A program made the position numbers and the translations under genes. Shown piece by piece: positions 1 through 64,000 of a stretch of 64,000 nucleotides of DNA. Every line of letters starts with the position of its first letter. Position 1 is the first letter of the stretch. The stretch is from contig JAKSJD010000008.1 in the NCBI GenBank assembly GCA_024398435.1, positions 1-64,000 of the forward strand. Reading direction: 5' to 3'. Source of the stretch: Bacteroidaceae bacterium. Its GTDB lineage: Bacteria > Bacteroidota > Bacteroidia > Bacteroidales > Bacteroidaceae. The notes under the pieces are model-generated. The model searched no databases, was not told the origin of the DNA, and was given only the letters and a program-made list of their open reading frames with translations.

Positions 1-167
1 TTTAACTTCCATTTAAATACATATGCACCGTTGTGTTGCATTTCTTCTTCATCATTCTGCTTCGGCTCTTGTTCTTGCTCTTCTGGCAGTACCTTCTCAT
101 CATCCTTATCACAACTGATAAAGATGAATGCCATTAGGCTTAATACGATAAATAACTTTGTTTTCAT
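1..167 (-). CDS. Acidic lipoprotein, 3' part cut by window edge
   Basis: Reading from the ATG at 167 leftwards gives 55 codons before the window ends. The N-terminus has a charged start, a hydrophobic stretch and a lipobox ending IFISC at about residue 20, so it is probably a lipoprotein. A Glu/Gln/Asp-rich linker follows, then the motif HNGAYV. It is a clear paralogue of the next gene (211-1011): the first 34 residues are nearly identical and HNGAYV is shared, but the acidic linker is shorter. The gap between the two genes is 43 bases, so they are probably one transcript. Function unknown. Confidence 0.75.
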   Translation of the reverse strand, partial: MKTKLFIVLSLMAFIFISCDKDDEKVLPEEQEQEPKQNDEEEMQHNGAYVFKWKL

Positions 168-210
168 GATTAAATTGCATTATGCTGATTGGATTTGTTT
201 TGCTTGATTA

Positions 211-1011
211 TTATTCCCAATCACCAGGTTCACAATATTTTTGACTTATATTCAATCGCATTTTTATCTTTTCGTGAGCAGAGTAACCGTGAAGATATTT
301 ACCTGTAATAAAGGCATGTGGATAATCAAGAATATATACAGAATCAAGATTGTTGCTGTGTGGCTTATATGTGAAATGGTCAAAAATGAATCCACTTACA
401 TAAGCTCCAGGATGACTTTCTATATCACCTATGTCTATGCTAATAGCTTTTCCCACAAGACTATCGGGATTAAGCATTCCCAAAACGAAGTAAGGGTTAC
501 CATTATTCTCACAAAGAGAGAACCCGCACCACACGTTTGTAGTATCCTTGTCTCTGTCTTGATTTATCATATAATCCAACATGTTCTGCCATTCACCTTT
601 GGCTCTTGTGATATACATATGACATTTTTCATCAGGAAAGACATACCTTTCATCACCAGAAACAATAGTGTTGTTGTCAATTTTGGCATAGCTCTTGATG
701 TCTTTATATGGTACGTAACGGCCTCTATTATATGATACGCACCTTGCATAGAAGCTATCAGCAGGCCACCAATTGTAGTCTTCTGGAATGTCTTTCAAAG
801 TCAAATAGTTGTATCCGTCATCCGTAATAAACTCAAATTGCAAAACGTAAGCACCATTGTGATGTTCTTCAACTTCTTCTTTCTCCTCATCATCCTGCTT
901 CTGCTCTTGTTCTTGTTCTTGCTCTTCTGGCAGTACCTTTTCATCGTCCTTATCACAACCGATAAAGATGAATGCCATAAGGCATAATACGATAAATAAC
1001 TTTGTTTTCAT
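211..1011 (-). CDS. Acidic lipoprotein, tandem paralogue, function unknown
   Basis: A 266-residue protein. I start it at the ATG at 1011 because a lipoprotein signal (MKTKLFIV...FIGC, Cys at about residue 18) begins there and a consensus promoter lies just upstream; the longer open frame to 1149 runs through the promoter. After the Cys comes a DKDDEK segment and a Glu/Gln repeat linker (residues about 30-50, encoded by repeated GAACAA-like hexamers), then a 200-residue soluble domain with no motif I recognise. The signal suggests export and lipid anchoring. The copy-number difference in the linker relative to its downstream paralogue suggests the hexamer tract changes length. Confidence 0.8.
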   Translation of the reverse strand: MKTKLFIVLCLMAFIFIGCDKDDEKVLPEEQEQEQEQKQDDEEKEEVEEHHNGAYVLQFEFITDDGYNYLTLKDIPEDYNWWPADSFYARCVSYNRGRYVPYKDIKSYAKIDNNTIVSGDERYVFPDEKCHMYITRAKGEWQNMLDYMINQDRDKDTTNVWCGFSLCENNGNPYFVLGMLNPDSLVGKAISIDIGDIESHPGAYVSGFIFDHFTYKPHSNNLDSVYILDYPHAFITGKYLHGYSAHEKIKMRLNISQKYCEPGDWE

Positions 1012-1055
1012 GATGAATAAAATGATTAAATTGTTATAATTGTAATTTACTGTGG

Positions 1056-1088
1056 CAAAGTTACTATTTTTTTTTTTTTTTAGCAAAA
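1056..1088 (-). promoter_or_regulatory. Promoter with 15-base A tract in its spacer
   Basis: On the minus strand TTTG (1088-1085 with G at 1084) and TAACTTTG (1063-1056) match the Bacteroidota -33/-7 pair, separated by about 20 bases. Fifteen of these are an uninterrupted A run (T15 on the plus strand, 1067-1081). Changes in run length would change the spacing. It drives the lipoprotein pair. Confidence 0.7.
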
Positions 1089-1226
1089 CAAAATAAGGAA
1101 AAAGTTTGATTTCTTGGTAATTATTTATGCTTTTGGGGCATAGATTCATAGATGTACTTTGTTTGTTTCTTTTAGATACAAAACCTCAAACTCCTTGCTT
1201 AAAAACATGAAACTACAGGAAGAATA

Positions 1227-1314
1227 AATCGTACCAAACGCTGAGTACAATCGTACCAAACCCGAAGTACAATCGTACCAAACGTTGAGTACAATTGTAC
1301 CAAACATTAAGTAC
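1227..1314. repeat. Repeat array A1: four 22-base units
   Basis: Four direct units start at 1227, 1249, 1271 and 1293, each of the form AATCGTACCAAAC-nnnn-AGTAC, exactly 22 bases, with variation mainly in the four or five bases after CAAAC. The array is bounded by a perfect 10-base inverted repeat, TAAATCGTAC at 1225-1234 and GTACGATTTA at 1311-1320. It lies in the 448-base divergent region between the lipoprotein promoter and the 1460 gene. A reverse-oriented relative is at 39700-39787. Confidence 0.9.
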
Positions 1315-1388
1315 GATTTATTTTGCCTCGTGTTTGATAAAATTGTTATGGAGAAACTGACTTTTTAAGCAATAACTTTTTTGTTTGT

Positions 1389-1419
1389 TTTGACATGTGA
1401 GAATTATTTTGTACCTTTG
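1389..1419 (+). promoter_or_regulatory. Promoter of the TlpA-like gene
   Basis: TTTG at 1389-1392 and TACCTTTG at 1412-1419 are 19 bases apart, a close match to the Bacteroidota consensus. The start codon at 1460 leaves a leader of roughly 35 bases. Confidence 0.7.
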
Positions 1420-1459
1420 CGTCCGCTTAGCAAACATAGAATAATTACTTCTAACTAAA

Positions 1460-3133
1460 ATGAAACGAACAATCACATCTATCATCATGATGCTTAGCAT
1501 CTTATGCTGTGCAGCCAAAAAGAAACCAATCGTGCCCGACACCCTTCGCAACTATCCATCCGGAGCTATCGACGAATACTGCTTCAGAGGCGGAAAGGCA
1601 GTGGTCAAAGGTACAATCCTAAATGCTCCAAGTGCAGAATACCCAACCATTGGAGTTGTTGCAAAAGACGTGTTCAAGAATTTGGATGTGACGGATGTTA
1701 TTACGATTGATTCCACCGGACATTTCTGTAAGGAGCTTTACTTGCCTCATTCTCAGTATGTCTATCTGAAACCATTGGGTTCGGCTTTCTTGGCTGTGGG
1801 CGACACTCTCGAAATGATTGTCAACATGGATGCACCTACTCGAGAGGAAGGAGTCAGGTTTGATGGCACCGGAGCCACTGGCGAAGTGAACAGAATTTGG
1901 CCTTTGCTTCAACGTCAATATGGAGTGGCAGCCGATGAAAGGATGGTCGATGCAGAATTGAGCAAGGAAGAAATACTTTCTTGGCGTGATAAGTTGGTGG
2001 GAATGATTGATAATGCCGCTCGTGCAATCGATGCTGATACAATCAGTTTGCTGCAAGGTTGTTCGGCATTTGCAACGGACATTCTGAAGACAAATATGCT
2101 TGTCAATCCATCTTTCTGCTTGGCTTATGGTGCAGACAGATGTATGATGCAAGATAGAATCAATAACTCAGAACCAAGATTCACTCGCAAGGAATACTTC
2201 AATTATCTTTCACAACGTGAGAAATATCTGCTCAACAATCCTTTGGTCGTTATGGCAGAAGATGGCGACTCGTATGTCAACAGTATCGAATTCAACTACC
2301 TCTGCGCCTATCATTTCATGACAAACAGCACCCCAAGAGGGTATTTTAATTATTATAGCAACGAGCTAAAGCGATACGTAATCGATTATGAGTTGTCTCA
2401 CGACTTCGATCAAGTGCTCCATCAGCAGATGATCGACTATGAGAAGGAACAAAGCAAGGGAAAGGACAACCAACTATTTGCCCGTTCGCGCTATTACGAA
2501 GAGGCAACCAAACGGATGATGTCGGATTATGGTCTCAAGGAATGCGGATTCATGATGCAGTTGTGTCTGCTTCATCATGTATTGATTGGAGTTGGCCGAG
2601 AATTGCCAAACGAGGCGATTGATAGGGTTTCGAACCATTATGCAGCCGCAACACCGATGCTTACCGACCGAGCAATCAGTTATCATGCAATTGATGCCTA
2701 TCGCAAATTGGCAATGGAAGCAGCCGGCTCAATTTCGAAGGAAGAACCACAAACTGTTGGCGACAGCATCTTCCATTCTATAATTGACCAATACAAGGGC
2801 AATGTTCTGTTCGTCGATTTCTGGGGACTTTCATGTGGCCCTTGCCGTTCGGGAATGCTCGCACAAAGAGAAATCGTGGAACATTTCAAGGATGCCCCAG
2901 TCAAGTTCATCTATATAAGTGAGGACAACCCAGAAGATAGTGAAGTGTTCACCTACAAAAACAATATCCGGGGAGAGCACGTCTATGTAAGCCACGACCA
3001 ATGGAACTACCTTTCAGCCCATTTTCAATTCAATGGAATTCCATTCTCTTTGCTCTTGGACAAAAAGGGAAATATCGTAGCTCACGATTCGTTCCCAAAT
3101 ATCAAGGCACGAATCGAAGACTTGCTGAAATAG
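1460..3133 (+). CDS. TlpA-family thiol-disulfide protein with long N-terminal domain
   Basis: A 557-residue exported protein. An N-terminal hydrophobic segment ending near ILCCAA suggests secretion or lipid attachment. Residues about 40-430 form a domain of the kind fused to TlpA/ResA-like thioredoxins in Bacteroidota (a beta-rich start with GTILNAPSAEYPTIG, then a helical part). The C-terminal 115 residues are thioredoxin-like with the active site WGLSCGPC (Cys459 and Cys462). TlpA-type proteins reduce disulfides in the periplasm; the client is not evident. It has its own promoter and is followed by cdd on the opposite strand. Confidence 0.85.
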   Translation: MKRTITSIIMMLSILCCAAKKKPIVPDTLRNYPSGAIDEYCFRGGKAVVKGTILNAPSAEYPTIGVVAKDVFKNLDVTDVITIDSTGHFCKELYLPHSQYVYLKPLGSAFLAVGDTLEMIVNMDAPTREEGVRFDGTGATGEVNRIWPLLQRQYGVAADERMVDAELSKEEILSWRDKLVGMIDNAARAIDADTISLLQGCSAFATDILKTNMLVNPSFCLAYGADRCMMQDRINNSEPRFTRKEYFNYLSQREKYLLNNPLVVMAEDGDSYVNSIEFNYLCAYHFMTNSTPRGYFNYYSNELKRYVIDYELSHDFDQVLHQQMIDYEKEQSKGKDNQLFARSRYYEEATKRMMSDYGLKECGFMMQLCLLHHVLIGVGRELPNEAIDRVSNHYAAATPMLTDRAISYHAIDAYRKLAMEAAGSISKEEPQTVGDSIFHSIIDQYKGNVLFVDFWGLSCGPCRSGMLAQREIVEHFKDAPVKFIYISEDNPEDSEVFTYKNNIRGEHVYVSHDQWNYLSAHFQFNGIPFSLLLDKKGNIVAHDSFPNIKARIEDLLK

Positions 3134-3151
3134 CGATAATAGGATAGGGAA

Positions 3152-3631
3152 TCAGAGAAAATCGCTGTCGAAACTCAATGGCAGAAGGTCGGCAGCCGAA
3201 TCAAGGCAATAGGTTCCTTCCTTTCCGTAAAGCAAAACACGCATTGGTTTGCCGAAACGTTGCTCGGTTTCTACCAACACTTGACGGCAAGCTCCACAAG
3301 GAGGACAAGGACGGGAAGTGAAATCACCACTCGAATCTCTCGCGCACACGCATAAAATATTAATAGGTGTATCGGGGTGGAGAGAGTTGGCATAGAATAC
3401 AGTTGTTCGCTCGGCACATAAGCCGGAAGGGTAGGCACAATTCTCCTGATTGCTTCCCGACATGATTTCACCATTATCGAGCAATACGGCAGCTCCTACA
3501 TGGAAATGGCTGTAAGGAGCATAACTGTTTTTGGTTGCTTCCTTGGCTGCCTCAAGCAATTGCTTTTCTTTATCGCTGAGCTCTTCTTCTTGCTTAAGAA
3601 CTATGCGGGTGCGAACTTCTATTTCTTTCAT
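3152..3631 (-). CDS. cdd: Cytidine deaminase
   Basis: A 159-residue homotetrameric-type cytidine deaminase, converting cytidine and deoxycytidine to uridine forms in pyrimidine salvage. The zinc site is intact: Cys72-Ala-Glu74 (CAERT) and the PCGAC pair Cys112/Cys115; the SHFHVGAAV and SNQENCAYPSG substrate segments are also present. I choose the ATG at 3631 rather than the upstream in-frame TTG at 3661 because TACTTTTG, a -7-type box, lies on the minus strand just at that TTG and would put the transcript start downstream of it. The gene converges with the TlpA-like gene, 18 bases apart. Confidence 0.95.
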   Translation of the reverse strand: MKEIEVRTRIVLKQEEELSDKEKQLLEAAKEATKNSYAPYSHFHVGAAVLLDNGEIMSGSNQENCAYPSGLCAERTTVFYANSLHPDTPINILCVCARDSSGDFTSRPCPPCGACRQVLVETEQRFGKPMRVLLYGKEGTYCLDSAADLLPLSFDSDFL

Positions 3632-3750
3632 TTTCTCAGGGTTTATTGTTTTCACTTGCAAAAGTACGAAAAATAATGTAATAGCAATAAAATATTAACA
3701 TTATTCTTCAAAAAATCGCTTTCTTGTGTTCAACTTACTACATATTTTAT

Positions 3751-3758
3751 TATCTTTG
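3751..3758 (+). promoter_or_regulatory. -7 box almost touching the GH73 start codon
   Basis: TATCTTTG ends four bases before the ATG at 3763. If transcription starts about seven bases beyond the box, the message would be leaderless or nearly so. No good TTTG sits 20 bases upstream, so the promoter call rests on the -7 box. Confidence 0.5.
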
Positions 3759-3762
3759 CATC

Positions 3763-4680
3763 ATGATTAGAAGATTATCGTTACTGCTTTTGCTGATTGT
3801 GCCAACAATGCTTATGGCACAAACCAGGAATAAGGCATTTGAAGATTATATAGAGAAATACAAGGATATTGCCATCGAGCAAATGGAACTCCACCGCATC
3901 CCTGCAAGTATCACACTGGCACAGGGATTGCTCGAAAGCGGAGCCGGCAACAGCGAGTTGGCAAAGAAAAGCAACAACCACTTCGGCATCAAGTGCGGCA
4001 GCAATTGGTTCGGCCCAACAACATCCCACTTTGATGATGGTCGCAACGAATGTTTTCGTGTTTATGCCACAGTGAAGGAAAGCTATGAGGACCATTCCCA
4101 GTTCCTCAAGAAAGAAAGATACGGAAGGCTGTTCCGCCTGAGCCCTGTAGATTACAAGGGATGGGCAAGAGGTTTGAAATCGTGCGGATATGCAACAAGT
4201 CCTACTTATGCTGACCGCCTGATAAATCTTATCGAACTCTACGAACTCAACCGCTTCGACCGCGACCCAGATGCTCCACAGCCAGTGTATGTTCCGGAGC
4301 CAGAACCAGTGTATGAGGTAATCGAACTCAACACCCACACTATCAAGAACAATAACGACGTTCTCTGCATTGTGGCAAATTCGAAGGACACTTGGGAAGG
4401 CTTGTCAAAAGAACTTGCAATCTCAAAGCGCAAGCTTCAAAAGTTTAACGAAGCAGACGACAATGTGGCAATCCATGCTGGCGACTTCATCTACATTCAA
4501 AAGAAAAAGTCGAAAGCTGCAAAGCAGTACGGAAAAGATTATTGGCATCACGTAGCACAAGGCGAGTCGATGTACTCAATTGCCCAACTCTATGCAATCA
4601 ATCTAAAGAACTTGTACAAACTGAACTTTAAGGATGCGGATTATACACCTGTACAGGGTGATTTGCTCCGGGTAAGATAA
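3763..4680 (+). CDS. GH73 glucosaminidase with two LysM domains
   Basis: A 305-residue exported peptidoglycan hydrolase. A signal peptide spans residues 1-19 (ending LMAQ). Residues about 25-165 are a glucosaminidase (GH73) domain with the likely catalytic Glu58 in QGLLESGAGNS, plus NNHFGIKC and the Y-rich SYEDHSQFL segment. Two LysM-like wall-binding modules follow (about 200-255 and 260-305, the second beginning HHVAQGESMYSIAQLY). It would cut the glycan strand of the wall, as in daughter-cell separation or remodelling. The signal peptide fixes the start at 3763, only four bases after the TATCTTTG box, so the mRNA may have almost no leader. Confidence 0.9.
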   Translation: MIRRLSLLLLLIVPTMLMAQTRNKAFEDYIEKYKDIAIEQMELHRIPASITLAQGLLESGAGNSELAKKSNNHFGIKCGSNWFGPTTSHFDDGRNECFRVYATVKESYEDHSQFLKKERYGRLFRLSPVDYKGWARGLKSCGYATSPTYADRLINLIELYELNRFDRDPDAPQPVYVPEPEPVYEVIELNTHTIKNNNDVLCIVANSKDTWEGLSKELAISKRKLQKFNEADDNVAIHAGDFIYIQKKKSKAAKQYGKDYWHHVAQGESMYSIAQLYAINLKNLYKLNFKDADYTPVQGDLLRVR

Positions 4681-4730
4681 CAGATATAGTATTAAACAAA
4701 CTAGTATTAACAACTTAAACAAACATTATT

Positions 4731-5282
4731 ATGAGAAGAACAAGTGTAAAGGTTGTATGCATGCTCATGGCAGCAAGCATTCTCTGCTCAAGCTGTATTG
4801 GTTCGTTCAAGACATTCAATAAGCTTGCAAAATGGAACCAGTCAATCAGTTCTAAGTTCATCAATGAATTGGTATTCATCTGCTTCCACATTATCCCAGT
4901 TTATGAAATTGCTTATCTCGCAGATATCTTCATCTTCAACTCAATCGAGTTCTGGGGCGGTGATGCAGGTTTCGCAAAGGTTGGTGAAACAAAGCATATG
5001 AAGGGTAGCAATGGTGACATGTTCGCTGTTACAACTACTGCAACTGGTTATAAGATCATCGACGAAACTCGCAATTGCGAATGCCAGCTCGTATTCAACA
5101 AGAAGAATAAGACTTGGAATGCTGTTGTTGATGGCACTTCTTACCAGCTCATGACTATGAACGAAGATGGTTCTGTAACTCTCAACATCGGTGGCGCTAA
5201 CTTCACAACTATGCCAAATGCTGCTGCAGTTGAAATGGCTCAGAACATTTCTGCAGGTACAACTTATCAGTATGTTGACTAA
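4731..5282 (+). CDS. DUF3332-family lipoprotein
   Basis: A 183-residue protein whose N-terminus ends in a lipobox (ILCSSC, Cys at about 22) followed by IGSFKTFNKLAKWN, and then a hydrophobic stretch with IIPVYEIAYLADIFIFNSIEFW, the hallmark layout of DUF3332 proteins. The C-terminal 100 residues are soluble and beta-rich. The role of the family is unknown. It sits 50 bases after the GH73 gene on the same strand and may be co-transcribed. Confidence 0.8.
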   Translation: MRRTSVKVVCMLMAASILCSSCIGSFKTFNKLAKWNQSISSKFINELVFICFHIIPVYEIAYLADIFIFNSIEFWGGDAGFAKVGETKHMKGSNGDMFAVTTTATGYKIIDETRNCECQLVFNKKNKTWNAVVDGTSYQLMTMNEDGSVTLNIGGANFTTMPNAAAVEMAQNISAGTTYQYVD

Positions 5283-5433
5283 TTCAATAGCCAACTATTG
5301 ATATAATAAACGATTCAGCATACCTGCTCAATGCAAGTGTGCTGAATTGCGTTTAATACATTATCCTACAATCATTACAACCAGTATCGTATAGACATTA
5401 TTAATAATTCTATAATAACTAAAACTTAATAGT

Positions 5434-5949
5434 ATGAAGAAAAGATTAACTTCTATTGCTACAGCTTTGTTGTTTGCTGTAAGTCTTGTAGCACAACCAA
5501 ATCAACCACAGGCTCCTGCCGATCGTACTCCTCAACTCGAATACGTCCTGACACTTCATGTTTCGCTCGATGCTGCATATAGTGTGGGCCAAACTCCTCA
5601 TGGCCAGCGTCAGGTTATTCCAATCACTGGTGGAACATTCGAAGGCCCAAACATCAAGGGCACAATCATTCCTGGAGGTGCCGACTATCAGTTGAGCGAC
5701 AGAGCAAGTGGACGTACAGATGTAGAAGCTATCTACAGTATCAAGACAGATGATGGCGTTAACATCCATGTTCGCAACAACGGAATCATCAGCATGAGTC
5801 AGGGCGGCTTCTATTTCTTCACGACTCCAAAGTTTGAAGCACCATCTGACAGCAAGTATGCATGGCTCAACAATGCCATCTATGTATGTACTCCTGATTT
5901 CGGAGGTCAGGGTGGAGGCATCACTCTTAAGGTTTGGAAAGTAAAGTAA
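5434..5949 (+). CDS. Exported DUF3237 (UPF0311) protein
   Basis: A 171-residue protein with a signal peptide (residues 1-20, ending SLVAQ). The mature part matches the DUF3237/UPF0311 pattern: LEYVLTLHVSLD, a PITGGTFEGP turn, IIPGGADYQL, and IKTDDGVNIHVRNNGI. Family members are small beta-barrel proteins of unsettled function. It stands alone between the DUF3332 gene (151 bases upstream) and a shared terminator with rng. Confidence 0.85.
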   Translation: MKKRLTSIATALLFAVSLVAQPNQPQAPADRTPQLEYVLTLHVSLDAAYSVGQTPHGQRQVIPITGGTFEGPNIKGTIIPGGADYQLSDRASGRTDVEAIYSIKTDDGVNIHVRNNGIISMSQGGFYFFTTPKFEAPSDSKYAWLNNAIYVCTPDFGGQGGGITLKVWKVK

Positions 5950-5968
5950 TAAATATGTGAAACAAATA

Positions 5969-6006
5969 AAAAAGCTCTCGATACATGATGATATCGGGAG
6001 CTTTTC
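5969..6006. terminator. Bidirectional terminator between DUF3237 gene and rng
   Basis: A 14-base stem (AAAAGCTCTCGATA with TATCGGGAGCTTTT) around a short loop, with A run on one side and T run on the other, suits both convergent genes. Confidence 0.75.
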
Positions 6007-6056
6007 TGTTTTTGTTGTTGATAATCTGCTTATGAGCGTAGTTATCGTTTCATGTT

Positions 6057-7631
6057 TTATTTGGTTTCAATCTCTTCCTGCATGTCAATCTTCTTTCCTT
6101 CCTTGTCAGTAAACTCATATTGAAGGAATGCAAGGGCTTGACTTGGAATAATCTTGAAACCTAAACCATACTTAAGGTGCCATTTCGCCTTGTAAGACAT
6201 AATGCCTTGCGAGATATAGGCATAGACGTAAGGATGAACAAAAAGATGAAACTTCCTCATTCCAAGATTCTTGACTATGTAGTCGATTTTGCTTTCAAGC
6301 GTATCGGTGAAGAGATATGACGATTTGATCACTCCCTTGCCAAAGCATGTAGGACATGTTTCATCAACATTGACGTCCATAGCAGGGCGAACCCTTTGAC
6401 GCGTGATTTGCATAAGTCCGAATTTGCTCAAAGGCAAAATATTATGTCTTGCTCTATCAGGACGCATCAGTTCGCACATCCTTTCATAGAGTTTCTGTCG
6501 GTGTTCTGCCGAGTCCATATCGATGAAGTCGATAACAATTATTCCACCGATATCCCTCAGTCTTAACTGGCGTGCTATCTCTTCAGCAGCTCCCATGTTC
6601 ACTTCGAACGCATTGGCCTCTTGGCCGTCGACTCCTCTGTTGCGATTGCCGCTATTGACGTCAATCACATGAAGTGCTTCTGTGTGTTCGATGATAAGGT
6701 ATGCTCCCTTTTTATAGCTTACTGTCTTGCCAAAGCCCGACTTGATTTGCTTGGTGACATCGAAGTTGTCGAAGATTGGTAACTCTCCTTTGTACAACTT
6801 CACTATTTCTTCTCGCTCTGGTGCAATAAGTCCGACATATTTCTTTACTTCCTTATATACTTCTGCATTGTTTACGTGAATCGCTTCGTAAGAAGGATTG
6901 AACAGGTCGCGAAGAATTGAAACGGTTCTGCCCGTTTCTTCATAAGTGAGTAAGGGAAGGTCGGCTGCCATCTGAACTTTATTGATACTGTCGTTCCAGC
7001 TACTAAGCAGAATGGTGAGTTCTTTATCGAGTTCAGCAACTCTCTTTCCTTCTGCACTTGTGCGGACGATAATTCCAAAGTTCTTTGGCTTAATGCTTTG
7101 CAGCAGTTGTTTCAATCGAGCTCGTTCTTCCGAGCTCTTGATTTTGCTGGAAACATTTACCTTATCTGCAAAGGGTATTAAAACAAGGTAGCGACCAGCA
7201 ATTGATATCTCTCCTGTAAGGCGTGGACCTTTGGTGTTGATTGGTTCCTTTGTGATTTGTACAAGAACTTCTTGTCCAAGCTCGAGGATTTTATCAATTG
7301 CACCTGTCTTTGGCAGCTCGGGCTGACGTCCGAACTTTTCCACTGATGGGAGTCTTTTGCGGTCGCTTGCTACCTGCTTAACGTACTTTTCTAGCGAAAG
7401 AAATTGTGCACCTAAATCTTGGTAATGGAGAAAAGCCTCGCGCTCATGACCGACATCGACAAAGCATGCATTTAAGCCAGGCATTATTTTTTTGACTCTG
7501 GCTGCATAGATGTTTCCAACGGAGTATCGAGTATCGGAAGATTCTTTCTGAAACTCAACGAGACGCTTGTCTTCTAAGAGGGCAATGGTTACTTCGCTGG
7601 GCTGTGAGTCGATAATAAGTTCGCTTGTCAT
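6057..7631 (-). CDS. rng: Ribonuclease G/E
   Basis: A 524-residue single-strand endoribonuclease of the RNase E/G family. The N-terminal S1-type RNA-binding part contains GNIYAARVKKIMPGLNACFVDVG. The DNase I-like catalytic part has the metal-binding aspartates Asp324 (VIDVNSG) and Asp368 (VIDFIDMDS), and a zinc-link motif CPTCFGKG follows. The long RNase E C-terminal scaffold is absent, as in RNase G. It would process rRNA precursors and decay intermediates in the cytoplasm. The 29-residue ribosomal protein gene and the HU-like gene lie immediately upstream on the same strand. Confidence 0.95.
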   Translation of the reverse strand: MTSELIIDSQPSEVTIALLEDKRLVEFQKESSDTRYSVGNIYAARVKKIMPGLNACFVDVGHEREAFLHYQDLGAQFLSLEKYVKQVASDRKRLPSVEKFGRQPELPKTGAIDKILELGQEVLVQITKEPINTKGPRLTGEISIAGRYLVLIPFADKVNVSSKIKSSEERARLKQLLQSIKPKNFGIIVRTSAEGKRVAELDKELTILLSSWNDSINKVQMAADLPLLTYEETGRTVSILRDLFNPSYEAIHVNNAEVYKEVKKYVGLIAPEREEIVKLYKGELPIFDNFDVTKQIKSGFGKTVSYKKGAYLIIEHTEALHVIDVNSGNRNRGVDGQEANAFEVNMGAAEEIARQLRLRDIGGIIVIDFIDMDSAEHRQKLYERMCELMRPDRARHNILPLSKFGLMQITRQRVRPAMDVNVDETCPTCFGKGVIKSSYLFTDTLESKIDYIVKNLGMRKFHLFVHPYVYAYISQGIMSYKAKWHLKYGLGFKIIPSQALAFLQYEFTDKEGKKIDMQEEIETK

Positions 7632-7651
7632 TTCCTCATATGTTGAGAGAT

Positions 7652-7741
7652 TTATTTGCTCTTATGACGATTCTTTCTTAGTCTTTTCTTACGCTTGTGT
7701 GTAGAAATCTTGTGTCTTTTTTTCTTCTTACCGTTTGGCAT
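7652..7741 (-). CDS. 29-residue AURKAIP1/COX24 (mS38)-like ribosomal protein
   Basis: A very short, extremely basic protein, MPNGKKKKRHKISTHKRKKR plus nine more residues, 18 of 29 Lys/Arg/His-type. Small proteins of this pattern in Bacteroidota carry the AURKAIP1/COX24 domain related to mitochondrial mS38 and mycobacterial bS22, which sit in the small ribosomal subunit. The start ATG at 7741 and stop at 7652-7654 are clear. It lies between the HU-like gene and rng, 20 bases ahead of the latter. It is too short for most gene-length cut-offs. Confidence 0.88.
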   Translation of the reverse strand: MPNGKKKKRHKISTHKRKKRLRKNRHKSK

Positions 7742-7815
7742 AGTCCTGAAATTTAAAAGATTTATAATATGTTTATTTAATATATTCGATGTTTGGTGTA
7801 TGCTTTATTGCGTGA

Positions 7816-8085
7816 TTAGAGCATATCTGTGAATGCCTTTGAAGGCTTGAAAGCTGGAATGTCGTGCTCAGGAATGACGATTGATGTATTCTGAGAAATG
7901 TTACGAGCAACTTTCTTAGCGCGGGTCTTGATGATGAAAGAGCCAAATCCACGTAGGAAGACTTCTTCCTTGCTTGCGAGGCTGTTCTTGATAGCTGTCA
8001 TGCATGCTTCAACTACCACGAGAACTGTAGCCTTGTCGATGCCAGTGTCTTGAGCGATCTTTGCTACGATGTCTGCTTTAGTCAT
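7816..8085 (-). CDS. HU/IHF-family DNA-binding protein
   Basis: An 89-residue nucleoid protein. MTKADIVAKIAQDTGIDKATV is the N-terminal helical dimerisation part; VFLRGFGSFIIKTRAKKVARN is the start of the DNA-gripping arm with the conserved GFGSF; the tip IPEHDIPAFKPSKAF is typical, including the Pro used to intercalate into DNA. It would bend and compact DNA. A -7 box TAAATTTG on the minus strand at 8173-8180 lies 88 bases upstream and probably starts the hup-mS38-rng transcript. Confidence 0.93.
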   Translation of the reverse strand: MTKADIVAKIAQDTGIDKATVLVVVEACMTAIKNSLASKEEVFLRGFGSFIIKTRAKKVARNISQNTSIVIPEHDIPAFKPSKAFTDML

Positions 8086-8172
8086 TGTTACTTGGTTGAT
8101 TAAAATGTTACTATTCTACTTTTCAAATTGATTTCTTGTTGCCATAACGCGCTTTTTGGCGCGAACGGACTG

Positions 8173-8180
8173 CAAATTTA
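8173..8180 (-). promoter_or_regulatory. -7 box upstream of the HU-like gene
   Basis: TAAATTTG on the minus strand with no clear TTTG 20 bases upstream; an inverted repeat of GCGC around 8148-8163 lies in the leader. Confidence 0.45.
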
Positions 8181-8307
8181 GCATTTTCTTTTTATTGAGA
8201 AAAATATTTTGGCGTTTTTCTTACATAAAAATGTGAAAAACAACGAAATAGCACTTGTTTTTGCTTCGTGAAAGACAATTTATTGCTACAATTAAGGTTG
8301 ATAGGGC

Positions 8308-10356
8308 TTAATCGTAGAAGTTCCAACTGATGCCGAGATGTAATCCCTTAGGATTCATGGCATAACCTGGTGCCCAGAAGTAGTGGCCTGCCCCTTGATT
8401 GAGGTGGTAGTATTGAACGTAGAAGCGTGTGCGCTTTAGGTCGAAGTTGGCATAGATGCTTGCGATAGGGTAGTTGCCTATCTTTGTGCGGTTGGCTTTG
8501 TTTTGTATCATGAACTGACTCATCACTGGTGAGTAGTCGGGTGCATAATATTCCGTGAAGTATTTTACATCGCCTCCGAACTCGCAATTGAGTACCTTTG
8601 CTATTTTGAATGTTATATATAAATTATGGTACAGCGAGAGGGTTGGCAAAGGAAGCACATCCTTGTTTGTGCAAGTTTGGAATGTGATGTCGTTGTCGAG
8701 ATGGAATATTCCGAATGTGAAGTCTTGTCGGAGGTTGGCACTTACGACCTGAATATTGTCGGAGCATTGACGTGGAGTGATGTTGTTTGTGAAGCCGAGT
8801 GCGCCTTCTTCATCAAGAGAGTATGAAGTGCCAGTATTCTCAAAGTAGGTATAGTTCTTCATGTTTTCGATGCCTACAGTGAGTTTTGTCCTTGTTCGTG
8901 GAAGGGTGAAGATGCCTTCTATGCGTGTTCGGGTTTCCTTGTCAAGATCGTTGTCCCACCAAGCATGCTTTGTATGGTAGTGGCGGATATAGTAAGAAGG
9001 CGTAAGGTTCTTTATATAGGCATTGACAACGAGTTGCATCGTGTCTTTCTTGAATGGAAGATTCAGTTCGCCTCTGCCTATTACCTTGAAGTCGCCCGAT
9101 TCGTCGCCTGTAAGTGTGTATTCTGCATTTACGTCATAATGAACGAATGTGCCTTGAGTGCGAATGAGTTGTCCGCCGATGAGTATGTTGTTGTCCTTGT
9201 ATTTCTTGTGGCGGTCGATGCGTGTGGCTGTTCCGTAGGATGTTGTGAATGTATCTTGCATCTCATAGCTCTTATGCTCGAAGCCAACATATGCATTGAG
9301 TCCGGCTGCTGCATATTTGTTGAAACCTTCACGAAGTGAAAGTCCTACGATGTTCTTCATTGAGAAGTTTTTCGTGCGGTCGTTTGCCGAATCTCCTGGA
9401 AGATAAGTGTTGGTGTGGTAGTTGTCGGGAGTGTCGAATGCAAGATATCCTCTTCGAAGGTATTTGAGTTCGAAGGTGTGGAATATGCTTGTAACGGGAA
9501 CGAACACGTCGTGAATGTCGGTTGAGTCGCCTTCTGTACGTGTGAAGCCGATATTGTAGTGGTGGTTGAAGTGGACAATATCATGTTCCTGCTTCATCCA
9601 AGTGTCGTTGAGCCAAGTAGGAATATCGCTTGAGGCATAGTTCCTGTCCATTTCCTCTGGATGTGTGATGTATCCTATTTCGCTTATACCTCCATTTTCG
9701 GCCATTTTCATATAGTTGTGGGTGTATTGGAAATGGAAGTCGTAGCGGTCGGCAATATAAGAAGCCCATGCCGAGGCATTCATGAATGATGTGGATTGGC
9801 TGTTGTAGTAGCCTTGACCATAGATATAGTCGAACAAACCTCCTATATTAACTCGCTTGCCGGCATTGTTGGTGTAGATGACTTTTATATGGTCGTCGCC
9901 TGTGGTTTTCGTTCCGCAACAGTTGTAGTTGGCATTGAGGAAAGGCGATTTCGTGTTGTAGTGGATGAATTGGTCGGCTGGAATGTAGAACTGGCTGAAA
10001 GGATTGAGGAAAATAAAGTCTTCCTTTTCGTTGCGTTCCATAAAGATTCGGCTCTGGCGAGGAGAACCGAGGTTGCCGAGATGGTTGAAGTGGCCGTCAA
10101 CTCCTTCGTTGAGGTTTTTGTTCTGGTATTGATGATGAAGTGTGTCGACATCGACTGGTGTGCGGTTGCCGTAAACGTCATCAATTGTCCAAGCATGAAT
10201 GTCTACTGGCACAATCTTCTTCTGCTTCTTCTTGTCATCGGTAGAGTCGCTGGCCACCATATTCTTGTCGGAATTGGTTTCCAACTCACCGACTATGCGC
10301 TGAGCTGAAGCTATGAGGGGAAGGAGAGAAATGATAAGTGCTAATAGACGTTTCAC
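8308..10356 (-). CDS. Outer-membrane putative porin (Porin_10-like)
   Basis: A 682-residue protein starting at a GTG, chosen because the signal peptide (residues 1-18, LLPLIASAQ) begins there. The mature chain alternates aromatic and polar residues in repeated beta-hairpin strands and ends in an aromatic residue pattern (GISWNFYD), as expected of an outer-membrane beta-barrel. It resembles the Bacteroidota putative porin family. The substrate is unknown. It is the last gene of a minus-strand group with the small membrane protein (10380) and DUF4468 protein (10656) upstream, spaced by 23 and 6 bases. Confidence 0.8.
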   Translation of the reverse strand: MKRLLALIISLLPLIASAQRIVGELETNSDKNMVASDSTDDKKKQKKIVPVDIHAWTIDDVYGNRTPVDVDTLHHQYQNKNLNEGVDGHFNHLGNLGSPRQSRIFMERNEKEDFIFLNPFSQFYIPADQFIHYNTKSPFLNANYNCCGTKTTGDDHIKVIYTNNAGKRVNIGGLFDYIYGQGYYNSQSTSFMNASAWASYIADRYDFHFQYTHNYMKMAENGGISEIGYITHPEEMDRNYASSDIPTWLNDTWMKQEHDIVHFNHHYNIGFTRTEGDSTDIHDVFVPVTSIFHTFELKYLRRGYLAFDTPDNYHTNTYLPGDSANDRTKNFSMKNIVGLSLREGFNKYAAAGLNAYVGFEHKSYEMQDTFTTSYGTATRIDRHKKYKDNNILIGGQLIRTQGTFVHYDVNAEYTLTGDESGDFKVIGRGELNLPFKKDTMQLVVNAYIKNLTPSYYIRHYHTKHAWWDNDLDKETRTRIEGIFTLPRTRTKLTVGIENMKNYTYFENTGTSYSLDEEGALGFTNNITPRQCSDNIQVVSANLRQDFTFGIFHLDNDITFQTCTNKDVLPLPTLSLYHNLYITFKIAKVLNCEFGGDVKYFTEYYAPDYSPVMSQFMIQNKANRTKIGNYPIASIYANFDLKRTRFYVQYYHLNQGAGHYFWAPGYAMNPKGLHLGISWNFYD

Positions 10357-10379
10357 CTTGCTTGTCTTTCTATTGTATG

Positions 10380-10649
10380 CTAAAACATGAATCTCAGGAA
10401 GAACTCAACGATTTTCAAAAGCATCGAGCCGAAGCCGAGGCCGAAGAAGAGTGCTCGTCGCTCTGGTAGGGCGAAATAGACAATTACGGCTGCAACGAAA
10501 CCTATCATGAATATGATGTTGAGCCATTTGCGTATAATGCGAATGGTGTGTTTGTTGCCTCCTCTTTTCGACTTGCCAGAACGGCCTTTCTTCTGCTTGT
10601 CCTCCTCGAGAGCTTTGGCGATGATTTCGTCGATTTCGTCGGTTCTCAT
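10380..10649 (-). CDS. Small two-helix membrane protein
   Basis: An 89-residue protein with a charged N-terminal 45 residues (an acidic helix followed by a Lys/Arg/Gly-rich stretch) and two predicted membrane segments, residues about 46-62 and 67-88. No family recognised. It sits six bases after the DUF4468 gene and 23 bases before the porin gene, so it is very probably translated from the same message. Confidence 0.75.
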   Translation of the reverse strand: MRTDEIDEIIAKALEEDKQKKGRSGKSKRGGNKHTIRIIRKWLNIIFMIGFVAAVIVYFALPERRALFFGLGFGSMLLKIVEFFLRFMF

Positions 10650-10655
10650 TCTCGA

Positions 10656-11285
10656 TTACTTGATTGCGTTAGCGATTTCTGCACACAACTCATCGTTCAA
10701 GTCCATTGTCTTTACGCGGAACTTGAAGTTCATCTTGATTGGCTTGCCCTTCTTTGTGAAGGCTTCCTTGTCTGTAATCCAGTCTTCGGCTGTGAGTTGC
10801 TCTGGTTCGTCACTAAGGTTGTAGATATAGTAGATGTTGTACATCTTCACTTCTACATTTCCTTCTCCAACCTTAATGTCGAGGGTGTAGTGGGCACGTG
10901 TGAAATCTTTTTCGAGCAGACGGTTTGAGAACACGAGTTCTTCGTCTGCAAAGCAAGAGAGAAGTCCTGCATTTGGGTCGGCAGTCTTCACTGCTGCATA
11001 TTCAAGATTCTTGTAGTAGTCGGCATCATTCCACACTCCATGTTCTGAGTTGGCCATATAGCGAAGTGAAGCCCAACTTGCGAGAGCCTTGAAGAGGTCG
11101 GCCTTGCTTTTGCCGGGAGCAGCGATTGTCTTGCTGAATACAACCTTTCCGTCGGCTACTGGAAGAGTGCCTTGCATATAGGCAGAATTGTCGACTTGCT
11201 TTACTGTTGTCTTTCTTCCGAACAACTGTGCGTTCATACAAAGTGGCAATACCAATGCCAATGCTATCAATGCGATTCTTTTCAT
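10656..11285 (-). CDS. Exported DUF4468 protein
   Basis: A 209-residue protein with a signal peptide (residues 1-19, ending CMNAQ). The body follows the DUF4468 (TBP-like fold) pattern: VVFSKTIAAPGKSKADLFKAL, then a WNDADYY loop, FTRAHYTLDIKVGEGNVEV and a C-terminal YIYN strand with an amphipathic ending. The family is common in Bacteroidales envelopes and its role is unknown. The TATCTTTG box on the minus strand at 11317-11324 is its likely promoter. Confidence 0.82.
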   Translation of the reverse strand: MKRIALIALALVLPLCMNAQLFGRKTTVKQVDNSAYMQGTLPVADGKVVFSKTIAAPGKSKADLFKALASWASLRYMANSEHGVWNDADYYKNLEYAAVKTADPNAGLLSCFADEELVFSNRLLEKDFTRAHYTLDIKVGEGNVEVKMYNIYYIYNLSDEPEQLTAEDWITDKEAFTKKGKPIKMNFKFRVKTMDLNDELCAEIANAIK

Positions 11286-11316
11286 ATTCTTGTCTGTTTA
11301 AATATTATTCACTCTG

Positions 11317-11324
11317 CAAAGATA
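11317..11324 (-). promoter_or_regulatory. -7 box for the DUF4468-porin transcript
   Basis: TATCTTTG on the minus strand, 32 bases upstream of the start at 11285. Confidence 0.55.
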
Positions 11325-11492
11325 CGAAAAAATGTAGAACAAAGAATGTTTATTGTATAATAATTTCATTTTTTAACACTCCCTTAACTCTTTTCGCGCG
11401 TAAATTATAATATATGTGTCGAAACGGGAATGAAATTGTTGTGGGACGATTATAGAATCGTTTTCTTGTTTCCAAAGCAATCTTTTGTCTTT

Positions 11493-11645
11493 CTCCTTGC
11501 TCAAAAACCTATTTCTTATGGCTCCAAAACTATAATTATGTACATTGCGGTAAATAATTATGTCAATATCTTTAATAATTATGTACATTATTAATATTAA
11601 TTATGTACAATATTTTAGTTTTGAAGCTATAGAAAAAATAAAATG
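11493..11645. repeat. Repeat module B1: conserved flanks around four 21-22-base units
   Basis: Four units begin TAATTATGT at 11533, 11555, 11576 and 11598 (lengths 22, 21, 22, 22; three contain GTAC, the 21-base one has GTCA). A 40-base leader (CTCCTTGCTC ... CCAAAACTA) and a trailer ending CTATAGAAA...AAATG are shared with module B2 at 61820-61972, and both modules are 153 bases long. This occupies most of the 491-base gap between 11286 and 11776, which holds no gene. Confidence 0.88.
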
Positions 11646-11688
11646 AAACAATAGAAATGGTAAAATACTTCTTGCTTCGGGATAAAAT

Positions 11689-11723
11689 AAGCCGCTGCCT
11701 TCGAACGAAAAGACAGCGGTTTA
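11689..11723 (-). terminator. Terminator of the aldo/keto reductase gene
   Basis: A 12-base stem with two G-U pairs (around GCCGCTG and CAGCGGT), with a T-rich stretch on the minus strand, 54 bases beyond the reductase stop. Confidence 0.55.
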
Positions 11724-11776
11724 TGAGAATTAATGTCTGTAACCAGAAACTTGAAACTTACAGAAATATGAGGCTT

Positions 11777-12760
11777 TTACCAAAGATGATGAACCGATGG
11801 ACGGATTTCTTCGTCGTAGATTCGCTTCACTATAGCCATCTCGTCATCAGTGAGAGCAGGCAATTCACTTGCTTTCACATTGGCAACAATCTGCTCTGGA
11901 CGACTTGCACCTGGTATGATTACGCTCACTTCTGGATGCATGAGAATCCAACGAAGGGCAGTGTTGGCGAGGTTTTCTGTATGGAGTTCCTCTTTCAGTT
12001 GCTGAGCCACACGGATTCCGGTTGCATAGTCAACTCCGGAGAAAGTCTCTCCCTTATCGAATGATTCACCATTTCGGTTGAATGTTCTGTGGTCCTGAGG
12101 ACCGAAAGTTGTCTGGTCAGTGTACTTGCCTGTAAGCAAACCACTTGCAAGAGGTACGCGAACGATGATGCCTACATTCTTCTCTGCACATTTGCGGAAC
12201 AATTCCTCTGCTGGTTTCATGCGGAACATATTGAAGATCACTTCAATGGCTGAAATATCGTGTTCGAGTGCTGCAAGTCCTTCTTCCACCTTTTCGATGC
12301 TCACTCCATAATGACGGATAAGTCCTTCAGCCTTCATCTGGTCGAGGCAACGGAACACTTCCTTATTGCTGAAAACAGGAGTAGGGGGGCAATGAAGCAA
12401 GGTGAGGTCGAGGGCTTCGCGTTGCTGATTCTTGAGCGAACGAAGTACAAACCTGCGGAGATTCTCTTCGTTGTAGCCCTCGGCAACATGAGGATTGAGG
12501 TCGCGTCCCATCTTTGTCACTACGAATATCTCTTTGTCTGGATGTGCCTTGAGGAAACGTCCGATTGCTTGTTCGCTGTTTCCGTCCTGATAGATGTCGG
12601 CAGTGTCGAACATGTTGATACCATTGTCCACTGCTGCTTGAAGCGTTTGTTGTGCCACTTCCTCGCTAAATGGGTCGCCCCAGCGCGAACCTAATTGCCA
12701 AGTGCCGAGAGAAATCTCGCTTACACGGTAGCCTGTCTTTCCAAATGTACGGTAATTCAT
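11777..12760 (-). CDS. Aldo/keto reductase
   Basis: A 327-residue cytoplasmic NADPH-dependent oxidoreductase of the aldo/keto reductase superfamily. The TIM-barrel motifs are clear: RTFGKTGYRVSEISLGTW at the N-terminus, catalytic Asp and Tyr in FDTADIYQDG (about 53 and 58), the Lys in VVTKMG (about 83), an His in LLHCPP, and the C-terminal cofactor segment VIIPGASRPEQ. The substrate cannot be told. It is a single gene between repeat module B1 and the tRNA pair. Confidence 0.92.
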   Translation of the reverse strand: MNYRTFGKTGYRVSEISLGTWQLGSRWGDPFSEEVAQQTLQAAVDNGINMFDTADIYQDGNSEQAIGRFLKAHPDKEIFVVTKMGRDLNPHVAEGYNEENLRRFVLRSLKNQQREALDLTLLHCPPTPVFSNKEVFRCLDQMKAEGLIRHYGVSIEKVEEGLAALEHDISAIEVIFNMFRMKPAEELFRKCAEKNVGIIVRVPLASGLLTGKYTDQTTFGPQDHRTFNRNGESFDKGETFSGVDYATGIRVAQQLKEELHTENLANTALRWILMHPEVSVIIPGASRPEQIVANVKASELPALTDDEMAIVKRIYDEEIRPSVHHLW

Positions 12761-12790
12761 TGCAAGAATGTTTTAAAATTAGTAACAAAA

Positions 12791-12814
12791 AAGTCACGAC
12801 CGGTGTCGTGACTT
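12791..12814 (-). terminator. Terminator after tRNA-Glu
   Basis: A perfect 10-base stem (AAGTCACGAC / GTCGTGACTT) with a 4-base loop, followed on the minus strand by a run of T. Confidence 0.85.
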
Positions 12815-12816
12815 AG

Positions 12817-12888
12817 TAGCGCCTACGAGAATCGAACTCGTGTTCCATGCGTGAGAGGCATGTGTCCTAGCCGCTAGACGAAAGCGCC
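12817..12888 (-). tRNA. tRNA-Glu (anticodon CTC)
   Basis: Folds as a complete cloverleaf on the minus strand: acceptor GGCGCTT with AGGCGCT (two wobble pairs), D-arm GTCTAGCGGCTAGGAC, anticodon stem CATGC/GCATG around loop CTCTCAC giving anticodon CTC, T-arm ACGAG-TTCGATT-CTCGT. No CCA is encoded. It reads GAG codons. Confidence 0.95.
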
Positions 12889-12905
12889 ATCATTTCAGAC
12901 TTTAG

Positions 12906-12934
12906 AAAAAATCTTCCGCCTCAGAGCGGAAGGA
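12906..12934 (-). terminator. Terminator-like hairpin overlapping the tRNA-Ser 3' end
   Basis: On the minus strand CTTCCGC / GCGGAAG forms a stem followed by ATTTTTTC. Its 5' arm is the 3' strand of the tRNA-Ser acceptor stem, so the two structures exclude each other. Confidence 0.6.
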
Positions 12935-13013
12935 GGGGGATTCGAACCCCCGGTACGGTTACCCGCACGGCAGTTTAGCAAACTGCTGGTTTCAGCCACT
13001 CACCCATCCTTCC
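12927..13013 (-). tRNA. tRNA-Ser (anticodon GCT)
   Basis: An 87-base class II tRNA on the minus strand: acceptor GGAAGGA/TCCTTCC, anticodon stem GCAGT/ACTGC around loop TTGCTAA (anticodon GCT), a long variable arm, and T-arm GGGGG-TTCGAAT-CCCCC. The discriminator is G and CCA is not encoded. It reads AGC/AGT codons. Confidence 0.95.
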
Positions 13014-13084
13014 TTCAAAGACGTGCATTGTCTGAAATTGCTCTCTCAAGTGCATTTTTAGGGTTGCCTTTCGAAAAGCGAGTG

Positions 13085-13116
13085 CAAATGTAGAGTTTTT
13101 TTCTTGATTGACCAAA
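13085..13116 (-). promoter_or_regulatory. Promoter of the tRNA-Ser/tRNA-Glu pair
   Basis: TTTG (13116-13113) and TACATTTG (13092-13085) on the minus strand with exactly 20 bases between, 72 bases before tRNA-Ser. No separate promoter is visible before tRNA-Glu. Confidence 0.75.
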
Positions 13117-13135
13117 TATTTTATGAAAAAAGTTT

Positions 13136-13143
13136 TATCTTTG
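13136..13143 (+). promoter_or_regulatory. -7 box of the cupin-acyltransferase gene
   Basis: TATCTTTG, 18 bases before the ATG at 13162 and back to back with the tRNA promoter. Confidence 0.55.
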
Positions 13144-13161
13144 CATGAAAATATTTAAAAT

Positions 13162-14523
13162 ATGGAACGATTTAATAAGAACTTACTTCCAAGAGAGTGT
13201 CGAATCATAAGCATAAAGACCATTGAAGACGAACGCGGAAATCTATGTGTTGCCGATACGGCCGATTTGCCTTTTAAGGTTGAACGTACATTCTGGATTT
13301 ATGGAGTTCCGGCAGGAAAAAGTCGTGGCGGACACGCTCATAGAGAGTGTGCCGAACTGATTGTGCCATTGTCGGGAGGGTTCGATATTATGGTCGACGA
13401 CGGCAAGTCGGTGGAGGAATATAAGATGACAAAGCCAAACGAGGGAATCTACATCGGCCCTTATGTATGGTGTGAACTGAAGAACTTCCAACCAAATACG
13501 GTTTGTCTTGTCTTTGCTTCGCATCCATATTTGAGCGAAGGCTATATTCACGATTATGAATCGTTCCGCGATACAAAGATAACGGTACATAAATATACAG
13601 CCGCTCAGGCAGAGGCTTGGGATGAATTCGTGGGCAAGGCAAGCAACGGAACATTCCTTCTGAAGCGTAAGTTCATGGATTATCATAGCGACAGATTCGT
13701 GGATGCATCAATGATGTACTATAACGAAAAGGGCAATCTGGTTGCCGTACTTCCAGCCAACTATGATAAGGAAAACGAGACAGTATGGTCGCATCAAGGC
13801 CTTACTTATGGTGGATTGATTCTCGAAAAAGAGGTGAGTGCCGTTCAAGTGGGCGAAATCATCAAGCTCTCGATGGATTATTTCCGAATGATGGGAGCAA
13901 AACGACTCGTCTATAAGCCTATTCCTTATATATATAATAATGTGCCAGGCGAATCCGACCTGTATTGGCTCTTCCGCAATGGCGCAACCCTTCAGGGCAG
14001 AGGCCTTTCACAGACAGTAGCTTTGCAGCAACCTTACAAATTGAAGGAATCGAGAAAGAGTGGAATTCGAAAGGCAATGAATGCCGGAATAAAGGTGGAG
14101 GAAAGCAAAGATGTTGCTGCTTTCTGGCATGTTCTCGACCAAACTCTCAGCGATTGTCACGGAGTGAAACCAGTTCACACGATTGCCGAATTGGAACTCC
14201 TTATGAGTCGATTCCCAGATGAAATCAAGCTTTATGTAGCACAACTTGAAGGTAAGGTGGTTGCCGGTAGTATTGTATTTGATTGTGGAAAGGTGGTTCA
14301 CACTCAATATCTTGCTGCTTCAGCCGAAGGAAAACAAATGGGCGCACTCGATTTGGTCATCAATTCCCTCATAACAGAATATTATGCCGATAGGGAATAC
14401 CTCGATTTCGGTATCTCTACCGAACAAGGTGGACAAGTTCTGAACGAAGGTTTAGCATTCCAAAAGGAGACATTCGGAGGGCGTGGAGTAAATTATGACG
14501 CATGGAATGTCGAACTAAATTAA
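13162..14523 (+). CDS. WxcM/FdtA-like cupin fused to FemAB/GNAT-like acyltransferase
   Basis: A 453-residue cytoplasmic protein with two parts. Residues 1-135 are a single-domain cupin of the sugar 3,4-ketoisomerase (FdtA/QdtA/WxcM) type, with RGNLCVADTADLPF, RTFWIYGVPAGKSRGGHAH and the GIYIGPYVWCELKNF strand. Residues about 145-453 resemble FemAB/BioF2-like GNAT acyltransferases (NGTFLLKRKFMDYHSDRF, VLPANYD, the GAKRLVYKPIPYIY and KSGIRKAMNAGIKVEES segments). Such pairs act in making dTDP-amino sugars for surface glycans: the cupin moves the keto group and the acyltransferase modifies the later amine. No sugar-nucleotide genes are adjacent, so the pathway is inferred. Confidence 0.82.
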   Translation: MERFNKNLLPRECRIISIKTIEDERGNLCVADTADLPFKVERTFWIYGVPAGKSRGGHAHRECAELIVPLSGGFDIMVDDGKSVEEYKMTKPNEGIYIGPYVWCELKNFQPNTVCLVFASHPYLSEGYIHDYESFRDTKITVHKYTAAQAEAWDEFVGKASNGTFLLKRKFMDYHSDRFVDASMMYYNEKGNLVAVLPANYDKENETVWSHQGLTYGGLILEKEVSAVQVGEIIKLSMDYFRMMGAKRLVYKPIPYIYNNVPGESDLYWLFRNGATLQGRGLSQTVALQQPYKLKESRKSGIRKAMNAGIKVEESKDVAAFWHVLDQTLSDCHGVKPVHTIAELELLMSRFPDEIKLYVAQLEGKVVAGSIVFDCGKVVHTQYLAASAEGKQMGALDLVINSLITEYYADREYLDFGISTEQGGQVLNEGLAFQKETFGGRGVNYDAWNVELN

Positions 14524-14586
14524 ACCTTTTGAGGAAATAAGAATCAAATCATCAGTTTGAAACAAAAAATTAAAACCATTTATAGT

Positions 14587-15228
14587 ATGAAGAAATTATT
14601 ATCAGTATGCGTTGCCATTCTTGTGGCAGTTAGTGTACAAGCTCAGGAAGTAAGAGTACAGGCGGCTCGAGGTGTCGGCGGCATGGGCGGCGGCATGGGT
14701 ATGATGATGGGCGGCTTCGGTGGCGGAGGCGACTGGCAGGCCCGTATGCAGAGAGAAAACAGACAGAGTAAGGCAGACCTTTATCAGACTCAGGCAAAGA
14801 AGTATGCCAAGACATTCAAACTCAAGAAAGCCAATAAGGACTTGTTTACAGTAATGTATCTTGATTGGCAGACTCGTCGATTCAATGCAGTGAACCCAAC
14901 AGGTGGCGACCAAGAATCAGAAGAAACTCGTACAAACTACGAAAACCTTACAAACGAAGAAGCTGACCAACTCGTTGCTCAGTGTCTCAATCGTCAGGTA
15001 AAGCAGATTGCAGTAGATAAGGAATGTATCGAACAGTTCAAGACTCTTCTCACTCCTCAGCAGATTGCTCAGATCTTCCTTGAGCAGAAGACTGATATGG
15101 AAGCACAAAGCAGCCAGATGCGCAGCATGATGAATAGCTTCATGGGAGCCGGAGGTTTCGGCGGCGGCTTTGGCGGCGGTTTTGATGGCGGCTTCGGGGG
15201 CGGCATGGGAGGCTTCGGTGGCTTCTAA
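14587..15228 (+). CDS. Exported protein with Gly/Met-rich ends
   Basis: A 213-residue protein; the start at 14587 is chosen because the signal peptide (residues 1-19, SVQAQ) begins there. After the signal comes a GGMGGGMGMMMGGFGGGG segment, then a central 120-residue helical region (YLDWQTRRF, LTNEEADQLVAQ, LLTPQQIAQIFL), then a Gly/Phe-rich tail. The helical part, with its LTPQQ motif, recalls Spy/CpxP-like periplasmic proteins, but that is only a resemblance. The next gene is a paralogue 49 bases downstream. Confidence 0.78.
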   Translation: MKKLLSVCVAILVAVSVQAQEVRVQAARGVGGMGGGMGMMMGGFGGGGDWQARMQRENRQSKADLYQTQAKKYAKTFKLKKANKDLFTVMYLDWQTRRFNAVNPTGGDQESEETRTNYENLTNEEADQLVAQCLNRQVKQIAVDKECIEQFKTLLTPQQIAQIFLEQKTDMEAQSSQMRSMMNSFMGAGGFGGGFGGGFDGGFGGGMGGFGGF

Positions 15229-15277
15229 TTCCTTGCGAAACGAATCGAATATAAATTTTGACTAAACAGAAAAGAAG

Positions 15278-15820
15278 ATGAAAAAGATTATATTATTAGC
15301 ACTCGCAGTATTCGTAACAATGGGCATTCAGGCTCAGGATACAAAGGAAAGTAAGAAGTCGAGCAAAAAGAATAAGACAGAAGAACTCTCAGCAGAGCGT
15401 CAGATGGAAATGCTCTTCCAGATGTTTGAAATAGAAGACCCTGAAACTCAGACAAAGTTCAGCAGCCTTTACAATGAATGGCAGACTGCTCGTGATGCAG
15501 CTATGAAGACAGATGCGCAGACTTCAACGAACGATAAGATTGACTATAAGAAGATGACTGAAGCTCAGGCAGAAGCTATCTTGGCACAGCATTTCGACGG
15601 ACAGTTGAAGCAGGCAGAAGTTGATAAGGACTACTACATGAAGTTTAAGGAAGTCCTCACTACCACTCAGGCAGCTCGTCTTATCATCCAGGCACGCAAC
15701 GGTGTAGGCGGCTTCATGGGTATGATGATGGGCGGTGGCCGTAGCGGTCGCGGTGGCGGCATGGGCGGCTTCGGCGGCGGAATGATGATGATGGGTGGCA
15801 TGGGTGGAATGATGTTCTAA
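15278..15820 (+). CDS. Exported Gly/Met-rich paralogue
   Basis: A 180-residue protein with signal peptide (residues 1-19, GIQAQ), a Lys-rich stretch, a helical domain aligned with its upstream neighbour (YNEWQTARDA, MTEAQAEAILAQ, VLTTTQAARLIIQ) and a tail of Gly and Met repeats (GMGGFGGGMMMMGGMGG). The Met clusters could bind soft metals or drive assembly; both are guesses. The pair is probably co-transcribed and is closed by a terminator at 15869-15901. Confidence 0.78.
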   Translation: MKKIILLALAVFVTMGIQAQDTKESKKSSKKNKTEELSAERQMEMLFQMFEIEDPETQTKFSSLYNEWQTARDAAMKTDAQTSTNDKIDYKKMTEAQAEAILAQHFDGQLKQAEVDKDYYMKFKEVLTTTQAARLIIQARNGVGGFMGMMMGGGRSGRGGGMGGFGGGMMMMGGMGGMMF

Positions 15821-15868
15821 TCATCACACCTCGTTCCCACACACACATTATATATATAATAATATAAG

Positions 15869-15901
15869 GATAGCCTCATGACAGCAAGTTGTGAGGCTAT
15901 T
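15869..15901 (+). terminator. Terminator after the Gly/Met-rich pair
   Basis: Stem GATAGCCTCA / TGAGGCTATT with a 13-base loop, then a T/C-rich stretch. Confidence 0.65.
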
Positions 15902-15977
15902 CTATTTCCTTTTACTCACACACAAATAATTAAAGGCATACCATATAGAAAAGCATCCCCCAAAAAAGCATACCATA

Positions 15978-16013
15978 AAAAAAGCATCCCATCAGTTTGA
16001 TGAGATGCTTTTA
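15978..16013 (-). terminator. Terminator of the POT transporter transcript
   Basis: Stem AAGCATCCCATCA / TGATGAGATGCTT with a short loop and a T run on the minus strand. Two further copies of the AAGCATCCC/AAGCATACC word lie just outside (15949-15985). Confidence 0.75.
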
Positions 16014-16040
16014 ATATGAAGTTGGAATAGTTTCGTTCTG

Positions 16041-17561
16041 TTACTTTGCAGCATCTTCGAGACGCTTCATCATGACGAACATGAAGAGAGCTGAGATGAG
16101 ACAGAGTGCGATGAATACAGTCCATACAACCCAAAGTGGAAGACCGCCCCAGAGGAAACCGCCTACACTTACAAGCATGTTACCAATAGCAGTTGCAACA
16201 AACCAACCACCCATCATTGTTCCCTTGAGCTTTGGAGGAGCAACCTTACTTACGAATGAAATACCCATAGGAGAGAGAAGAAGTTCTCCGAATGTGAGCA
16301 CGAGGTAAGTTACGATAAGAACGTATGGAGATGCGAATGTACCTTCAGCACCAAGAGTCTTCTGTACTTCTGGAGTGTTAAGGTTCAAAGAACCCATTGC
16401 CATGATGAAGAATGCAACAGCTGCTACGAGCATACCATAAGCAATCTTTCGAGGAGCAGATGGTTCCTTGCCCTTCTTTGCAAGTGCTCCGAATATAGCA
16501 AGACTTACAGGAGTGAGTGCTACTACATAGAATGGATTGAACTGCTGGAAGATAGGAGCTTCGATTTTGTTTGTTGCATCAGCAACACCCATATACTGAA
16601 GTCCAAGTACAACTAAAGAAAGAACGATTACACCGATTGCAATACCGCGGCTCTTTGCATTCTTTGCTTCGTAGAGTTGGAAGCCAGCATAAACGATGAG
16701 GATAATCATCACGAGATTGATTACGTCATACCACATGTTGTCACCACCAACAACTGTCATGTCAGTGAATTGTTCTGCGAAGAATGTAAGAGAAAGACCA
16801 TTCTGGTGGAATGCCATCCAGAAGAAGATAACAACTGCAAATACAAGGCAGAGAGCTGTAACGCGCTTCTTTGTATCTTCTGGTGAAAGTTCTTCAACTT
16901 GTGCAACTTCTTCTGTAGCAGTCTTCTTGTCACCTTCAGTGTGGCGGAATGTGCTACGGAAAGCATAATAAATTGCAATAGAAAGAATAAGTGAAGCACA
17001 AGCAACAGCAAATGCAAGGTGGTAAGAGTCGTTTACGCTCATACCGAGTGATTCCTGTCCCCATGCCATAATCTTTACGGCTGCAGTAGGTGCAAACATC
17101 GCACCGATATTGATAGCCATGTAGAAGATGGAGAAACCTGCATCACGCTTTGCAGCATAGAGGCTGTCGTCATAGAGATTTCCAACCATTACCTGGAGAT
17201 TTCCCTTAAAGAGACCAGTACCGAAACTGATAAGAAGCAGAGCTGCCAACATGCTGATGAGGGCTACAGTGTTGCCTCCGAGTGGAACAGAAAGGAACAG
17301 ATAGCCTACGAACATGATGATAATACCAGTGGTAACCATCTTGCCGAAACCGAACTTATCTGCCATGAAACCTCCGATCAGTGGGAGGAAATAAACCAAT
17401 GCGAGGAATGTACTGTAAATCATTCCGGCAGTACCTTCGGAAAGACCGAAGTTGGCTTTGAGGAAGAGTGCAAACACGGCTATCATTGTGTAGTAGCCGA
17501 ATCGTTCGCCTGTGTTGGCCAATGCTAAAGCATATAGACCTTTGGGTTGTCCTTCAAACAT
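16041..17561 (-). CDS. POT-family proton-coupled peptide transporter
   Basis: A 506-residue inner-membrane transporter with about 12-14 membrane segments. The POT/PTR2 family signatures are present: GERFGYYTMIAVF in the first helix (the ExxERFxYY-type motif) and FSIFYMAINIGA for the second signature. It would import di- and tripeptides with protons. It is the last gene of a minus-strand run behind an MFS carrier (35-base gap) and an S9 exopeptidase, which fits uptake of the peptides released by that enzyme. Confidence 0.92.
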   Translation of the reverse strand: MFEGQPKGLYALALANTGERFGYYTMIAVFALFLKANFGLSEGTAGMIYSTFLALVYFLPLIGGFMADKFGFGKMVTTGIIIMFVGYLFLSVPLGGNTVALISMLAALLLISFGTGLFKGNLQVMVGNLYDDSLYAAKRDAGFSIFYMAINIGAMFAPTAAVKIMAWGQESLGMSVNDSYHLAFAVACASLILSIAIYYAFRSTFRHTEGDKKTATEEVAQVEELSPEDTKKRVTALCLVFAVVIFFWMAFHQNGLSLTFFAEQFTDMTVVGGDNMWYDVINLVMIILIVYAGFQLYEAKNAKSRGIAIGVIVLSLVVLGLQYMGVADATNKIEAPIFQQFNPFYVVALTPVSLAIFGALAKKGKEPSAPRKIAYGMLVAAVAFFIMAMGSLNLNTPEVQKTLGAEGTFASPYVLIVTYLVLTFGELLLSPMGISFVSKVAPPKLKGTMMGGWFVATAIGNMLVSVGGFLWGGLPLWVVWTVFIALCLISALFMFVMMKRLEDAAK

Positions 17562-17596
17562 AATGTTTTAATTTTATTAGTTAGTAATTGAATTGA

Positions 17597-18970
17597 TTAT
17601 TTCTTGATGTTAGCTTCTTCAAGTCCATATCCTTTCTTCTTGTCTTCAATGAGGAGAAGGATTGCAATGATGATTGCAACAACTCCGAAACCTGCGAAGA
17701 TTGTCATTGATTCAGTATAGTCGATAACACCATTGCTTGTGTTCTTTTCGTTTACTGAACCAATCCACATAGGAACCATTGAAAGACCGATATTTTGGAT
17801 ATAGAAGATGACTGCATAGGCAGTTCCGAGAAGTTTCATTGGGATAATCTTTGGTACTGATGGCCACATTGCTGATGGAACAAGTCCGAACGCAACTCCG
17901 AGAATTACCATCATACAAATAGCTATAACAACTTCTGATACAGGGAGTGCAAATACAGCATGTACGACTGTGAGGAGAACTGAACCGATAATCATAAGTG
18001 TGGCACCCTTACCATGCTTGTCGTAAATTCCTCCGAAGAATGGAGTGAGGAATATTGTTCCGAATGGAAGCATTGCTGGGATAAGACCAGCAAGTTCTGG
18101 GTCAACACCATATTTGCCTACCATAAGTTTTGTGGCAAACTTCAGGAATGGGAATACGCCAGCATAGAACATAAGGCAGAGGAGTGTGATGTACCAGAAG
18201 CCCTTATTTGTGAACAAGAACTTGAGGTCGCTGAACTTGAATCCGTCTTCAGGTTCTGTTGCTACCTCAGCTGCAGCCTTGTCTTCCTTCTTGTCCATCA
18301 CATTGTATACGATGAATGAAATCATACCAATGCAGAGACATACAGCTCCAAGTCCTACAGATGCATCTACGCCACCCCATGCCTTTGCGATAGGAAGAGA
18401 AGCAGCTAGAGCCACTGCTGTGCCGATTCGTGCAAGTGCCACCTGAAGTCCCATTGCAAGTGCCAATTCATGACCAGTGAACCATTTAACGATTACCTTA
18501 CTAACTGTAATACCTGCGATTTCACAACCTACACCATAAATGGCAAAGCCAAGACCTGCATAGGCTACCTGTGCGTTTACATCACCACCGAATGGTACCC
18601 ATATAGTACTATCACCGAAGTCGTTTGCAACTGACCACCATTTAATGACTGCACCACCGAACATGAGAGCAGTGGAGAGAACGCCTGTGAAGCGGATTCC
18701 AAACTTGTCGAGAATGATACCTCCGAAGAAAAGAAGAAGGAGATATACGTTCATCAATCCATAGGCACCTGAGAACCATCCGTATTCAGATGAAGTCCAT
18801 CCAAGTCCTAAACCATCTTCAGCACCTTTGGCTGCTGTAAGAAGTGGTTCGAGTGGAGACATTACATCAGTGAAGAAGTAACCGAACATCATTGTTACAG
18901 AAACGATGATGAGAGCGGTCCATCTTGCTCCTGCAGACTCACTTAATTTTTTTCTGATTTGTTCTGTCAT
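17597..18970 (-). CDS. MFS transporter, substrate unknown
   Basis: A 457-residue polytopic protein with 12 predicted helices in two halves and a soluble central loop (about 220-245, with a VMDKKEDKAAAE stretch). FGGIILDKFGIRFTG between helices 2 and 3 matches the MFS motif A region, and a related GGIYDKHGKG sits in the second half. The fold resembles the organic-anion/phosphate-sugar type of MFS carriers, but the substrate is not readable. Gaps to its neighbours are 39 and 35 bases, so it is part of the S9 peptidase-POT transcript. Confidence 0.82.
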   Translation of the reverse strand: MTEQIRKKLSESAGARWTALIIVSVTMMFGYFFTDVMSPLEPLLTAAKGAEDGLGLGWTSSEYGWFSGAYGLMNVYLLLLFFGGIILDKFGIRFTGVLSTALMFGGAVIKWWSVANDFGDSTIWVPFGGDVNAQVAYAGLGFAIYGVGCEIAGITVSKVIVKWFTGHELALAMGLQVALARIGTAVALAASLPIAKAWGGVDASVGLGAVCLCIGMISFIVYNVMDKKEDKAAAEVATEPEDGFKFSDLKFLFTNKGFWYITLLCLMFYAGVFPFLKFATKLMVGKYGVDPELAGLIPAMLPFGTIFLTPFFGGIYDKHGKGATLMIIGSVLLTVVHAVFALPVSEVVIAICMMVILGVAFGLVPSAMWPSVPKIIPMKLLGTAYAVIFYIQNIGLSMVPMWIGSVNEKNTSNGVIDYTESMTIFAGFGVVAIIIAILLLIEDKKKGYGLEEANIKK

Positions 18971-19009
18971 AAGATTTGTATTGTTTTTAGATTAATAATG
19001 CATGTTGAT

Positions 19010-21193
19010 TTAGTCCTTGAGCCACTTGTCGAGCCATGCGAAGTAGGTACGTTGCCAAAGAACTCCATTCTGTGGTTTCAATACCCAATGGTTTTCGTCT
19101 GGGAAGATAAGAAGTTGTGAAGGAATGTTGCGAAGCTGTGCTGCATTGAATGCCGACATAGCCTGTGAAGAAACGATGCGGAAATCCTTCTCGCCTTGAA
19201 TGCAGAGGATAGGAGTGTCCCACTTGTCAACGAACTTATGAGGAGAGTTGTCGAATGTCTTTGGATGACCATTCCAGAATGCTCCGCCCATATCCCAGTT
19301 GGCAAACCACATCTCTTCAGTTTCGAGATATTGTTGCTCAAGATTGAAGATACCGTCATGTGCAATGAAACACTTGAAACGCTTATCGTGATGACCTGCA
19401 AGCCAATAAACGCTGAAGCCACCGAAGCTTGCACCTACACATCCGAGACGGTCCTTGTCGATGTATGTGAGTTGTTCAGCTGCATCATCAATTGCAGAAA
19501 GATAGTCGTCCATGCAGTGACCGCCATAGTCTTCGCTGATTTCTTCGAGCCATTCCTTGCCGAAGCCAGGAAGTCCTCTGCGGTTTGGTGCTACAACTAC
19601 ATATCCGTGTGCTGCCATAATCATCATGTTCCAACGATAGCTCCAGAACTGGCTGACTGGACTCTGAGGTCCGCCTTCGCAGAAGAGGAGAGTAGGGTAC
19701 TTCTTGCTCTTGTCGAAGTTTGGAGGAAGGATAATCCATGAAAGCATATCCTTTCCGTCGACAGTCTTCGACCAGAATGGTTCTACAGTTCCCCATGCAA
19801 CATTTTCCGCAAAGTATTTGTTCTCCTGAGTTGCTGGTGTTACATTAGAATCGGCAGCCTTTGTTGGGTCTACGAGGAACAACTCGGATGCTTCGCACAT
19901 GCTTTGGCGGGAACAGAGAAGTTGGTCGCCACAAAGAGCAATAGAAGTATAGTCGTATTGTCCGTCGGTGATTTGCTTGAAACTACCTTCAGCTATATTA
20001 GTAGAATAAATATGTGTAGTTCCGTGCCAAGTGCCGATGAAATAGATTGTCTGGCTGTCGTTTGCCCAGATGTAAGTATCTACATTTGTGTCGAAGTCGG
20101 CAGCGAGTTGCTTGATTTCTCCTGTTTGGAGATTCATCACGAGAAGGCGGTTGATATCCGATTCATATCCGTCGCGTTCCATGCTCTGCCATGCGATATA
20201 CTTTCCGTCAGGAGAGAATGCAGGATTTGTATCATAACCTGCAAGGAGGAAACCAGATACGACATTGCCTGGATAGTTCATGTCGTTGACCTGCTGATTC
20301 TTCAGACTTTCAGTATAATCAACTTCTGGACGTACATAGCCTTCGCCTTTGCAGATATTCTTGCAAGTGGCAGCTTCCACGTCGTAGAGGAAGATATCGG
20401 CATCAGTGGAGCAAGCATAGTCCTTGCCTTCGAGTTTGCGGCAAGTGTATGCAATAGTCTTGCTGTCTGGACTCCAGTTGAGTTGTTCTATGCCACCGAA
20501 TGGACGCATTGGCGATTCGTATGGTTCGTCGCCTAGGATATCAGTTGTGTTGGCAAGTTCAGAGCCATCGAAATCTGCAACGAACGGACGAGGAATGCTT
20601 TCTACCCATTCGTCCCAATGACGATACATGAGTCTGTTGATTACACGGCCTGATGCTTTGTCGAGGTCGGTATGGATGTCGCTTGTGCGCTCTCCATATT
20701 TCATTGTCTTTATGAAAAGAACCTTCTTGCCATCTGGTGAGAACTTAAACTCGTCGATGCCTTCAGCTTCGTTGGAAAGTTGCTTGCGGGCCGAACCGTC
20801 GGCATCCATGCTCCAAATCTGCATGTTTCCGTCTTTATCGGCAGCAAGGAATGCGATTTGCTTTCCTTCGTTGATATATTGAGGTGAAACCTCTGATGAA
20901 GCAGCTGTTGTGAGCAGGTTTCTTTCTTCAAGATTGTCGGTACCTTGTGTGTAGATTACGTTGTGACTTTTGTTGTTTTCTACACTGTAGTAGCTGACAT
21001 TATATGTGAACGATTTGCCGTCGGGAGCTACATCGTATGCTCCGATACGTCCCATGGCCCAAAGTACTTCGGCTGTGAGCTTACCGTCTTTAATCTCAGG
21101 TTCTTGCTGTCCGATGAACTTCTCATCGTCCTGAGATGTTGTGCAGGCTGCTAATGCTATTGCCATTGCTGATATTAAGGTCGATTTGTTCAT
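19010..21193 (-). CDS. S9-family prolyl oligopeptidase-like lipoprotein
   Basis: A 727-residue envelope peptidase. I start it at the ATG at 21193, where a lipoprotein signal begins (IALAACTTS, Cys at about 16); the open frame upstream lies inside yidC. The N-terminal 450 residues form a WD40/TolB-type propeller (FKFSPDGKKVLF, LNWSPDSKTIAY, NPAFSPDGKYIAW). The C-terminal alpha/beta-hydrolase has the nucleophile Ser589 in GASFGG and the catalytic His702 in DENHW. It should release dipeptides or acylated residues from peptide N-termini. It lies 14 bases after yidC and ahead of two carriers. Confidence 0.9.
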   Translation of the reverse strand: MNKSTLISAMAIALAACTTSQDDEKFIGQQEPEIKDGKLTAEVLWAMGRIGAYDVAPDGKSFTYNVSYYSVENNKSHNVIYTQGTDNLEERNLLTTAASSEVSPQYINEGKQIAFLAADKDGNMQIWSMDADGSARKQLSNEAEGIDEFKFSPDGKKVLFIKTMKYGERTSDIHTDLDKASGRVINRLMYRHWDEWVESIPRPFVADFDGSELANTTDILGDEPYESPMRPFGGIEQLNWSPDSKTIAYTCRKLEGKDYACSTDADIFLYDVEAATCKNICKGEGYVRPEVDYTESLKNQQVNDMNYPGNVVSGFLLAGYDTNPAFSPDGKYIAWQSMERDGYESDINRLLVMNLQTGEIKQLAADFDTNVDTYIWANDSQTIYFIGTWHGTTHIYSTNIAEGSFKQITDGQYDYTSIALCGDQLLCSRQSMCEASELFLVDPTKAADSNVTPATQENKYFAENVAWGTVEPFWSKTVDGKDMLSWIILPPNFDKSKKYPTLLFCEGGPQSPVSQFWSYRWNMMIMAAHGYVVVAPNRRGLPGFGKEWLEEISEDYGGHCMDDYLSAIDDAAEQLTYIDKDRLGCVGASFGGFSVYWLAGHHDKRFKCFIAHDGIFNLEQQYLETEEMWFANWDMGGAFWNGHPKTFDNSPHKFVDKWDTPILCIQGEKDFRIVSSQAMSAFNAAQLRNIPSQLLIFPDENHWVLKPQNGVLWQRTYFAWLDKWLKD

Positions 21194-21207
21194 ATAGGTA
21201 TGATGGT

Positions 21208-23133
21208 TTATTTTTTCTGTTGTCGTCTTTGCTGTTCTTCCTGCTGCTGGCGAAGCATTTCCTGTTGCTTCTCTGCCATAGCCTGAAGGCGTCCCATCAT
21301 CGACGAGGTTTTCTGTACACCACTTCCATTGGCTTTCTTTTCCTGATAACGCTTTTCGAGTTGGGCGAGCAACTTGTTGTCGTCTGTAGTCTTGCGGAGG
21401 AACCACATCATAAGGATGGTTACGAGTCCTGAGAAGAAGTAATAGAGGTTGAGACCAGATGAATAGTCGTTGAATGAGAAGAAGAAAATGAGTGGCATGA
21501 GATACGACATCCATTGCATTATCTTCATCTGCTGAGCCTGTTCAGGAGCCATCGTGTCTCTTTGCTGACGCATTGTAATCCATGTGTTGCCTATAGTTGA
21601 CAAACACCAGAGAATACAGAAGAGGCTGATGTGGTCGCCGATTCCCCAGATGGAAGTACCCCAGTGGATTACGTCGTCATATGTTGAGAGGTCGTTTGCC
21701 CAAAGGAACGACTGACCGCGAAGTTCGATGGCATTTGGAATGAAGTTGAAGAGGGCAATCCAGATAGGCATCTGTATGAGCATAGGCAAGCAACCTCCCA
21801 TTGGACTTACTCCGTAGTCGGAATATAGTTTCATGGTTTCCTGCTGCTTCTTCATTGCATCTTCCTGCTTTGGATATTTCTTTGAAAGTTCATCAATCTT
21901 TGGCTTCAACACTCTCATTCGTGCAGAAGAAAGATAGCTCTTGCGCATGAGTGGATATACGGCGAACTTGATGATGAGAGTGAGCAACATAAGAACGATA
22001 CCCATGTTGATGCCCCAACTTGTCATCCAGTCGAAGAGGTAGAGCATGAAGAAACGGTTGATGTACTTGATGAGCGGCCATCCGAGATATACGATGCTCT
22101 GAAGGTCGAGGTCCTTGTCGCTGTTGCAGAGTTTCTCGTTTTCGCGAAGCGTAGAGAACTTGTTAGGACCGATATACATCTTGAGTTGAGTTGGATTCTC
22201 TCCCTTTGGGTCGAATTCGGTAGTCATCTCAGCATTGTAAGTCTTGAGATATCCGTTTGATTCTTCCTTCTTGAATTGCTTTGAAGAGAAAAGGGTAGGA
22301 ATGAATTCATCGTTGGCTATGAGAATCTGGCTGAAGAACTGAGTCTTGAAAGCTACCCATTCCATGTTGTTGTCGAAGTCGTCTTCGTCCTTGTCGGCAC
22401 CTGTAGAACTGAGTTCGTCAGTGTCGTTGTCAGTTGTGCGGTATGTGATAGTGCTGTATCTGTTCTCAAAACCGAATCCCTTTTCCTGCTGGCGCATCTT
22501 TTCTGTCCACTTGATATCGAACGACTTTGTCTTCGTAGAGAAGAATCCTTCGAGACCGTTGGCCACGATGTCCATATTCAGGATATAGGAGTCGTCGACA
22601 AGGCTGTAGATGATGTCGAGGCTGCCTCCGGCAATCGGAGCCGACATCGTGACGGATGTAGCTGTTACATTTGTAGGAGAGAAATAGAGTTCGTCGGTGA
22701 TGATGTTCTCTTCCTTTCCGTCGAAGAGGAATTGCATGTTGGAGTCGTCGCCGTCGAACAATACAACTTGACCGCCTTGTTGATTCTTGTATGTCTTGTC
22801 CTTCAATTCAGCGCGGCAGAGCTGTCCACCCTTATTGTTGACAGTGAGCTTGAGCAGATTGTTCTCGATGACAGTCTTGCCTTCGTTCTTCTGCTTTGCC
22901 TGGAAGAAAGTGGCAGAAGAGTCTGTTCTCTCTTCGATTTCTTTCTTAGCCTTCTTCTCGGCCTCAATATTCTTGATGCTGTCCGATTTCTGTTGTGCTA
23001 TGAGTTCTGTCTGTTGCTGTTGCTGCTGCTGGATGGCACGGTCCTTGCGAGTGGTGTTTTCATAGAACATGAATCCGAAGAGCACCAATGCCATCAGCAA
23101 GAAGCCTATAACTGTATTTTTGTCTATATTCAT
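21208..23133 (-). CDS. yidC: Membrane protein insertase YidC
   Basis: A 641-residue YidC of the Gram-negative type. An N-terminal anchor (residues 6-22) is followed by a large periplasmic beta domain (about 55-350) and a C-terminal five-helix core (about 365-600) with the typical MGGCLPMLIQMPIWIALF and WMSYLMPLIFFFSFNDYSSG segments; the tail is Gln/Arg/Lys-rich and probably contacts the ribosome. It inserts inner-membrane proteins and helps SecYEG. The gene is 30 bases after aspS and 14 bases before the S9 peptidase gene. Confidence 0.97.
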   Translation of the reverse strand: MNIDKNTVIGFLLMALVLFGFMFYENTTRKDRAIQQQQQQQTELIAQQKSDSIKNIEAEKKAKKEIEERTDSSATFFQAKQKNEGKTVIENNLLKLTVNNKGGQLCRAELKDKTYKNQQGGQVVLFDGDDSNMQFLFDGKEENIITDELYFSPTNVTATSVTMSAPIAGGSLDIIYSLVDDSYILNMDIVANGLEGFFSTKTKSFDIKWTEKMRQQEKGFGFENRYSTITYRTTDNDTDELSSTGADKDEDDFDNNMEWVAFKTQFFSQILIANDEFIPTLFSSKQFKKEESNGYLKTYNAEMTTEFDPKGENPTQLKMYIGPNKFSTLRENEKLCNSDKDLDLQSIVYLGWPLIKYINRFFMLYLFDWMTSWGINMGIVLMLLTLIIKFAVYPLMRKSYLSSARMRVLKPKIDELSKKYPKQEDAMKKQQETMKLYSDYGVSPMGGCLPMLIQMPIWIALFNFIPNAIELRGQSFLWANDLSTYDDVIHWGTSIWGIGDHISLFCILWCLSTIGNTWITMRQQRDTMAPEQAQQMKIMQWMSYLMPLIFFFSFNDYSSGLNLYYFFSGLVTILMMWFLRKTTDDNKLLAQLEKRYQEKKANGSGVQKTSSMMGRLQAMAEKQQEMLRQQQEEQQRRQQKK

Positions 23134-23163
23134 CTTGTTATTGATTACGTGTTACGAACTGTA

Positions 23164-24921
23164 TTATTCCTTGATGTCGATTTTGAGGCAGAGTTCATCA
23201 AGTTGCTTGTCGTCGATTGCAGAAGGAGCATCGAGCATCACGTCGCGTCCGCTGTTGTTCTTAGGGAATGCGATGCAGTCGCGGATTGAGTCGAGACCTG
23301 CGAAGATGCTTACCCAACGATCGAGTCCGTATGCAAGACCTCCGTGAGGTGGCGCACCAAACTTGAATGCATTCATGAGGAAGCCGAACTGTTCCTGAGC
23401 CTTCTCTGGTGTGAAACCGAGAATCTCGAACATCTTGGCCTGAAGCTTTGGATCGTGGATACGGATTGAACCACCACCGACTTCGATACCGTTGCAAACC
23501 ATATCATAAGCGTCTGCGCGTACGTCTTCTGGCTTTGTGTCGAGCATTGGGATGTCTTCGTCCATTGGGTGTGTGAACGGATGGTGCATAGCCATGAGGC
23601 GCTGCTCTTCGTCGCTCCATTCAAACATAGGGAATTCTGTTACCCAAAGGAGGGCAAACTTATTCTTGTCGCGAAGTCCGAGGCGCTGTCCCATTTCGAG
23701 ACGGAGTTCACAGAGCTGCTTTCTTGTCTTCATAGCATCGCTGCCGCAGAGGATGAGCATGAGGTCGCCTGGGTTAGCCTGCATCTTTTCCTTGAGGGCT
23801 ATGAGTTGTTCTGGTGTGTAGAACTTGTCGACGCTTGACTTTACGCTGCCGTCTTCCTGTACGCGTGCATAAACAAGACCCTTTGCACCAATCTGTGGAC
23901 GCTTTACCCATTCTGTGAGCTGGTCCATCTGCTTGCGAGTATATGCTGCACAACCAGGAGCCACGATACCACCGATATATGCAGCATCGTCGAATACTGG
24001 GAATGTACCGAGTTTCAAAGTGTCCATCAGTTCTACGAATTCCATTCCGAATCGCATATCTGGCTTGTCGCTACCGAAGCGGCGCATAGCTTCTGCCCAT
24101 GGCATACGGAGGAATGGGCCTTCGAGTTCAACTCCGCGAAGAGTCTTGAACAGATGCTTTGCCATGCCTTCGAAAGTCTGAATGATGTCTTCCTGAGTGA
24201 CGAACGACATTTCGCAGTCGATCTGTGTGAATTCTGGTTGACGGTCGGCACGGAGGTCTTCATCGCGGAAGCACTTCACAATCTGGAAGTAGCGGTCGAA
24301 ACCTGCTACCATGAGCAACTGCTTCAATGTCTGCGGACTTTGTGGGAGGGCATAGAACTGTCCCTTGTTCATGCGTGAAGGGACCACGAAGTCTCTTGCA
24401 CCTTCTGGAGTGCTGCCGATGAGCATAGGAGTTTCAACTTCCAGGAATCCGAGGTTGCTGAGGTAGTTTCTCACTTCGATACACATCTTGTGGCGGAGTT
24501 CGAGATTCTTTCTTACGCATGCGCGACGCAAGTCGAGATATCTGTATTTCATGCGGAGGTCGTCGCCACCGTCGGAATTGTCTTCAATAGTGAATGGAGG
24601 GGTGTCACTTGCATTCAAGACATTCATTTCGCTGACGATGATTTCGATGTCGCCAGTAGGCATATTTTGGTTTTTGCTGTATCGTTCGTTGACGGTACCA
24701 GTCACCTGAATCACCCATTCGCGGCCAAGTCTGTTAGCCTCTTCGTTGAGGGCTGCATTGGCTTCTTCGTTAAACACGAGCTGTGTGATACCATATCGGT
24801 CGCGTATGTCAACAAAAGTCATACCGCCCATCTTTCTTACGCGCTGTACCCAACCTGCGAGGGTGACAGTCTTTTCAGTGTCGGAGATTCTGAGTTCTCC
24901 ACATGTGTGTGATCTGTACAT
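23164..24921 (-). CDS. aspS: Aspartyl-tRNA synthetase
   Basis: A 585-residue class II synthetase of the bacterial type. It has the OB-fold anticodon domain (residues 1-105, [22 protein letters not shown]), motif 2 ([19 protein letters not shown]), the inserted GAD domain (about 290-415) and motif 3 near the end ([10 protein letters not shown]). It charges tRNA-Asp. It heads the minus-strand run aspS-yidC-S9 peptidase-MFS-POT; its promoter at 24989-25019 gives a leader of about 60 bases. Confidence 0.98.
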
Positions 24922-24988
24922 AATCTATATTTTTATTTTATTCTTTTATCTCAGTTTTGTTGCTTTCCACGAGTGGAATAATATCGTG

Positions 24989-25019
24989 CAAAGATACTAA
25001 AAAAATATGGAACAGCAAA
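24989..25019 (-). promoter_or_regulatory. Promoter of aspS
   Basis: TTTG (25019-25016) and TATCTTTG (24996-24989) on the minus strand, 19 bases apart. Another TATCTTTG on the same strand at 25207-25200 may be a second, more distant start. Confidence 0.7.
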
Positions 25020-25357
25020 AGGATATTGCGAAAAAGTGTGCTTTGTGCCTAATATTAGTTATCCAAAGGATAAAATTGTAGTTTTGAGGGTGTGAAGACC
25101 ATTGAATTTATAGGGGGACGCAACTTGGGAGACACTCTCACATTCGTTCTGTATGACTAGTTGAGTTCGTTGCTTTCATGTGATTTCATTTTCTGCCCAC
25201 AAAGATAACACATTAATTTTAATTGCAAGCATGTATAACAAAAAATTTGGTAGTGACTAACATATTGACACCAACTCATCAACTATGATTTTTATACACA
25301 AAAATAGTTAAGTGACTGTAAATGTGAGGATTGGTCGTTTAGTCTTGAGTACAATTT
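25020..25357. other. Gene-free stretch upstream of aspS
   Basis: AT-rich with no open frame that I would call a gene. Apart from a possible second minus-strand -7 box at 25200-25207, I see nothing in it. Confidence 0.5.
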
Positions 25358-25557
25358 GTTCCTTTTGTTCCTTTTGTTCCCTACCTATTTCTGAATTAGC
25401 ACCACAAATATTTGTCAATATTTCATCTTTTTGTTATATTTTAGTAAATTTCAATTGTAATATCCTTATTACTTTTATAATATATATTATATATATAATA
25501 TATATTATAAGCCAATGAGACGCAAACACCTAGGGAACAAAAGGAACAAAAGGAACA
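25358..25557. repeat. 200-base element with 26-27-base terminal inverted repeats
   Basis: The left end 25358-25383 (GTTCC TTTT repeated, then CCTA) and the right end 25531-25556 are perfect inverse complements over 26 bases, each holding three GTTCC or GGAAC words 9 bases apart. Inside, 25475-25510 is a perfect 36-base AT palindrome. No coding capacity. The form suggests a miniature inverted-repeat element or a large cruciform. Confidence 0.8.
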
Positions 25558-25570
25558 TTTTTGCCGCAAA

Positions 25571-25616
25571 ATCCCCATCCCCATCTTTCACATATCATCC
25601 CCATTCTTGCCATCCC
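25571..25616. repeat. CCCCAT repeats
   Basis: Four to five copies of CCCCAT(C) in 46 bases, strongly strand-biased for C and T, just outside the inverted-repeat element. No function visible. Confidence 0.5.
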
Positions 25617-25679
25617 CACTTTGCAATTTGCCTATATTTGCCAAAATCTTTATAAATATTAAAAATATTTATAAAAAAG

Positions 25680-25711
25680 TTTGGTAAATTCAAAAATTTT
25701 TCGTAACTTTG
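25680..25711 (+). promoter_or_regulatory. Consensus promoter pointing into the tamL-like gene, antisense
   Basis: TTTG at 25680-25683 and TAACTTTG at 25704-25711, exactly 20 bases apart on the plus strand. Downstream lie repeat array C3, an ATG at 25722 and then the antisense strand of the 25842-28166 gene. No plus-strand gene that I trust follows. Confidence 0.6.
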
Positions 25712-25726
25712 CATCGTGTTTATGAA

Positions 25727-25792
25727 AAACATTGCAAGCCCAAACCCCATACGTCGCGAAACAAGGGCCCAAACATCGCAAGAAATGAGGTT
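25727..25792. repeat. Repeat array C3: three degenerate 22-base units
   Basis: Units at 25727, 25749 and 25771 share ACATTGCAAG / ACGTCGCGAA / ACATCGCAAG at the same phase; the last continues AAATGAGGTTGAG as in arrays C1 and C2. It ends in GAGAGTCGCGGTC, like the GTCGCGAACAGCGG end of C2. Confidence 0.65.
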
Positions 25793-25841
25793 GAGAGTCG
25801 CGGTCTTTTTATATGCACCGACTAAGAACCTGAAAAACGGT

Positions 25842-28166
25842 TTAGAATGGAAGTCCGACTGCGAAGTGGAGGGCGAAGTCGCGATCGAAATTCGGATGAG
25901 CAATAGGGTAGTGATTGCGACCGGTGTGAGCAGGGTCGATAGCTTTCATACCAGCATCGAATCGGATGATGAAGAAGTCGAGGTTCATACGAAGTCCGAT
26001 ACCGTAAGCAAAGGCAATCTGACGATAGAAATCGTTGAAGTGGAATGCACCGCCAGGTTGGTCCTTATAGTCGCGAATGGTCCAGATGTTGCCGGCATCG
26101 ACGAATATGGCTCCGTTGAGTTTCCAGAAGAGGAATGCACGGTATTCAAGGCTGAAGTCGAGTTTGATATCGCCCGACTGATTGATGAAGTTGATACCCT
26201 TGTCCTGTCCGTTGTATTTACCTGGTCCGAGTGTGCGAACCGACCATCCTCTGACACTGTTGGCACCACCGGCAAAATATCGTTTCTCAAATGGCAGAAT
26301 CTTGCTGTTGCCATAAGGATAGGCGATGCCGAATGCTGCATGAAGAGCGAGTGAGTTGTTCTTGTCGATACGGATACTCTTTGCGAAGTCGAGGTCGGCC
26401 TTAGCATACTGAGCATAGGCAATTCCGCAGAACGTATGCTGTCCGTCTTCATTCGTCTTCGTGTCGATAGCTTTGGTGAGTGCACCAAGTACATTGCCTG
26501 ATGTCTCTATGTTGGCTCTGAAAGTATATGCGTTCTTGCCGTAGGTAGTGGTCGTAGCCGTACCCAAGGAGTTGTAGGTGTAGGTGTAGCCAACCTTCGT
26601 GATGAGAAGATTCTCGTAGTTGTATTTGAGGATGGCATTGGTCTTGCCGAGCGAGTCGAGATATTGCTCCTTGAACGTATTGGATATCCAAGGCATATAC
26701 ACGTAGTTCACTTCGAGAAGGTCGACACGATGGGTGGCTTTCTGGTTGAGGTCGGCCCAACGATAGCGCCAGGCAGCTGTGAGGACCCGTCGGTTGAACT
26801 CTGGACGATTCTGAAGATTATATTGAAGCGATATTTCGGATGTGGCTGAGTGGATGGCACCGAACTCCTTACTTACGATTGGCAGAAGCAATCCTGGGAA
26901 TCCAAGCGACATCTCTCCGCCCAGTTCGATGTAGTTGTGACCCTCGTATCCTTCAAGTCCTGTGATAGCTTCGTATGCACCGCGAAGTTTGACGGTGAAC
27001 GTCTCCGAACCATGGAACAGATTCTTGTGCTGGAAAGATGTTGATGCAGCTACTCCGAGGTCGCCGGCAGAATTGGTTCCTTCCAAATCGAAACTGAGCG
27101 ACTTGGCACGGGCATGATTGACTATAATGTCACAATCGAGCAAGTTGTTTCCATTCGTATCTGTCGTTTCATTCAGACGGATATTCGAGTAGCTGATTGC
27201 CTGAAGGCGTGTGAGATAGCGATATGTGAGTTTTTGATTGTCCTCGTTGAAATAGTCGCCGGAATGGAGTAGGGTGTTGGATGTAAGCAGGCGTGGACGG
27301 AATCTCAGGTCGTCGGTGTGGAAAATATTCTTGCCTCTGTATTCCAGCTTCTGCAATTTGGTCGTGTCGTTTTCACCACTGGCATCAACGAGATAATTCA
27401 CGTTACCAATCTTGTAGCGCTTATGTGGTTCTGGATTGGAACGTCCATCTTCAAGATGAAGTCGGATGTTCATCGTGAGGTCGATTCTTGAACTGCCAGC
27501 AACCGTGTCGGCAATGAATGTGATGTAGTCTTTGTTGAATTTATAGTAGCCAATACTGCGGAGATTGGCTGTGATTCGGCTTCGCTCTTCGTTCAGTCGG
27601 TTGATATTGAACGGCATGCCAGCACGAAGAAGCGATGCGATAGTGTCGTCGCCACAAATCAGACGTTCAAGCTCAGGGTCGAGAACCACTCGCTTTATGC
27701 TGTTGATTGAATATCTCTGTCCGGGATCAACTTGGTATGTCAAGGAGAGTTTCTTTCCATCTACTTTCTGAATCTGACTGACATTCGCATGCATGTAGCC
27801 TTCGTTGTAGAGCACTTTCTCGATGTCCAATTTCGTTTGCTCTGCCTTGATGCTGTCGTAAATTACAGGGTCTTCCCCAATCTTCTGAAACAATCGTGTT
27901 GCCCAGTTGGTAGAGTCAGTGCCCGACAGACAATAAATCTTCAGAGGAATCTTTGCACCAAACCATTTGCTGTTTGGATTCTGAAGAACATAATCGCTGA
28001 GGAAATAGTTCTTTGTAGCCTTATCGTTTGTGGAAACAACATTCACATCTTTTAGGAACAGTTCGTCATCGCTGATAAAGCGCTCTACACTGCATGAAAC
28101 CAACAATGGCAGCGCAATCGTGATGACGCTGATATATATTAATAATATGTGAATGCTTTTCCTCAT
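25842..28166 (-). CDS. TamL-like outer-membrane assembly lipoprotein (BamA/TamA family)
   Basis: A 774-residue protein. The ATG at 28166 is preferred to the in-frame TTG at 28169. A lipobox (LLVSC, Cys about 25) marks it as a lipoprotein, which is the Bacteroidota TamL feature. POTRA-like repeats occupy about 30-330, followed by a 16-strand Omp85 barrel with the conserved RYFAGGANSVRGW segment; the chain ends in FAVGLPF with the expected C-terminal Phe. Such proteins help assemble outer-membrane proteins, usually with TamB; no tamB is in the window. The gene is 44 bases after the RNA methyltransferase. Confidence 0.88.
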   Translation of the reverse strand: MRKSIHILLIYISVITIALPLLVSCSVERFISDDELFLKDVNVVSTNDKATKNYFLSDYVLQNPNSKWFGAKIPLKIYCLSGTDSTNWATRLFQKIGEDPVIYDSIKAEQTKLDIEKVLYNEGYMHANVSQIQKVDGKKLSLTYQVDPGQRYSINSIKRVVLDPELERLICGDDTIASLLRAGMPFNINRLNEERSRITANLRSIGYYKFNKDYITFIADTVAGSSRIDLTMNIRLHLEDGRSNPEPHKRYKIGNVNYLVDASGENDTTKLQKLEYRGKNIFHTDDLRFRPRLLTSNTLLHSGDYFNEDNQKLTYRYLTRLQAISYSNIRLNETTDTNGNNLLDCDIIVNHARAKSLSFDLEGTNSAGDLGVAASTSFQHKNLFHGSETFTVKLRGAYEAITGLEGYEGHNYIELGGEMSLGFPGLLLPIVSKEFGAIHSATSEISLQYNLQNRPEFNRRVLTAAWRYRWADLNQKATHRVDLLEVNYVYMPWISNTFKEQYLDSLGKTNAILKYNYENLLITKVGYTYTYNSLGTATTTTYGKNAYTFRANIETSGNVLGALTKAIDTKTNEDGQHTFCGIAYAQYAKADLDFAKSIRIDKNNSLALHAAFGIAYPYGNSKILPFEKRYFAGGANSVRGWSVRTLGPGKYNGQDKGINFINQSGDIKLDFSLEYRAFLFWKLNGAIFVDAGNIWTIRDYKDQPGGAFHFNDFYRQIAFAYGIGLRMNLDFFIIRFDAGMKAIDPAHTGRNHYPIAHPNFDRDFALHFAVGLPF

Positions 28167-28213
28167 CAAATCATGTACAATGTACCAAGAACAATGGTGT
28201 ATTATTATCTCTT

Positions 28214-28909
28214 TTATTTTCTTCTGAACTCGTTGCAGACGATGGCTGTAGCAATGGCTACATTCAGCGATTCTCCTGTCTCCTTGCCCTGTGGATAGTT
28301 TGGTATGTAGAGTCGCTCAGTAACGAGTTTTGCCACTTCTTCTGAAACTCCATGACCTTCGTTACCCATTACGATGAGTCCGTTTTGTCCAAGAGGTCGG
28401 TCGTAGATTATGTCACCATCGAGAAATGTGCCATAAACCGGTACTGATGTAGGAAGACTGCTGATGAAATCCACAAGATTGCAATAATGGATATGCACGC
28501 GAGCCATACTTCCCATTGTGGCTTGTACGACTTTGGGATTGTAAAGGTCGGCACATCCCTCACTGCAGAATATGTGGTTGATTCCAAACCAATCGGCAAT
28601 GCGGATGATAGTGCCGAAATTACCTGGATTCTGCACATCGTCGAGAGCAAGGCAAAGCGATGTCTGCGGTTCAGCATTCACGCTTTCAAGTGCCTCCTTT
28701 CGCTGGCGGAATATCGCAAGTTGATGCTGGGGCGTTTCGAGAAAACTGGCCTTGTCGGCATCTTCGCCTTCATATTTCTCAACAAGTTCGAAATGTCCAA
28801 TCAAGTCGCCGATGAGTTTTCCTCCTTCGGCAACGAACACTCCATCTTTGTTGCGAAACTTCTTCTGTTCCAGACTATGGATGTATTTTATTTGATTCTT
28901 ACTTATCAA
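28214..28909 (-). CDS. TrmH/SpoU-family RNA 2'-O-methyltransferase
   Basis: A 231-residue SPOUT methyltransferase that would use S-adenosylmethionine to methylate a ribose in tRNA or rRNA. The three family motifs are visible: NPGNFGTIIRIADWFG, VMGNEGHGV and IPNYPQGKETGESLNVAIA. The N-terminal KNQIKYIHSLEQKKFRNKDGVFVAEG is a substrate-binding L30-like part. The start is a TTG at 28909; no ATG fits. The bases just before it (AAATAGTAAATAAC) also precede the TTG start of the 38070 gene. It lies in the pgk-to-tamL run. Confidence 0.9.
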   Translation of the reverse strand: MISKNQIKYIHSLEQKKFRNKDGVFVAEGGKLIGDLIGHFELVEKYEGEDADKASFLETPQHQLAIFRQRKEALESVNAEPQTSLCLALDDVQNPGNFGTIIRIADWFGINHIFCSEGCADLYNPKVVQATMGSMARVHIHYCNLVDFISSLPTSVPVYGTFLDGDIIYDRPLGQNGLIVMGNEGHGVSEEVAKLVTERLYIPNYPQGKETGESLNVAIATAIVCNEFRRK

Positions 28910-28961
28910 GTTATTTACTATTTGACAATTTATTATTTACTATTTATTTTGAGTCAACAAG

Positions 28962-31181
28962 TCAATGGGGCAACGACACTACAGCTTCGTATATGGTCTG
29001 AAGGCGTTCTCGGGAGAGTCCTGCCTTCTGCAAATATGCTGAAAGCGAGAAGAACTCGTCTTTGAATTTGCCCGTCTGAGCCGACAGAATGTAAGCATCG
29101 TTGTAGATGCGTATGGCTTCGGCCGTCTGCCCCTTTACACTGTATAGATGTGCCAGCATGATAGAATTCTTTACGGAAGGAAATTGCTTGCAGAGGGTCT
29201 TGTACTCGTTTTCTGCCTTGTCGAGATTGCCAGTCATGAACAATCCCCAAGCAAGCATCTCATGTGGCTTCTCAGATGCCTCGTCGAGATAAGTCAACTT
29301 ATAGAGCAAAGGTAGGCATTCCTCGTATTTGTCCTGCCCAAACAGACATTCAGCCTTACGGCTTATCCACTTTAGGTTGTCTTCATCGTCAGCAAGTATC
29401 ATGTCGATATATTTGCTTGCTGTGGCGTAATCGTGTTGGTCGAAAGCCACTTGGGCGATATGCATTCTTGTCCATGAAGAACCGGGTTGGAGCGAATCTG
29501 CCAGGAGATATGTGGCAAGGGCCTCTCTGTCGCCCATCTTCTGTTGGCAGAAACCAATCTTTTGCCAGATGTCGGCATCTTCTTCCACTTGGTTTGGCGA
29601 TAGATTCTTGAATATGTTTATGGCATCATGATATGCTTCCTTTCTCATCAGAAATTCTGCGAGAGCCAGCATCTCATCAGTATATTGATGGAGTGGTTGG
29701 AATGTATTGAAATTCAATGGCGAGAAATTAGGCAGCGACCGATTGAACGGGTCGAAGAACTGACTTCTGTTTGAATTTATCTTGAAGAACCTGTAAAGGT
29801 CGAAAATATAGTTGCGCGAAATAGTTGCATTGTCTTTTGGGGCCTTCTTCCTCCTGCTGAAGAAATCTTCGCGGTCTTCATCTCCAATCTGTGATTGAAT
29901 CTGCTGTGAAAGTATGTCTTGCCCTGATTGTGGAACACTGTCGACCATCATGACAAATGAATACATGTCGCTGTCGCAGAAAGGGGAAGCACTCAAAAGC
30001 GATTGGGCAATATTGATGATTTCCTTGCGAAGATGCTTCTTCACTTGCAGCATTTCCTTCTGCTGGAAAGTGAAAGGAAGGAACCAATGGTGGAGTGTAC
30101 AGAAGAATCCAAACGACTTGAGATGACGGAACGAACTCATATACACATCAGCACCTTCCAATTGCATATCTGTCATTTGCTTTATCTTCTTTTCTGCTTT
30201 CTTGCTGTCCCTCGAATTATGATGCCATTCTGGGTTTTCTCCGTGTTTCGTGAGTTCCTCATCAATTTCCTGAAGTCCAATCTCCGTCTGTTGGAAACGG
30301 GCCGACTTCATGATGGCTGGCATGATGTCGTTCATCATCTTGGCACTTACAACATCCGTGAGTTTACTGTATTGGAGTTGCATCAAGACAGTGAAACATT
30401 CATGTACAAATTGAGAGTTCTCGGCATAGAGATTGAATCTCGATGTGAGTTGAGGATAGTATTTGAGTCGGCTGTCGAATCTTGCCAAAAGAAGCATTAT
30501 GCCCACCAATGCTCTCTGACTGACAATTGGATTGGAGTAGAGATAGGCATCGAAAAGGAACATTATCTTCAAAGGGTCGAAAAGTTCATAGACAGAGAGT
30601 AGGGTGGCACTGACAATAACGGCTTTGTCGTCGTCGGTTATGTCGTTGTCGTTTAGCAAGTCGCCATATTGTGAGTATGTGCTTTTGTCCCAAATGTCGC
30701 CTGCCCAAATGGTGTTGAATAGTTTTTCAACTAATTCCTCGTGTTGGTCAACGGTTTGTTCCTCATCATATTCCTGAATGTTTTTGCGCTCATTTGGATT
30801 GTTTTCCAAATCCTTCAACTTGCGGCAAGTGGTTGTCAGAGCCACTGACAATTCAGAAAGGTTTGTAGGATGCAAAAGAAGTTCGTTGTGGCGAAGGCAA
30901 TATGCTGCTCTGGGGTCTTTCTTCAGACGTATGGCAATGTTTGCCTTGTCGTTGAGAGAATAAGCCTGTTGGATGAGTTGTTGACGCATCTTGCCGAATT
31001 CGGGGTCGTCAACACCTTTTGAGAAATAGCTCAACATAGTGGCATACGTCTGGCTTGCCTGCTCCAGTTCCTGCTGGAGTTGCCAATTGTCGAGAGAGGC
31101 AATCTTCGTCTGAAGCATCGTCAGAGCTTCGAGTAGGTTGCCTTCCTGTAGTATGCCGTATATGTTGCTGTTGCCGTTCAT
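28962..31181 (-). CDS. Large tetratricopeptide-repeat protein
   Basis: A 739-residue protein without a signal peptide or membrane segment, almost wholly helical. The C-terminal 240 residues (about 490-735) hold consecutive TPR-like helix pairs, for example EAYHDAINIFKNLSP, YATASKYIDMILADDEDN and TAEAIRIYNDAYIL. The N-terminal part is helical without a known domain. TPR proteins are scaffolds; the partner is unknown. Only three bases separate it from the lipoprotein gene upstream, so the two are probably translated together. Confidence 0.82.
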   Translation of the reverse strand: MNGNSNIYGILQEGNLLEALTMLQTKIASLDNWQLQQELEQASQTYATMLSYFSKGVDDPEFGKMRQQLIQQAYSLNDKANIAIRLKKDPRAAYCLRHNELLLHPTNLSELSVALTTTCRKLKDLENNPNERKNIQEYDEEQTVDQHEELVEKLFNTIWAGDIWDKSTYSQYGDLLNDNDITDDDKAVIVSATLLSVYELFDPLKIMFLFDAYLYSNPIVSQRALVGIMLLLARFDSRLKYYPQLTSRFNLYAENSQFVHECFTVLMQLQYSKLTDVVSAKMMNDIMPAIMKSARFQQTEIGLQEIDEELTKHGENPEWHHNSRDSKKAEKKIKQMTDMQLEGADVYMSSFRHLKSFGFFCTLHHWFLPFTFQQKEMLQVKKHLRKEIINIAQSLLSASPFCDSDMYSFVMMVDSVPQSGQDILSQQIQSQIGDEDREDFFSRRKKAPKDNATISRNYIFDLYRFFKINSNRSQFFDPFNRSLPNFSPLNFNTFQPLHQYTDEMLALAEFLMRKEAYHDAINIFKNLSPNQVEEDADIWQKIGFCQQKMGDREALATYLLADSLQPGSSWTRMHIAQVAFDQHDYATASKYIDMILADDEDNLKWISRKAECLFGQDKYEECLPLLYKLTYLDEASEKPHEMLAWGLFMTGNLDKAENEYKTLCKQFPSVKNSIMLAHLYSVKGQTAEAIRIYNDAYILSAQTGKFKDEFFSLSAYLQKAGLSRERLQTIYEAVVSLPH

Positions 31182-31184
31182 TCT

Positions 31185-32120
31185 TTATATTTTCAAATGT
31201 TTGCCAGCGCGCCTTTTTCTTGGCTTGTTGGTATTGGCTTTGTTGTCTTTGCTCTTGCTGTTTTGTGGATTTGCATTAACAGCCTTTCGGTTTTCTGCTT
31301 TTCTTTCAGAAGATATTTCCGTAGCTTCTTCTTCGACTGCAATAGCCTTCATGTTGGCCAAATCAGCTTTAGCGGCAAGGATTGACTTGTCCTTTACTTT
31401 ATTGTATGCATTGATGATTTGGTTGACTACATGCTTGTTCTTCTTATAGAACTTATTCTTCACGAGAACCACAAATTGCAGTTCATTGCTTGTGTAGATT
31501 CTCTTTGCACCGAAGCTCTCACATTGTGTGGCATACGGTTCAGGCAGAATGGCACCGTCATACTGATTCTGTGAGAGCATGTAGGTGCGAAGTTCCAGAT
31601 TGTTGATTTGCGGACGGTTAAGTTCTTCTGGCTTTAGATTTGCCTTAATCATCACTTTGTTTGCCAAATCGTCGAGAGAGCTGTTGCGGGTCAAGGCCAC
31701 AATCTTATCCTTTAGGCTCTTTATGCCGTTGATTCGGGATTGACGTGTTGTAAGCAATGAGAGACGAAGCGTATCGGTTGCAAGTGAACGGATAGAGTCG
31801 TCTTTTATGATGGAATTGAGATATTTTTCTTTCTGTAGGTCGGCAACGAGCAAGTCGGCTTTGCCATTCATGAAAGCCGTGTCGGCATCCATTGCGGCTG
31901 CAAATGTGTCGAGTTTGACTGCGATTCCGAGCGAGTCGAAGAGTCCGCATTCCTGTGCTGTCACGAATGGATTGCATTCCATTATAGGCAGGACAGCAAT
32001 GTGTATGGCTGTAGAGTCGGAATCTTTTGCGCCTTCCGTTTGTTTATCAAAACTGCCGTATTGGCATGCGCTGAGCATACACAATACGACAGTGATTATT
32101 GTAATGAATGTTTTCTTCAT
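31185..32120 (-). CDS. Solute-binding-protein-like lipoprotein
   Basis: A 311-residue lipoprotein (signal ending MLSAC, Cys about 19). Residues 40-250 follow the SsuA/THI5-type periplasmic binding fold: IAVLPIMECNPFVTAQECGLFDS, a MDADTAFMNGKADLLVADL segment, and DGAILPEPYATQCESFGAK. The C-terminal 60 residues are unusual, a low-complexity basic tail rich in Lys, Asn and Arg. No ABC permease or ATPase is nearby, so it may be a sensor or scaffold rather than part of an importer. It is 21 bases after pgk and 3 bases before the TPR gene. Confidence 0.75.
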   Translation of the reverse strand: MKKTFITIITVVLCMLSACQYGSFDKQTEGAKDSDSTAIHIAVLPIMECNPFVTAQECGLFDSLGIAVKLDTFAAAMDADTAFMNGKADLLVADLQKEKYLNSIIKDDSIRSLATDTLRLSLLTTRQSRINGIKSLKDKIVALTRNSSLDDLANKVMIKANLKPEELNRPQINNLELRTYMLSQNQYDGAILPEPYATQCESFGAKRIYTSNELQFVVLVKNKFYKKNKHVVNQIINAYNKVKDKSILAAKADLANMKAIAVEEEATEISSERKAENRKAVNANPQNSKSKDNKANTNKPRKRRAGKHLKI

Positions 32121-32141
32121 TTGAAGTGTTTTACCAAGTGA

Positions 32142-33407
32142 TTAGCCCTGAATTGCTGCTACGCCTGGGAGAACCTTACCTTCGATTGCTTCGAGAAGAG
32201 CACCACCACCAGTTGAGATGTAGCTAACCTTGTCGGCCAAACCGAACTTGTTGCAGCATGCAACTGAGTCGCCACCACCGATGAGTGAGAATGCACCTTC
32301 TGCAGTTGCTTCAGCGATTGCATCGCCTACAGCACGGCTACCAGCACAGAAATCATCACATTCGAAACATCCAGCAGGACCGTTCCAAAGGATTGTCTTT
32401 GCGCCCTTGATAGCTGCAGCAAACTTTTCGCGGCTTTCAGGACCTGCATCGAGACCTTCGAATTCTGCAGGGATTTCGTTTGACTTGAATACTTCTGTCT
32501 TTGCACCTGGCTTAACTGAGAATGTACCGAAATCGTAACCTGTGCAGCATACAGAGTCTGTACCGAGAACGAGTTCTACGCCATTTTCCTTAGCCATCTT
32601 TTCTACGTTGAGTGCTACATCGAGCTTGTCGAGTTCAACGATTGAACCACCGATTTCGCCACCGTGAGCCTTTGAGAATGTGTAAGTCATACCACCACAG
32701 AGGATGAGCTTGTCAACCTTGCCAAGAAGGTTTTCGATGATACCAATCTTTGAAGAAACCTTACTACCACCCATGATAGCAACGAATGGGCGCTTGATGT
32801 TGCTGAGTACAGCATCCACTGCCTGAACTTCCTTCTCCATGAGAAGACCGAGCATCTTGTTGTCGGCATCGAAGTAGTCGGCGATAACAGCTGTTGAAGC
32901 GTGCTTACGGTGAGCAGTTCCGAATGCATCCATTACGTAGCAGTCAGCATAAGAAGCCAAAGTCTTTGCGAATTCCTTCTGGCTTGCCTTCATAGCCTTC
33001 TTTGCCTCCTCGTATGCAGGATCTTCCTTATCGATACCTACTGGCTTGCCTTCTTCTTCTGGATAGTAGCGAAGGTTTTCGAGCAAGAGGACTTCACCTG
33101 GCTGAAGAGCTGCAGCTGCTTCCTGTGCCTTTGCACAATCTGGAGCAAACTTAACTGGAGTTCCGAGTGCTGCACTTACAGCATCAACGATCTGACCGAG
33201 TGAGAGTTCTGGCTTTACCTTACCTTTTGGCTTACCCATGTGGCTCATGATGATAAGTGAACCACCACCTTCAAGGATGAGCTTGAGAGTAGGGAGGGCA
33301 CCATTGATACGAGTCATGTCTGTGATTTTACCATCCTGAATTGGAACGTTGAAGTCAACGCGTACGATTGCTTTCTTACCAGCAAACTTGTAGTCTTGAA
33401 TTTTCAT
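32142..33407 (-). CDS. pgk: Phosphoglycerate kinase
   Basis: A 421-residue glycolytic enzyme making ATP from 1,3-bisphosphoglycerate. Diagnostic segments include [16 protein letters not shown] at the N-terminus, the substrate-binding [11 protein letters not shown] and [12 protein letters not shown], the hinge region [13 protein letters not shown], and the nucleotide site [10 protein letters not shown] near the end. Start ATG at 33407; a TATCTTTG box lies on the minus strand at 33472-33479. It begins the minus-strand run through the lipoprotein, TPR, methyltransferase and TamL-like genes. Confidence 0.97.
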
Positions 33408-33471
33408 ACTTCGTTTTCTGTTTAATAATGTTTTATTAATTGTTTATTTGTGAATAATGCATATTTGAGTG

Positions 33472-33479
33472 CAAAGATA
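33472..33479 (-). promoter_or_regulatory. -7 box of pgk
   Basis: TATCTTTG on the minus strand, 65 bases before the start. Directly upstream, 33486-33513 holds two copies of a 14-base word (AATGCAGAATGCGG type) where the -33 element should be. Confidence 0.5.
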
Positions 33480-33485
33480 CAAAAA

Positions 33486-33513
33486 AATGCAGAATGCGGA
33501 ATGCAGAATGCGG
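33486..33513. repeat. 14-base tandem repeat upstream of pgk
   Basis: ATGCAGAATGCGGA occurs twice in tandem. A related AATGCAGAATTATTT lies near 61777. The rest of the gap 33408-33647 holds no gene. Confidence 0.6.
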
Positions 33514-33647
33514 AATTATTTATGATTTTATTTCAAGGCTTAGTCGTTTTTGCCAAAAATGCAAAACGGATAGAGCAAATCTATATAAATATAATAAAAT
33601 GTGGGATGAGATTTGCCTTTGTTTTCACCTTTGCTAAACATCGAAAA

Positions 33648-33713
33648 AAACATTGCAAGAAATGACCTTGAGTTTAGCAAGAAAATGGGTCGAGTTTAGC
33701 AAGAAATGACCTC
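33648..33713. repeat. Repeat array C1: three 22-base units
   Basis: Units at 33648, 33670 and 33692: (AAACATT or GAGTTTA)GCAAGAAA followed by TGACCTT, ATGGGTC or TGACCTC. It ends GCGAACCGCT. A weaker unit may precede it (33626-33647, with ACATCGAA in phase). It lies between pgk and nth. Confidence 0.85.
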
Positions 33714-33759
33714 GCGAACCGCTATCATTTTTTCGTATGTTTATATGCTTCTGAAACTA

Positions 33760-34407
33760 TCATTTGTTCTTGGCAAAATAATCGCAAATTTCTCGTATTT
33801 TACATTCTTCGCATTGAGGGTTAATTGCTTTGCAAACATACCTTCCGTGGAGTATTAGCCAATGGTGGGCGTAAGGAATGTAACTATCTGGAATATAGCG
33901 AGTAAGACGCTTTTCTACACTGAGTGGTGTAGTGCATGTTTTGGGTACAAGCCCTAATCGATGACTGACTCTGAAAACATGAGTATCGACGGCCATTGCA
34001 GCCTTTCCGTAAATGACACTTTGAATCACATTTGCCGTCTTTCGTCCAACCCCAGGAAGTCGGACTAAATCGTTCAACTCTGAAGGTACTTTCCCTTCAA
34101 AATCAGTAACGAGCATTTGAGCCATTCCAATCAAGTGGCGAGCCTTGTTGTTAGGGTAGCTTACACTCTTTACCAGTTCGTACACTTCCTCAAAAGTTGC
34201 CTGCGCTAATGTTTCGGCAGTTGGGAAAGCCTCGAAAAGCTTCGGAGTTATCCTGTTTACCCGTTTGTCGGTACATTGGGCACTCAGGATTACAGCTACC
34301 AACAATTGGAAGGAATTCTTGTAGTTGAGTTCGGTTGTGGCATTTGGCATTGCTGCACTGAAATGCTCTATAAAAAGCTTGTATTTAAGTTGCAATTTGG
34401 TCATCAT
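33760..34407 (-). CDS. nth: Endonuclease III
   Basis: A base-excision DNA glycosylase/AP lyase of 215 residues when started at the ATG at 34407 (a second ATG follows directly). It removes oxidised pyrimidines. The helix-hairpin-helix with the catalytic Lys is VRLPGVGRKTANV, the catalytic Asp lies in MAVDTHVFRVSHRLG, and the 4Fe-4S ligands are in CKAINPQCEECKIREIC. The longer frame upstream adds 16 residues unlike the family. It is transcribed divergently from rpoD. Confidence 0.95.
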   Translation of the reverse strand: MMTKLQLKYKLFIEHFSAAMPNATTELNYKNSFQLLVAVILSAQCTDKRVNRITPKLFEAFPTAETLAQATFEEVYELVKSVSYPNNKARHLIGMAQMLVTDFEGKVPSELNDLVRLPGVGRKTANVIQSVIYGKAAMAVDTHVFRVSHRLGLVPKTCTTPLSVEKRLTRYIPDSYIPYAHHWLILHGRYVCKAINPQCEECKIREICDYFAKNK

Positions 34408-34474
34408 CGTGAAAATTTTTACAAAGTAAAACAAAAAAATTGACATACGATGCATTTATCTCAAAAAAAAGTGA

Positions 34475-34482
34475 TAAATTTG
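34475..34482 (+). promoter_or_regulatory. -7 box of rpoD
   Basis: TAAATTTG, 23 bases before the ATG at 34506. Confidence 0.5.
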
Positions 34483-34505
34483 CACGCTAATTTGTAGTTA
34501 TTAGG

Positions 34506-35366
34506 ATGAGACAGCTAAAAATCACAAAAAGTATTACCAACCGTGAGAGTGCTTCACTCGACAAATATCTTCAGGAAATCGGTCGTGAAGAACTTATCAC
34601 AGTTGAAGAAGAAGTGGAACTTGCAGCAAGAATCCGCAAGGGCGACCGTCGCGCTTTGGAAAAACTTACCAAGGCAAATCTTCGCTTCGTAGTTTCCGTG
34701 GCAAAACAGTATCAGAACCAAGGATTGAGCCTTCCCGACTTGATTAACGAAGGAAATCTTGGATTAATTAAGGCCGCAGAGAAATTCGACGAAACACGAG
34801 GATTCAAATTCATCAGTTATGCAGTATGGTGGATCCGTCAGTCAATCCTTCAGGCTCTCGCTGAGCAAGCCCGCATCGTACGTCTGCCTTTGAACCAGGT
34901 TGGTTCTATCAATAAGATAGGTAAGGCACTTGCAAAATTTGAGCAGGAAAACGAACGTCGTCCATCTCCAGAAGAGTTGGCCGCACTGCTCGACATACCA
35001 GTTGACAAGATTGGTGACACGCTGAAAGTACAAGGCCGCCACATTTCTGTGGATGCTCCATTCGTAGAAGGTGAGGACAACAGTTTGCTCGATGTCCTTG
35101 TCAACGACGACAGCCCAATGGCCGACCGTACACTTGTCAACGAATCATTATCGAAAGAAATCGACAGAGCTCTCGATACACTTTCTTTCCGTGAGAAGTC
35201 AATCGTTTGCATGTTCTTCGGAATCGGAACTCCGGAAAAGACTCTTGAAGAGATTGGAGAAGAATTCGGGCTTACACGTGAGCGTGTACGTCAGATTAAG
35301 GAAAAGGCAATCCGCCGCCTCCGCCAGAATTCAAGAAGCAAATTGCTCAAGTCATATCTTGGATAA
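34506..35366 (+). CDS. rpoD: Primary sigma factor RpoD (SigA)
   Basis: A 286-residue group 1 sigma-70 of the short Bacteroidota type, lacking the acidic region 1.1. Region 1.2 is [25 protein letters not shown], region 2 includes [16 protein letters not shown] and [13 protein letters not shown], region 3 [14 protein letters not shown], and region 4 the helix-turn-helix [22 protein letters not shown]. It would recognise the TTTG/TAnnTTTG promoters that recur in this window. No terminator is apparent before the 35424 gene, 57 bases on. Confidence 0.96.
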
Positions 35367-35423
35367 TTGCTTTAGGCTTCCACTGAATCTTCATTAGTGA
35401 CGACTCTTATAGACATCAAGATT

Positions 35424-35942
35424 ATGAATAAAAACTTGAAACACATATTGGGATTTGCAGCCGCATTCGTGCTTGCCATTTCGGCTTATGCTCAGGACTC
35501 GGATTCAGAGCGTTATACCGATAAGGACATTATCACACGTCAGTTGGCTAAGAAAAACCAGGTAGAGAAAATCGATACGAGAAAGACGGAAACTTATGCA
35601 ACTCCACTTTATATGTTTGGAGTGTCTGCTCAGTTTGGCGATACAGTCGTTTACGTAACCGAATTGCAGAAGATTGAAGATGCCCATCTCACTCGAAAGT
35701 ATGACTACTTGGCCGGACGCGCAGATTATAGCTATCAGCTTGCATCTCATCTTGCCGACAATTACGGTGCAAAAGACCAGACCTCTTCAGTATTTTTCGA
35801 TAAGAACGTTAAAAAACTGATGAAGAGATACTCGAAAGTCATGAATCGATACTTGAAGGACAATTCGGTAAGAGTCACTATCATCGGATTGGACCAGTTC
35901 AAATACAAAGTACCAGAAGACCTGAGTAATGTCGTTATCTAA
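35424..35942 (+). CDS. Exported protein of unknown function beside C11 protease
   Basis: A 172-residue protein; the start at 35424 gives a clear signal peptide (residues 1-22, ISAYAQ). The mature part has no recognised domain: a conserved-looking beta segment (YMFGVSAQFGDTVVYVTELQ) is followed by Lys/Tyr-rich helices (FFDKNVKKLMKRYSKVMNRYL). Its last 14 bases overlap the C11 protease gene, so translation is probably coupled. A partner or substrate of that protease is possible but unproven. Confidence 0.75.
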   Translation: MNKNLKHILGFAAAFVLAISAYAQDSDSERYTDKDIITRQLAKKNQVEKIDTRKTETYATPLYMFGVSAQFGDTVVYVTELQKIEDAHLTRKYDYLAGRADYSYQLASHLADNYGAKDQTSSVFFDKNVKKLMKRYSKVMNRYLKDNSVRVTIIGLDQFKYKVPEDLSNVVI

Positions 35943-37167
35943 AAGAATCAACACGATCATAAGGAAGAGTTGCTGGATAGCCATCATGGTTTATTCAGCA
36001 ACGCTTTGTTCTTGTAGTAAAGACAACGACGATGACAAGCCCGTAAGCAAGGGTAGAACCGTCCTCGTTTACATGGTTGCAGAGAATTCTCTCGGCTATG
36101 AAATGTTGGGCAGTGATATTCAGGAAATGCTTGTCAGCATGAACCGCCTTAGCAAGGAAGATCGTTTGATTCTGTATGTTGACGACACTCAATTGCCACA
36201 CTATTATTATCTCGACTGCACGAACAAAACATTTTCGTATCGCAATCTTTCACCTGATTATCGATATAAGCAGGAAATGGATTCGACTTCGCCCGAAACT
36301 CTCGATGCCGTGATTCGGTTTGTTCGCAAGCAATTCCCTGCATCTTCGTATGGTTTGGTCATGTGGTCGCATGGAAATGGATGGGTAGGAGATAAGCAAG
36401 ATGGTGTGAAGAATGTCAAGCGCAAGGCATTTGGAATTGACAATGGCCGAAATACAACAATGAATATCGGCAATCAGATGAAGATTGAGGACATGGCCAA
36501 TGTGTTGAAGAAATATGCCGACTTTGAATACATCTTGTTTGATGCTTGTTTCATGCAGACAATAGAAGTGGCATACGAATTGAGAAATTGTGCCAAATAT
36601 ATTATTGGTTCGCCTGCTGAAATTCCAGGAGAAGGCGCTCCATATAATAATATAATGTGTGACTTGTTTGCCCGTCCTTTCAATCCAGAAGCATTGGTTC
36701 GTTCATATTTCGACTATTATGCCAATGGAAAGGATTATGGCGTTTTGCTCTCGGCAATCAAGACAAGCGAACTCAATGGCTTTGCCGAGAAGATGAGGCA
36801 ATATCTGTCAAAGTATTCATTTGCATCACAAGACTATTCATCTTGTCAGAACTATTACAGATATGATGAATGGAATTTCGATGGAGTGCTACAACGTCTT
36901 CCCGATTACTATGATATCAAGGCGATAATGAAGCAGAATCTGTCGGATGCGGAAATGCAGGAATGGCAGATGGCTCTCGACAAGGTTGTTGTGGCAAGTT
37001 ATGCTACTGACAGTTGGTACAGTGATTATGAGGGTGATGATGTTTCGGTCGATAAGTCACAATTCAGTGGCCTCTCTATGTATCTGCCACTCGATAAATA
37101 TAAATCAGAACAATTCTATAACGAATATTATAATACGCAATGGGCAAAACTCTACAATATAAAGTAG
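35929..37167 (+). CDS. Clostripain-family (C11) cysteine protease lipoprotein
   Basis: A 412-residue predicted lipoprotein (TLCSC, Cys about 29) of the C11 peptidase family, which cleaves after basic residues and often self-activates. The catalytic dyad is His148 in MWSHGNGW and Cys207 in LFDACFM; GSPAEIPGEGAPYN after the Cys is also typical. Start overlaps the 35424 gene by 14 bases and its end overlaps the kinase-like gene by 28. C11 enzymes accompany several leader-peptide maturation loci, which is the reason to read the neighbouring genes as one system. Confidence 0.88.
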   Translation: MSLSKRINTIIRKSCWIAIMVYSATLCSCSKDNDDDKPVSKGRTVLVYMVAENSLGYEMLGSDIQEMLVSMNRLSKEDRLILYVDDTQLPHYYYLDCTNKTFSYRNLSPDYRYKQEMDSTSPETLDAVIRFVRKQFPASSYGLVMWSHGNGWVGDKQDGVKNVKRKAFGIDNGRNTTMNIGNQMKIEDMANVLKKYADFEYILFDACFMQTIEVAYELRNCAKYIIGSPAEIPGEGAPYNNIMCDLFARPFNPEALVRSYFDYYANGKDYGVLLSAIKTSELNGFAEKMRQYLSKYSFASQDYSSCQNYYRYDEWNFDGVLQRLPDYYDIKAIMKQNLSDAEMQEWQMALDKVVVASYATDSWYSDYEGDDVSVDKSQFSGLSMYLPLDKYKSEQFYNEYYNTQWAKLYNIK

Positions 37168-38033
37168 CTCGACTTTCATTTCGAATTGTATGTTCGGGAG
37201 AAGACTATGAACGTCTGCTTCCTTCGTTCACACCTTTCAAGACTGAAGTTGATGACAGTGAGGTAATCTTTACCCTCAAGGTGGATGATGATTTCCGTCC
37301 TGAATATAAAGGCGATGAGATTGGACAGTTCGACTGTGGAGGCAACAACCATGGGGTGTATCAGTTGAAAGATGGTGGCTATCAGATTCTGGTCAGCGAC
37401 TTCTATCAACGCAAATGCAGTCTTCTTCAATCGAATGCCGACTTTTCCGAAGCTGTTGTGGCTCTCAACGGAAACGACATGATGAGGGGTTTCGGCCTCA
37501 ACAACTGCATCATGATGATGTATGCCTTCGCTTCTGCTGATAAGGACACGTTGCTCATGCATGCAAGTGTAATTCGTTACGAAGGCAAAGGCTATCTTTT
37601 CCTTGGAGTGAGTGGCACAGGAAAGAGTACTCATACTGCCAATTGGCAAAAGTATGTTGATGGTTGTGACTTGATGAACGACGATAATCCTGTGGTTCGG
37701 TTTGTTGACGGACAGGCTGTTGTCTTTGGAAGTCCTTGGAGCGGGAAGACTCCTTGCTACAGAAACATAGAGGCTCCTGTTGGTGGATTTGTTCAGTTGA
37801 AACAGGCTCCATTCAATAAGATTCGCAAGATGGAGGTGATTGAAACCTTTGCATCCATATTGCCTTCATGCAGTGTGATGAAGTGGGACAAGAGGATTTA
37901 TCTTGGAGTTTGTGACACGGTAAACAATGTGATGGAACATTCCAACACTTATCTATTGGAAAATCTTCCAGATGAGGCAGCTGTCAGAATGAGCTTCAAT
38001 GCTCTGACGAAAGGCCAGATAGAGGGTGAATAA
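37140..38033 (+). CDS. HPr-kinase/PEPCK-like ATP-binding protein
   Basis: A 297-residue cytoplasmic protein with a Walker A loop GVSGTGKSTHT (about 156-166) and the Walker B-like GCDLMNDDNPVV, followed by GSPWSGKTPCYRN. This arrangement belongs to the HPr-kinase/PEPCK-like proteins found next to PqqD-type peptides in peptide-modification clusters, some of which phosphorylate the precursor. The N-terminal 130 residues are beta-rich and specific to that subgroup. It overlaps the C11 gene by 28 bases and is 36 bases before the S24-type gene. Confidence 0.83.
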   Translation: MGKTLQYKVARLSFRIVCSGEDYERLLPSFTPFKTEVDDSEVIFTLKVDDDFRPEYKGDEIGQFDCGGNNHGVYQLKDGGYQILVSDFYQRKCSLLQSNADFSEAVVALNGNDMMRGFGLNNCIMMMYAFASADKDTLLMHASVIRYEGKGYLFLGVSGTGKSTHTANWQKYVDGCDLMNDDNPVVRFVDGQAVVFGSPWSGKTPCYRNIEAPVGGFVQLKQAPFNKIRKMEVIETFASILPSCSVMKWDKRIYLGVCDTVNNVMEHSNTYLLENLPDEAAVRMSFNALTKGQIEGE

Positions 38034-38069
38034 ATTGTAAATAGTAAATCGTATAAATAGTAAATAACA

Positions 38070-38552
38070 TTGCAGACAATACAGTTCGATAATGCAGAAT
38101 TCCTTCCTCACGTTTGTGAGTTGACAGAAGAGGGGCATACAGTCTCCATTCGAGCCAAGGGAAACTCAATGCGTCCATTCGTTGAAAGCGATAGGGATGT
38201 GGCTGTATTGTGTCATGCAGATAGCTATAAGGTGGGGGATGTCGTGTTGGCAGAGATAGCCAAAGGTCATTATGTCCTTCATCGTATTGATGCCATAAAG
38301 GGAGATAAGGTCCGTCTTCGTGGGGATGGAAACCCTTATCAGGTGGAATATTGCACCTTGAAAGATATTCGTGCCTTGACTTGTCAGTTTGTCCGAAAGG
38401 GCAAGACCTACAATCTTGATGGTAGGGTATGGAAGGTTTATAGCTGGTTTTGGGTAAGATTGTTGCCTGTTCGCAAATATCTTCTTGCCTTCTATCGATG
38501 GTTTTGGATGGGCGAAATGCCTGGAAAAGTGAAGAGATTGCTTCGTAAATAG
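38070..38552 (+). CDS. S24/S26-type signal-peptidase-like protein
   Basis: A 160-residue protein with the Ser region RAKGNSMRPFVESD and a matching VLHRIDAIKGDKVRLRGDGN segment, as in S24/S26 peptidases; in the position of the usual Lys the sequence has His-Arg, like SipW-type enzymes. A C-terminal hydrophobic, aromatic segment (about 125-150) may hold it at the membrane. The start is a TTG at 38070: a stop lies three codons upstream and the next ATG is inside the active site. It lies in the C11-kinase-PqqD run and may cut the product during export. Confidence 0.8.
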   Translation: MQTIQFDNAEFLPHVCELTEEGHTVSIRAKGNSMRPFVESDRDVAVLCHADSYKVGDVVLAEIAKGHYVLHRIDAIKGDKVRLRGDGNPYQVEYCTLKDIRALTCQFVRKGKTYNLDGRVWKVYSWFWVRLLPVRKYLLAFYRWFWMGEMPGKVKRLLRK

Positions 38553-38600
38553 GCAGGAAAGTCAATAGTAATCAGAATAAAAACATATAAAGCAAAGAAT

Positions 38601-38870
38601 ATGAAAATTAAAGAAGGATTTGAACTCCGCAAGATTTGTGCAGAGAATATTGTGATTTCACATGGAGTGAGCAATATCAATTTCACGAAGGTTATTAGCC
38701 TCAATCAGTCGGCTGCCTTGATTTGGAACAAGGTGATTGGCCGTGATTTCACTCTCGACGATATGGTTGATATCATTCTCGAAGAGTATGAAGTTGACGA
38801 ACCAACTGCTCGTGAGGATTGTCAGCAACTTCTTAAGGATTGGACAGAAGTTGGTTTCATTGAGTTGTAA
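38601..38870 (+). CDS. PqqD-family peptide-binding protein
   Basis: An 89-residue winged-helix protein of the PqqD type: KVISLNQSAALIWNKV is the signature (the NxxAxxIW pattern), followed by TLDDMVDIILEEYEV and a C-terminal helix ending GFIEL. PqqD-like domains bind leader peptides and present them to modifying enzymes. No radical SAM enzyme is adjacent; the HPr-kinase-like protein two genes upstream is the obvious client. A terminator at 38892-38922 ends the run. Confidence 0.88.
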   Translation: MKIKEGFELRKICAENIVISHGVSNINFTKVISLNQSAALIWNKVIGRDFTLDDMVDIILEEYEVDEPTAREDCQQLLKDWTEVGFIEL

Positions 38871-38891
38871 TTGTCCTGTCATTCAAAGTAT

Positions 38892-38922
38892 AAGGGTTGA
38901 CTTCATTGCGAAGCCAACCCTT
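38892..38922 (+). terminator. Terminator after the PqqD-like gene
   Basis: Stem AAGGGTTGACTT / AAGCCAACCCTT with one mismatch, loop CATTGCG, T-rich both sides; it may also serve the 38952 gene coming from the other side. Confidence 0.7.
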
Positions 38923-38951
38923 TATTGTTGTCAATATCAGTCGTTATTGAT

Positions 38952-39485
38952 TTAGAGTGCGAAATAGAGACCGAAGTTGATTGCAGAGTTGTCTACTCCG
39001 AATCCAAATTCGCTGTAAGTGTCTTCTACTGATGTGTAACCGAGCTTACCAAGTTTTGTTACGAGACAAACCTTATCACTGAGAGCTACCTTTACACCTG
39101 GCTGAACACCTACATAGAAAGTAGATACAGAATCACCGCCTTTTGGCTTAGAAGCACCAATACCAACACCACCGTCAACAAAGAAAGATGCGATACCTGT
39201 CTTTGCAAATGTATAGCGAGCATAAGGTTCGATAGCATAAGTTGTGAGGTTTGCGTCCTTAAGACCATTGAGGTTCTTTGTATTTGCGTATGAAAGAGCC
39301 ACTGCGATATCCCAATTATCATTGAGTGAGTAACCTATTTCAGGAGCAATCTTGATGTCTGTTTGTGATTCAAGTGGATTTTCGTAGTCTCTAATGTTCA
39401 AACCGAGTGAACCACCCATCCATGCCTGTGCGTTTGCTGTCAAAGCTGAAACTGCTACGAGAGCAGTGAGAATCAATTTCTTCAT
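38952..39485 (-). CDS. Small outer-membrane beta-barrel protein
   Basis: A 177-residue protein with a signal peptide (residues 1-19, TANAQ). The mature 158 residues alternate in eight probable strands (WDIAVALSYANT, YAIEPYARYTF, ASFFVDGGVGIG, FYVGVQPGVKVAL) and end FGLYFAL, as in OmpA/OprF-like small barrels. Function unknown. It has a -7 box TACCTTTG on the minus strand at 39560-39567. Confidence 0.82.
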   Translation of the reverse strand: MKKLILTALVAVSALTANAQAWMGGSLGLNIRDYENPLESQTDIKIAPEIGYSLNDNWDIAVALSYANTKNLNGLKDANLTTYAIEPYARYTFAKTGIASFFVDGGVGIGASKPKGGDSVSTFYVGVQPGVKVALSDKVCLVTKLGKLGYTSVEDTYSEFGFGVDNSAINFGLYFAL

Positions 39486-39559
39486 AATTTATTCAAATAG
39501 TTTATCTTTGCCTACTCTTTGTTGAGGTTTTCGGCACCCCCTCTGAATTAAATCGGCTG

Positions 39560-39567
39560 CAAAGGTA
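39560..39567 (-). promoter_or_regulatory. -7 box of the small barrel gene
   Basis: TACCTTTG on the minus strand, 75 bases before the start at 39485. Confidence 0.55.
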
Positions 39568-39699
39568 AGTGTTTTTGTGATAGGTCGGTTCGTATATTTA
39601 GATTATTTAAGTTTTTGGCGATTTGTGTTTCTTTTTGTTAAAATAATGATTTTGTCGCACATCTTGCTCTAAAAGTCGGATTCTATACGGCAATTAATT

Positions 39700-39787
39700 G
39701 TACTCAGGGTTTGGTACGATTGTACTTCGGGTTTGGTACGATTGTACTCAACGTTTGGTACGATTGTACTCAACGTTTGGTACGATT
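39700..39787. repeat. Repeat array A2: four 22-base units, reverse orientation
   Basis: Units at 39700, 39722, 39744 and 39766 are inverse complements of the A1 unit (GTACTCAACGTTTGGTACGATT form). The right end is GTACGATTTA, as in A1. Two of the units are identical. It lies in the 433-base gap between the small barrel gene and the OB-fold lipoprotein gene; nothing else is in that gap but the promoter and terminator listed. Confidence 0.9.
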
Positions 39788-39866
39788 TATTATTATTGAT
39801 GTTTGGGGTTTTGTTGCTTGATGTTTGATAAAAGTTCTGTATTGTTTTGATATTTATATAAAAGAA

Positions 39867-39894
39867 GAAAGCCACTACATGAGCAGTGGCTTTC
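39867..39894. terminator. Terminator after the anchor-J/OB lipoprotein gene
   Basis: Perfect 10-base stem GAAAGCCACT / AGTGGCTTTC with an 8-base loop, 25 bases past the stop at 39919. Confidence 0.75.
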
Positions 39895-39918
39895 AAACTT
39901 ATATCTATCGATATGGGA

Positions 39919-42333
39919 TTAGTGACGCTTCTTCGCACTTGAACTCTTTGTGAGTGTAACATCGTCGATGAGGACATTGCCACCTGGGTTCTTAGAGTTC
40001 ATGATAACGAGGCAAAGGGTAGTGTTGCTGTCGATTGTAAACTCGTGTGTAACCTTTACCCATTCGTTTGCAGAAATGTCATTAGTGTATTCACCATAAA
40101 CATAGCTGCCAACACTTCCATCGCTCTTTACTGGAACATAACCAGGACGAACGCTTGCTGTTGCAGATTCTGCCTTTGCATAGAATGTCATTGTGTATGT
40201 GCCTGCTTCAAGATTGATTTCCTTGTAGCCAAGGCGCTTGTTTGCAGATGTTGTACCTGCTACACATACAGAATAGCTTCCGCTATGAGCATCTGTGCTT
40301 TGACTGAGTGTTGCATTACCAGCAGATGAAGCAGTCTTCCAGTTTTCAGGAGTCTTGCCATCTACCCATGTTTCGAAGCCACCGTTTTCGATGCTTGAAA
40401 CTACTGGTTTGTCGTCATCGTTGTCACCACTATCATCGCCGCCATCATCGCCTTGACCACCTGTGCGACTTGTCCAATAGAGGTAACTGTTGTTCTGCTC
40501 TGTTTCTGGAGTGTTGATGTAGAGAGTAACCTTACCATATACGATAACTGTATCACCTACCTGAAGCTGGTTCTCAGATGTGAACTTGGTATTGTTGAGA
40601 TACTTGCTGCGATATACATAGAAAGTGTTGTTGTCTTTTCCGTCATCACTTACATAATATGTAGCATTACCATATTGACCTGTATCGACTTCCTTAATCT
40701 TTGCAACAATTCCCTTGAAGTAGATTTCGTTTGAAGGAATATTATTGCTGCTGAAGAGCTGAAGGAGCTTTGCTACATTGTAAGGGTCGTTTGCAGTACC
40801 GCTTCCCTTTGGAGTGCCGCCAGTTGTTCCTCCGTCGTCACCAGAATCGTCAGCTTTGCCAAGACGGCTTGAATAGTAGATTTGGCTGCCTTGAGTGATT
40901 TCACGGGTTTTACCATTGTAGAGAACTGCTGTACCATAAACGATAACTTCATCACCTTCTTGAAGCTGATCTTTTGAAGTAAACTTCGCTCCATTGAGTG
41001 AGTAACCACGATAAATCTCGAACTGACCGCTTGTGCTGCCATCGTCAGAGATATAATATGTAGCATTTCCAAATTGTTCTGTATTGAGATCATCAATCTG
41101 AGATACGATACCGTGAACATAAATCTTCTGAGATGGGATTTTGTTTGCATCGAAGAGAGCCTGAAGTTCTGCTACAGAGAATGGATTGTCTTTTGTGCCT
41201 CCAGAGATTGTTGTGTCGTCACCACCTTCGCCTGCTACACCTTTACGAACGGCAATGCTCTTAACTTCCCATGTAGAACCACTCTTGTTGTCAGTGTTGT
41301 AGTAGAATGCGAGATAGATAGTCTGACCGATAAATTCCTCAGGAATCTGGATTTCTGTTTCTGCGAATGTAGCCCAATCTGTTCCTTCTGTATGGTTGTT
41401 GTTAAGAACCTTCCAACCAGCTGTAGGATTGTTTGGATCGAATGATGAAGAAATGAGCAACTGCTGATTCTCGGCGCCCTTGTTGTAACGAAGAATATAA
41501 CTATAGTCAACATATGCGCTGTCAACGTTAGCAAGAGAAATTGCAGGAGATACGAGATAATATGTACCTGCTGTTGTTACCTTTGACGCATTGTCATAAC
41601 CAGTAGCCTTTGCTGTGCTGTAGTCATTTATCCATTCGCCTTCACCACTTGTTGTGTAGTTTGTGAATGGGAGGAGGCTGCTTGAGAATACTGCATTGAA
41701 GATAGCGTCTTCGTCTTCGGTTCCGTCACCGCCTTGGCCAGCTGCACCCTTAAGAACCTTGAAGTTCTTTACTTCCCAAGTAGAACTGCTTGTTTCACAC
41801 TTGAAGTAGAAAGCGATACGTACTTTCTTGCCAATAAATTCTTCAGGGACGTTAACGTCTGCCTGATAGAATGTGTTGTAGTCAACACCTTCTGTATGGT
41901 CGTTGAACAAAGTTTTCCAAGGTTGTTCTTCGACGTTGCCGAGGTTTGGCACAAAGTCTTCAGTAATCAAGAGAGCCTGATATTCCTTGCTGCGGTTGTA
42001 GCGAAGAACATAGTCATAAGTGATGTGAAGCAATGTATCAATATTAGTCAAGTCGATTGTTTGGCTAATGAGATAAGCAGTACCATCAGTTGTTACCTTT
42101 GTTGCATTGTCATAACCAGTGGCTGTAGCACAGCTGTAAGAGTTTACCCAACTAACACCACCGTCGGTTGTGTAGTTAGCGAATTTGCCGAGAGAAGAGG
42201 CAAATGTCTCGCTGAAGATAGTTTCGCTATTACCGCCTTCGGTATATAGCTTGTATGGAGCAGGTACGTCTTCACAAGCTGTGAAGCCTAACATCAAAAC
42301 TGCTGCACATAATAAAGAAATAACTTTTTTCAT
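39919..42333 (-). CDS. Modular surface lipoprotein: two choice-of-anchor-J, two OB-fold and a CBM-like domain
   Basis: An 804-residue lipoprotein (GFTAC, Cys about 20). Two tandem choice-of-anchor-J-type modules (about 37-200 and 205-365) begin FSETFASSLGKFANYTT and FNAVFSSSLLPFTNYTT. Two tandem OB-fold modules follow (about 370-490 and 505-635; both contain NATYYISDDG or NATYYVSDDG and a DEVIVYG / DTVIVYG strand). After an Asp/Gly linker, a jelly-roll carbohydrate-binding-like module (about 650-798) starts with ENGGFETW. OB folds of this sort bind nucleic acids or sugars. It is the third gene of the TonB-receptor transcript, 44 bases after the DUF5689 gene. Confidence 0.8.
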   Translation of the reverse strand: MKKVISLLCAAVLMLGFTACEDVPAPYKLYTEGGNSETIFSETFASSLGKFANYTTDGGVSWVNSYSCATATGYDNATKVTTDGTAYLISQTIDLTNIDTLLHITYDYVLRYNRSKEYQALLITEDFVPNLGNVEEQPWKTLFNDHTEGVDYNTFYQADVNVPEEFIGKKVRIAFYFKCETSSSTWEVKNFKVLKGAAGQGGDGTEDEDAIFNAVFSSSLLPFTNYTTSGEGEWINDYSTAKATGYDNASKVTTAGTYYLVSPAISLANVDSAYVDYSYILRYNKGAENQQLLISSSFDPNNPTAGWKVLNNNHTEGTDWATFAETEIQIPEEFIGQTIYLAFYYNTDNKSGSTWEVKSIAVRKGVAGEGGDDTTISGGTKDNPFSVAELQALFDANKIPSQKIYVHGIVSQIDDLNTEQFGNATYYISDDGSTSGQFEIYRGYSLNGAKFTSKDQLQEGDEVIVYGTAVLYNGKTREITQGSQIYYSSRLGKADDSGDDGGTTGGTPKGSGTANDPYNVAKLLQLFSSNNIPSNEIYFKGIVAKIKEVDTGQYGNATYYVSDDGKDNNTFYVYRSKYLNNTKFTSENQLQVGDTVIVYGKVTLYINTPETEQNNSYLYWTSRTGGQGDDGGDDSGDNDDDKPVVSSIENGGFETWVDGKTPENWKTASSAGNATLSQSTDAHSGSYSVCVAGTTSANKRLGYKEINLEAGTYTMTFYAKAESATASVRPGYVPVKSDGSVGSYVYGEYTNDISANEWVKVTHEFTIDSNTTLCLVIMNSKNPGGNVLIDDVTLTKSSSAKKRH

Positions 42334-42377
42334 ATCTTTTTTGTTTTTGTTTATTTATCTATCTGAATGGTATCTTG

Positions 42378-43307
42378 TTATTCATTGCCATTGTTATCCT
42401 CTGGCTCTACATCTTGGAATACAGCCATGTCAGCTGTTGAGCGAAGCTGGAGCTGCCAACCGTCATAGTAGGAGAAAACACCGGTAAGTGCAACTTCGTT
42501 TGTTGGCATTGGAAGGAATGCAACGTCATTCTGTGTGCTGGTTCTTACAGTGATTGTCTTCTTGCCAATCTTGAATTCACGGTCGACACCCATACCTGCA
42601 TCCTTAAGTTCGTCTGGTGCAAGGATAGTCTTATCGTCGCCATCAGCAAACTTACCATAAACCGTTACGAGCATTGGCGCATTCATGTAGTTCTGGTATT
42701 CACTTTCTTGTGCGATGAGTGGGTGGGAGTCGTCGTAAATGACGATTGGATGAATTGAATCGCAATATTCCTCAGGAGAACCGATGAGCTGAACCTTTGT
42801 CTCGCAAAGTTCGAAGAGCATAGGGCCAAGACGGAGGTTGTTGCTACTTGTGTAGTAAGGCTGACCGATCTTTGGCATCTTGCTGTAGCAACCAACATAA
42901 AGTCCGTTGAGGTTGACTCTTACCTTTTGTCCCATAGGGAAGTAAGGAGTGAGGAATGTTGATTTGACTGCAAGTACGATGCAGTTGGAAACATCAACTT
43001 GTTTGCCTTCGTCCTCTGCAGCGAGAACGAGTGTTTGGTAGAGGTTGCCACCTTCATCGTTTGCAACTACAATGCCTTCAACAATGAGAGTGTCTTCTAC
43101 GAGTACGAATGAGTTGGTCTGACTGAAAGTCTGGAAATACAATTCTTTCAGTCCGTCTATAGTGATGTTTGGTTCGCCAACTGATGTGGGACTTGTGACA
43201 GAGTAGTCGTCTACATTGGGAGCATCCCATTCGTCCATACATGATGTCAGCATGAGAGTTGACAACATTACGAGTAGGGAACCAATTGCTAAAATATTCT
43301 TTTTCAT
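42378..43307 (-). CDS. DUF5689-type surface lipoprotein
   Basis: A 309-residue lipoprotein with signal ending LTSC (Cys about 23). The ATG at 43307 is preferred to the in-frame GTG at 43313. The body has the DUF5689 pattern: FQTFSQTNSFVLVEDTLIVEGIVVANDEGGN, then KVRVNLNGLYVG, and a repeated beta barrel. It sits 23 bases after the TonB receptor, where a SusD-like partner is normally found, so it may be the surface-exposed partner of that receptor. Confidence 0.8.
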   Translation of the reverse strand: MKKNILAIGSLLVMLSTLMLTSCMDEWDAPNVDDYSVTSPTSVGEPNITIDGLKELYFQTFSQTNSFVLVEDTLIVEGIVVANDEGGNLYQTLVLAAEDEGKQVDVSNCIVLAVKSTFLTPYFPMGQKVRVNLNGLYVGCYSKMPKIGQPYYTSSNNLRLGPMLFELCETKVQLIGSPEEYCDSIHPIVIYDDSHPLIAQESEYQNYMNAPMLVTVYGKFADGDDKTILAPDELKDAGMGVDREFKIGKKTITVRTSTQNDVAFLPMPTNEVALTGVFSYYDGWQLQLRSTADMAVFQDVEPEDNNGNE

Positions 43308-43330
43308 ATACACATTATATATTATATATA

Positions 43331-46066
43331 TTAGAACCTGTAGTTGACATTAAGGAAGAAGTTGAATGCATTGGCATAGTAGTACTTTGAGTTCTTAGAG
43401 AACTTGTAAGCACGAGCAACTCCTGTGCTGTAGAGGTCGTCACGATTCTGCTCGAAACCACCAGTGCGGAGGTTGCGGTTGTTCGTGATGTTCTGGAGTG
43501 AGAGGTTGATAGACATTGCCTTGCCATCCTTAAGACGGATAGAGCGTCCGATAGAACCATCGAGCATAAGGCCTCCATGATATTTTTCAAGACGAGGGCT
43601 GTATGTCTTTACAACTTTACCTTCTTGGTCGAACATGATTCCACCATCCTCGTTGAGAATTTGTTTTGGATCGCGTTCGCCATCAGGATCTTCAACATTG
43701 AAAATAGGACGTCCGGTTTCATCCTTACCTACAGCATTGTAGTTCTTGAGGATGTTTGCAAGACGACGATATGCTGAATAGCCAACATATGTGCGGTTGT
43801 AATAGTTGAGGTTGAGTTCGAAGTACCAACCATTTACATTGTAGTTGGCTCCAAGGCTTAATGCTGTGAGAGGAGTGCTGCCTACCTTTACGTCCTTTGC
43901 AATGACGCGGAGTGGCATGTTGTCACCGGTTACAGGATTGATCCACTCATTAAGAGCCTCATTTGTTGTTGCGTTCATTCCTTCATAGTTTACCTGAGCA
44001 TAAGGGTTGTTGGTGTATTTAGCATCTCCTATGCTTCCCATGAGATTGAATGAGAGTTCGCTGTTGACCTGATATACGATTGCACCTTCGATTCCGTAGT
44101 GTACCTTATCGATACCAGTCATTGTAAGATATGTGAAACGGTTTTCCTGGTCGTTGTAGAATGCCGTTTGTTCTACCTGATTCATGAACTTCGTGTAGTA
44201 ACCTGAAATCTTACCGGTAGCGCTTCCGAAACGGAACTGCCAACCGAGTTCGCCACTGAAGATGTCTTCGAGTGTGAGGTTGTCAACAAAGTTGTTTTGC
44301 ATACGAGGTGCAACAAAAGCATTGCGTGCAAGAGGTGCCTGGCTGTCCCAACTTGCTCCAAGAGTAATCTTGTGTGCTGCAAATGGACGAACGGAGATGA
44401 GTACCTTACCGCCTCCTCCGAGGAACTTGGCAGCTCCACTCTTGCCATAAGAGTTTTTAGGAGCACGTCCGTTTTGCATCTTACCATCGCGTTCGATAGT
44501 TGTACCTTCGCCATAAGCTGCTCCCCAAAGATTCCAAATACCATAATTATATTGATATTGTCCCCAGAGTTTAGCTTTGTTTACGAGAATGTTGTAGTCG
44601 TAGCCAAACTTGTCGCCTTCGTGAATATGCGCTTTTGAATCATCAAGTAAATTGCCATCGCGGTCAAAAATAACTTTATTTAAATCATTCCATGCATCTT
44701 TTCCGAAGCGACCATATTCATTTGCAGCAAATTTATCGTAATCTCTGTAAAGTTCACCACCGAGGAGGTCCTGCATTGTCTTATAGTGCATACCGGTTGT
44801 GTGGTTGAACTGTACGCCAAGAGAATACTTGTTGTTCTGGTCGATTGTCTTGTTGAGGGTAGAATTGAGAGCAAACACAAACTGATTGTTGTGGCGACGT
44901 TCCTGATAATAGAGAGCTTCACCTCCAGCTTCGTTCTGTGTTTGGTTTACATAATACATTCTATCCCAATTGATTTGGCGGTTGGCCTTGCTTTCCTTCC
45001 AGTAGTCGTAAAGGTCGTTGTACTGGCTGAGGAAGTAAGGGTTGTCCTCAAGGAATTCAGGATTGTTACGGTTCTTGAGGTCGTAAACGTCGAATATACT
45101 GCTTGGGAGATTCTTGTAATAGTCAGGACGTGGGTCATATGCATCGCCATTCCATCCAAGAGCTGTAGTGCTGTATCTGCTGTACTTTGCACCGGCAGCA
45201 GTGTTGAGCTTCATTGATTCGTCGATCTTGTATTCCCAAGAAGCAATGGCAGTTGGCTCGAAGTCGCGAACTACACGTGAATTGCGCTTTTCGCCATTCT
45301 GATAACCCCAATATGGGTTGTAGTAGTGTGAGTTGGCAAGCCAATAAGCTTCTTCCGTAGATGCTCCCTGTTGTGCTCTTTCAGTTGGAGAACCGAAAGT
45401 AACGAGGGAAATGCTGTGTTGTTCATTGATTTTCTTCTCAGCAGAGAGGAGATAGCTCAATGAATTGTAGAATGTACCTTCGATAACACCTTCGTGTGAC
45501 CATCTGTAACCAATGGTTCCGGCAAATGCCCATCCGTTGTCCATGATACCAGTGGCATAGGTGTACATGCCACGGAATACATAGTTGCGGTTGCATCCTG
45601 AGAGTGTGATCTTGTGGTTGGCAGCAAACTGGCTGGCACGTGTGTCATAGTTTGTACCGCCGCCGATGCCTGTAAGTCCGAAGTTGTTGTATTCGAACCC
45701 TGCAACGCCTTCCTGATTACGTGTAGCATCATTCATACCACCAATCATACTGAAACTGAATCGTCCGAGTTCGAGGTCGTTAAGCTGAAGACCATTCATG
45801 TAGACATGCTCATACATGTTGTCGTAGCCACGAACCCTGAATCGCATAGGACTGAATCGATATCCAACTTCAGAAAGGAAAGGGTCGTTCTTTGAAGACG
45901 CGATAGCGGAAACTGTCTGTGCCGCATCATTGTCGTCGTCGAGCTGGCTTTCGGTAAAGGTGAAGTCGGAATTGTCCTGTTGGCTTAGAGTGTCAATGCT
46001 TTCTTGTGCCCACATTGGTGTTGAAAGACACAATAGCATCGCCACTAACTTTACGCTTTTGCTCAT
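43331..46066 (-). CDS. TonB-dependent receptor
   Basis: A 911-residue outer-membrane receptor with signal peptide (residues 1-21, PMWAQ). The plug is short: after an acidic stretch (about 25-55) comes RFRVRGYDNMYEHVYMNGLQLND and GGMNDATRNQEG. The usual carboxypeptidase-like N-terminal domain of SusC proteins is absent. The remaining 750 residues are barrel, with long extracellular loops, and the last residues NFFLNVNYRF end in Phe. It would import a ligand using TonB energy. Its transcript continues to the DUF5689 and OB-fold lipoproteins; a nuclease gene is divergent from it. Confidence 0.92.
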   Translation of the reverse strand: MSKSVKLVAMLLCLSTPMWAQESIDTLSQQDNSDFTFTESQLDDDNDAAQTVSAIASSKNDPFLSEVGYRFSPMRFRVRGYDNMYEHVYMNGLQLNDLELGRFSFSMIGGMNDATRNQEGVAGFEYNNFGLTGIGGGTNYDTRASQFAANHKITLSGCNRNYVFRGMYTYATGIMDNGWAFAGTIGYRWSHEGVIEGTFYNSLSYLLSAEKKINEQHSISLVTFGSPTERAQQGASTEEAYWLANSHYYNPYWGYQNGEKRNSRVVRDFEPTAIASWEYKIDESMKLNTAAGAKYSRYSTTALGWNGDAYDPRPDYYKNLPSSIFDVYDLKNRNNPEFLEDNPYFLSQYNDLYDYWKESKANRQINWDRMYYVNQTQNEAGGEALYYQERRHNNQFVFALNSTLNKTIDQNNKYSLGVQFNHTTGMHYKTMQDLLGGELYRDYDKFAANEYGRFGKDAWNDLNKVIFDRDGNLLDDSKAHIHEGDKFGYDYNILVNKAKLWGQYQYNYGIWNLWGAAYGEGTTIERDGKMQNGRAPKNSYGKSGAAKFLGGGGKVLISVRPFAAHKITLGASWDSQAPLARNAFVAPRMQNNFVDNLTLEDIFSGELGWQFRFGSATGKISGYYTKFMNQVEQTAFYNDQENRFTYLTMTGIDKVHYGIEGAIVYQVNSELSFNLMGSIGDAKYTNNPYAQVNYEGMNATTNEALNEWINPVTGDNMPLRVIAKDVKVGSTPLTALSLGANYNVNGWYFELNLNYYNRTYVGYSAYRRLANILKNYNAVGKDETGRPIFNVEDPDGERDPKQILNEDGGIMFDQEGKVVKTYSPRLEKYHGGLMLDGSIGRSIRLKDGKAMSINLSLQNITNNRNLRTGGFEQNRDDLYSTGVARAYKFSKNSKYYYANAFNFFLNVNYRF

Positions 46067-46146
46067 ACTTGATTTTTAATTTGTTTTTATTATTGTTTTC
46101 AATTATTTTCAGCTTAGTTTTGCATTGGTTGTAAACCAAAAGCCTA

Positions 46147-46154
46147 CAAAGTTA
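46147..46154 (-). promoter_or_regulatory. -7 box of the TonB receptor transcript
   Basis: TAACTTTG on the minus strand, 81 bases before the start at 46066. The divergent box for the 46301 gene is at 46240-46247, so both promoters share a 234-base gap. Confidence 0.5.
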
Positions 46155-46239
46155 ATGAATTTTTCAATACAAAAACATAAAAATTCGGAATAAATTCACT
46201 TTGTTGGTTAAAAAATTTTATTGTTTGAAAAAAAAGCCG

Positions 46240-46247
46240 TAAATTTG
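46240..46247 (+). promoter_or_regulatory. -7 box of the EEP nuclease gene
   Basis: TAAATTTG, 54 bases before the ATG at 46301; the -33 element is not clear. Confidence 0.5.
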
Positions 46248-46300
46248 TAACCGATAAAATGTGCTCATGCATAGATAACGTTTGTAAAACTATCAAAAAG

Positions 46301-47386
46301 ATGAAAAAGATATTAGGTGTTATTGCAATTGTGGGGTTGGCAGTTATCATAATGTCAGCAACTCCAGAAAAACCTCAGGGAAAAACTCTGCAGATGTATG
46401 GTGTGGCTTTCTATAATCTTGAAAACCTTTTCGACACTATCCATGATGAAGGTAAGAACGATTATGAGTACCTTCCTGACGGAGCCAACAAGTGGGGAAC
46501 ATTGAAATATACTAATAAGCTGAAGAACATGGCTCAGGTGTTGTCGAAGCTTGGTACAGAAATCACTCAGAAATCAGGTTTGACACAGGTTTGCAAGAGC
46601 CCTGCTATCATTGGTGTTTCGGAAATCGAAAACAGCAATGTGCTCGAAGACTTGCTCAAGGAACCAGTGCTCAAGGATAAGGGTTGGAAGTATATTCATA
46701 TCGAAGGACCCGACCAGCGTGGTGTGGATTGCGGTTTCCTTTATGATCCAACAATCTTCCATCTCGAGCATTACCACTTGACTCCATTCGTCTATACAAG
46801 CGGCGACCCTGACCGTCGTCCAACTCGTGGATTCCTTCTTGCAAGCGGTACAATTGCAGGCGAGAAAATTCACTTCATCGTCAACCACTGGCCATCACGA
46901 GCAGCTACAAGCGAATATCGTGAAATGGGTGGCGCCCAGGTTCGCAAGATGATCGACTCTATTCAGGCAGAAGATCCAAAGGCAAAGGTCGTCATTATGG
47001 GCGACTTGAACGATGATCCAAAAGACAAGAGCGTCACAAAGGCTCTCGGTGCAAAGCATGTTCAAGCAGATTGTGGCGACCACGATATGTATAATCCTTG
47101 GTATGATGTCCTCTACAAAGTGGGTCAGGGAACATTGCTCTATGACGGCAAGTGGAACCTCTTCGACCAAATCATCTTCACTGGCAACTTGCTCAATAAG
47201 GATGGTGTGAAGGATTATTCAGAACTCAAGTTCTACAAGAACGAAATCTATCTTCGCGACTTCCTCATGTCACAGGAAGGAAAGAACAAGGGGGCACCAA
47301 AGCGTACTCATGTAAGTGGCGTTTGGCAGAATGGTTACAGCGACCACCTCCCAACTCAGATTTTCCTTGTTAAAGAAGTAAAATAA
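46301..47386 (+). CDS. Endonuclease/exonuclease/phosphatase (EEP) family nuclease
   Basis: A 361-residue exported EEP protein; ATG at 46301 begins the signal segment (VIAIVGLAVIIMSA). Catalytic motifs are complete: FYNLENLFD with the metal-binding Glu/Asn area, GVSEIEN, VNHWPSR with His196, GDLNDDP with Asp235, and SDHLPT with His349. Exported members in Bacteroidota are mostly non-specific DNA/RNA nucleases. It is divergent from the TonB receptor and followed by the OB/dockerin and endonuclease I genes. Confidence 0.9.
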   Translation: MKKILGVIAIVGLAVIIMSATPEKPQGKTLQMYGVAFYNLENLFDTIHDEGKNDYEYLPDGANKWGTLKYTNKLKNMAQVLSKLGTEITQKSGLTQVCKSPAIIGVSEIENSNVLEDLLKEPVLKDKGWKYIHIEGPDQRGVDCGFLYDPTIFHLEHYHLTPFVYTSGDPDRRPTRGFLLASGTIAGEKIHFIVNHWPSRAATSEYREMGGAQVRKMIDSIQAEDPKAKVVIMGDLNDDPKDKSVTKALGAKHVQADCGDHDMYNPWYDVLYKVGQGTLLYDGKWNLFDQIIFTGNLLNKDGVKDYSELKFYKNEIYLRDFLMSQEGKNKGAPKRTHVSGVWQNGYSDHLPTQIFLVKEVK

Positions 47387-47455
47387 GCACCGAAATCCCA
47401 CTCCCTTATATATTATATAATAATGTGTAGGAGGAGACTTCGGAATGGGCAAAAA

Positions 47456-47521
47456 AAGTTTAGCGAGAAAAAGGGTCGAGTTTAGCGAGAAATGACCTTG
47501 AGTTTAGCGAGAAATGAGGTC
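47456..47521. repeat. Repeat array C2: three 22-base units
   Basis: Units at 47456, 47478 and 47500 share GTTTAGCGAGAAA; the units end AAGGGTC, TGACCTT and TGAGGTC. It ends GCGAACAGCGG. Same family as C1 with GCGAG in place of GCAAG. It lies between the EEP gene and the dockerin gene. Confidence 0.88.
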
Positions 47522-47609
47522 GCGAACAGCGGTTCGTAAACAGACACTCATATAGCCCTTGAAAATTGATAAAAAACAAAACAATATAATAACTAAAAAC
47601 AAAAACAGT

Positions 47610-50372
47610 ATGAAGAAATTTTTACTTTCATTAGTTGCTCTTCTTATGAGCACAATGATGTTTGCAGGAGACGCACTTTATAGCACACTTACTTTCCCTG
47701 CAACAGGCCAAGAAAATGTTAGTGCGTATTATAAAACATGGAAAGGATCCAGTGAAAACATTAATTGGAAATTTGTGAATTTCAACAATAATGGTGGTCA
47801 GTGGAAATACATCAAATGTGGTACAAAAAACAACCCTTCTGTAGCATCGATGTTTACAATGGAGCCTGTTCAAGAAGTAATTACAAAGTTTGTTGTAACA
47901 GTTGATGCATTGAATCAATCGTATTTTAATTCATCATACCTTGAGATTTGCCCAGATACTAATTTTGCCGCAAATGTTGAAAAGGTTAATGTAAATGTTG
48001 CTGTTGGTGAAGTTACATATACCGTGCCTAACCCAAAAGCAAATATGTGTTATCGTCTATCATTTGATTGCGATAAGTCTCAATCAAATGGCGTTGTGAC
48101 AATTTCTAAGGTTTGCGTTTATAATCAAGATGCGAATGTTGTATCTGTTCCTGCATTTAGTGTTTTAAGTAGCAATATATATGAATCAACCAGTTTGGAA
48201 ATAACTGCAGATGAAGGTGCTACTATATATTATGCAATAGATGGTGGAACATACACAAAGTATACATCTCCTTTGACAATTAACAAGACCATGGATGTGA
48301 CAGCATATGCGGAAATTGCAGGTAAAAAGAGCGAAGAGGCTTCTGCTTCATATACATTTGCTAAGACTTATGCAAGCATAAGCGAACTCATCAAAGAAAC
48401 TCCTACAACTGATGGTTGGCCAGTAGTCGTACCATTCGAAAATGAAAAGATTGTAGGCTTTGACAAACCATTTGACACTACCAATGGAGTTTACCTCTCA
48501 TATGTTGCGGGCGGAAAGAACTTCGAATTCTATTGTCCTATAGTTCCAGCAGAGTGGGTTGAAGGAATAAAATTATCTGGTATTGCAAAAGGTGTATACA
48601 AGCAATATAATGGTCAGTGGGAAATCGGTCTTATCTCTTGGAATGGTATTTCCGCAAATTCTGATGGTGTAGTACTTCCTCCAACAATTTCATTCGATGA
48701 GGAAACAAAGACAGTGACTATCACTCCTGCAGATCCTTCATATTCAACATTCTATACTCTCGATGGTACAGATCCTACAGATGCTTCAGAAGTATATGAA
48801 GGTCCATTCACAATTGAATTCACTACAATTGTAAATGCAATCAGCACAAACGATGATGACGAATCAAGTGCAGTAGCTACTAAGGAATGCTCAGTCAAGA
48901 TGGCTGGTGCAACATTGACTGACTGTGCATCTCTTGCAGTTTCTTGTACAGCTACAAGCAAGGACAATGCAACAGATGTAACATTCGCATTCTCTGACCT
49001 CCTTGTTACAGGTGTTAACGGTCAAAACATATTCGTTTCAGATGCAACTGGTTCATTCCTTCTTTACGGAAGTGGAGCAACAGTTGCTCGTGGCGACAAA
49101 CTTTCTGGTAATGTAAAAGGCCAACTCTATTCATATAACAATCTTCCAGAATTGGCAGTTTCAGATTGGAGTAATGTAACAGTTGCAAGCAGTGGCAATT
49201 CTGTAACTCCAGCAAAGGCTGATGCTTCTGCAATCACAAAGGCAGATGCAAGTAAGTTTGTTCGCTTCGAAGGTCTTACATTTGATTCTCAGGCAGAAGT
49301 TAGCAAGAAGATGAATTATACATTGAAGCAAGGTGATGCAGTCGTTGTTCTTCGCGACAACTTCGGCAACCTTAGCGACATTGCATTCAATACTGATTGC
49401 AAATACAACCTCAATGTATTCGTAATTCCATTCAAGGACGATATTCAGTACTATGCTGTAACTGCTGACGATATCGAAGTCGTTTCAGACAAGGCAGAAG
49501 CAGAAAACGTATTCTATTCAGATTGGATGATCAACCTTACTGATGGTGCATTCACACTATCATTCGGTGCTGATGCAGATAACGACGACTACTACACAAA
49601 GTCAGATGGTGCTCGTTCATTCACATCTTCAGATCCTTCTGTAGCAACAGTTGATAACAATGGTGTCATCACTCCGGTCGCTCCTGGTTTCACAACAATC
49701 ACATTCCACACAGCTTCAACTGCTAAGTATCAGGAAGGTGTTGCAACAATGGGACTTGCAGTTCTTTCTGCTGAACACGAGAATACACTCGACGATCCAT
49801 TCGAAGTTGGTGACGTAAAGGCATTAGTCAACTTCACTCAGGAAACTGACAGCCTTTGGGTACGTGGTTACATCGTAGGTTGCGTTGATGGTTCATTCAA
49901 AAATGAAAAGGCATTCTTCGGAGCAACAGAAGGTGCTATCGATCCTGTTAATACAAACATTCTTATCTCTATGAATCCTAATGCAAAGGATGTAAGCGAA
50001 TGTATTCCAGTTGAACTCCCAAATAAAAAGAAGATTGACGGTGTAGAAGTTCGCGAAATCCTCGGACTTGTTAGTCATCCAGAAAACCTTGGTAAGGAAA
50101 TTTGGATTCATGCAAATCCTGAAAAGTACTTCTCAGTACCAGGTCTTAAGGGTATCAATGCTTACAGTTGGGTAGGTGGAACTGGTTCAGTTAAGGAAGA
50201 CGTTAACAAAGATGGTAAGGTAAATGCAACAGACGTAATGTTGGTTTACAATTACATCCTTTCAGCTACTTCTCCTGAAGCAAAGGCTGGCGAACCTTGT
50301 GATGTAAATGGCGATGGTAAGGTAAATGCTACTGACATCATGGTCATCTACAACTACATCCTCGCACATTAA
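47610..50372 (+). CDS. Multidomain secreted protein: chitobiase-C-like, OB-fold, DUF6359 and dockerin modules
   Basis: A 920-residue exported protein; ATG at 47610 gives the signal peptide (residues 1-20, MMFAG). Domains in order: N-terminal beta domain (about 20-195); a chitobiase-C-like module (about 198-265, ATIYYAIDGGTYTKYTSPL); an OB-like module; a second chitobiase-C-like module (STFYTLDGTDPTDAS); two further OB-like modules (about 430-645); a Big2-like module (FTSSDPSVATVDNNG); a DUF6359-like OB module (about 728-855, VRGYIVGCVDGS); and two dockerin repeats, DVNKDGKVNATDVM and DVNGDGKVNATDIM, that bind calcium. It sits between two nuclease genes and may hold the substrate at the surface. 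Confidence 0.82.
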   Translation: MKKFLLSLVALLMSTMMFAGDALYSTLTFPATGQENVSAYYKTWKGSSENINWKFVNFNNNGGQWKYIKCGTKNNPSVASMFTMEPVQEVITKFVVTVDALNQSYFNSSYLEICPDTNFAANVEKVNVNVAVGEVTYTVPNPKANMCYRLSFDCDKSQSNGVVTISKVCVYNQDANVVSVPAFSVLSSNIYESTSLEITADEGATIYYAIDGGTYTKYTSPLTINKTMDVTAYAEIAGKKSEEASASYTFAKTYASISELIKETPTTDGWPVVVPFENEKIVGFDKPFDTTNGVYLSYVAGGKNFEFYCPIVPAEWVEGIKLSGIAKGVYKQYNGQWEIGLISWNGISANSDGVVLPPTISFDEETKTVTITPADPSYSTFYTLDGTDPTDASEVYEGPFTIEFTTIVNAISTNDDDESSAVATKECSVKMAGATLTDCASLAVSCTATSKDNATDVTFAFSDLLVTGVNGQNIFVSDATGSFLLYGSGATVARGDKLSGNVKGQLYSYNNLPELAVSDWSNVTVASSGNSVTPAKADASAITKADASKFVRFEGLTFDSQAEVSKKMNYTLKQGDAVVVLRDNFGNLSDIAFNTDCKYNLNVFVIPFKDDIQYYAVTADDIEVVSDKAEAENVFYSDWMINLTDGAFTLSFGADADNDDYYTKSDGARSFTSSDPSVATVDNNGVITPVAPGFTTITFHTASTAKYQEGVATMGLAVLSAEHENTLDDPFEVGDVKALVNFTQETDSLWVRGYIVGCVDGSFKNEKAFFGATEGAIDPVNTNILISMNPNAKDVSECIPVELPNKKKIDGVEVREILGLVSHPENLGKEIWIHANPEKYFSVPGLKGINAYSWVGGTGSVKEDVNKDGKVNATDVMLVYNYILSATSPEAKAGEPCDVNGDGKVNATDIMVIYNYILAH

Positions 50373-50411
50373 TAGCTCTTCGATTCTCCATGTGGAGATG
50401 AAACATATAGG

Positions 50412-50443
50412 CACTCACCGCTCACATCCAATGGCGGTGGGTG
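50412..50443 (+). terminator. Terminator after the dockerin gene
   Basis: Stem CACTCACCGC / GCGGTGGGTG with a 12-base loop, then GTCTTTTG. Confidence 0.65.
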
Positions 50444-50476
50444 TGTCTTTTGAAAAGAATTGAAAAATAGATAGAG

Positions 50477-52021
50477 ATGATTAAACTTACAAAAAGAATT
50501 TTATCGTTAACACTGCTTATAGTTGTTCTCGGAACTCAAGTTGTACTTGCTCAACCAAAGTCGTACTATTACAATACGATTGATGGTTTGAAGAAGGAAC
50601 AACTTAAAATTGCTCTCGGAAAGATTTTGAAGAATCATGAGAAGCGTTCATATGATGATCTAAAGACAGATTATAAGGCGGTTTATGTAGTTCCTGGAAC
50701 AAAAGAGCAAGTGTGGGATATCTTCTCTGATGCAAAGTATAACTACAGCAGTGGCGGTTGGAACCGTGAACATGTTGTAGCAAACAGTTGGTGGGGTGGA
50801 GCAAAGAATAGTGCTTATAGCGATTTGTTCAGCGTTATTCCATCGGAATCAACAGCCAACAACCATAAGAGCAACTATCCTCCAGCAGAGTTGACGAACA
50901 ATGTTAAGTACGACCATGGCCGCATAAAGGTTGGTACACCAAAGAGTGGAATGGGTGGTGCATACAAAAATGCCTTCGAACCATACGATGAGTTCAAGGG
51001 TGATTTTGCTCGCATCTATTTTTATGTGGCTACTTGTTATGATGATATCGCATGGGGCAGTGGAAATGTTGACAGTGAAATCAATCGTAATACATGGCCA
51101 ACACTCGAACCATGGCTCTATCAGATGCTTGTCCGTTGGCACAATCTTGATCCTGTTTCTGATATGGAGAAGCAAATTAACAATGCTGTTGAGAAGATTC
51201 AGGGCAACCGAAATCCGTTCATTGACTATCCAGTGCTTGTAGATCTCATTTGGAACGAGGACTATTTCAACACAGCATTTGATCTTGACAATGCAACACT
51301 CTATCAGCATGTTGATGGTAGTGGTACAATTGGCGGTGACGAAGGCGATGATGACGACGATGATGACGACGATGGCGGTGATGAAAAGCCGGACACCACA
51401 ATAGTTGTGGATGGTGAACTTATCCAAGGTGAAATCATCTTTGCCGACTACTTCGATGCAATCGAAGACGGAAACAGTAATGAGACAGGTGGATCAAGTA
51501 CTCCGTGGACAGAAGGTGACGAATGGTTTGCATCAACAGGCCTGTCAACAGCATATCAGGCAGGTGGAGCAGTTCGACTTGGCACAGGTAAGAAAGCCGG
51601 AAGTATCACATCAAATGCAATCCAATATGATGGAGGTCCACTTATTGTTGAAATCAGTGTTAAGGGATGGACAACCATCGAAGGCAAACTTGTTGTAACA
51701 GTTGATGGACAGACACAGACAGTCGACTACTCATCAACAATATCTGACGAGTGGGAAACAATCCGTCTTGAGTTCAACAATGTAAGCGCTAACCCTACAA
51801 TTACTATTGCAACAGATACAAAGCGTTGCTTTATTGATAGTGTTGTAGTATATAGTGCTACTGTCAAGACTGTTGATTCAATTGATGATATCTTATCCGA
51901 CTCAACAGCAAATCATAATCGTGTGGCTTACGATATCTATGGCCGTAGGGTTAATATCAATTCTCCACTACTACCTCGAGGAATTTACATTGTCGGAGGC
52001 AAAAAGATGTTTATTAAATAA
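50477..52021 (+). CDS. Secreted endonuclease I with C-terminal sorting-like tail
   Basis: A 514-residue exported nuclease with signal peptide (residues 1-25, VVLAQ). Residues 30-275 are the endonuclease I domain with the catalytic His99 in GWNREHVVANSWW and the ANNHKSNYPP loop. Endonuclease I enzymes cut DNA and RNA without much specificity. An Asp run and short linker (about 283-305) lead to a beta-rich domain (about 315-465), and the last 35 residues contain AYDIYGRRV and LPRGIYIVGGKKMFIK, a T9SS-like sorting tail also seen on the beta-galactosidase at 53626. It is the third nucleic-acid-related gene on this strand. Confidence 0.9.
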   Translation: MIKLTKRILSLTLLIVVLGTQVVLAQPKSYYYNTIDGLKKEQLKIALGKILKNHEKRSYDDLKTDYKAVYVVPGTKEQVWDIFSDAKYNYSSGGWNREHVVANSWWGGAKNSAYSDLFSVIPSESTANNHKSNYPPAELTNNVKYDHGRIKVGTPKSGMGGAYKNAFEPYDEFKGDFARIYFYVATCYDDIAWGSGNVDSEINRNTWPTLEPWLYQMLVRWHNLDPVSDMEKQINNAVEKIQGNRNPFIDYPVLVDLIWNEDYFNTAFDLDNATLYQHVDGSGTIGGDEGDDDDDDDDDGGDEKPDTTIVVDGELIQGEIIFADYFDAIEDGNSNETGGSSTPWTEGDEWFASTGLSTAYQAGGAVRLGTGKKAGSITSNAIQYDGGPLIVEISVKGWTTIEGKLVVTVDGQTQTVDYSSTISDEWETIRLEFNNVSANPTITIATDTKRCFIDSVVVYSATVKTVDSIDDILSDSTANHNRVAYDIYGRRVNINSPLLPRGIYIVGGKKMFIK

Positions 52022-52044
52022 CCTCTATATAGGTTGACTTTTAT

Positions 52045-52106
52045 AATAAGCAGTCGCTTGAGATTATTCCAGGAAGGAGCAAATTAAGAGACTGCTTATT
52101 CTTTTT
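52045..52106 (+). terminator. Long hairpin with T run abutting the MATE start
   Basis: An 11-base perfect stem AATAAGCAGTC (52045-52055) with GACTGCTTATT (52090-52100), a 34-base loop that contains GGAAGGAG, then CTTTTTG ending six bases before the ATG at 52113. Confidence 0.6.
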
Positions 52107-52112
52107 GTGAAT

Positions 52113-53459
52113 ATGAAGTTCTACTACCCAAAAGAATATAAGGCTCTTGCCCGACTTGGCATTCCCATCACAATAGGTCAGGTCGGGATAACTTTACAAA
52201 ATATTGTTGACAACATTATGGTTGGTCAGCATTCAACGAATGAATTGGCTGCCGCTGGTTTTGTCAACAATATGTTTATACTTGCATTGTTGCTGACTAT
52301 AGGCTATGCGGCTGGTGCAGTTCCTCGAATTGGTTCACTTTATACTCAGGGCAAGAAGAAACAGATTGTTACAGTATTGAAGAGTAGCATCATAACAGAT
52401 AGCCTTCAAGGAATTATTGTAGCTTTGGCATTGGTTGGATTATATGTGGGCTTGCCATATATGGGGCAGCCAGAGGAACTTCTGCCATTGATGCGTCCAT
52501 ATTTAGTCATTCAGATTCTTTCACTTCCGTTTATGGTAGTTACTGGATCTTTCAAGCAATTTACAGATAGTATCAACGACACTTCTGTTTCGATGGCAAT
52601 AATGCTGATAGGCAATGTATGGAATGTTTTCTTCAATTGGGTGTTCATATTCGGTGAATTAGGTTTCCCGGAAATGGGAATCATAGGTGCGGCATGGTCC
52701 ACATTCTCATCTCGAGTACTAATGTTAATCATATATGTTTGTGTATTCTTCTATTGGCCAAAATATAAACAGTATGTTGAGTATTGGCATAAGACAAAAG
52801 CAAACAAGAAGGAGATGCTTGTACTTAATCGTTTAGGTTGGCCAATTGCTGTTCAGATGGGGGTTGAAACAGCATCATTCTCGCTCACTTCAATAATAAT
52901 CGGTTGGATAGGTACAACCACACTTGCAGCACATCAAGTTATGATAAATATGGCTAACTTTATCTTTATGTTCTATATCGGTGTGTCTACAGCCGTATCA
53001 ATACGTGTCAGCAACTACAATGGATTGAAAGATATCAGTGGAATCCGTCATGCGGCCTTTGCTGGCTACCAAATGATTTTGTCGCTTGGAATCATATTAA
53101 GCATATTCGCTTTTGCATTCCGTCATGATATTTCACAGTTGTTTACTGATAGTGATGAAGTGGCTGAAATAGTTGCGGTACTTGCATATCCGTTGATTCT
53201 TTACCAGTTGGGAGATGGAATGCAGGTTACATTTGCGAATGCTTTGCGTGGAGTAGGAGATGTTAAGAAACTTATGAAATATTCAATGTTGGCCTATATC
53301 GTAATTTCGCTTCCGTTGAGTTATTTTATGGGGGTAACATTGGGTTGGGGCGCATTTGGCGTTTGGATGGGATTCCCATTTGGATTGACTACTGCAGCCA
53401 TGTTGTATCTTCGTAGGTTTCTTAGTGTTACAAATAAAAGAACATTGGGTGGGGTATGA
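52113..53459 (+). CDS. MATE-family efflux transporter
   Basis: A 448-residue inner-membrane transporter with 12 predicted helices in two repeats. The ATG at 52113 is preferred to the in-frame GTG at 52107. MATE features include PITIGQVGITLQNIVDNIMVGQ in the first helix and the matching PIAVQMGVETASFSLTSIIIGWIG in the seventh. It should export cationic or aromatic compounds against sodium or protons. Its ribosome-binding region is inside or just after the long hairpin at 52045-52106, so expression may depend on reading through it. Confidence 0.9.
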   Translation: MKFYYPKEYKALARLGIPITIGQVGITLQNIVDNIMVGQHSTNELAAAGFVNNMFILALLLTIGYAAGAVPRIGSLYTQGKKKQIVTVLKSSIITDSLQGIIVALALVGLYVGLPYMGQPEELLPLMRPYLVIQILSLPFMVVTGSFKQFTDSINDTSVSMAIMLIGNVWNVFFNWVFIFGELGFPEMGIIGAAWSTFSSRVLMLIIYVCVFFYWPKYKQYVEYWHKTKANKKEMLVLNRLGWPIAVQMGVETASFSLTSIIIGWIGTTTLAAHQVMINMANFIFMFYIGVSTAVSIRVSNYNGLKDISGIRHAAFAGYQMILSLGIILSIFAFAFRHDISQLFTDSDEVAEIVAVLAYPLILYQLGDGMQVTFANALRGVGDVKKLMKYSMLAYIVISLPLSYFMGVTLGWGAFGVWMGFPFGLTTAAMLYLRRFLSVTNKRTLGGV

Positions 53460-53546
53460 TAGTAATTGTATAAACCCCATAAATTGAAGAAGTCTTGTGT
53501 TTTTTATTTAATGTGTATTGCAAAATAAAAGTTTTTTAACTTTTCT

Positions 53547-53577
53547 TTTGTACTTTATCCGATTTATGCTATCTTTG
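53547..53577 (+). promoter_or_regulatory. Promoter of the GH2 gene
   Basis: TTTG at 53547-53550 and TATCTTTG at 53570-53577, 19 bases apart; leader of about 42 bases. Confidence 0.75.
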
Positions 53578-53625
53578 CATGCAACAATTATACTTATAAA
53601 AATAATCACATCAATTACCTATAAT

Positions 53626-56600
53626 ATGAAAAAATTTAATTACGTATCAAAAGCAATTGTATTGGCGTTGTTGACAATACCATATTCTGCGTTTGCTCAG
53701 ACAATGAAGGAATATGATGATGTGTATACAACAAGCGTCAATCGCGAAAAGGCTCACACACTTTCCATTCCGTTTGCATCGGAATCAGCAGTTGAAGCTA
53801 ATAAGATGGAAGAATCTCCTTATTATCAATCACTCAATGGCGTTTGGAAATTCCGTTGGGTAGGTGATCCTTCAAAGCGTCCTACAGGATTTGAAAAGCC
53901 TACATTCAGTGTGGTTGGATGGGATGATATAGATGTTCCTGCATGTTGGCAGGTATATGGTGTGCGTCATGGAAAAAGTTGGGATAAACCTCTTTACTGC
54001 AATGTAAGTTATCCATTCTCATACGATAACAATACTTATAGTGTCATGGCCGACCGTCCGGGATGGTTCACATATAACAATAATATGAAGAACCCAGTTG
54101 GCAGTTATCGTCGTCAATTTACAATTCCTGATTCATGGCTGGGCCGTGATGTATATATCCGCTTCAATAGTATGGGTCATGGAGGATATGTCTGGGTGAA
54201 CGGTAATTTTGTTGGCTATTCAGAAGATTCATACTTGCCTGCAGAATTTAAGATTACTGATTATCTCGTAGAAGGCGAAAATACTCTTGCCGTACAAGTT
54301 TACCGTTTTACAAGCGGATCATTCCTTGAGTGCCAAGACTATTGGCGTCTTACCGGTTTGATGCGTGACGTGTTCCTTTGGTCAGCACCAAAGACTCAGA
54401 TTCGAGACTATTTTGCAACAACAACTCTTAATAGCACTTATACATCTGCTACTGTAAAGGTTGAAGCAGATGTGAAGGGAGAAGCTCTTTCAAATGGTAG
54501 CATTTCCGTAAAAGTTATGGATGGCACAAGTGTAGTTGCAGAAACATCAGCTGCAGTTACAACTGCAACAAAGAAAACTTTGCAACTGACAATGAGCAAC
54601 CCTCGTCTTTGGAATGCAGAAGAGCCAAATCTCTATACATTGGTTGTTACTTTGAAAGATGGAGATAAGGTGCTTGATGTCAGAGGCAACAAACTTGGTG
54701 TAAAACAAGTTGCTGTCCGTAATGATGGTGCATTGACAATCAATGGGAAGCGTATTATAGTTCATGGCGTAGACCGTCACGATTTCAGTTCTGTCAATGG
54801 TCGATATGTTTCGTATGAAGAAACATTGAAAGATATCTTGATTATGAAGACCCTCAATATCAATGCTATTCGTACGAGCCACTATCCAGACAATCCATAT
54901 TTCTATGATATCTGTGATGAATTGGGTATGTATGTGTTGGCAGAAGCGGATGTTGAGTGTCATGGAAATACAGGCCTATCAAGCGTTAGCCAGTTTAAGA
55001 ACGCAATGGTTGAGAGAAATGAGAATCATGTGCTTTGGATGAGAAACCATCCATGTATCTTTATGTGGTCTTATGGAAATGAATCAGGTGGCGGCAATAA
55101 CTTCCAAGCAGTTGAGAATGCTATTAAGGCACTCGACAAGACTCGTCTTACACATTATGAAGGTAACAGCACATGGGCAGATGTAACAAGTACGATGTAT
55201 GCATCAGTTGGTTCGATAGAGGGTATTGGTCGTGATCGTCAAAATCAGGCAAACAACGGACAGAAGCCAAAGCCACATGTTCAGTGTGAAAATACTCACG
55301 CAATGGGTAATTCAATGGGTAACCAACGTGAATTCTATAATGCATACGAAAAGTATCCTGCACTTGTAGGTGAATTCATTTGGGACTGGAAAGACCAAGG
55401 ATTACAGATGCCAGTACCAGGTGATGCGTCAAAGACATATTGGGCATATGGTGGTGATTTCGGTGATAACCCTAATGATGGTAACTTCTGTACAAATGGT
55501 GTTATCTTTGCTGATTACACATATTCTGCAAAGGCACTTAATGTGAAGAAGATTTATCAGCCAGCCGACTTCTTCCGTCGCGACAGTTTGAAGGGTATCT
55601 ATACAATCAAAAATAAGATGGCATTTGCTAATCTTGATAGATATGCGTTCAGTTATGAGATTCTTGAAGATGGAATCCAAATCAATAAGGTGAATCTCGA
55701 CGATATCAGCATTGCTGGAGGCGATAGCCTTCGTCTTACTCTTGGAAATCTTCTTCCTGCAGATGCAAAGGATGGTGCAGAATATTTCATTCGTTTCAGT
55801 GCAAAGCAGAAAGAAGCAACAGCATGGGCAGAAGCTGGATATGAAGTGGCTTCGGAAGAGATTATGCTTCGCAAGGCTATCAACAAGCCAATCTATAAAT
55901 CAACAGCAACGACTCCTCTTACTTTGAGTCAGAATACAACAAGTTATATTGTATCAGGTGAGAACTTTACAATTTCATTCTCAAAGACAAATGGTCAGTT
56001 GACATCTTATAAGTATAATACTAAGAATATTCTTAGTGGAAGTCTTAAATTCAATGCGTTCCGTGTTCCAACTGATAATGATGGGAGTCATAGCGGAGAA
56101 TGGGATGCTTCTGGATTGAAAGACCTTACTGTGAAGCGTGGTACTTGGACAGTAACCGAAGAAGATGATGCTGTCGTTCTTGAAATCACTAACAATTATA
56201 TGGGTACTTCTCCTACTTCGTTTACAACTCAGATGTCGTACCGAATTCTCAGCGATGGTACGGTGTTTGTAAACAGCATCATAGATCCTGCACAGAAGGA
56301 TAAGATTCTTCCAAAGATGGGTTTCATATTCGAAATGCCAGTAGGTTATGAGAATTATACATGGTATGGCCGTGGTCCATGGGACAACTATCGCGATAGA
56401 AAGGAATCATGCCATATAGGACTTTACCATAGTACTGTTACTGACCAGTGGACTGGTTTCGTCCTTCCTCAGGAAACTGGTAATAAGGAAGATGTTCGTT
56501 TCATCTCTGTAACAAATAATGATGGTGTGGGTATTATGGTAGTTGCTCCTGAACACATGTCAGCAACAGTTGGCCACTGGCGTCCAAAGGATATGTATAA

Positions 56601-58056
56601 TAACAGAGGCGACAGAAAGCGTCATCCTTATCAGGTATCATTCATTAATGGCAATTGTGTACAGATTGATGCAGCAACTCGAGGATTGGGTAATAACAGC
56701 TGTGGCCCTGATGTCCTTGACAAGTACGAACTGAAGGCAAAGCGAATGGTGTTCAACTTCGTTCTTATGCCAATGAATGGAACTCTTACAGATGCTCAAC
56801 TCGTTGAGAAAGCTCGTTTTGCAAGTCCTCAGTGTGCTCCTGTTAATATTGTCGCAGAAAAGGGAGTCGTCACTCTCACATCTTCTACTCCAGGTTCAAC
56901 AATCTATTACAGTACAGATGGTGGTGAAACATATAAGCAATATACAACCAAGTTCAGTTTCAAGTCGGGAGGTACAATTATGGCTTACTCCACTTCTGAC
57001 GGAATGGCAAAGAGTATGACTGTAACTATGGAGGTTCCAATGTATATTGATAAGACGACTTGGACAGTCTACAGTTATGACAGTCAGCAAGGTGGTGGTG
57101 AAGCCGTGACAAATGCAATTGATGGTAATCCTAATACTATCTGGCATACAAACTATGGCTCAACCGGAACTTCACATCCACACGAAATCGTTGTTGATAT
57201 GAAGAAAACCTATAACGTAACAGCATTCGTATATCAAGGACGTTCAGATGGTAGCAACGGACGAGTAAAGGAATACGAAGTCTATTTCTCAAACAATCCT
57301 AAGGTATGGGGCGCTCCAGATTTGAAGGGCACATTCGAAAATAGTGGTGCAGAACAAGTAGTTAAGTTGACAAAACCTAAAGCAGCACGCTATTTCCGTA
57401 TGATTGCAAGGAGTGATCATAGTAACAATATCTGGACATCAGCTGCAGAAGTGGGTATTCAGGCAGAAGAAACAACTGACGCTCAAACCGATCCTGGCAC
57501 CCCCCCCAGGACAGCGGCTTCCTACTTTATAAGGGAAGCCAGGAGTGGACTCTATCTTCACTATAATGTAAACGACTTTGATGGCGACTTTTGCCTTGGC
57601 GAACTCGATACAGAAGACAAAGGTTATCGTTTTACGTTCACTCAACAGTCGGGTTTTACATCTTACTATAAGATAAAGAACCAAACAAAATACCTTGCAA
57701 AAGGTGATGAATCTTGGAGAATCGTTGGTGGAACTTCATCTCAGTCGACTGGAACAAATGGTCTTTTCCAACTTGAGGCAAAGAATGATGGATGGCAGTT
57801 GCGTGCTGTATGGATGGGAACAAATGAGTATGTAGGCGTTGACTCTCGCAATGTAGGTTCCTATATCTATGCCAACAAATCAACAGCAGCATTGTTCTAC
57901 ATTGAGAGTGTGAGCGAAGTGCTTGCCATTGATGGAGTGGAAATGGATGCTAATGATGATGGCGAGGTCTATGATATCTATGGCAGAAAGATGCCAAATG
58001 CTCCACTTCCTCGAGGCATTTATGTCAAAGGAGGAAAGAAGATTCTTGTGAAATAA
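53626..58056 (+). CDS. GH2 beta-galactosidase with CBM32-like, lectin-like and sorting domains
   Basis: A 1476-residue exported glycosidase; ATG at 53626 gives the signal peptide (residues 1-22, SAFAQ), and the longer frame crosses the promoter. It follows LacZ: sugar-binding N-domain, immunoglobulin-like domains, TIM barrel with acid/base Glu486 (WSYGNES) and nucleophile Glu555 (QCENTHAMGNS, where LacZ has CEYAHAMGNS), GEFIWDWKDQG, and the small-chain domain. Extras follow: a chitobiase-C-like module (about 1080-1135), an F5/8-type CBM32-like module (about 1140-1280), a ricin/lectin-like module (about 1300-1430) and the tail VYDIYGRKM...LPRGIYVKGGKK. It would cleave terminal beta-galactose outside the cell. 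A run of eight C lies in the linker at 57500-57507. Confidence 0.92.
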   Translation: MKKFNYVSKAIVLALLTIPYSAFAQTMKEYDDVYTTSVNREKAHTLSIPFASESAVEANKMEESPYYQSLNGVWKFRWVGDPSKRPTGFEKPTFSVVGWDDIDVPACWQVYGVRHGKSWDKPLYCNVSYPFSYDNNTYSVMADRPGWFTYNNNMKNPVGSYRRQFTIPDSWLGRDVYIRFNSMGHGGYVWVNGNFVGYSEDSYLPAEFKITDYLVEGENTLAVQVYRFTSGSFLECQDYWRLTGLMRDVFLWSAPKTQIRDYFATTTLNSTYTSATVKVEADVKGEALSNGSISVKVMDGTSVVAETSAAVTTATKKTLQLTMSNPRLWNAEEPNLYTLVVTLKDGDKVLDVRGNKLGVKQVAVRNDGALTINGKRIIVHGVDRHDFSSVNGRYVSYEETLKDILIMKTLNINAIRTSHYPDNPYFYDICDELGMYVLAEADVECHGNTGLSSVSQFKNAMVERNENHVLWMRNHPCIFMWSYGNESGGGNNFQAVENAIKALDKTRLTHYEGNSTWADVTSTMYASVGSIEGIGRDRQNQANNGQKPKPHVQCENTHAMGNSMGNQREFYNAYEKYPALVGEFIWDWKDQGLQMPVPGDASKTYWAYGGDFGDNPNDGNFCTNGVIFADYTYSAKALNVKKIYQPADFFRRDSLKGIYTIKNKMAFANLDRYAFSYEILEDGIQINKVNLDDISIAGGDSLRLTLGNLLPADAKDGAEYFIRFSAKQKEATAWAEAGYEVASEEIMLRKAINKPIYKSTATTPLTLSQNTTSYIVSGENFTISFSKTNGQLTSYKYNTKNILSGSLKFNAFRVPTDNDGSHSGEWDASGLKDLTVKRGTWTVTEEDDAVVLEITNNYMGTSPTSFTTQMSYRILSDGTVFVNSIIDPAQKDKILPKMGFIFEMPVGYENYTWYGRGPWDNYRDRKESCHIGLYHSTVTDQWTGFVLPQETGNKEDVRFISVTNNDGVGIMVVAPEHMSATVGHWRPKDMYNNRGDRKRHPYQVSFINGNCVQIDAATRGLGNNSCGPDVLDKYELKAKRMVFNFVLMPMNGTLTDAQLVEKARFASPQCAPVNIVAEKGVVTLTSSTPGSTIYYSTDGGETYKQYTTKFSFKSGGTIMAYSTSDGMAKSMTVTMEVPMYIDKTTWTVYSYDSQQGGGEAVTNAIDGNPNTIWHTNYGSTGTSHPHEIVVDMKKTYNVTAFVYQGRSDGSNGRVKEYEVYFSNNPKVWGAPDLKGTFENSGAEQVVKLTKPKAARYFRMIARSDHSNNIWTSAAEVGIQAEETTDAQTDPGTPPRTAASYFIREARSGLYLHYNVNDFDGDFCLGELDTEDKGYRFTFTQQSGFTSYYKIKNQTKYLAKGDESWRIVGGTSSQSTGTNGLFQLEAKNDGWQLRAVWMGTNEYVGVDSRNVGSYIYANKSTAALFYIESVSEVLAIDGVEMDANDDGEVYDIYGRKMPNAPLPRGIYVKGGKKILVK

Positions 58057-58082
58057 TTAGGTTCAAACGCTTTTATATAACA

Positions 58083-58114
58083 AAGTCCCTTAGCCAAAGT
58101 TGGTTGAGGGACTT
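58083..58114. terminator. Bidirectional terminator between GH2 and DMT genes
   Basis: Stem AAGTCCCT / AGGGACTT with an inner GCCAA/TTGGT pair, shared by two genes that converge. Confidence 0.75.
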
Positions 58115-58120
58115 GTTTGT

Positions 58121-59074
58121 TTATCTTGAACCGATAAAGAGGAACACCATTGAAAGCAGAACGAGCAATAGGTCGAATACCTTTGCCTTTAGGTTCTTTT
58201 CCTTGAAAATCATTGCACCAAACAGGAATGAAACGATAACGCTTCCTCTTCGAATCATGCTTACGATACTAATCATTGCATCGTCTTGGCTCAATGCATA
58301 GAAATATACAAAGTCGGCTATTGATAGAGATACAGATATCAGTGGGATACACCAACTCCAATGAAAATGGGATGGGGTATAAGACGATGAGTTGTTGATA
58401 GAAGATGACTTGAAGAGTTTTGTTGTGATTGTCTTCCATTCTGTTATGATGAGTACGATTCCCATCATGGCCACTTGATAGATGTTGAACCACGATTGAA
58501 CGGCCATCTTGTCCAATCCAATTTGTTCTGGGTCGAGAAGGTAGCGGTCGTACAAAGCACTCAATGCTCCAAATATATTGGCAAGCAATACACATACAAT
58601 CCATTTGTTGTGTTTGAAGTCGATTCCCTCGCGCTTTCCGCTTCGGCTCATAATATAGAACGAGATGATAGCTATGATTACACCAATCCATTGCCAAATG
58701 TTCAAGTGTTCGCCAAGGAATGTGAGTGCTCCAATCAGTACCATCACAGGTCGGGTGGCATTGATAGGGCCAACGATTGTGATTGGAAGATTCTTCATTC
58801 CGAGATAACCGAACACCCATGATGTGAGTACGATAACGGATTTGAGAATGATGTATTTGTGGCCATCCCATCCATACGAATGAGTGTAGAATATTGAATC
58901 GCTATCAAGCCAACCTTCCTTTGATGCAATGATGAAAGGAAGGAATATGATTGAAGAGAACAAAACGTTTAGGAACAACACTGGAACGACCGCGTTGTCC
59001 TTTAACGACTTCTTTTTGAATACATCATAGAATCCAAGGAAGAATGCTGATGTGAATGCTAATATTAACCACAT
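58121..59074 (-). CDS. DMT-superfamily (EamA-like) transporter
   Basis: A 317-residue polytopic protein with ten predicted helices in two EamA-like halves (for example GPINATRPVMVLIGALTFLGE in the first and RRGSVIVSFLFGAMIFKEKNL in the second, the typical ends of each repeat). The soluble link at about 218-232 is Ser/Thr-rich. Substrate unknown; relatives carry metabolites or drugs. Its upstream bases 59086-59100 hold ATGTACAATGTAC, a word also found before the TamL-like gene. Confidence 0.85.
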   Translation of the reverse strand: MWLILAFTSAFFLGFYDVFKKKSLKDNAVVPVLFLNVLFSSIIFLPFIIASKEGWLDSDSIFYTHSYGWDGHKYIILKSVIVLTSWVFGYLGMKNLPITIVGPINATRPVMVLIGALTFLGEHLNIWQWIGVIIAIISFYIMSRSGKREGIDFKHNKWIVCVLLANIFGALSALYDRYLLDPEQIGLDKMAVQSWFNIYQVAMMGIVLIITEWKTITTKLFKSSSINNSSSYTPSHFHWSWCIPLISVSLSIADFVYFYALSQDDAMISIVSMIRRGSVIVSFLFGAMIFKEKNLKAKVFDLLLVLLSMVFLFIGSR

Positions 59075-59125
59075 ATATCGTATATATGTACAATGTACAA
59101 TTACTTCTAAAACAATCTATTTACA

Positions 59126-61693
59126 TTACAGCAATATTCCCCACATGAGGTTCATCACCCATCTGTCCTTCAAGTGGTTGGAGAAAGTGTGAACATAATC
59201 ACAATTGGCTCCGACGAAATATTTCTCTTTGCTGATATGATTTATTGTGATGCCTCCGCCACATTCCGGTTTCCATTTCTTGTTTTCCGTGATAGGGGTG
59301 AGACCATCCTTCTGCATGTGGTTGAGGTATCTACCTCCTCCAAAGGCCCGTATGCCAAGTCGGCTACTGGCTGAAGTGAGGAAAGAATACTTGATTCCGG
59401 CATCGGCATGATAGGTTTCAAGTGCTGTTCCGTTGGAGATATGGCAGAATGCTGTTCGTCCCATCACGTCGAATGCGATGTTTGGGTTGATGAAGTGGCT
59501 GTATTCGAGGCCTGATGTGAAAGTCGTACTGATATCAAGGTCGCCTGTACCACCAAATTCTACACCGCTTACAAGACTGAAACTTGTAGGGCGGGCATTG
59601 TATTTAAGAGTTCGCTCCACATCGGCCATTGTCATGCGAGGTCTGTTGATTCCGTCGCGGCCAAAGATTTGGTCTGTCAGGAAGTAAGCAAAGTTTGTAC
59701 ATACACAACCGATTCCTGCTCCCATGTAAATATCGTTCACCCAATGTTCATTGTGGCGAAGACGGAAATATTGAGTGGCTGTTGCTGTTGCATAACCTCC
59801 TACACTTATCCAAGGGCTTATATATCCATATTCGCGATGAAGGATTGTGGCACTGGCAAAAGCCATAGTTACATGTCCGGAAGGCATACTGTTGTTGTCG
59901 GTTCCGTTAGGTCTTTGTTCGTCGACCAATGATTTTACGGCTGTTCCGACTCCATAGGAGAGGCCCAAGGCCAAAGCATTGGCAACGAACATTCTCTTTG
60001 TCTTGCTCGTTGATTCCACTCCTAGGGCTTTCAATCCCCATGCAACTCCAAGAGGAGCATAAACAAGTCCATTATCCACAAGGTCGTAATCCTTCTTCTT
60101 GAAGTTGCCCGAGCATCTGTCACGGAAGTCTTTTTCGCGGAAAGTGTTGATTGTTCCTCGGATAAGATTGTTGATTCCATCAGTATGGAACGACATTTCG
60201 TGTTTGAGCAGAGCCTCTTCATAATCGTCGACAACAGCCTGTGCCTTTTGTTCCGTATCCTTTTCCTTCATGATTTGCTCGAGTTCGGCCATGTAGGTAG
60301 AGTCGAGTTCTTCGTAGATTACATTATTCTGAGCTGAAGCGAAACTTATTGAACCTACGAACAAAACCACAGCCAATGCGGCTTTTTTAGCCACAGCCAA
60401 GAGGGCATTTCTTCTTGTCTTCGCCCATTTGATTGATAGGTAAATGGTGCGAACAGCCAAATGAACGAAATAGGCAATATAGATGGCCTGAATGCCGAAC
60501 ATTGGTTGGCAAACGATGTAACCAACGACAAATCCAAGGGCAGCAAAGAGCATACAATCACGAACTTGTCGGCCGGCAGTGGCACCAATGAAGATTCCGT
60601 CCCACATGAAAGCGGCACAACTGACCAAAGGCATTGCGATGAGCCATCCGAGGAATGATCGCGAACCTTCGATGCATACAGGGTCGGTGGTGATGAGAGC
60701 AACTGTAGCTTCTCCGCTTATTGCATAGATTGCAGTGAAGATAATGCCGATTCCGAGACACCAAATGAAGAGTAAGCGAACGGCTTTGTTGAGTTTTGGC
60801 TCGTTTTGTTCCCCGATAAATCGTCCGACAAGGGCTTCTCCTGCATAGGCAAAGCCATCGATGAAATAGCTGAATACCATGAAGAGTTTCATCATTATTG
60901 CTCCAACTGCCAACGGACCATCACCATAACGAGAGGTTAGGGCAGTGAAACCGACGTAAACTACCATGAATCCGAGCGAACGAAGCATAAGGTTGCCGTT
61001 GAGGGCAAAGAGGGCTTTCACGTTCTTCCATTTCACACTTTCCTTCACGCGCATGCGTTTTATATATAATGTGTAGCCCTTCAGCATGAGGCAGATTGCA
61101 ACGATTAGGCCTGTGTATTGAGCGATTACGGTTCCGTAAGCCACGCCAATTGCTCCAAGAGGGGTGTGAACCGCCAACAAGTAGCTTGCAAGCATGTTGA
61201 CTCCATTCACGGTAATGTCGCAAATCATTGGGTTTACTGTGTTTTGCATTCCGATGAACCATCCCTTGAAAGCCATAAGGCTCAATGTAGCAGGTGCTGC
61301 CCAAATGCGGATGAAGAAGTATTGACGGGCAAAGGATTCCACTTCGGCCGAACAAGGCATGAGGAGCATCACGAGGTCGACAAATGCCCAACCGATGAGC
61401 ATCACAAACAGTGCGGCTCCAAAACTTATGCTTATGCTTTGTGAGAAAATATCTGAAATGCCTTGAACGTCTTTTCTTCCGAAGGCCTGAGCCGTCATTC
61501 CTCCGGTTCCGACTCGAAGAAAACCGAAATTCCAATAGAGCAAATCGAACAGCATCGTACCAACGGCAATGCCTCCGATTGCTGACGAATCGCTTATATG
61601 ACCTGCAATTGCCACATCCACCAAACCCACGAGTGGAACCGTGAGATTGGCCAGTATGCTCGGAACAGCCAGTTGCAGGATTCGTTTGTTCAT
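59126..61693 (-). CDS. Fusion of MATE transporter and PAP2 phosphatase with C-terminal barrel-like part
   Basis: An 855-residue protein from the ATG at 61693, just after the -7 box. Residues 1-430 are a DinF-type MATE transporter (LAVPSILANLTVPLVGLVD). At about 432-450 a signal-peptide-like segment appears (LAVVLFVGSISFASAQ). Residues about 450-680 are a PAP2 acid phosphatase with all three motifs: KSLVDEQRP, PSGH (His607) and RHNEHWVND. The last 180 residues alternate like a small beta-barrel and include YFVGANCDY. PAP2 acts on undecaprenyl or lipid phosphates. The two halves are normally separate proteins and no stop codon lies between them. Confidence 0.82.
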   Translation of the reverse strand: MNKRILQLAVPSILANLTVPLVGLVDVAIAGHISDSSAIGGIAVGTMLFDLLYWNFGFLRVGTGGMTAQAFGRKDVQGISDIFSQSISISFGAALFVMLIGWAFVDLVMLLMPCSAEVESFARQYFFIRIWAAPATLSLMAFKGWFIGMQNTVNPMICDITVNGVNMLASYLLAVHTPLGAIGVAYGTVIAQYTGLIVAICLMLKGYTLYIKRMRVKESVKWKNVKALFALNGNLMLRSLGFMVVYVGFTALTSRYGDGPLAVGAIMMKLFMVFSYFIDGFAYAGEALVGRFIGEQNEPKLNKAVRLLFIWCLGIGIIFTAIYAISGEATVALITTDPVCIEGSRSFLGWLIAMPLVSCAAFMWDGIFIGATAGRQVRDCMLFAALGFVVGYIVCQPMFGIQAIYIAYFVHLAVRTIYLSIKWAKTRRNALLAVAKKAALAVVLFVGSISFASAQNNVIYEELDSTYMAELEQIMKEKDTEQKAQAVVDDYEEALLKHEMSFHTDGINNLIRGTINTFREKDFRDRCSGNFKKKDYDLVDNGLVYAPLGVAWGLKALGVESTSKTKRMFVANALALGLSYGVGTAVKSLVDEQRPNGTDNNSMPSGHVTMAFASATILHREYGYISPWISVGGYATATATQYFRLRHNEHWVNDIYMGAGIGCVCTNFAYFLTDQIFGRDGINRPRMTMADVERTLKYNARPTSFSLVSGVEFGGTGDLDISTTFTSGLEYSHFINPNIAFDVMGRTAFCHISNGTALETYHADAGIKYSFLTSASSRLGIRAFGGGRYLNHMQKDGLTPITENKKWKPECGGGITINHISKEKYFVGANCDYVHTFSNHLKDRWVMNLMWGILL

Positions 61694-61719
61694 TTTGTCG
61701 GATGTTGTGATTTCGGGTG

Positions 61720-61727
61720 CAAAGTTA
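61720..61727 (-). promoter_or_regulatory. -7 box of the MATE-PAP2 gene
   Basis: TAACTTTG on the minus strand, 27 bases before the start. It places the transcript start downstream of the longer open frame and supports the ATG at 61693. Confidence 0.6.
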
Positions 61728-61819
61728 CGAAAAAAATGCATAATGCTGATACTTTAGTGCGATGAAATCAATCCAGAATGCAGAATTATTTTCTTTATGC
61801 CTTGCATAAAAATGTCAAA

Positions 61820-61972
61820 CTCCTTGCTCTAAAACCTAAAACTTAAGGCTTCAAAACTATAATTATGTACATAACGTATATTAATTATGTACAATATTAT
61901 TAATAATTATGTCAATATTTTTATTAATTATGTACATGATTTTACTTTTGTTCCTATAGAAATAGGGAAATG
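61820..61972. repeat. Repeat module B2: conserved flanks around four 21-22-base units
   Basis: Units begin TAATTATGT at 61860, 61882, 61904 and 61925 (22, 22, 21 and 22 bases; the 21-base unit has GTCA in place of GTAC). The leader CTCCTTGCTCTAAAACC...CAAAACTA and the trailer CTATAGAAATAGGGAAATG match module B1. The gap 61742-62193 holds no gene. Confidence 0.88.
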
Positions 61973-62118
61973 TTTGTGGGAGAAAGATAAAATGTTGCAA
62001 AGCAAAATATAAAATATTTGATAGTGAAATGGCATGTGGAGTTGACACATAGGAGTGAAAAGTAAAGCAAGAAGAGCGAAAAGTAAGGAATAATAAGCAA
62101 AAAACTCGTATCTCGTAT

Positions 62119-62148
62119 CTTGTATCTCGCAACTTTTTCTTAACTTTG
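62119..62148 (+). promoter_or_regulatory. Promoter of the his operon
   Basis: CTTG at 62119-62122 and TAACTTTG at 62141-62148, 18 bases apart; leader of about 40 bases before hisG, with no attenuator peptide rich in His that I can see. Three copies of TATCTCG/TATCTTG precede it (62110-62129). Confidence 0.55.
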
Positions 62149-62193
62149 CAGTCGCAAACAAAATGTATAACGACAAAAGAAAGCTTTTAGAAG

Positions 62194-63045
62194 ATGATTA
62201 GAATTGCAGTTCAGTCAAAAGGACGACTTTATGATGAAACTATGAGCTTGCTTCAAGAGGCAGGCGTAAAAATAAGCAGTAGCAAACGTACTTTGTTGGT
62301 GGAAGCCAGCAATTTCCCACTCGAAGTGTTGTATCTTCGCGATGATGACATTCCTCAAACCGTTGCCGATGGAGTGGCCGATATAGGAATCGTGGGGGAG
62401 AACGAATTCGTTGAACGCGGAGAAAATGCCGACGTGATTGAACGTCTCGGTTTCAGCAAGTGCCGCCTTTCCCTTGCTATTCCAAAGCATGAGGAATATA
62501 CCGGCTTGGATTGGTTCAACGGAAAGAAGATTGCAACGAGCTATCCCGGTATTCTCAACAAGTTCCTTACAGAAAAGGGAATCAAGGCCGATGTGCATGT
62601 GATTCAAGGTTCCGTGGAGATTGCTCCTGGAATTGCTTTGGCCGACGGAATATTCGACATTGTAAGCAGTGGTTCGACTCTCGTTAGCAACAACTTGAAG
62701 GAAGTGGAAGTCGTGATGAAGAGTGAAGCCCTTCTCATCGGCAACAAGAATATGGATGCCGATAAGCGTGAGATATTGAGCGAATTGCTCTTCCGCTTTG
62801 GTGCTGTTCGTGCTGCTGAAGACAAGAAATACGTGTTGATGAATGCACCAACCGACAAGATTGCCGACATCATCGAGGTGCTTCCTGGTATCAAGAGTCC
62901 TACAGTAATGCCTCTCGCAACCGAAGGATGGAGCAGTATCCATACAGTTCTCGACGAAAAGAGATTCTGGGAAATCATCGGCCAGTTGAAGCGACTCGGA
63001 GCCGAAGGCATTCTCGTGTTGCCAATCGAAAAGATGATTCTTTAA
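62194..63045 (+). CDS. hisG: ATP phosphoribosyltransferase (long form)
   Basis: A 283-residue HisG of the long type, the first enzyme of histidine synthesis, joining ATP and PRPP. It starts IRIAVQSKGRLYDETMSLL; DGVADIGIVGENEFVERG and the PRPP-binding GIALADGIFDIVSSGSTLVSN are diagnostic; the C-terminal domain (about 210-283) is the ACT-like part that lets histidine inhibit the enzyme, so no HisZ partner is needed. It heads an operon with a small membrane protein and hisD downstream. Confidence 0.97.
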   Translation: MIRIAVQSKGRLYDETMSLLQEAGVKISSSKRTLLVEASNFPLEVLYLRDDDIPQTVADGVADIGIVGENEFVERGENADVIERLGFSKCRLSLAIPKHEEYTGLDWFNGKKIATSYPGILNKFLTEKGIKADVHVIQGSVEIAPGIALADGIFDIVSSGSTLVSNNLKEVEVVMKSEALLIGNKNMDADKREILSELLFRFGAVRAAEDKKYVLMNAPTDKIADIIEVLPGIKSPTVMPLATEGWSSIHTVLDEKRFWEIIGQLKRLGAEGILVLPIEKMIL

Positions 63046-63078
63046 TAATTTATGAACAATATAAAAATTCAGAAACAT

Positions 63079-63495
63079 ATGAAACGTAATTTACTTTCAA
63101 TACTTGCGGCAATGCTTCCATTGCTTTGCATGGCTCAGGAATCAGAGACAGTAAGCACTCCATTGGGTGGAATCAGCCTTACACTCATTTTGATTTTCAT
63201 CATCATTCTCCTCATCAACTTCTTCCTCTCTATCTTTATCCCGATGAAGATGGCGAAGAACAGAGGTCGTAGCGGTTGCCTCTGGCTCGTACTTTCATGG
63301 TGCATCGGTTTCTGGTGGGTAGTACTCATTCTCCTCATTGTAGGCGATTCAGACGAAAAGCGTCAGGAAAAACTTGCAAAGAAACAGGAAAAGGAAGCTC
63401 AGAAACAAGCTGCAAAGGCTGCAAAACTTGCTGAAAAGGAAGGTCGCACAGCTGAAGCAGAAGAGGTGAAACCTTTCGACAACTATCAGAAGTAA
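63079..63495 (+). CDS. Small membrane protein with Lys/Ala-rich tail
   Basis: A 138-residue protein if started at the ATG at 63079, where a signal peptide begins (LLCMAQ); an in-frame ATG at 63052 would add nine residues. Two membrane segments follow (about 29-52 and 63-85), then a charged, probably coiled-coil tail of Lys, Glu, Ala and Gln (about 88-130). No family recognised. It lies between hisG (33 bases) and hisD (24 bases), where no histidine enzyme of this kind is expected. Confidence 0.75.
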   Translation: MKRNLLSILAAMLPLLCMAQESETVSTPLGGISLTLILIFIIILLINFFLSIFIPMKMAKNRGRSGCLWLVLSWCIGFWWVVLILLIVGDSDEKRQEKLAKKQEKEAQKQAAKAAKLAEKEGRTAEAEEVKPFDNYQK

Positions 63496-63519
63496 CCGAC
63501 AATCAAGCGAAATCATTAG

Positions 63520-64000
63520 ATGATTAAGATAGAACGACCAAGGAAGGATGCGGCCGAACTGAATGAAGTGGTCAAAACCGTATTGGACGACATTCGCCAA
63601 AGAGGTGATGCGGCGGTAAAAGACTATGAGGAACGGTTTGACAAGGTAAGGCTCGACTCACTCAAAGTGACTGACGAAGAGATAGAGGAAGCCGAACGAA
63701 TCGTAAGCGACGACCTCAAGGCAGCCCTCCGACTTGCACACGAAAATATTCAGACATTCCATTCTGCACAGAAGTTTGAAAGCAAGCGAGTGCAGACAAA
63801 GCCTGGAATCACTTGCTGGCAAAAAGCGGTTGCAATCGAGAAGGTGGGACTTTATGTTCCAGGAGGAACAGCACCCTTGTTCTCAACCGTACTCATGCTT
63901 GCCACTCCAGCCAAGATAGCAGGATGCAATGAAATCGTGCTTTGTTCGCCTCCAAACCGTGAAGGCAAACTCCATCCAGCCATTCTCGTGGCAGCCAAGA
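63520..64000 (+). CDS. hisD: Histidinol dehydrogenase, 3' end beyond window
   Basis: The first 160 residues of HisD, which oxidises histidinol to histidine with two NAD. Visible landmarks are VVKTVLDDIRQRGDAAV, the loop GLYVPGGTAPLFSTVLM and the following ATPAKIAGCNEIVLCSPP. The zinc ligands and catalytic residues lie in the missing part. It follows the small membrane protein by 24 bases in the his operon. Confidence 0.95.
   Translation, partial: MIKIERPRKDAAELNEVVKTVLDDIRQRGDAAVKDYEERFDKVRLDSLKVTDEEIEEAERIVSDDLKAALRLAHENIQTFHSAQKFESKRVQTKPGITCWQKAVAIEKVGLYVPGGTAPLFSTVLMLATPAKIAGCNEIVLCSPPNREGKLHPAILVAAK

What the first reader, a model, noticed from the sequence alone, without database searches (positions are those of the whole stretch)
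1227..61972. Seven intergenic arrays with a common 22-base period, in three sequence families
At 1227, 11533, 25727, 33648, 39700, 47456 and 61860 three or four tandem units recur with a period of 22 bases (21 for the two units with GTCA). The unit sequences fall into three families that share little sequence but share unit length, copy number of three or four, and position between genes. Twenty-two bases is about two helical turns, so each unit would offer the same DNA face. This fits binding arrays for a dimeric protein, or a set of related minisatellite-like mobile elements (compare the repeat-containing BrickBuilt MITEs described in Porphyromonas gingivalis, recalled from memory). No gene in the window explains them.
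Basis: partly seen in the sequence, partly recalled or inferred. Interest (0 to 1): 0.78.

Follow-up and report, generated by a model that had tools for sequence, protein, structure and literature searches.

The report
Rewritable 22-base repeat arrays between genes
Gut and mouth Bacteroidales carry many short DNA arrays between their genes whose repeat length (22 bases) and mirror-like layout persist from species to species while the sequence itself is rewritten, which points to a little-described class of DNA element that seems to be read as double-stranded DNA.

Summary
The arrays are real. Six of the seven are 22-bp tandem arrays by Tandem Repeats Finder; the one at 25727 is a diverged member with relatives elsewhere in the genome. 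All three families are dispersed in the host genome (13, 28 and at least 27 places).

The phenomenon is much wider than the window. In 80 named relatives 22 is the commonest noncoding tandem period (65 arrays; 20 at 21 bp, 7 at 23), with unrelated units in different species; 60 control loci gave one. Named strains of oral Prevotella and of Parabacteroides distasonis, another family, have it too.

In the best-sampled family, X, 18 of 22 positions are nearly fixed within a genome (1 change in 1,044), beside hypervariable dinucleotides that avoid pairing; other families are looser. No G-U bias is seen, so constraint looks DNA-level. Arrays are gained, lost or swapped at gene boundaries; no target duplication and no RAYT in the incomplete host genome.

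Best reading: dispersed extragenic arrays of dyad sites for an unidentified oligomeric DNA-binding protein, REP/BrickBuilt-like in look, not shown to be members. The protein and the means of spread are unknown.

The parts
1227..1314 (+). Family A array, four 22-bp units (framework GTACCAAAC....GTAC), between divergent genes
   Evidence: TRF; sequence; 13 genomic places; unit profile
11455..11693 (+). Family B element, approximate ends: 22-phased inverted arms around the core
   Evidence: conservation over 20-21 copies falls to background outside about this span
11532..11617 (+). Family B core, four units (AATTATGTACA...), second unit 21 bp with GTCA
   Evidence: TRF
25727..25803 (+). Diverged family C-like array just past the stop of the Omp85 gene 25842-28169 (minus strand); promoter-like TAACTTTGC on its left (motif recalled)
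   Evidence: not called by TRF; relatives; gene
33648..33726 (+). Family C array (GCAAGAAATGACCTCGAGTTTA) between nth and pgk, A-run on the left and T-run on the right
   Evidence: genes
39697..39787 (-). Family A array, four units, opposite strand
47457..47527 (+). Family C array, three units, after the 46259-47386 gene
61859..61944 (+). Family B core, four units, the GTCA unit in third place, between divergent genes
61790..62020 (+). Approximate whole family B element with arms
   Evidence: by eye from the aligned print of B copies

Best explanation
These are members of a Bacteroidales class of dispersed extragenic elements built from about 22-bp units. Each unit is a DNA framework with dyad symmetry and a few free positions, repeated about three or four times, and in the families looked at closely flanked by inverted, 22-phased arms. 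Shown here: the dispersal, the period, the excess of dyads, a nearly fixed framework with hypervariable, pairing-averse positions in family X (pairing aversion also at one junction of family A), and gain, loss or swap at gene boundaries. Inferred: that the framework is read as duplex DNA by a symmetric, oligomerising DNA-binding protein that sits on one face of the helix every two turns, and that copies spread and are homogenised as whole cassettes or by ectopic recombination between arrays. The sequence would be rewritten between species because protein and sites change together, or because one family replaces another at a site. What the bound protein does (insulation, nucleoid folding, transcription or the element's own spread) is not known.
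For: Host genome: families A, B, C at 13, 28 and at least 27 places; B copies keep unit order in most of those printed. Relatives: 65 noncoding 22-bp arrays in 39 of 80 loci against 1 in 60 control loci (27 order, 12 class, 21 phylum) (p 3e-10 against the order set). TRF-free lag-22 excess z 5.0 and 5.1 in two relative sets, 1.0 and -0.1 in the two control sets. Family sample: 18 arrays, 10 of 22 genera. Named strains: 8 of 8 noncoding arrays (period 10 or more) in 200 kb of oral Prevotella have period 22, and 13 of 21 in 400 kb of P. distasonis. Dyads: contiguous arms of 6 or more in 17 of 78 consensus units, 2.7 expected. X framework: 1 change in 1,044 fixed positions, 19 arrays of one genome, four positions near random; 0 of 486 in 9 arrays of another. 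Free positions avoid pairing within a unit: 16 of 116 against 41.1, 5 of 54 against 19.8, 32 of 122 against 45.6; family A junction 6 of 46 against 19.3. No transcript-strand wobble bias: G-T 22, A-C 19; 16 and 9 in one genome, 10 and 14 in another. Empty and swapped sites.
Against: No protein was identified. Dyad symmetry is modest over all families: mean 5.6 of 8 pairs against 4.9 shuffled, while arrays of other periods and coding arrays also exceed their shuffles by 0.3-0.4; several of the 17 strong units are one family. In a mixed set of X from other genomes the framework is looser (34 changes in 1,098), and in P. distasonis looser still, partly from misplaced units in my scan. In G420 and G422 the first and last units pair more than shuffles (40 of 72 against 26.1; 28 of 36 against 23.7), as a whole-array hairpin would; the mixed set does not (27 of 76 against 29.1). 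Real unit order is slightly more palindromic than permuted order over 64 arrays (0.621 against 0.611, p 0.014). Family A folds strongly as RNA (z -5.8 and -4.1). With TRF arrays masked the lag-22 excess falls to 2.0 and 3.0 in relatives (0.8 and -0.1 in controls), and lag 21 is raised everywhere. Period could be kept by descent alone. Pairing avoidance in family A may reflect one asymmetric ancestral junction in two orientations.
Confidence: 0.5

Rival explanations
1. Non-autonomous transposable elements (MITE or REPIN type) moved by a transposase that recognises the units; any effect on genes is incidental.
For: Dispersed copies with bursts: family X has 80 matches (both strands counted, apparently a ceiling) in each of two genomes and none in relatives G436 and G437. 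Empty sites of mostly 5-7 bp opposite 129-173 bp fills. Inverted arms.
Against: Conservation is highest in the centre and decays outwards, the reverse of terminal repeats. No target duplication beyond what 5 shuffles give, for 20 X or 22 B copies at word lengths 3-6 and 8, save two X copies against one at length 6. Y1 transposase not found in the host genome (77.6% complete) nor in 11 of 16 array genomes of unknown completeness. Identical cores sit in different arms (by eye). No search for other transposase families was run.
Confidence: 0.25
2. RNA-level elements: transcribed hairpins that stabilise or terminate mRNA ends, REP-like.
For: In relatives arrays lie a median 53 bp from gene 3' ends and 109 from 5' ends; strong RNA folds for A, L128, L188, L147; first and last units pair in G420 and G422; A- and T-runs beside family C and at one swapped site (by eye).
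Against: No steady G-U over A-C excess on the sense strand; local pairing is avoided; four of five B or C inputs fold no better than shuffles (z -0.3 to -0.9; the 61830 one is -4.1); T-runs downstream in only 8 of 47, upstream in 6; family A lies between divergent genes in 10 of 13 places.
Confidence: 0.13
3. Neutral minisatellites: an old 22-bp repeat that slips and diverges; period kept by descent.
For: Units drift in steps at one orthologous site; 21- and 23-bp forms exist.
Against: In X, 18 of 22 positions nearly fixed beside four hypervariable ones, pairing avoidance, and dispersal of whole arrays are not expected from slippage.
Confidence: 0.1
4. Assembly or annotation artefact of metagenome bins.
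For: Most genomes used are metagenome-assembled.
Against: Same pattern in records of named strains: Prevotella oral taxon 299 F0039 and Parabacteroides distasonis TSDC17.2.
Confidence: 0.02

Closest known systems
BrickBuilt of Porphyromonas gingivalis (PMC4596501; abstract, sections 5 and 8, and part 1 of 2 of section 7 seen)
   Same: Intergenic, dispersed (19 elements), tandem units of about two helical turns with no spacer, leader and tail flanks, predicted long stem-loops, same bacterial order
   Different: 23-nt units in 1 to 22.8 copies, P. gingivalis and P. gulae, IS5-like ends in some copies, variable flanking duplications in 3 of 4; here 22 bp, about 3 copies, many species and families, conserved centre, no such ends found
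PINSR, the 188-bp Prevotella intermedia/nigrescens repeat (PMC4755523; abstract, passages and section 3.4 seen)
   Same: Lineage-limited intergenic repeat, 177 and 184 copies in two strains, judged noncoding, no terminal inverted repeats
   Different: Its sequence is only in a figure, so whether it is built of 22-bp units could not be tested; it may be an unrecognised member
REP/REPIN elements with RAYT transposases (PMC3116915; passages seen)
   Same: Extragenic, palindromic, dispersed, sometimes in tandem clusters, diverse between genomes
   Different: Not described as a fixed 22-bp step in the passages seen; host genome has no RAYT match
Heptamer TAACTGA direct repeats (PMC4679880; abstract and passages seen)
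   Same: Many intergenic tandem arrays, five Bacteroidetes among the carriers
   Different: 7-bp units of one fixed sequence, in Maribeggiatoa mostly just ahead of start codons

Membership tests
MITE (incl. BrickBuilt) | Conserved terminal inverted repeats | tested here: not met
   Centre more conserved than ends in B and X; BrickBuilt end sequence at chance level in the window
MITE (incl. BrickBuilt) | Target-site duplication | tested here: not met
   No clear excess over flanks dealt among copies, 20 X and 22 B copies, 5 shuffles each
MITE (incl. BrickBuilt) | Insertion at an otherwise conserved site | tested here: met
   10 of 34 comparable arrays (of 83) have a relative with an empty or nearly empty site, three sites in all; gain and loss are not told apart
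MITE (incl. BrickBuilt) | Parent transposon with the same ends | not tested
   No search for one was run
REP/REPIN | RAYT (Y1_Tnp, PF01797) in the genome | tested here: not met
   0 in the host genome, 12 of 21 in the host-plus-relatives set; 5 of 16 array genomes. Genomes are incomplete
REP/REPIN | Extragenic palindromic dispersed repeat | tested here: met
   one B and one C place fell inside a called ORF
Intrinsic terminator | Hairpin followed by T-run on the transcribed strand | tested here: not met
   8 of 47 codirectional arrays have five Ts within 40 nt downstream, 6 upstream
PINSR | 188-bp consensus | not testable with these tools
   Sequence only in a figure; the record tried is not held
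Known Rfam RNA | Match at gathering score | tested here: not met
   Three matches in the window, two tRNAs and one DUF805b, none at an array

The most novel reading that the evidence does not exclude
A Bacteroidales address system: one fast-evolving, oligomeric DNA-binding protein family (or a few) and its 22-bp dyad arrays co-evolve so quickly that species rewrite the sequence while keeping period, dyad and gene-boundary placement, with the unpaired dinucleotides kept mismatched so that the arrays do not extrude as hairpins.
Probability: 0.2. Interest if true: 0.92.

Novelty: new variant of a known kind. Interest (0 to 1): 0.74.

Why it matters
A repeat whose length and symmetry are conserved but whose sequence is not is hard to see with homology tools, and it may underlie lineage-specific repeats reported one species at a time (BrickBuilt; perhaps PINSR). 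If a protein reads these arrays, it is a genome-wide DNA-organising or regulatory factor of common gut bacteria that is still unknown. Parabacteroides distasonis, a cultured gut species, carries them, so the question is directly testable.

Tried and rejected
Rejected: MITE membership as far as tested; RAYT drive; intrinsic terminators; known RNA families; a regulon of one pathway for family A (26 flanking ORFs, first 60 residues read by eye, names recalled; Pfam was run only on window genes). Restriction to one GTDB family was my working claim after and was overturned by Parabacteroides distasonis.

Led nowhere: exact-pattern scan of genome contigs for family A (0; the tool says the host's own record may be left out); family A in 300 other genomes of the family (0 at E 1e-6, but in the rows shown at most two candidates per genome were scored and even the host gave only 3 matches); B in 16 congeners (0); four viral contigs patterns (0); X in phages (0); B in plasmids (0); P. 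intermedia record not held. Bacteroides finegoldii (50 kb) gave no array and Phocaeicola massiliensis (100 kb) none at 22 but two at 44.

Searches for earlier reports. No listing named a 22-bp array class in Bacteroidales; several listings were capped (15 of 5,406, 10 of 46), and subscription papers are not covered. BrickBuilt's text mentions 22-nt repeats in P. gingivalis W83 without detail.

Count notes. Array counts keep the best-scoring TRF row per place, score at least 50, period 10 or more, less than half inside an ORF of 100 aa or more; the ORF caller is a simple one of mine, so 'coding' arrays (16 at period 22 in the near set, 1 in the class set) are partly false genes. G000 loci were picked for having arrays. 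X copies in G420 are 19 places of about 25, the best-scoring ones, which favours conserved units; the scans behind demanded 13 or 14 matches of 18. In one search the G422 set shrank from 20 to 9 distinct arrays. B alignments use 20-22 of 28 copies, the weaker ones left out. The P. distasonis stretches were partly chosen for holding matches; the 24 rows are 12 sites seen on both strands.

Full report
What is in the window. TRF finds 22-bp arrays at six of the seven places and the units are plain to the eye. Three families: A (1227; 39697 on the other strand), B (11532, 61859) and C (33655, 47457, with a diverged relative at 25727). None lies in an ORF kept by my caller. The 25727 array is not called by TRF, but four longer copies of it lie elsewhere in the genome.

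The host genome. G000 is 2.3 Mb in 32 contigs, 77.6% complete. Family A has 13 places, B 28, C at least 27. Most printed B copies carry the same units in the same order, so whole arrays were copied. Aligned on their cores, 20-21 of the 28 B copies show conservation highest in the core, falling step by step through arms that are themselves 22-phased (lag-22 self-match 0.37-0.38, other lags 0.26-0.32), and ending about 65-80 bp out; the element is about 240 bp. Family A lies between divergent genes in 10 of 13 places; with an expectation of 0.3 the p is 0.0007, and the window's own long gaps are divergent in 2 of 11. B and C are divergent in 11 of 28 and 9 of 27. The genes beside A share no function that I could see (by eye).

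Relatives. The phosphoglycerate kinase neighbourhood of 80 named relatives, mostly gut Bacteroidaceae and Prevotellaceae, was fetched. Their noncoding tandem arrays peak at period 22: 65 arrays, against 20 at 21, 7 at 23, 3 at 20 and 4 at 24. The same method gave 0 in 27 loci from other families of the order, 0 in 12 loci of other orders (one more inside a predicted gene) and 1 in 21 loci from the phylum. Base-matching at lag 22, which needs no repeat finder, agrees: z 5.0 (named relatives), 5.1 (40 loci over 22 genera of the host's family), 1.0 and -0.1 (controls); with TRF arrays masked 2.0, 3.0, 0.8 and -0.1; lag 21 is raised in all sets, controls too (2.5, 2.3), perhaps by unrecognised coding. 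In the 40-locus sample 10 of 22 genera had a 22-bp array. Units differ between species and often within one.

Limits of the lineage. The boundary is not one family. In 200 kb of the Prevotella oral taxon 299 replicon all 8 noncoding arrays of period 10 or more have period 22; one of the four stretches has none. In 400 kb of Parabacteroides distasonis (Tannerellaceae) 13 of 21 do. One of its arrays matches 46 places in 14 records, all of P. distasonis; in the 13 other records the best match covers 36-44% of the query, about the three-unit core. Twelve sites of that family fall in the 400 kb. These are records of named strains, so the arrays are not just a metagenome artefact. Bacteroides finegoldii gave none in 50 kb, Phocaeicola massiliensis two of period 44 in 100 kb.

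Grammar of the units. Contiguous complementary arms of six or more occur in 17 of 78 consensus units, 2.7 expected; some of the 17 belong to one family. A looser score exceeds shuffles by 0.7 of 8 pairs for 22-bp arrays and by 0.3-0.4 for other arrays. The clearest family, X, reads TTGCA-NN-TACATGTA-NN-TGCAA. In 19 arrays (58 units) of one genome the 18 named positions show one change in 1,044, while the four N positions are near random, 72% pyrimidine-purine. In 9 arrays of a second genome there are 0 in 486, in a mixed set of other genomes 34 in 1,098. The N pairs of a unit avoid being complementary: 16 of 116 against 41.1 in shuffles; 5 of 54 against 19.8; mixed set 32 of 122 against 45.6. 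Across unit junctions the figures are 19 of 78 against 27.9, 18 of 36 against 19.2, and 9 of 82 against 29.4. The host's unrelated family A does the same at its junction, 6 of 46 against 19.3, although one asymmetric ancestor in two orientations could also explain that. First and last units of X pair more than shuffles in two genomes but not in the mixed set. The P. distasonis family shows a GTAC centre in A/T arms with variable positions between, but is looser.

DNA or RNA. If a transcript's fold were selected, G-U should outnumber A-C on the sense strand. It does not do so steadily: 22 and 19 over all dyads; in X arrays beside codirectional genes 16 and 9 in one genome, 10 and 14 in the other. 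RNA folds are strong for A and the three relatives tried, weak for four of five B or C inputs. T-runs do not mark a downstream side (8 of 47 against 6 upstream). I read the constraint as acting on duplex DNA.

Turnover. 34 of 83 arrays could be compared with a relative whose flanks align; 28 are aligned across in some relative and 10, at three sites, have a relative where the site is empty or nearly so. At site 1, between two codirectional genes, four species carry X, one carries an unrelated CGCCGCACGCGG array, and five have 6-7 bp; L129 also aligns across but was not printed. At site 2 there are at least four unit families in the same gap, a short remnant in L128, and nothing in two species. 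After one gene end, the ten relatives that I printed, chosen because TRF had a row there, carry arrays of at least three families, several grading into one another. At two array sites of the window, after the Omp85 and nth genes, the congeners L123 and L124 show no array (by eye). X has 80 matches in each of two genomes and none in two relatives. Identical X cores sit in different arms, one copy looking like a chimera of arms (by eye). No target duplication stands out.

Position. Over the relatives the arrays lie a median 53 bp from gene 3' ends and 109 bp from 5' ends, and are scarcer between divergent genes (10 of 73 against 145 of 539 gaps, p 0.014). Family A of the host goes the other way.

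Interpretation. Copying is certain. The near-fixed framework beside free positions argues against neutral minisatellites; the conserved centre, absent duplications and unfound RAYT argue against known MITE or REPIN types; missing wobble bias argues against RNA. That leaves sites for a symmetric, oligomerising DNA-binding protein, placed on one face every two turns, propagated as cassettes. The protein and its purpose are inferred, not found. Literature in reach describes single-lineage relatives (BrickBuilt, PINSR); the listed searches did not show this class. Passages of PMC4060949, a survey of structure-related repeats, gave nothing on 22-bp arrays.

Noticed in passing
window 39509-39544, minus strand: Rfam DUF805b cis-regulatory RNA, about 150 bp from the family A array at 39697.
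   Followed up: no
L091-L095, e.g. window 25640-25740: Diverged family C arrays follow an AT-rich inverted repeat and a promoter-like motif at five places, as if a small RNA began there (motif recalled).
   Followed up: partly
several G000 loci, e.g. window 47400-47430: A recurrent AT-rich string like TATATAATATAATAATGTG, possibly another dispersed repeat (by eye).
   Followed up: no
L134, L140, L144: A similar-looking 21-bp array family (GAAATATATTTCCAAGCCTTT); the two g15 loci had no 22-bp array but five of 21 or 23 bp.
   Followed up: no
L125 9021-9428 and the gap before pgk: Several different short tandem arrays stacked in one intergenic stretch of Candidatus Colivivens caballi.
   Followed up: no
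NZ_OY725748.1, NZ_OY725801.1, OY726023.1 in PLSDB: Records labelled plasmids carry housekeeping genes (pgk, thrS, polA, mutS, leuS) and look like chromosome pieces.
   Followed up: no
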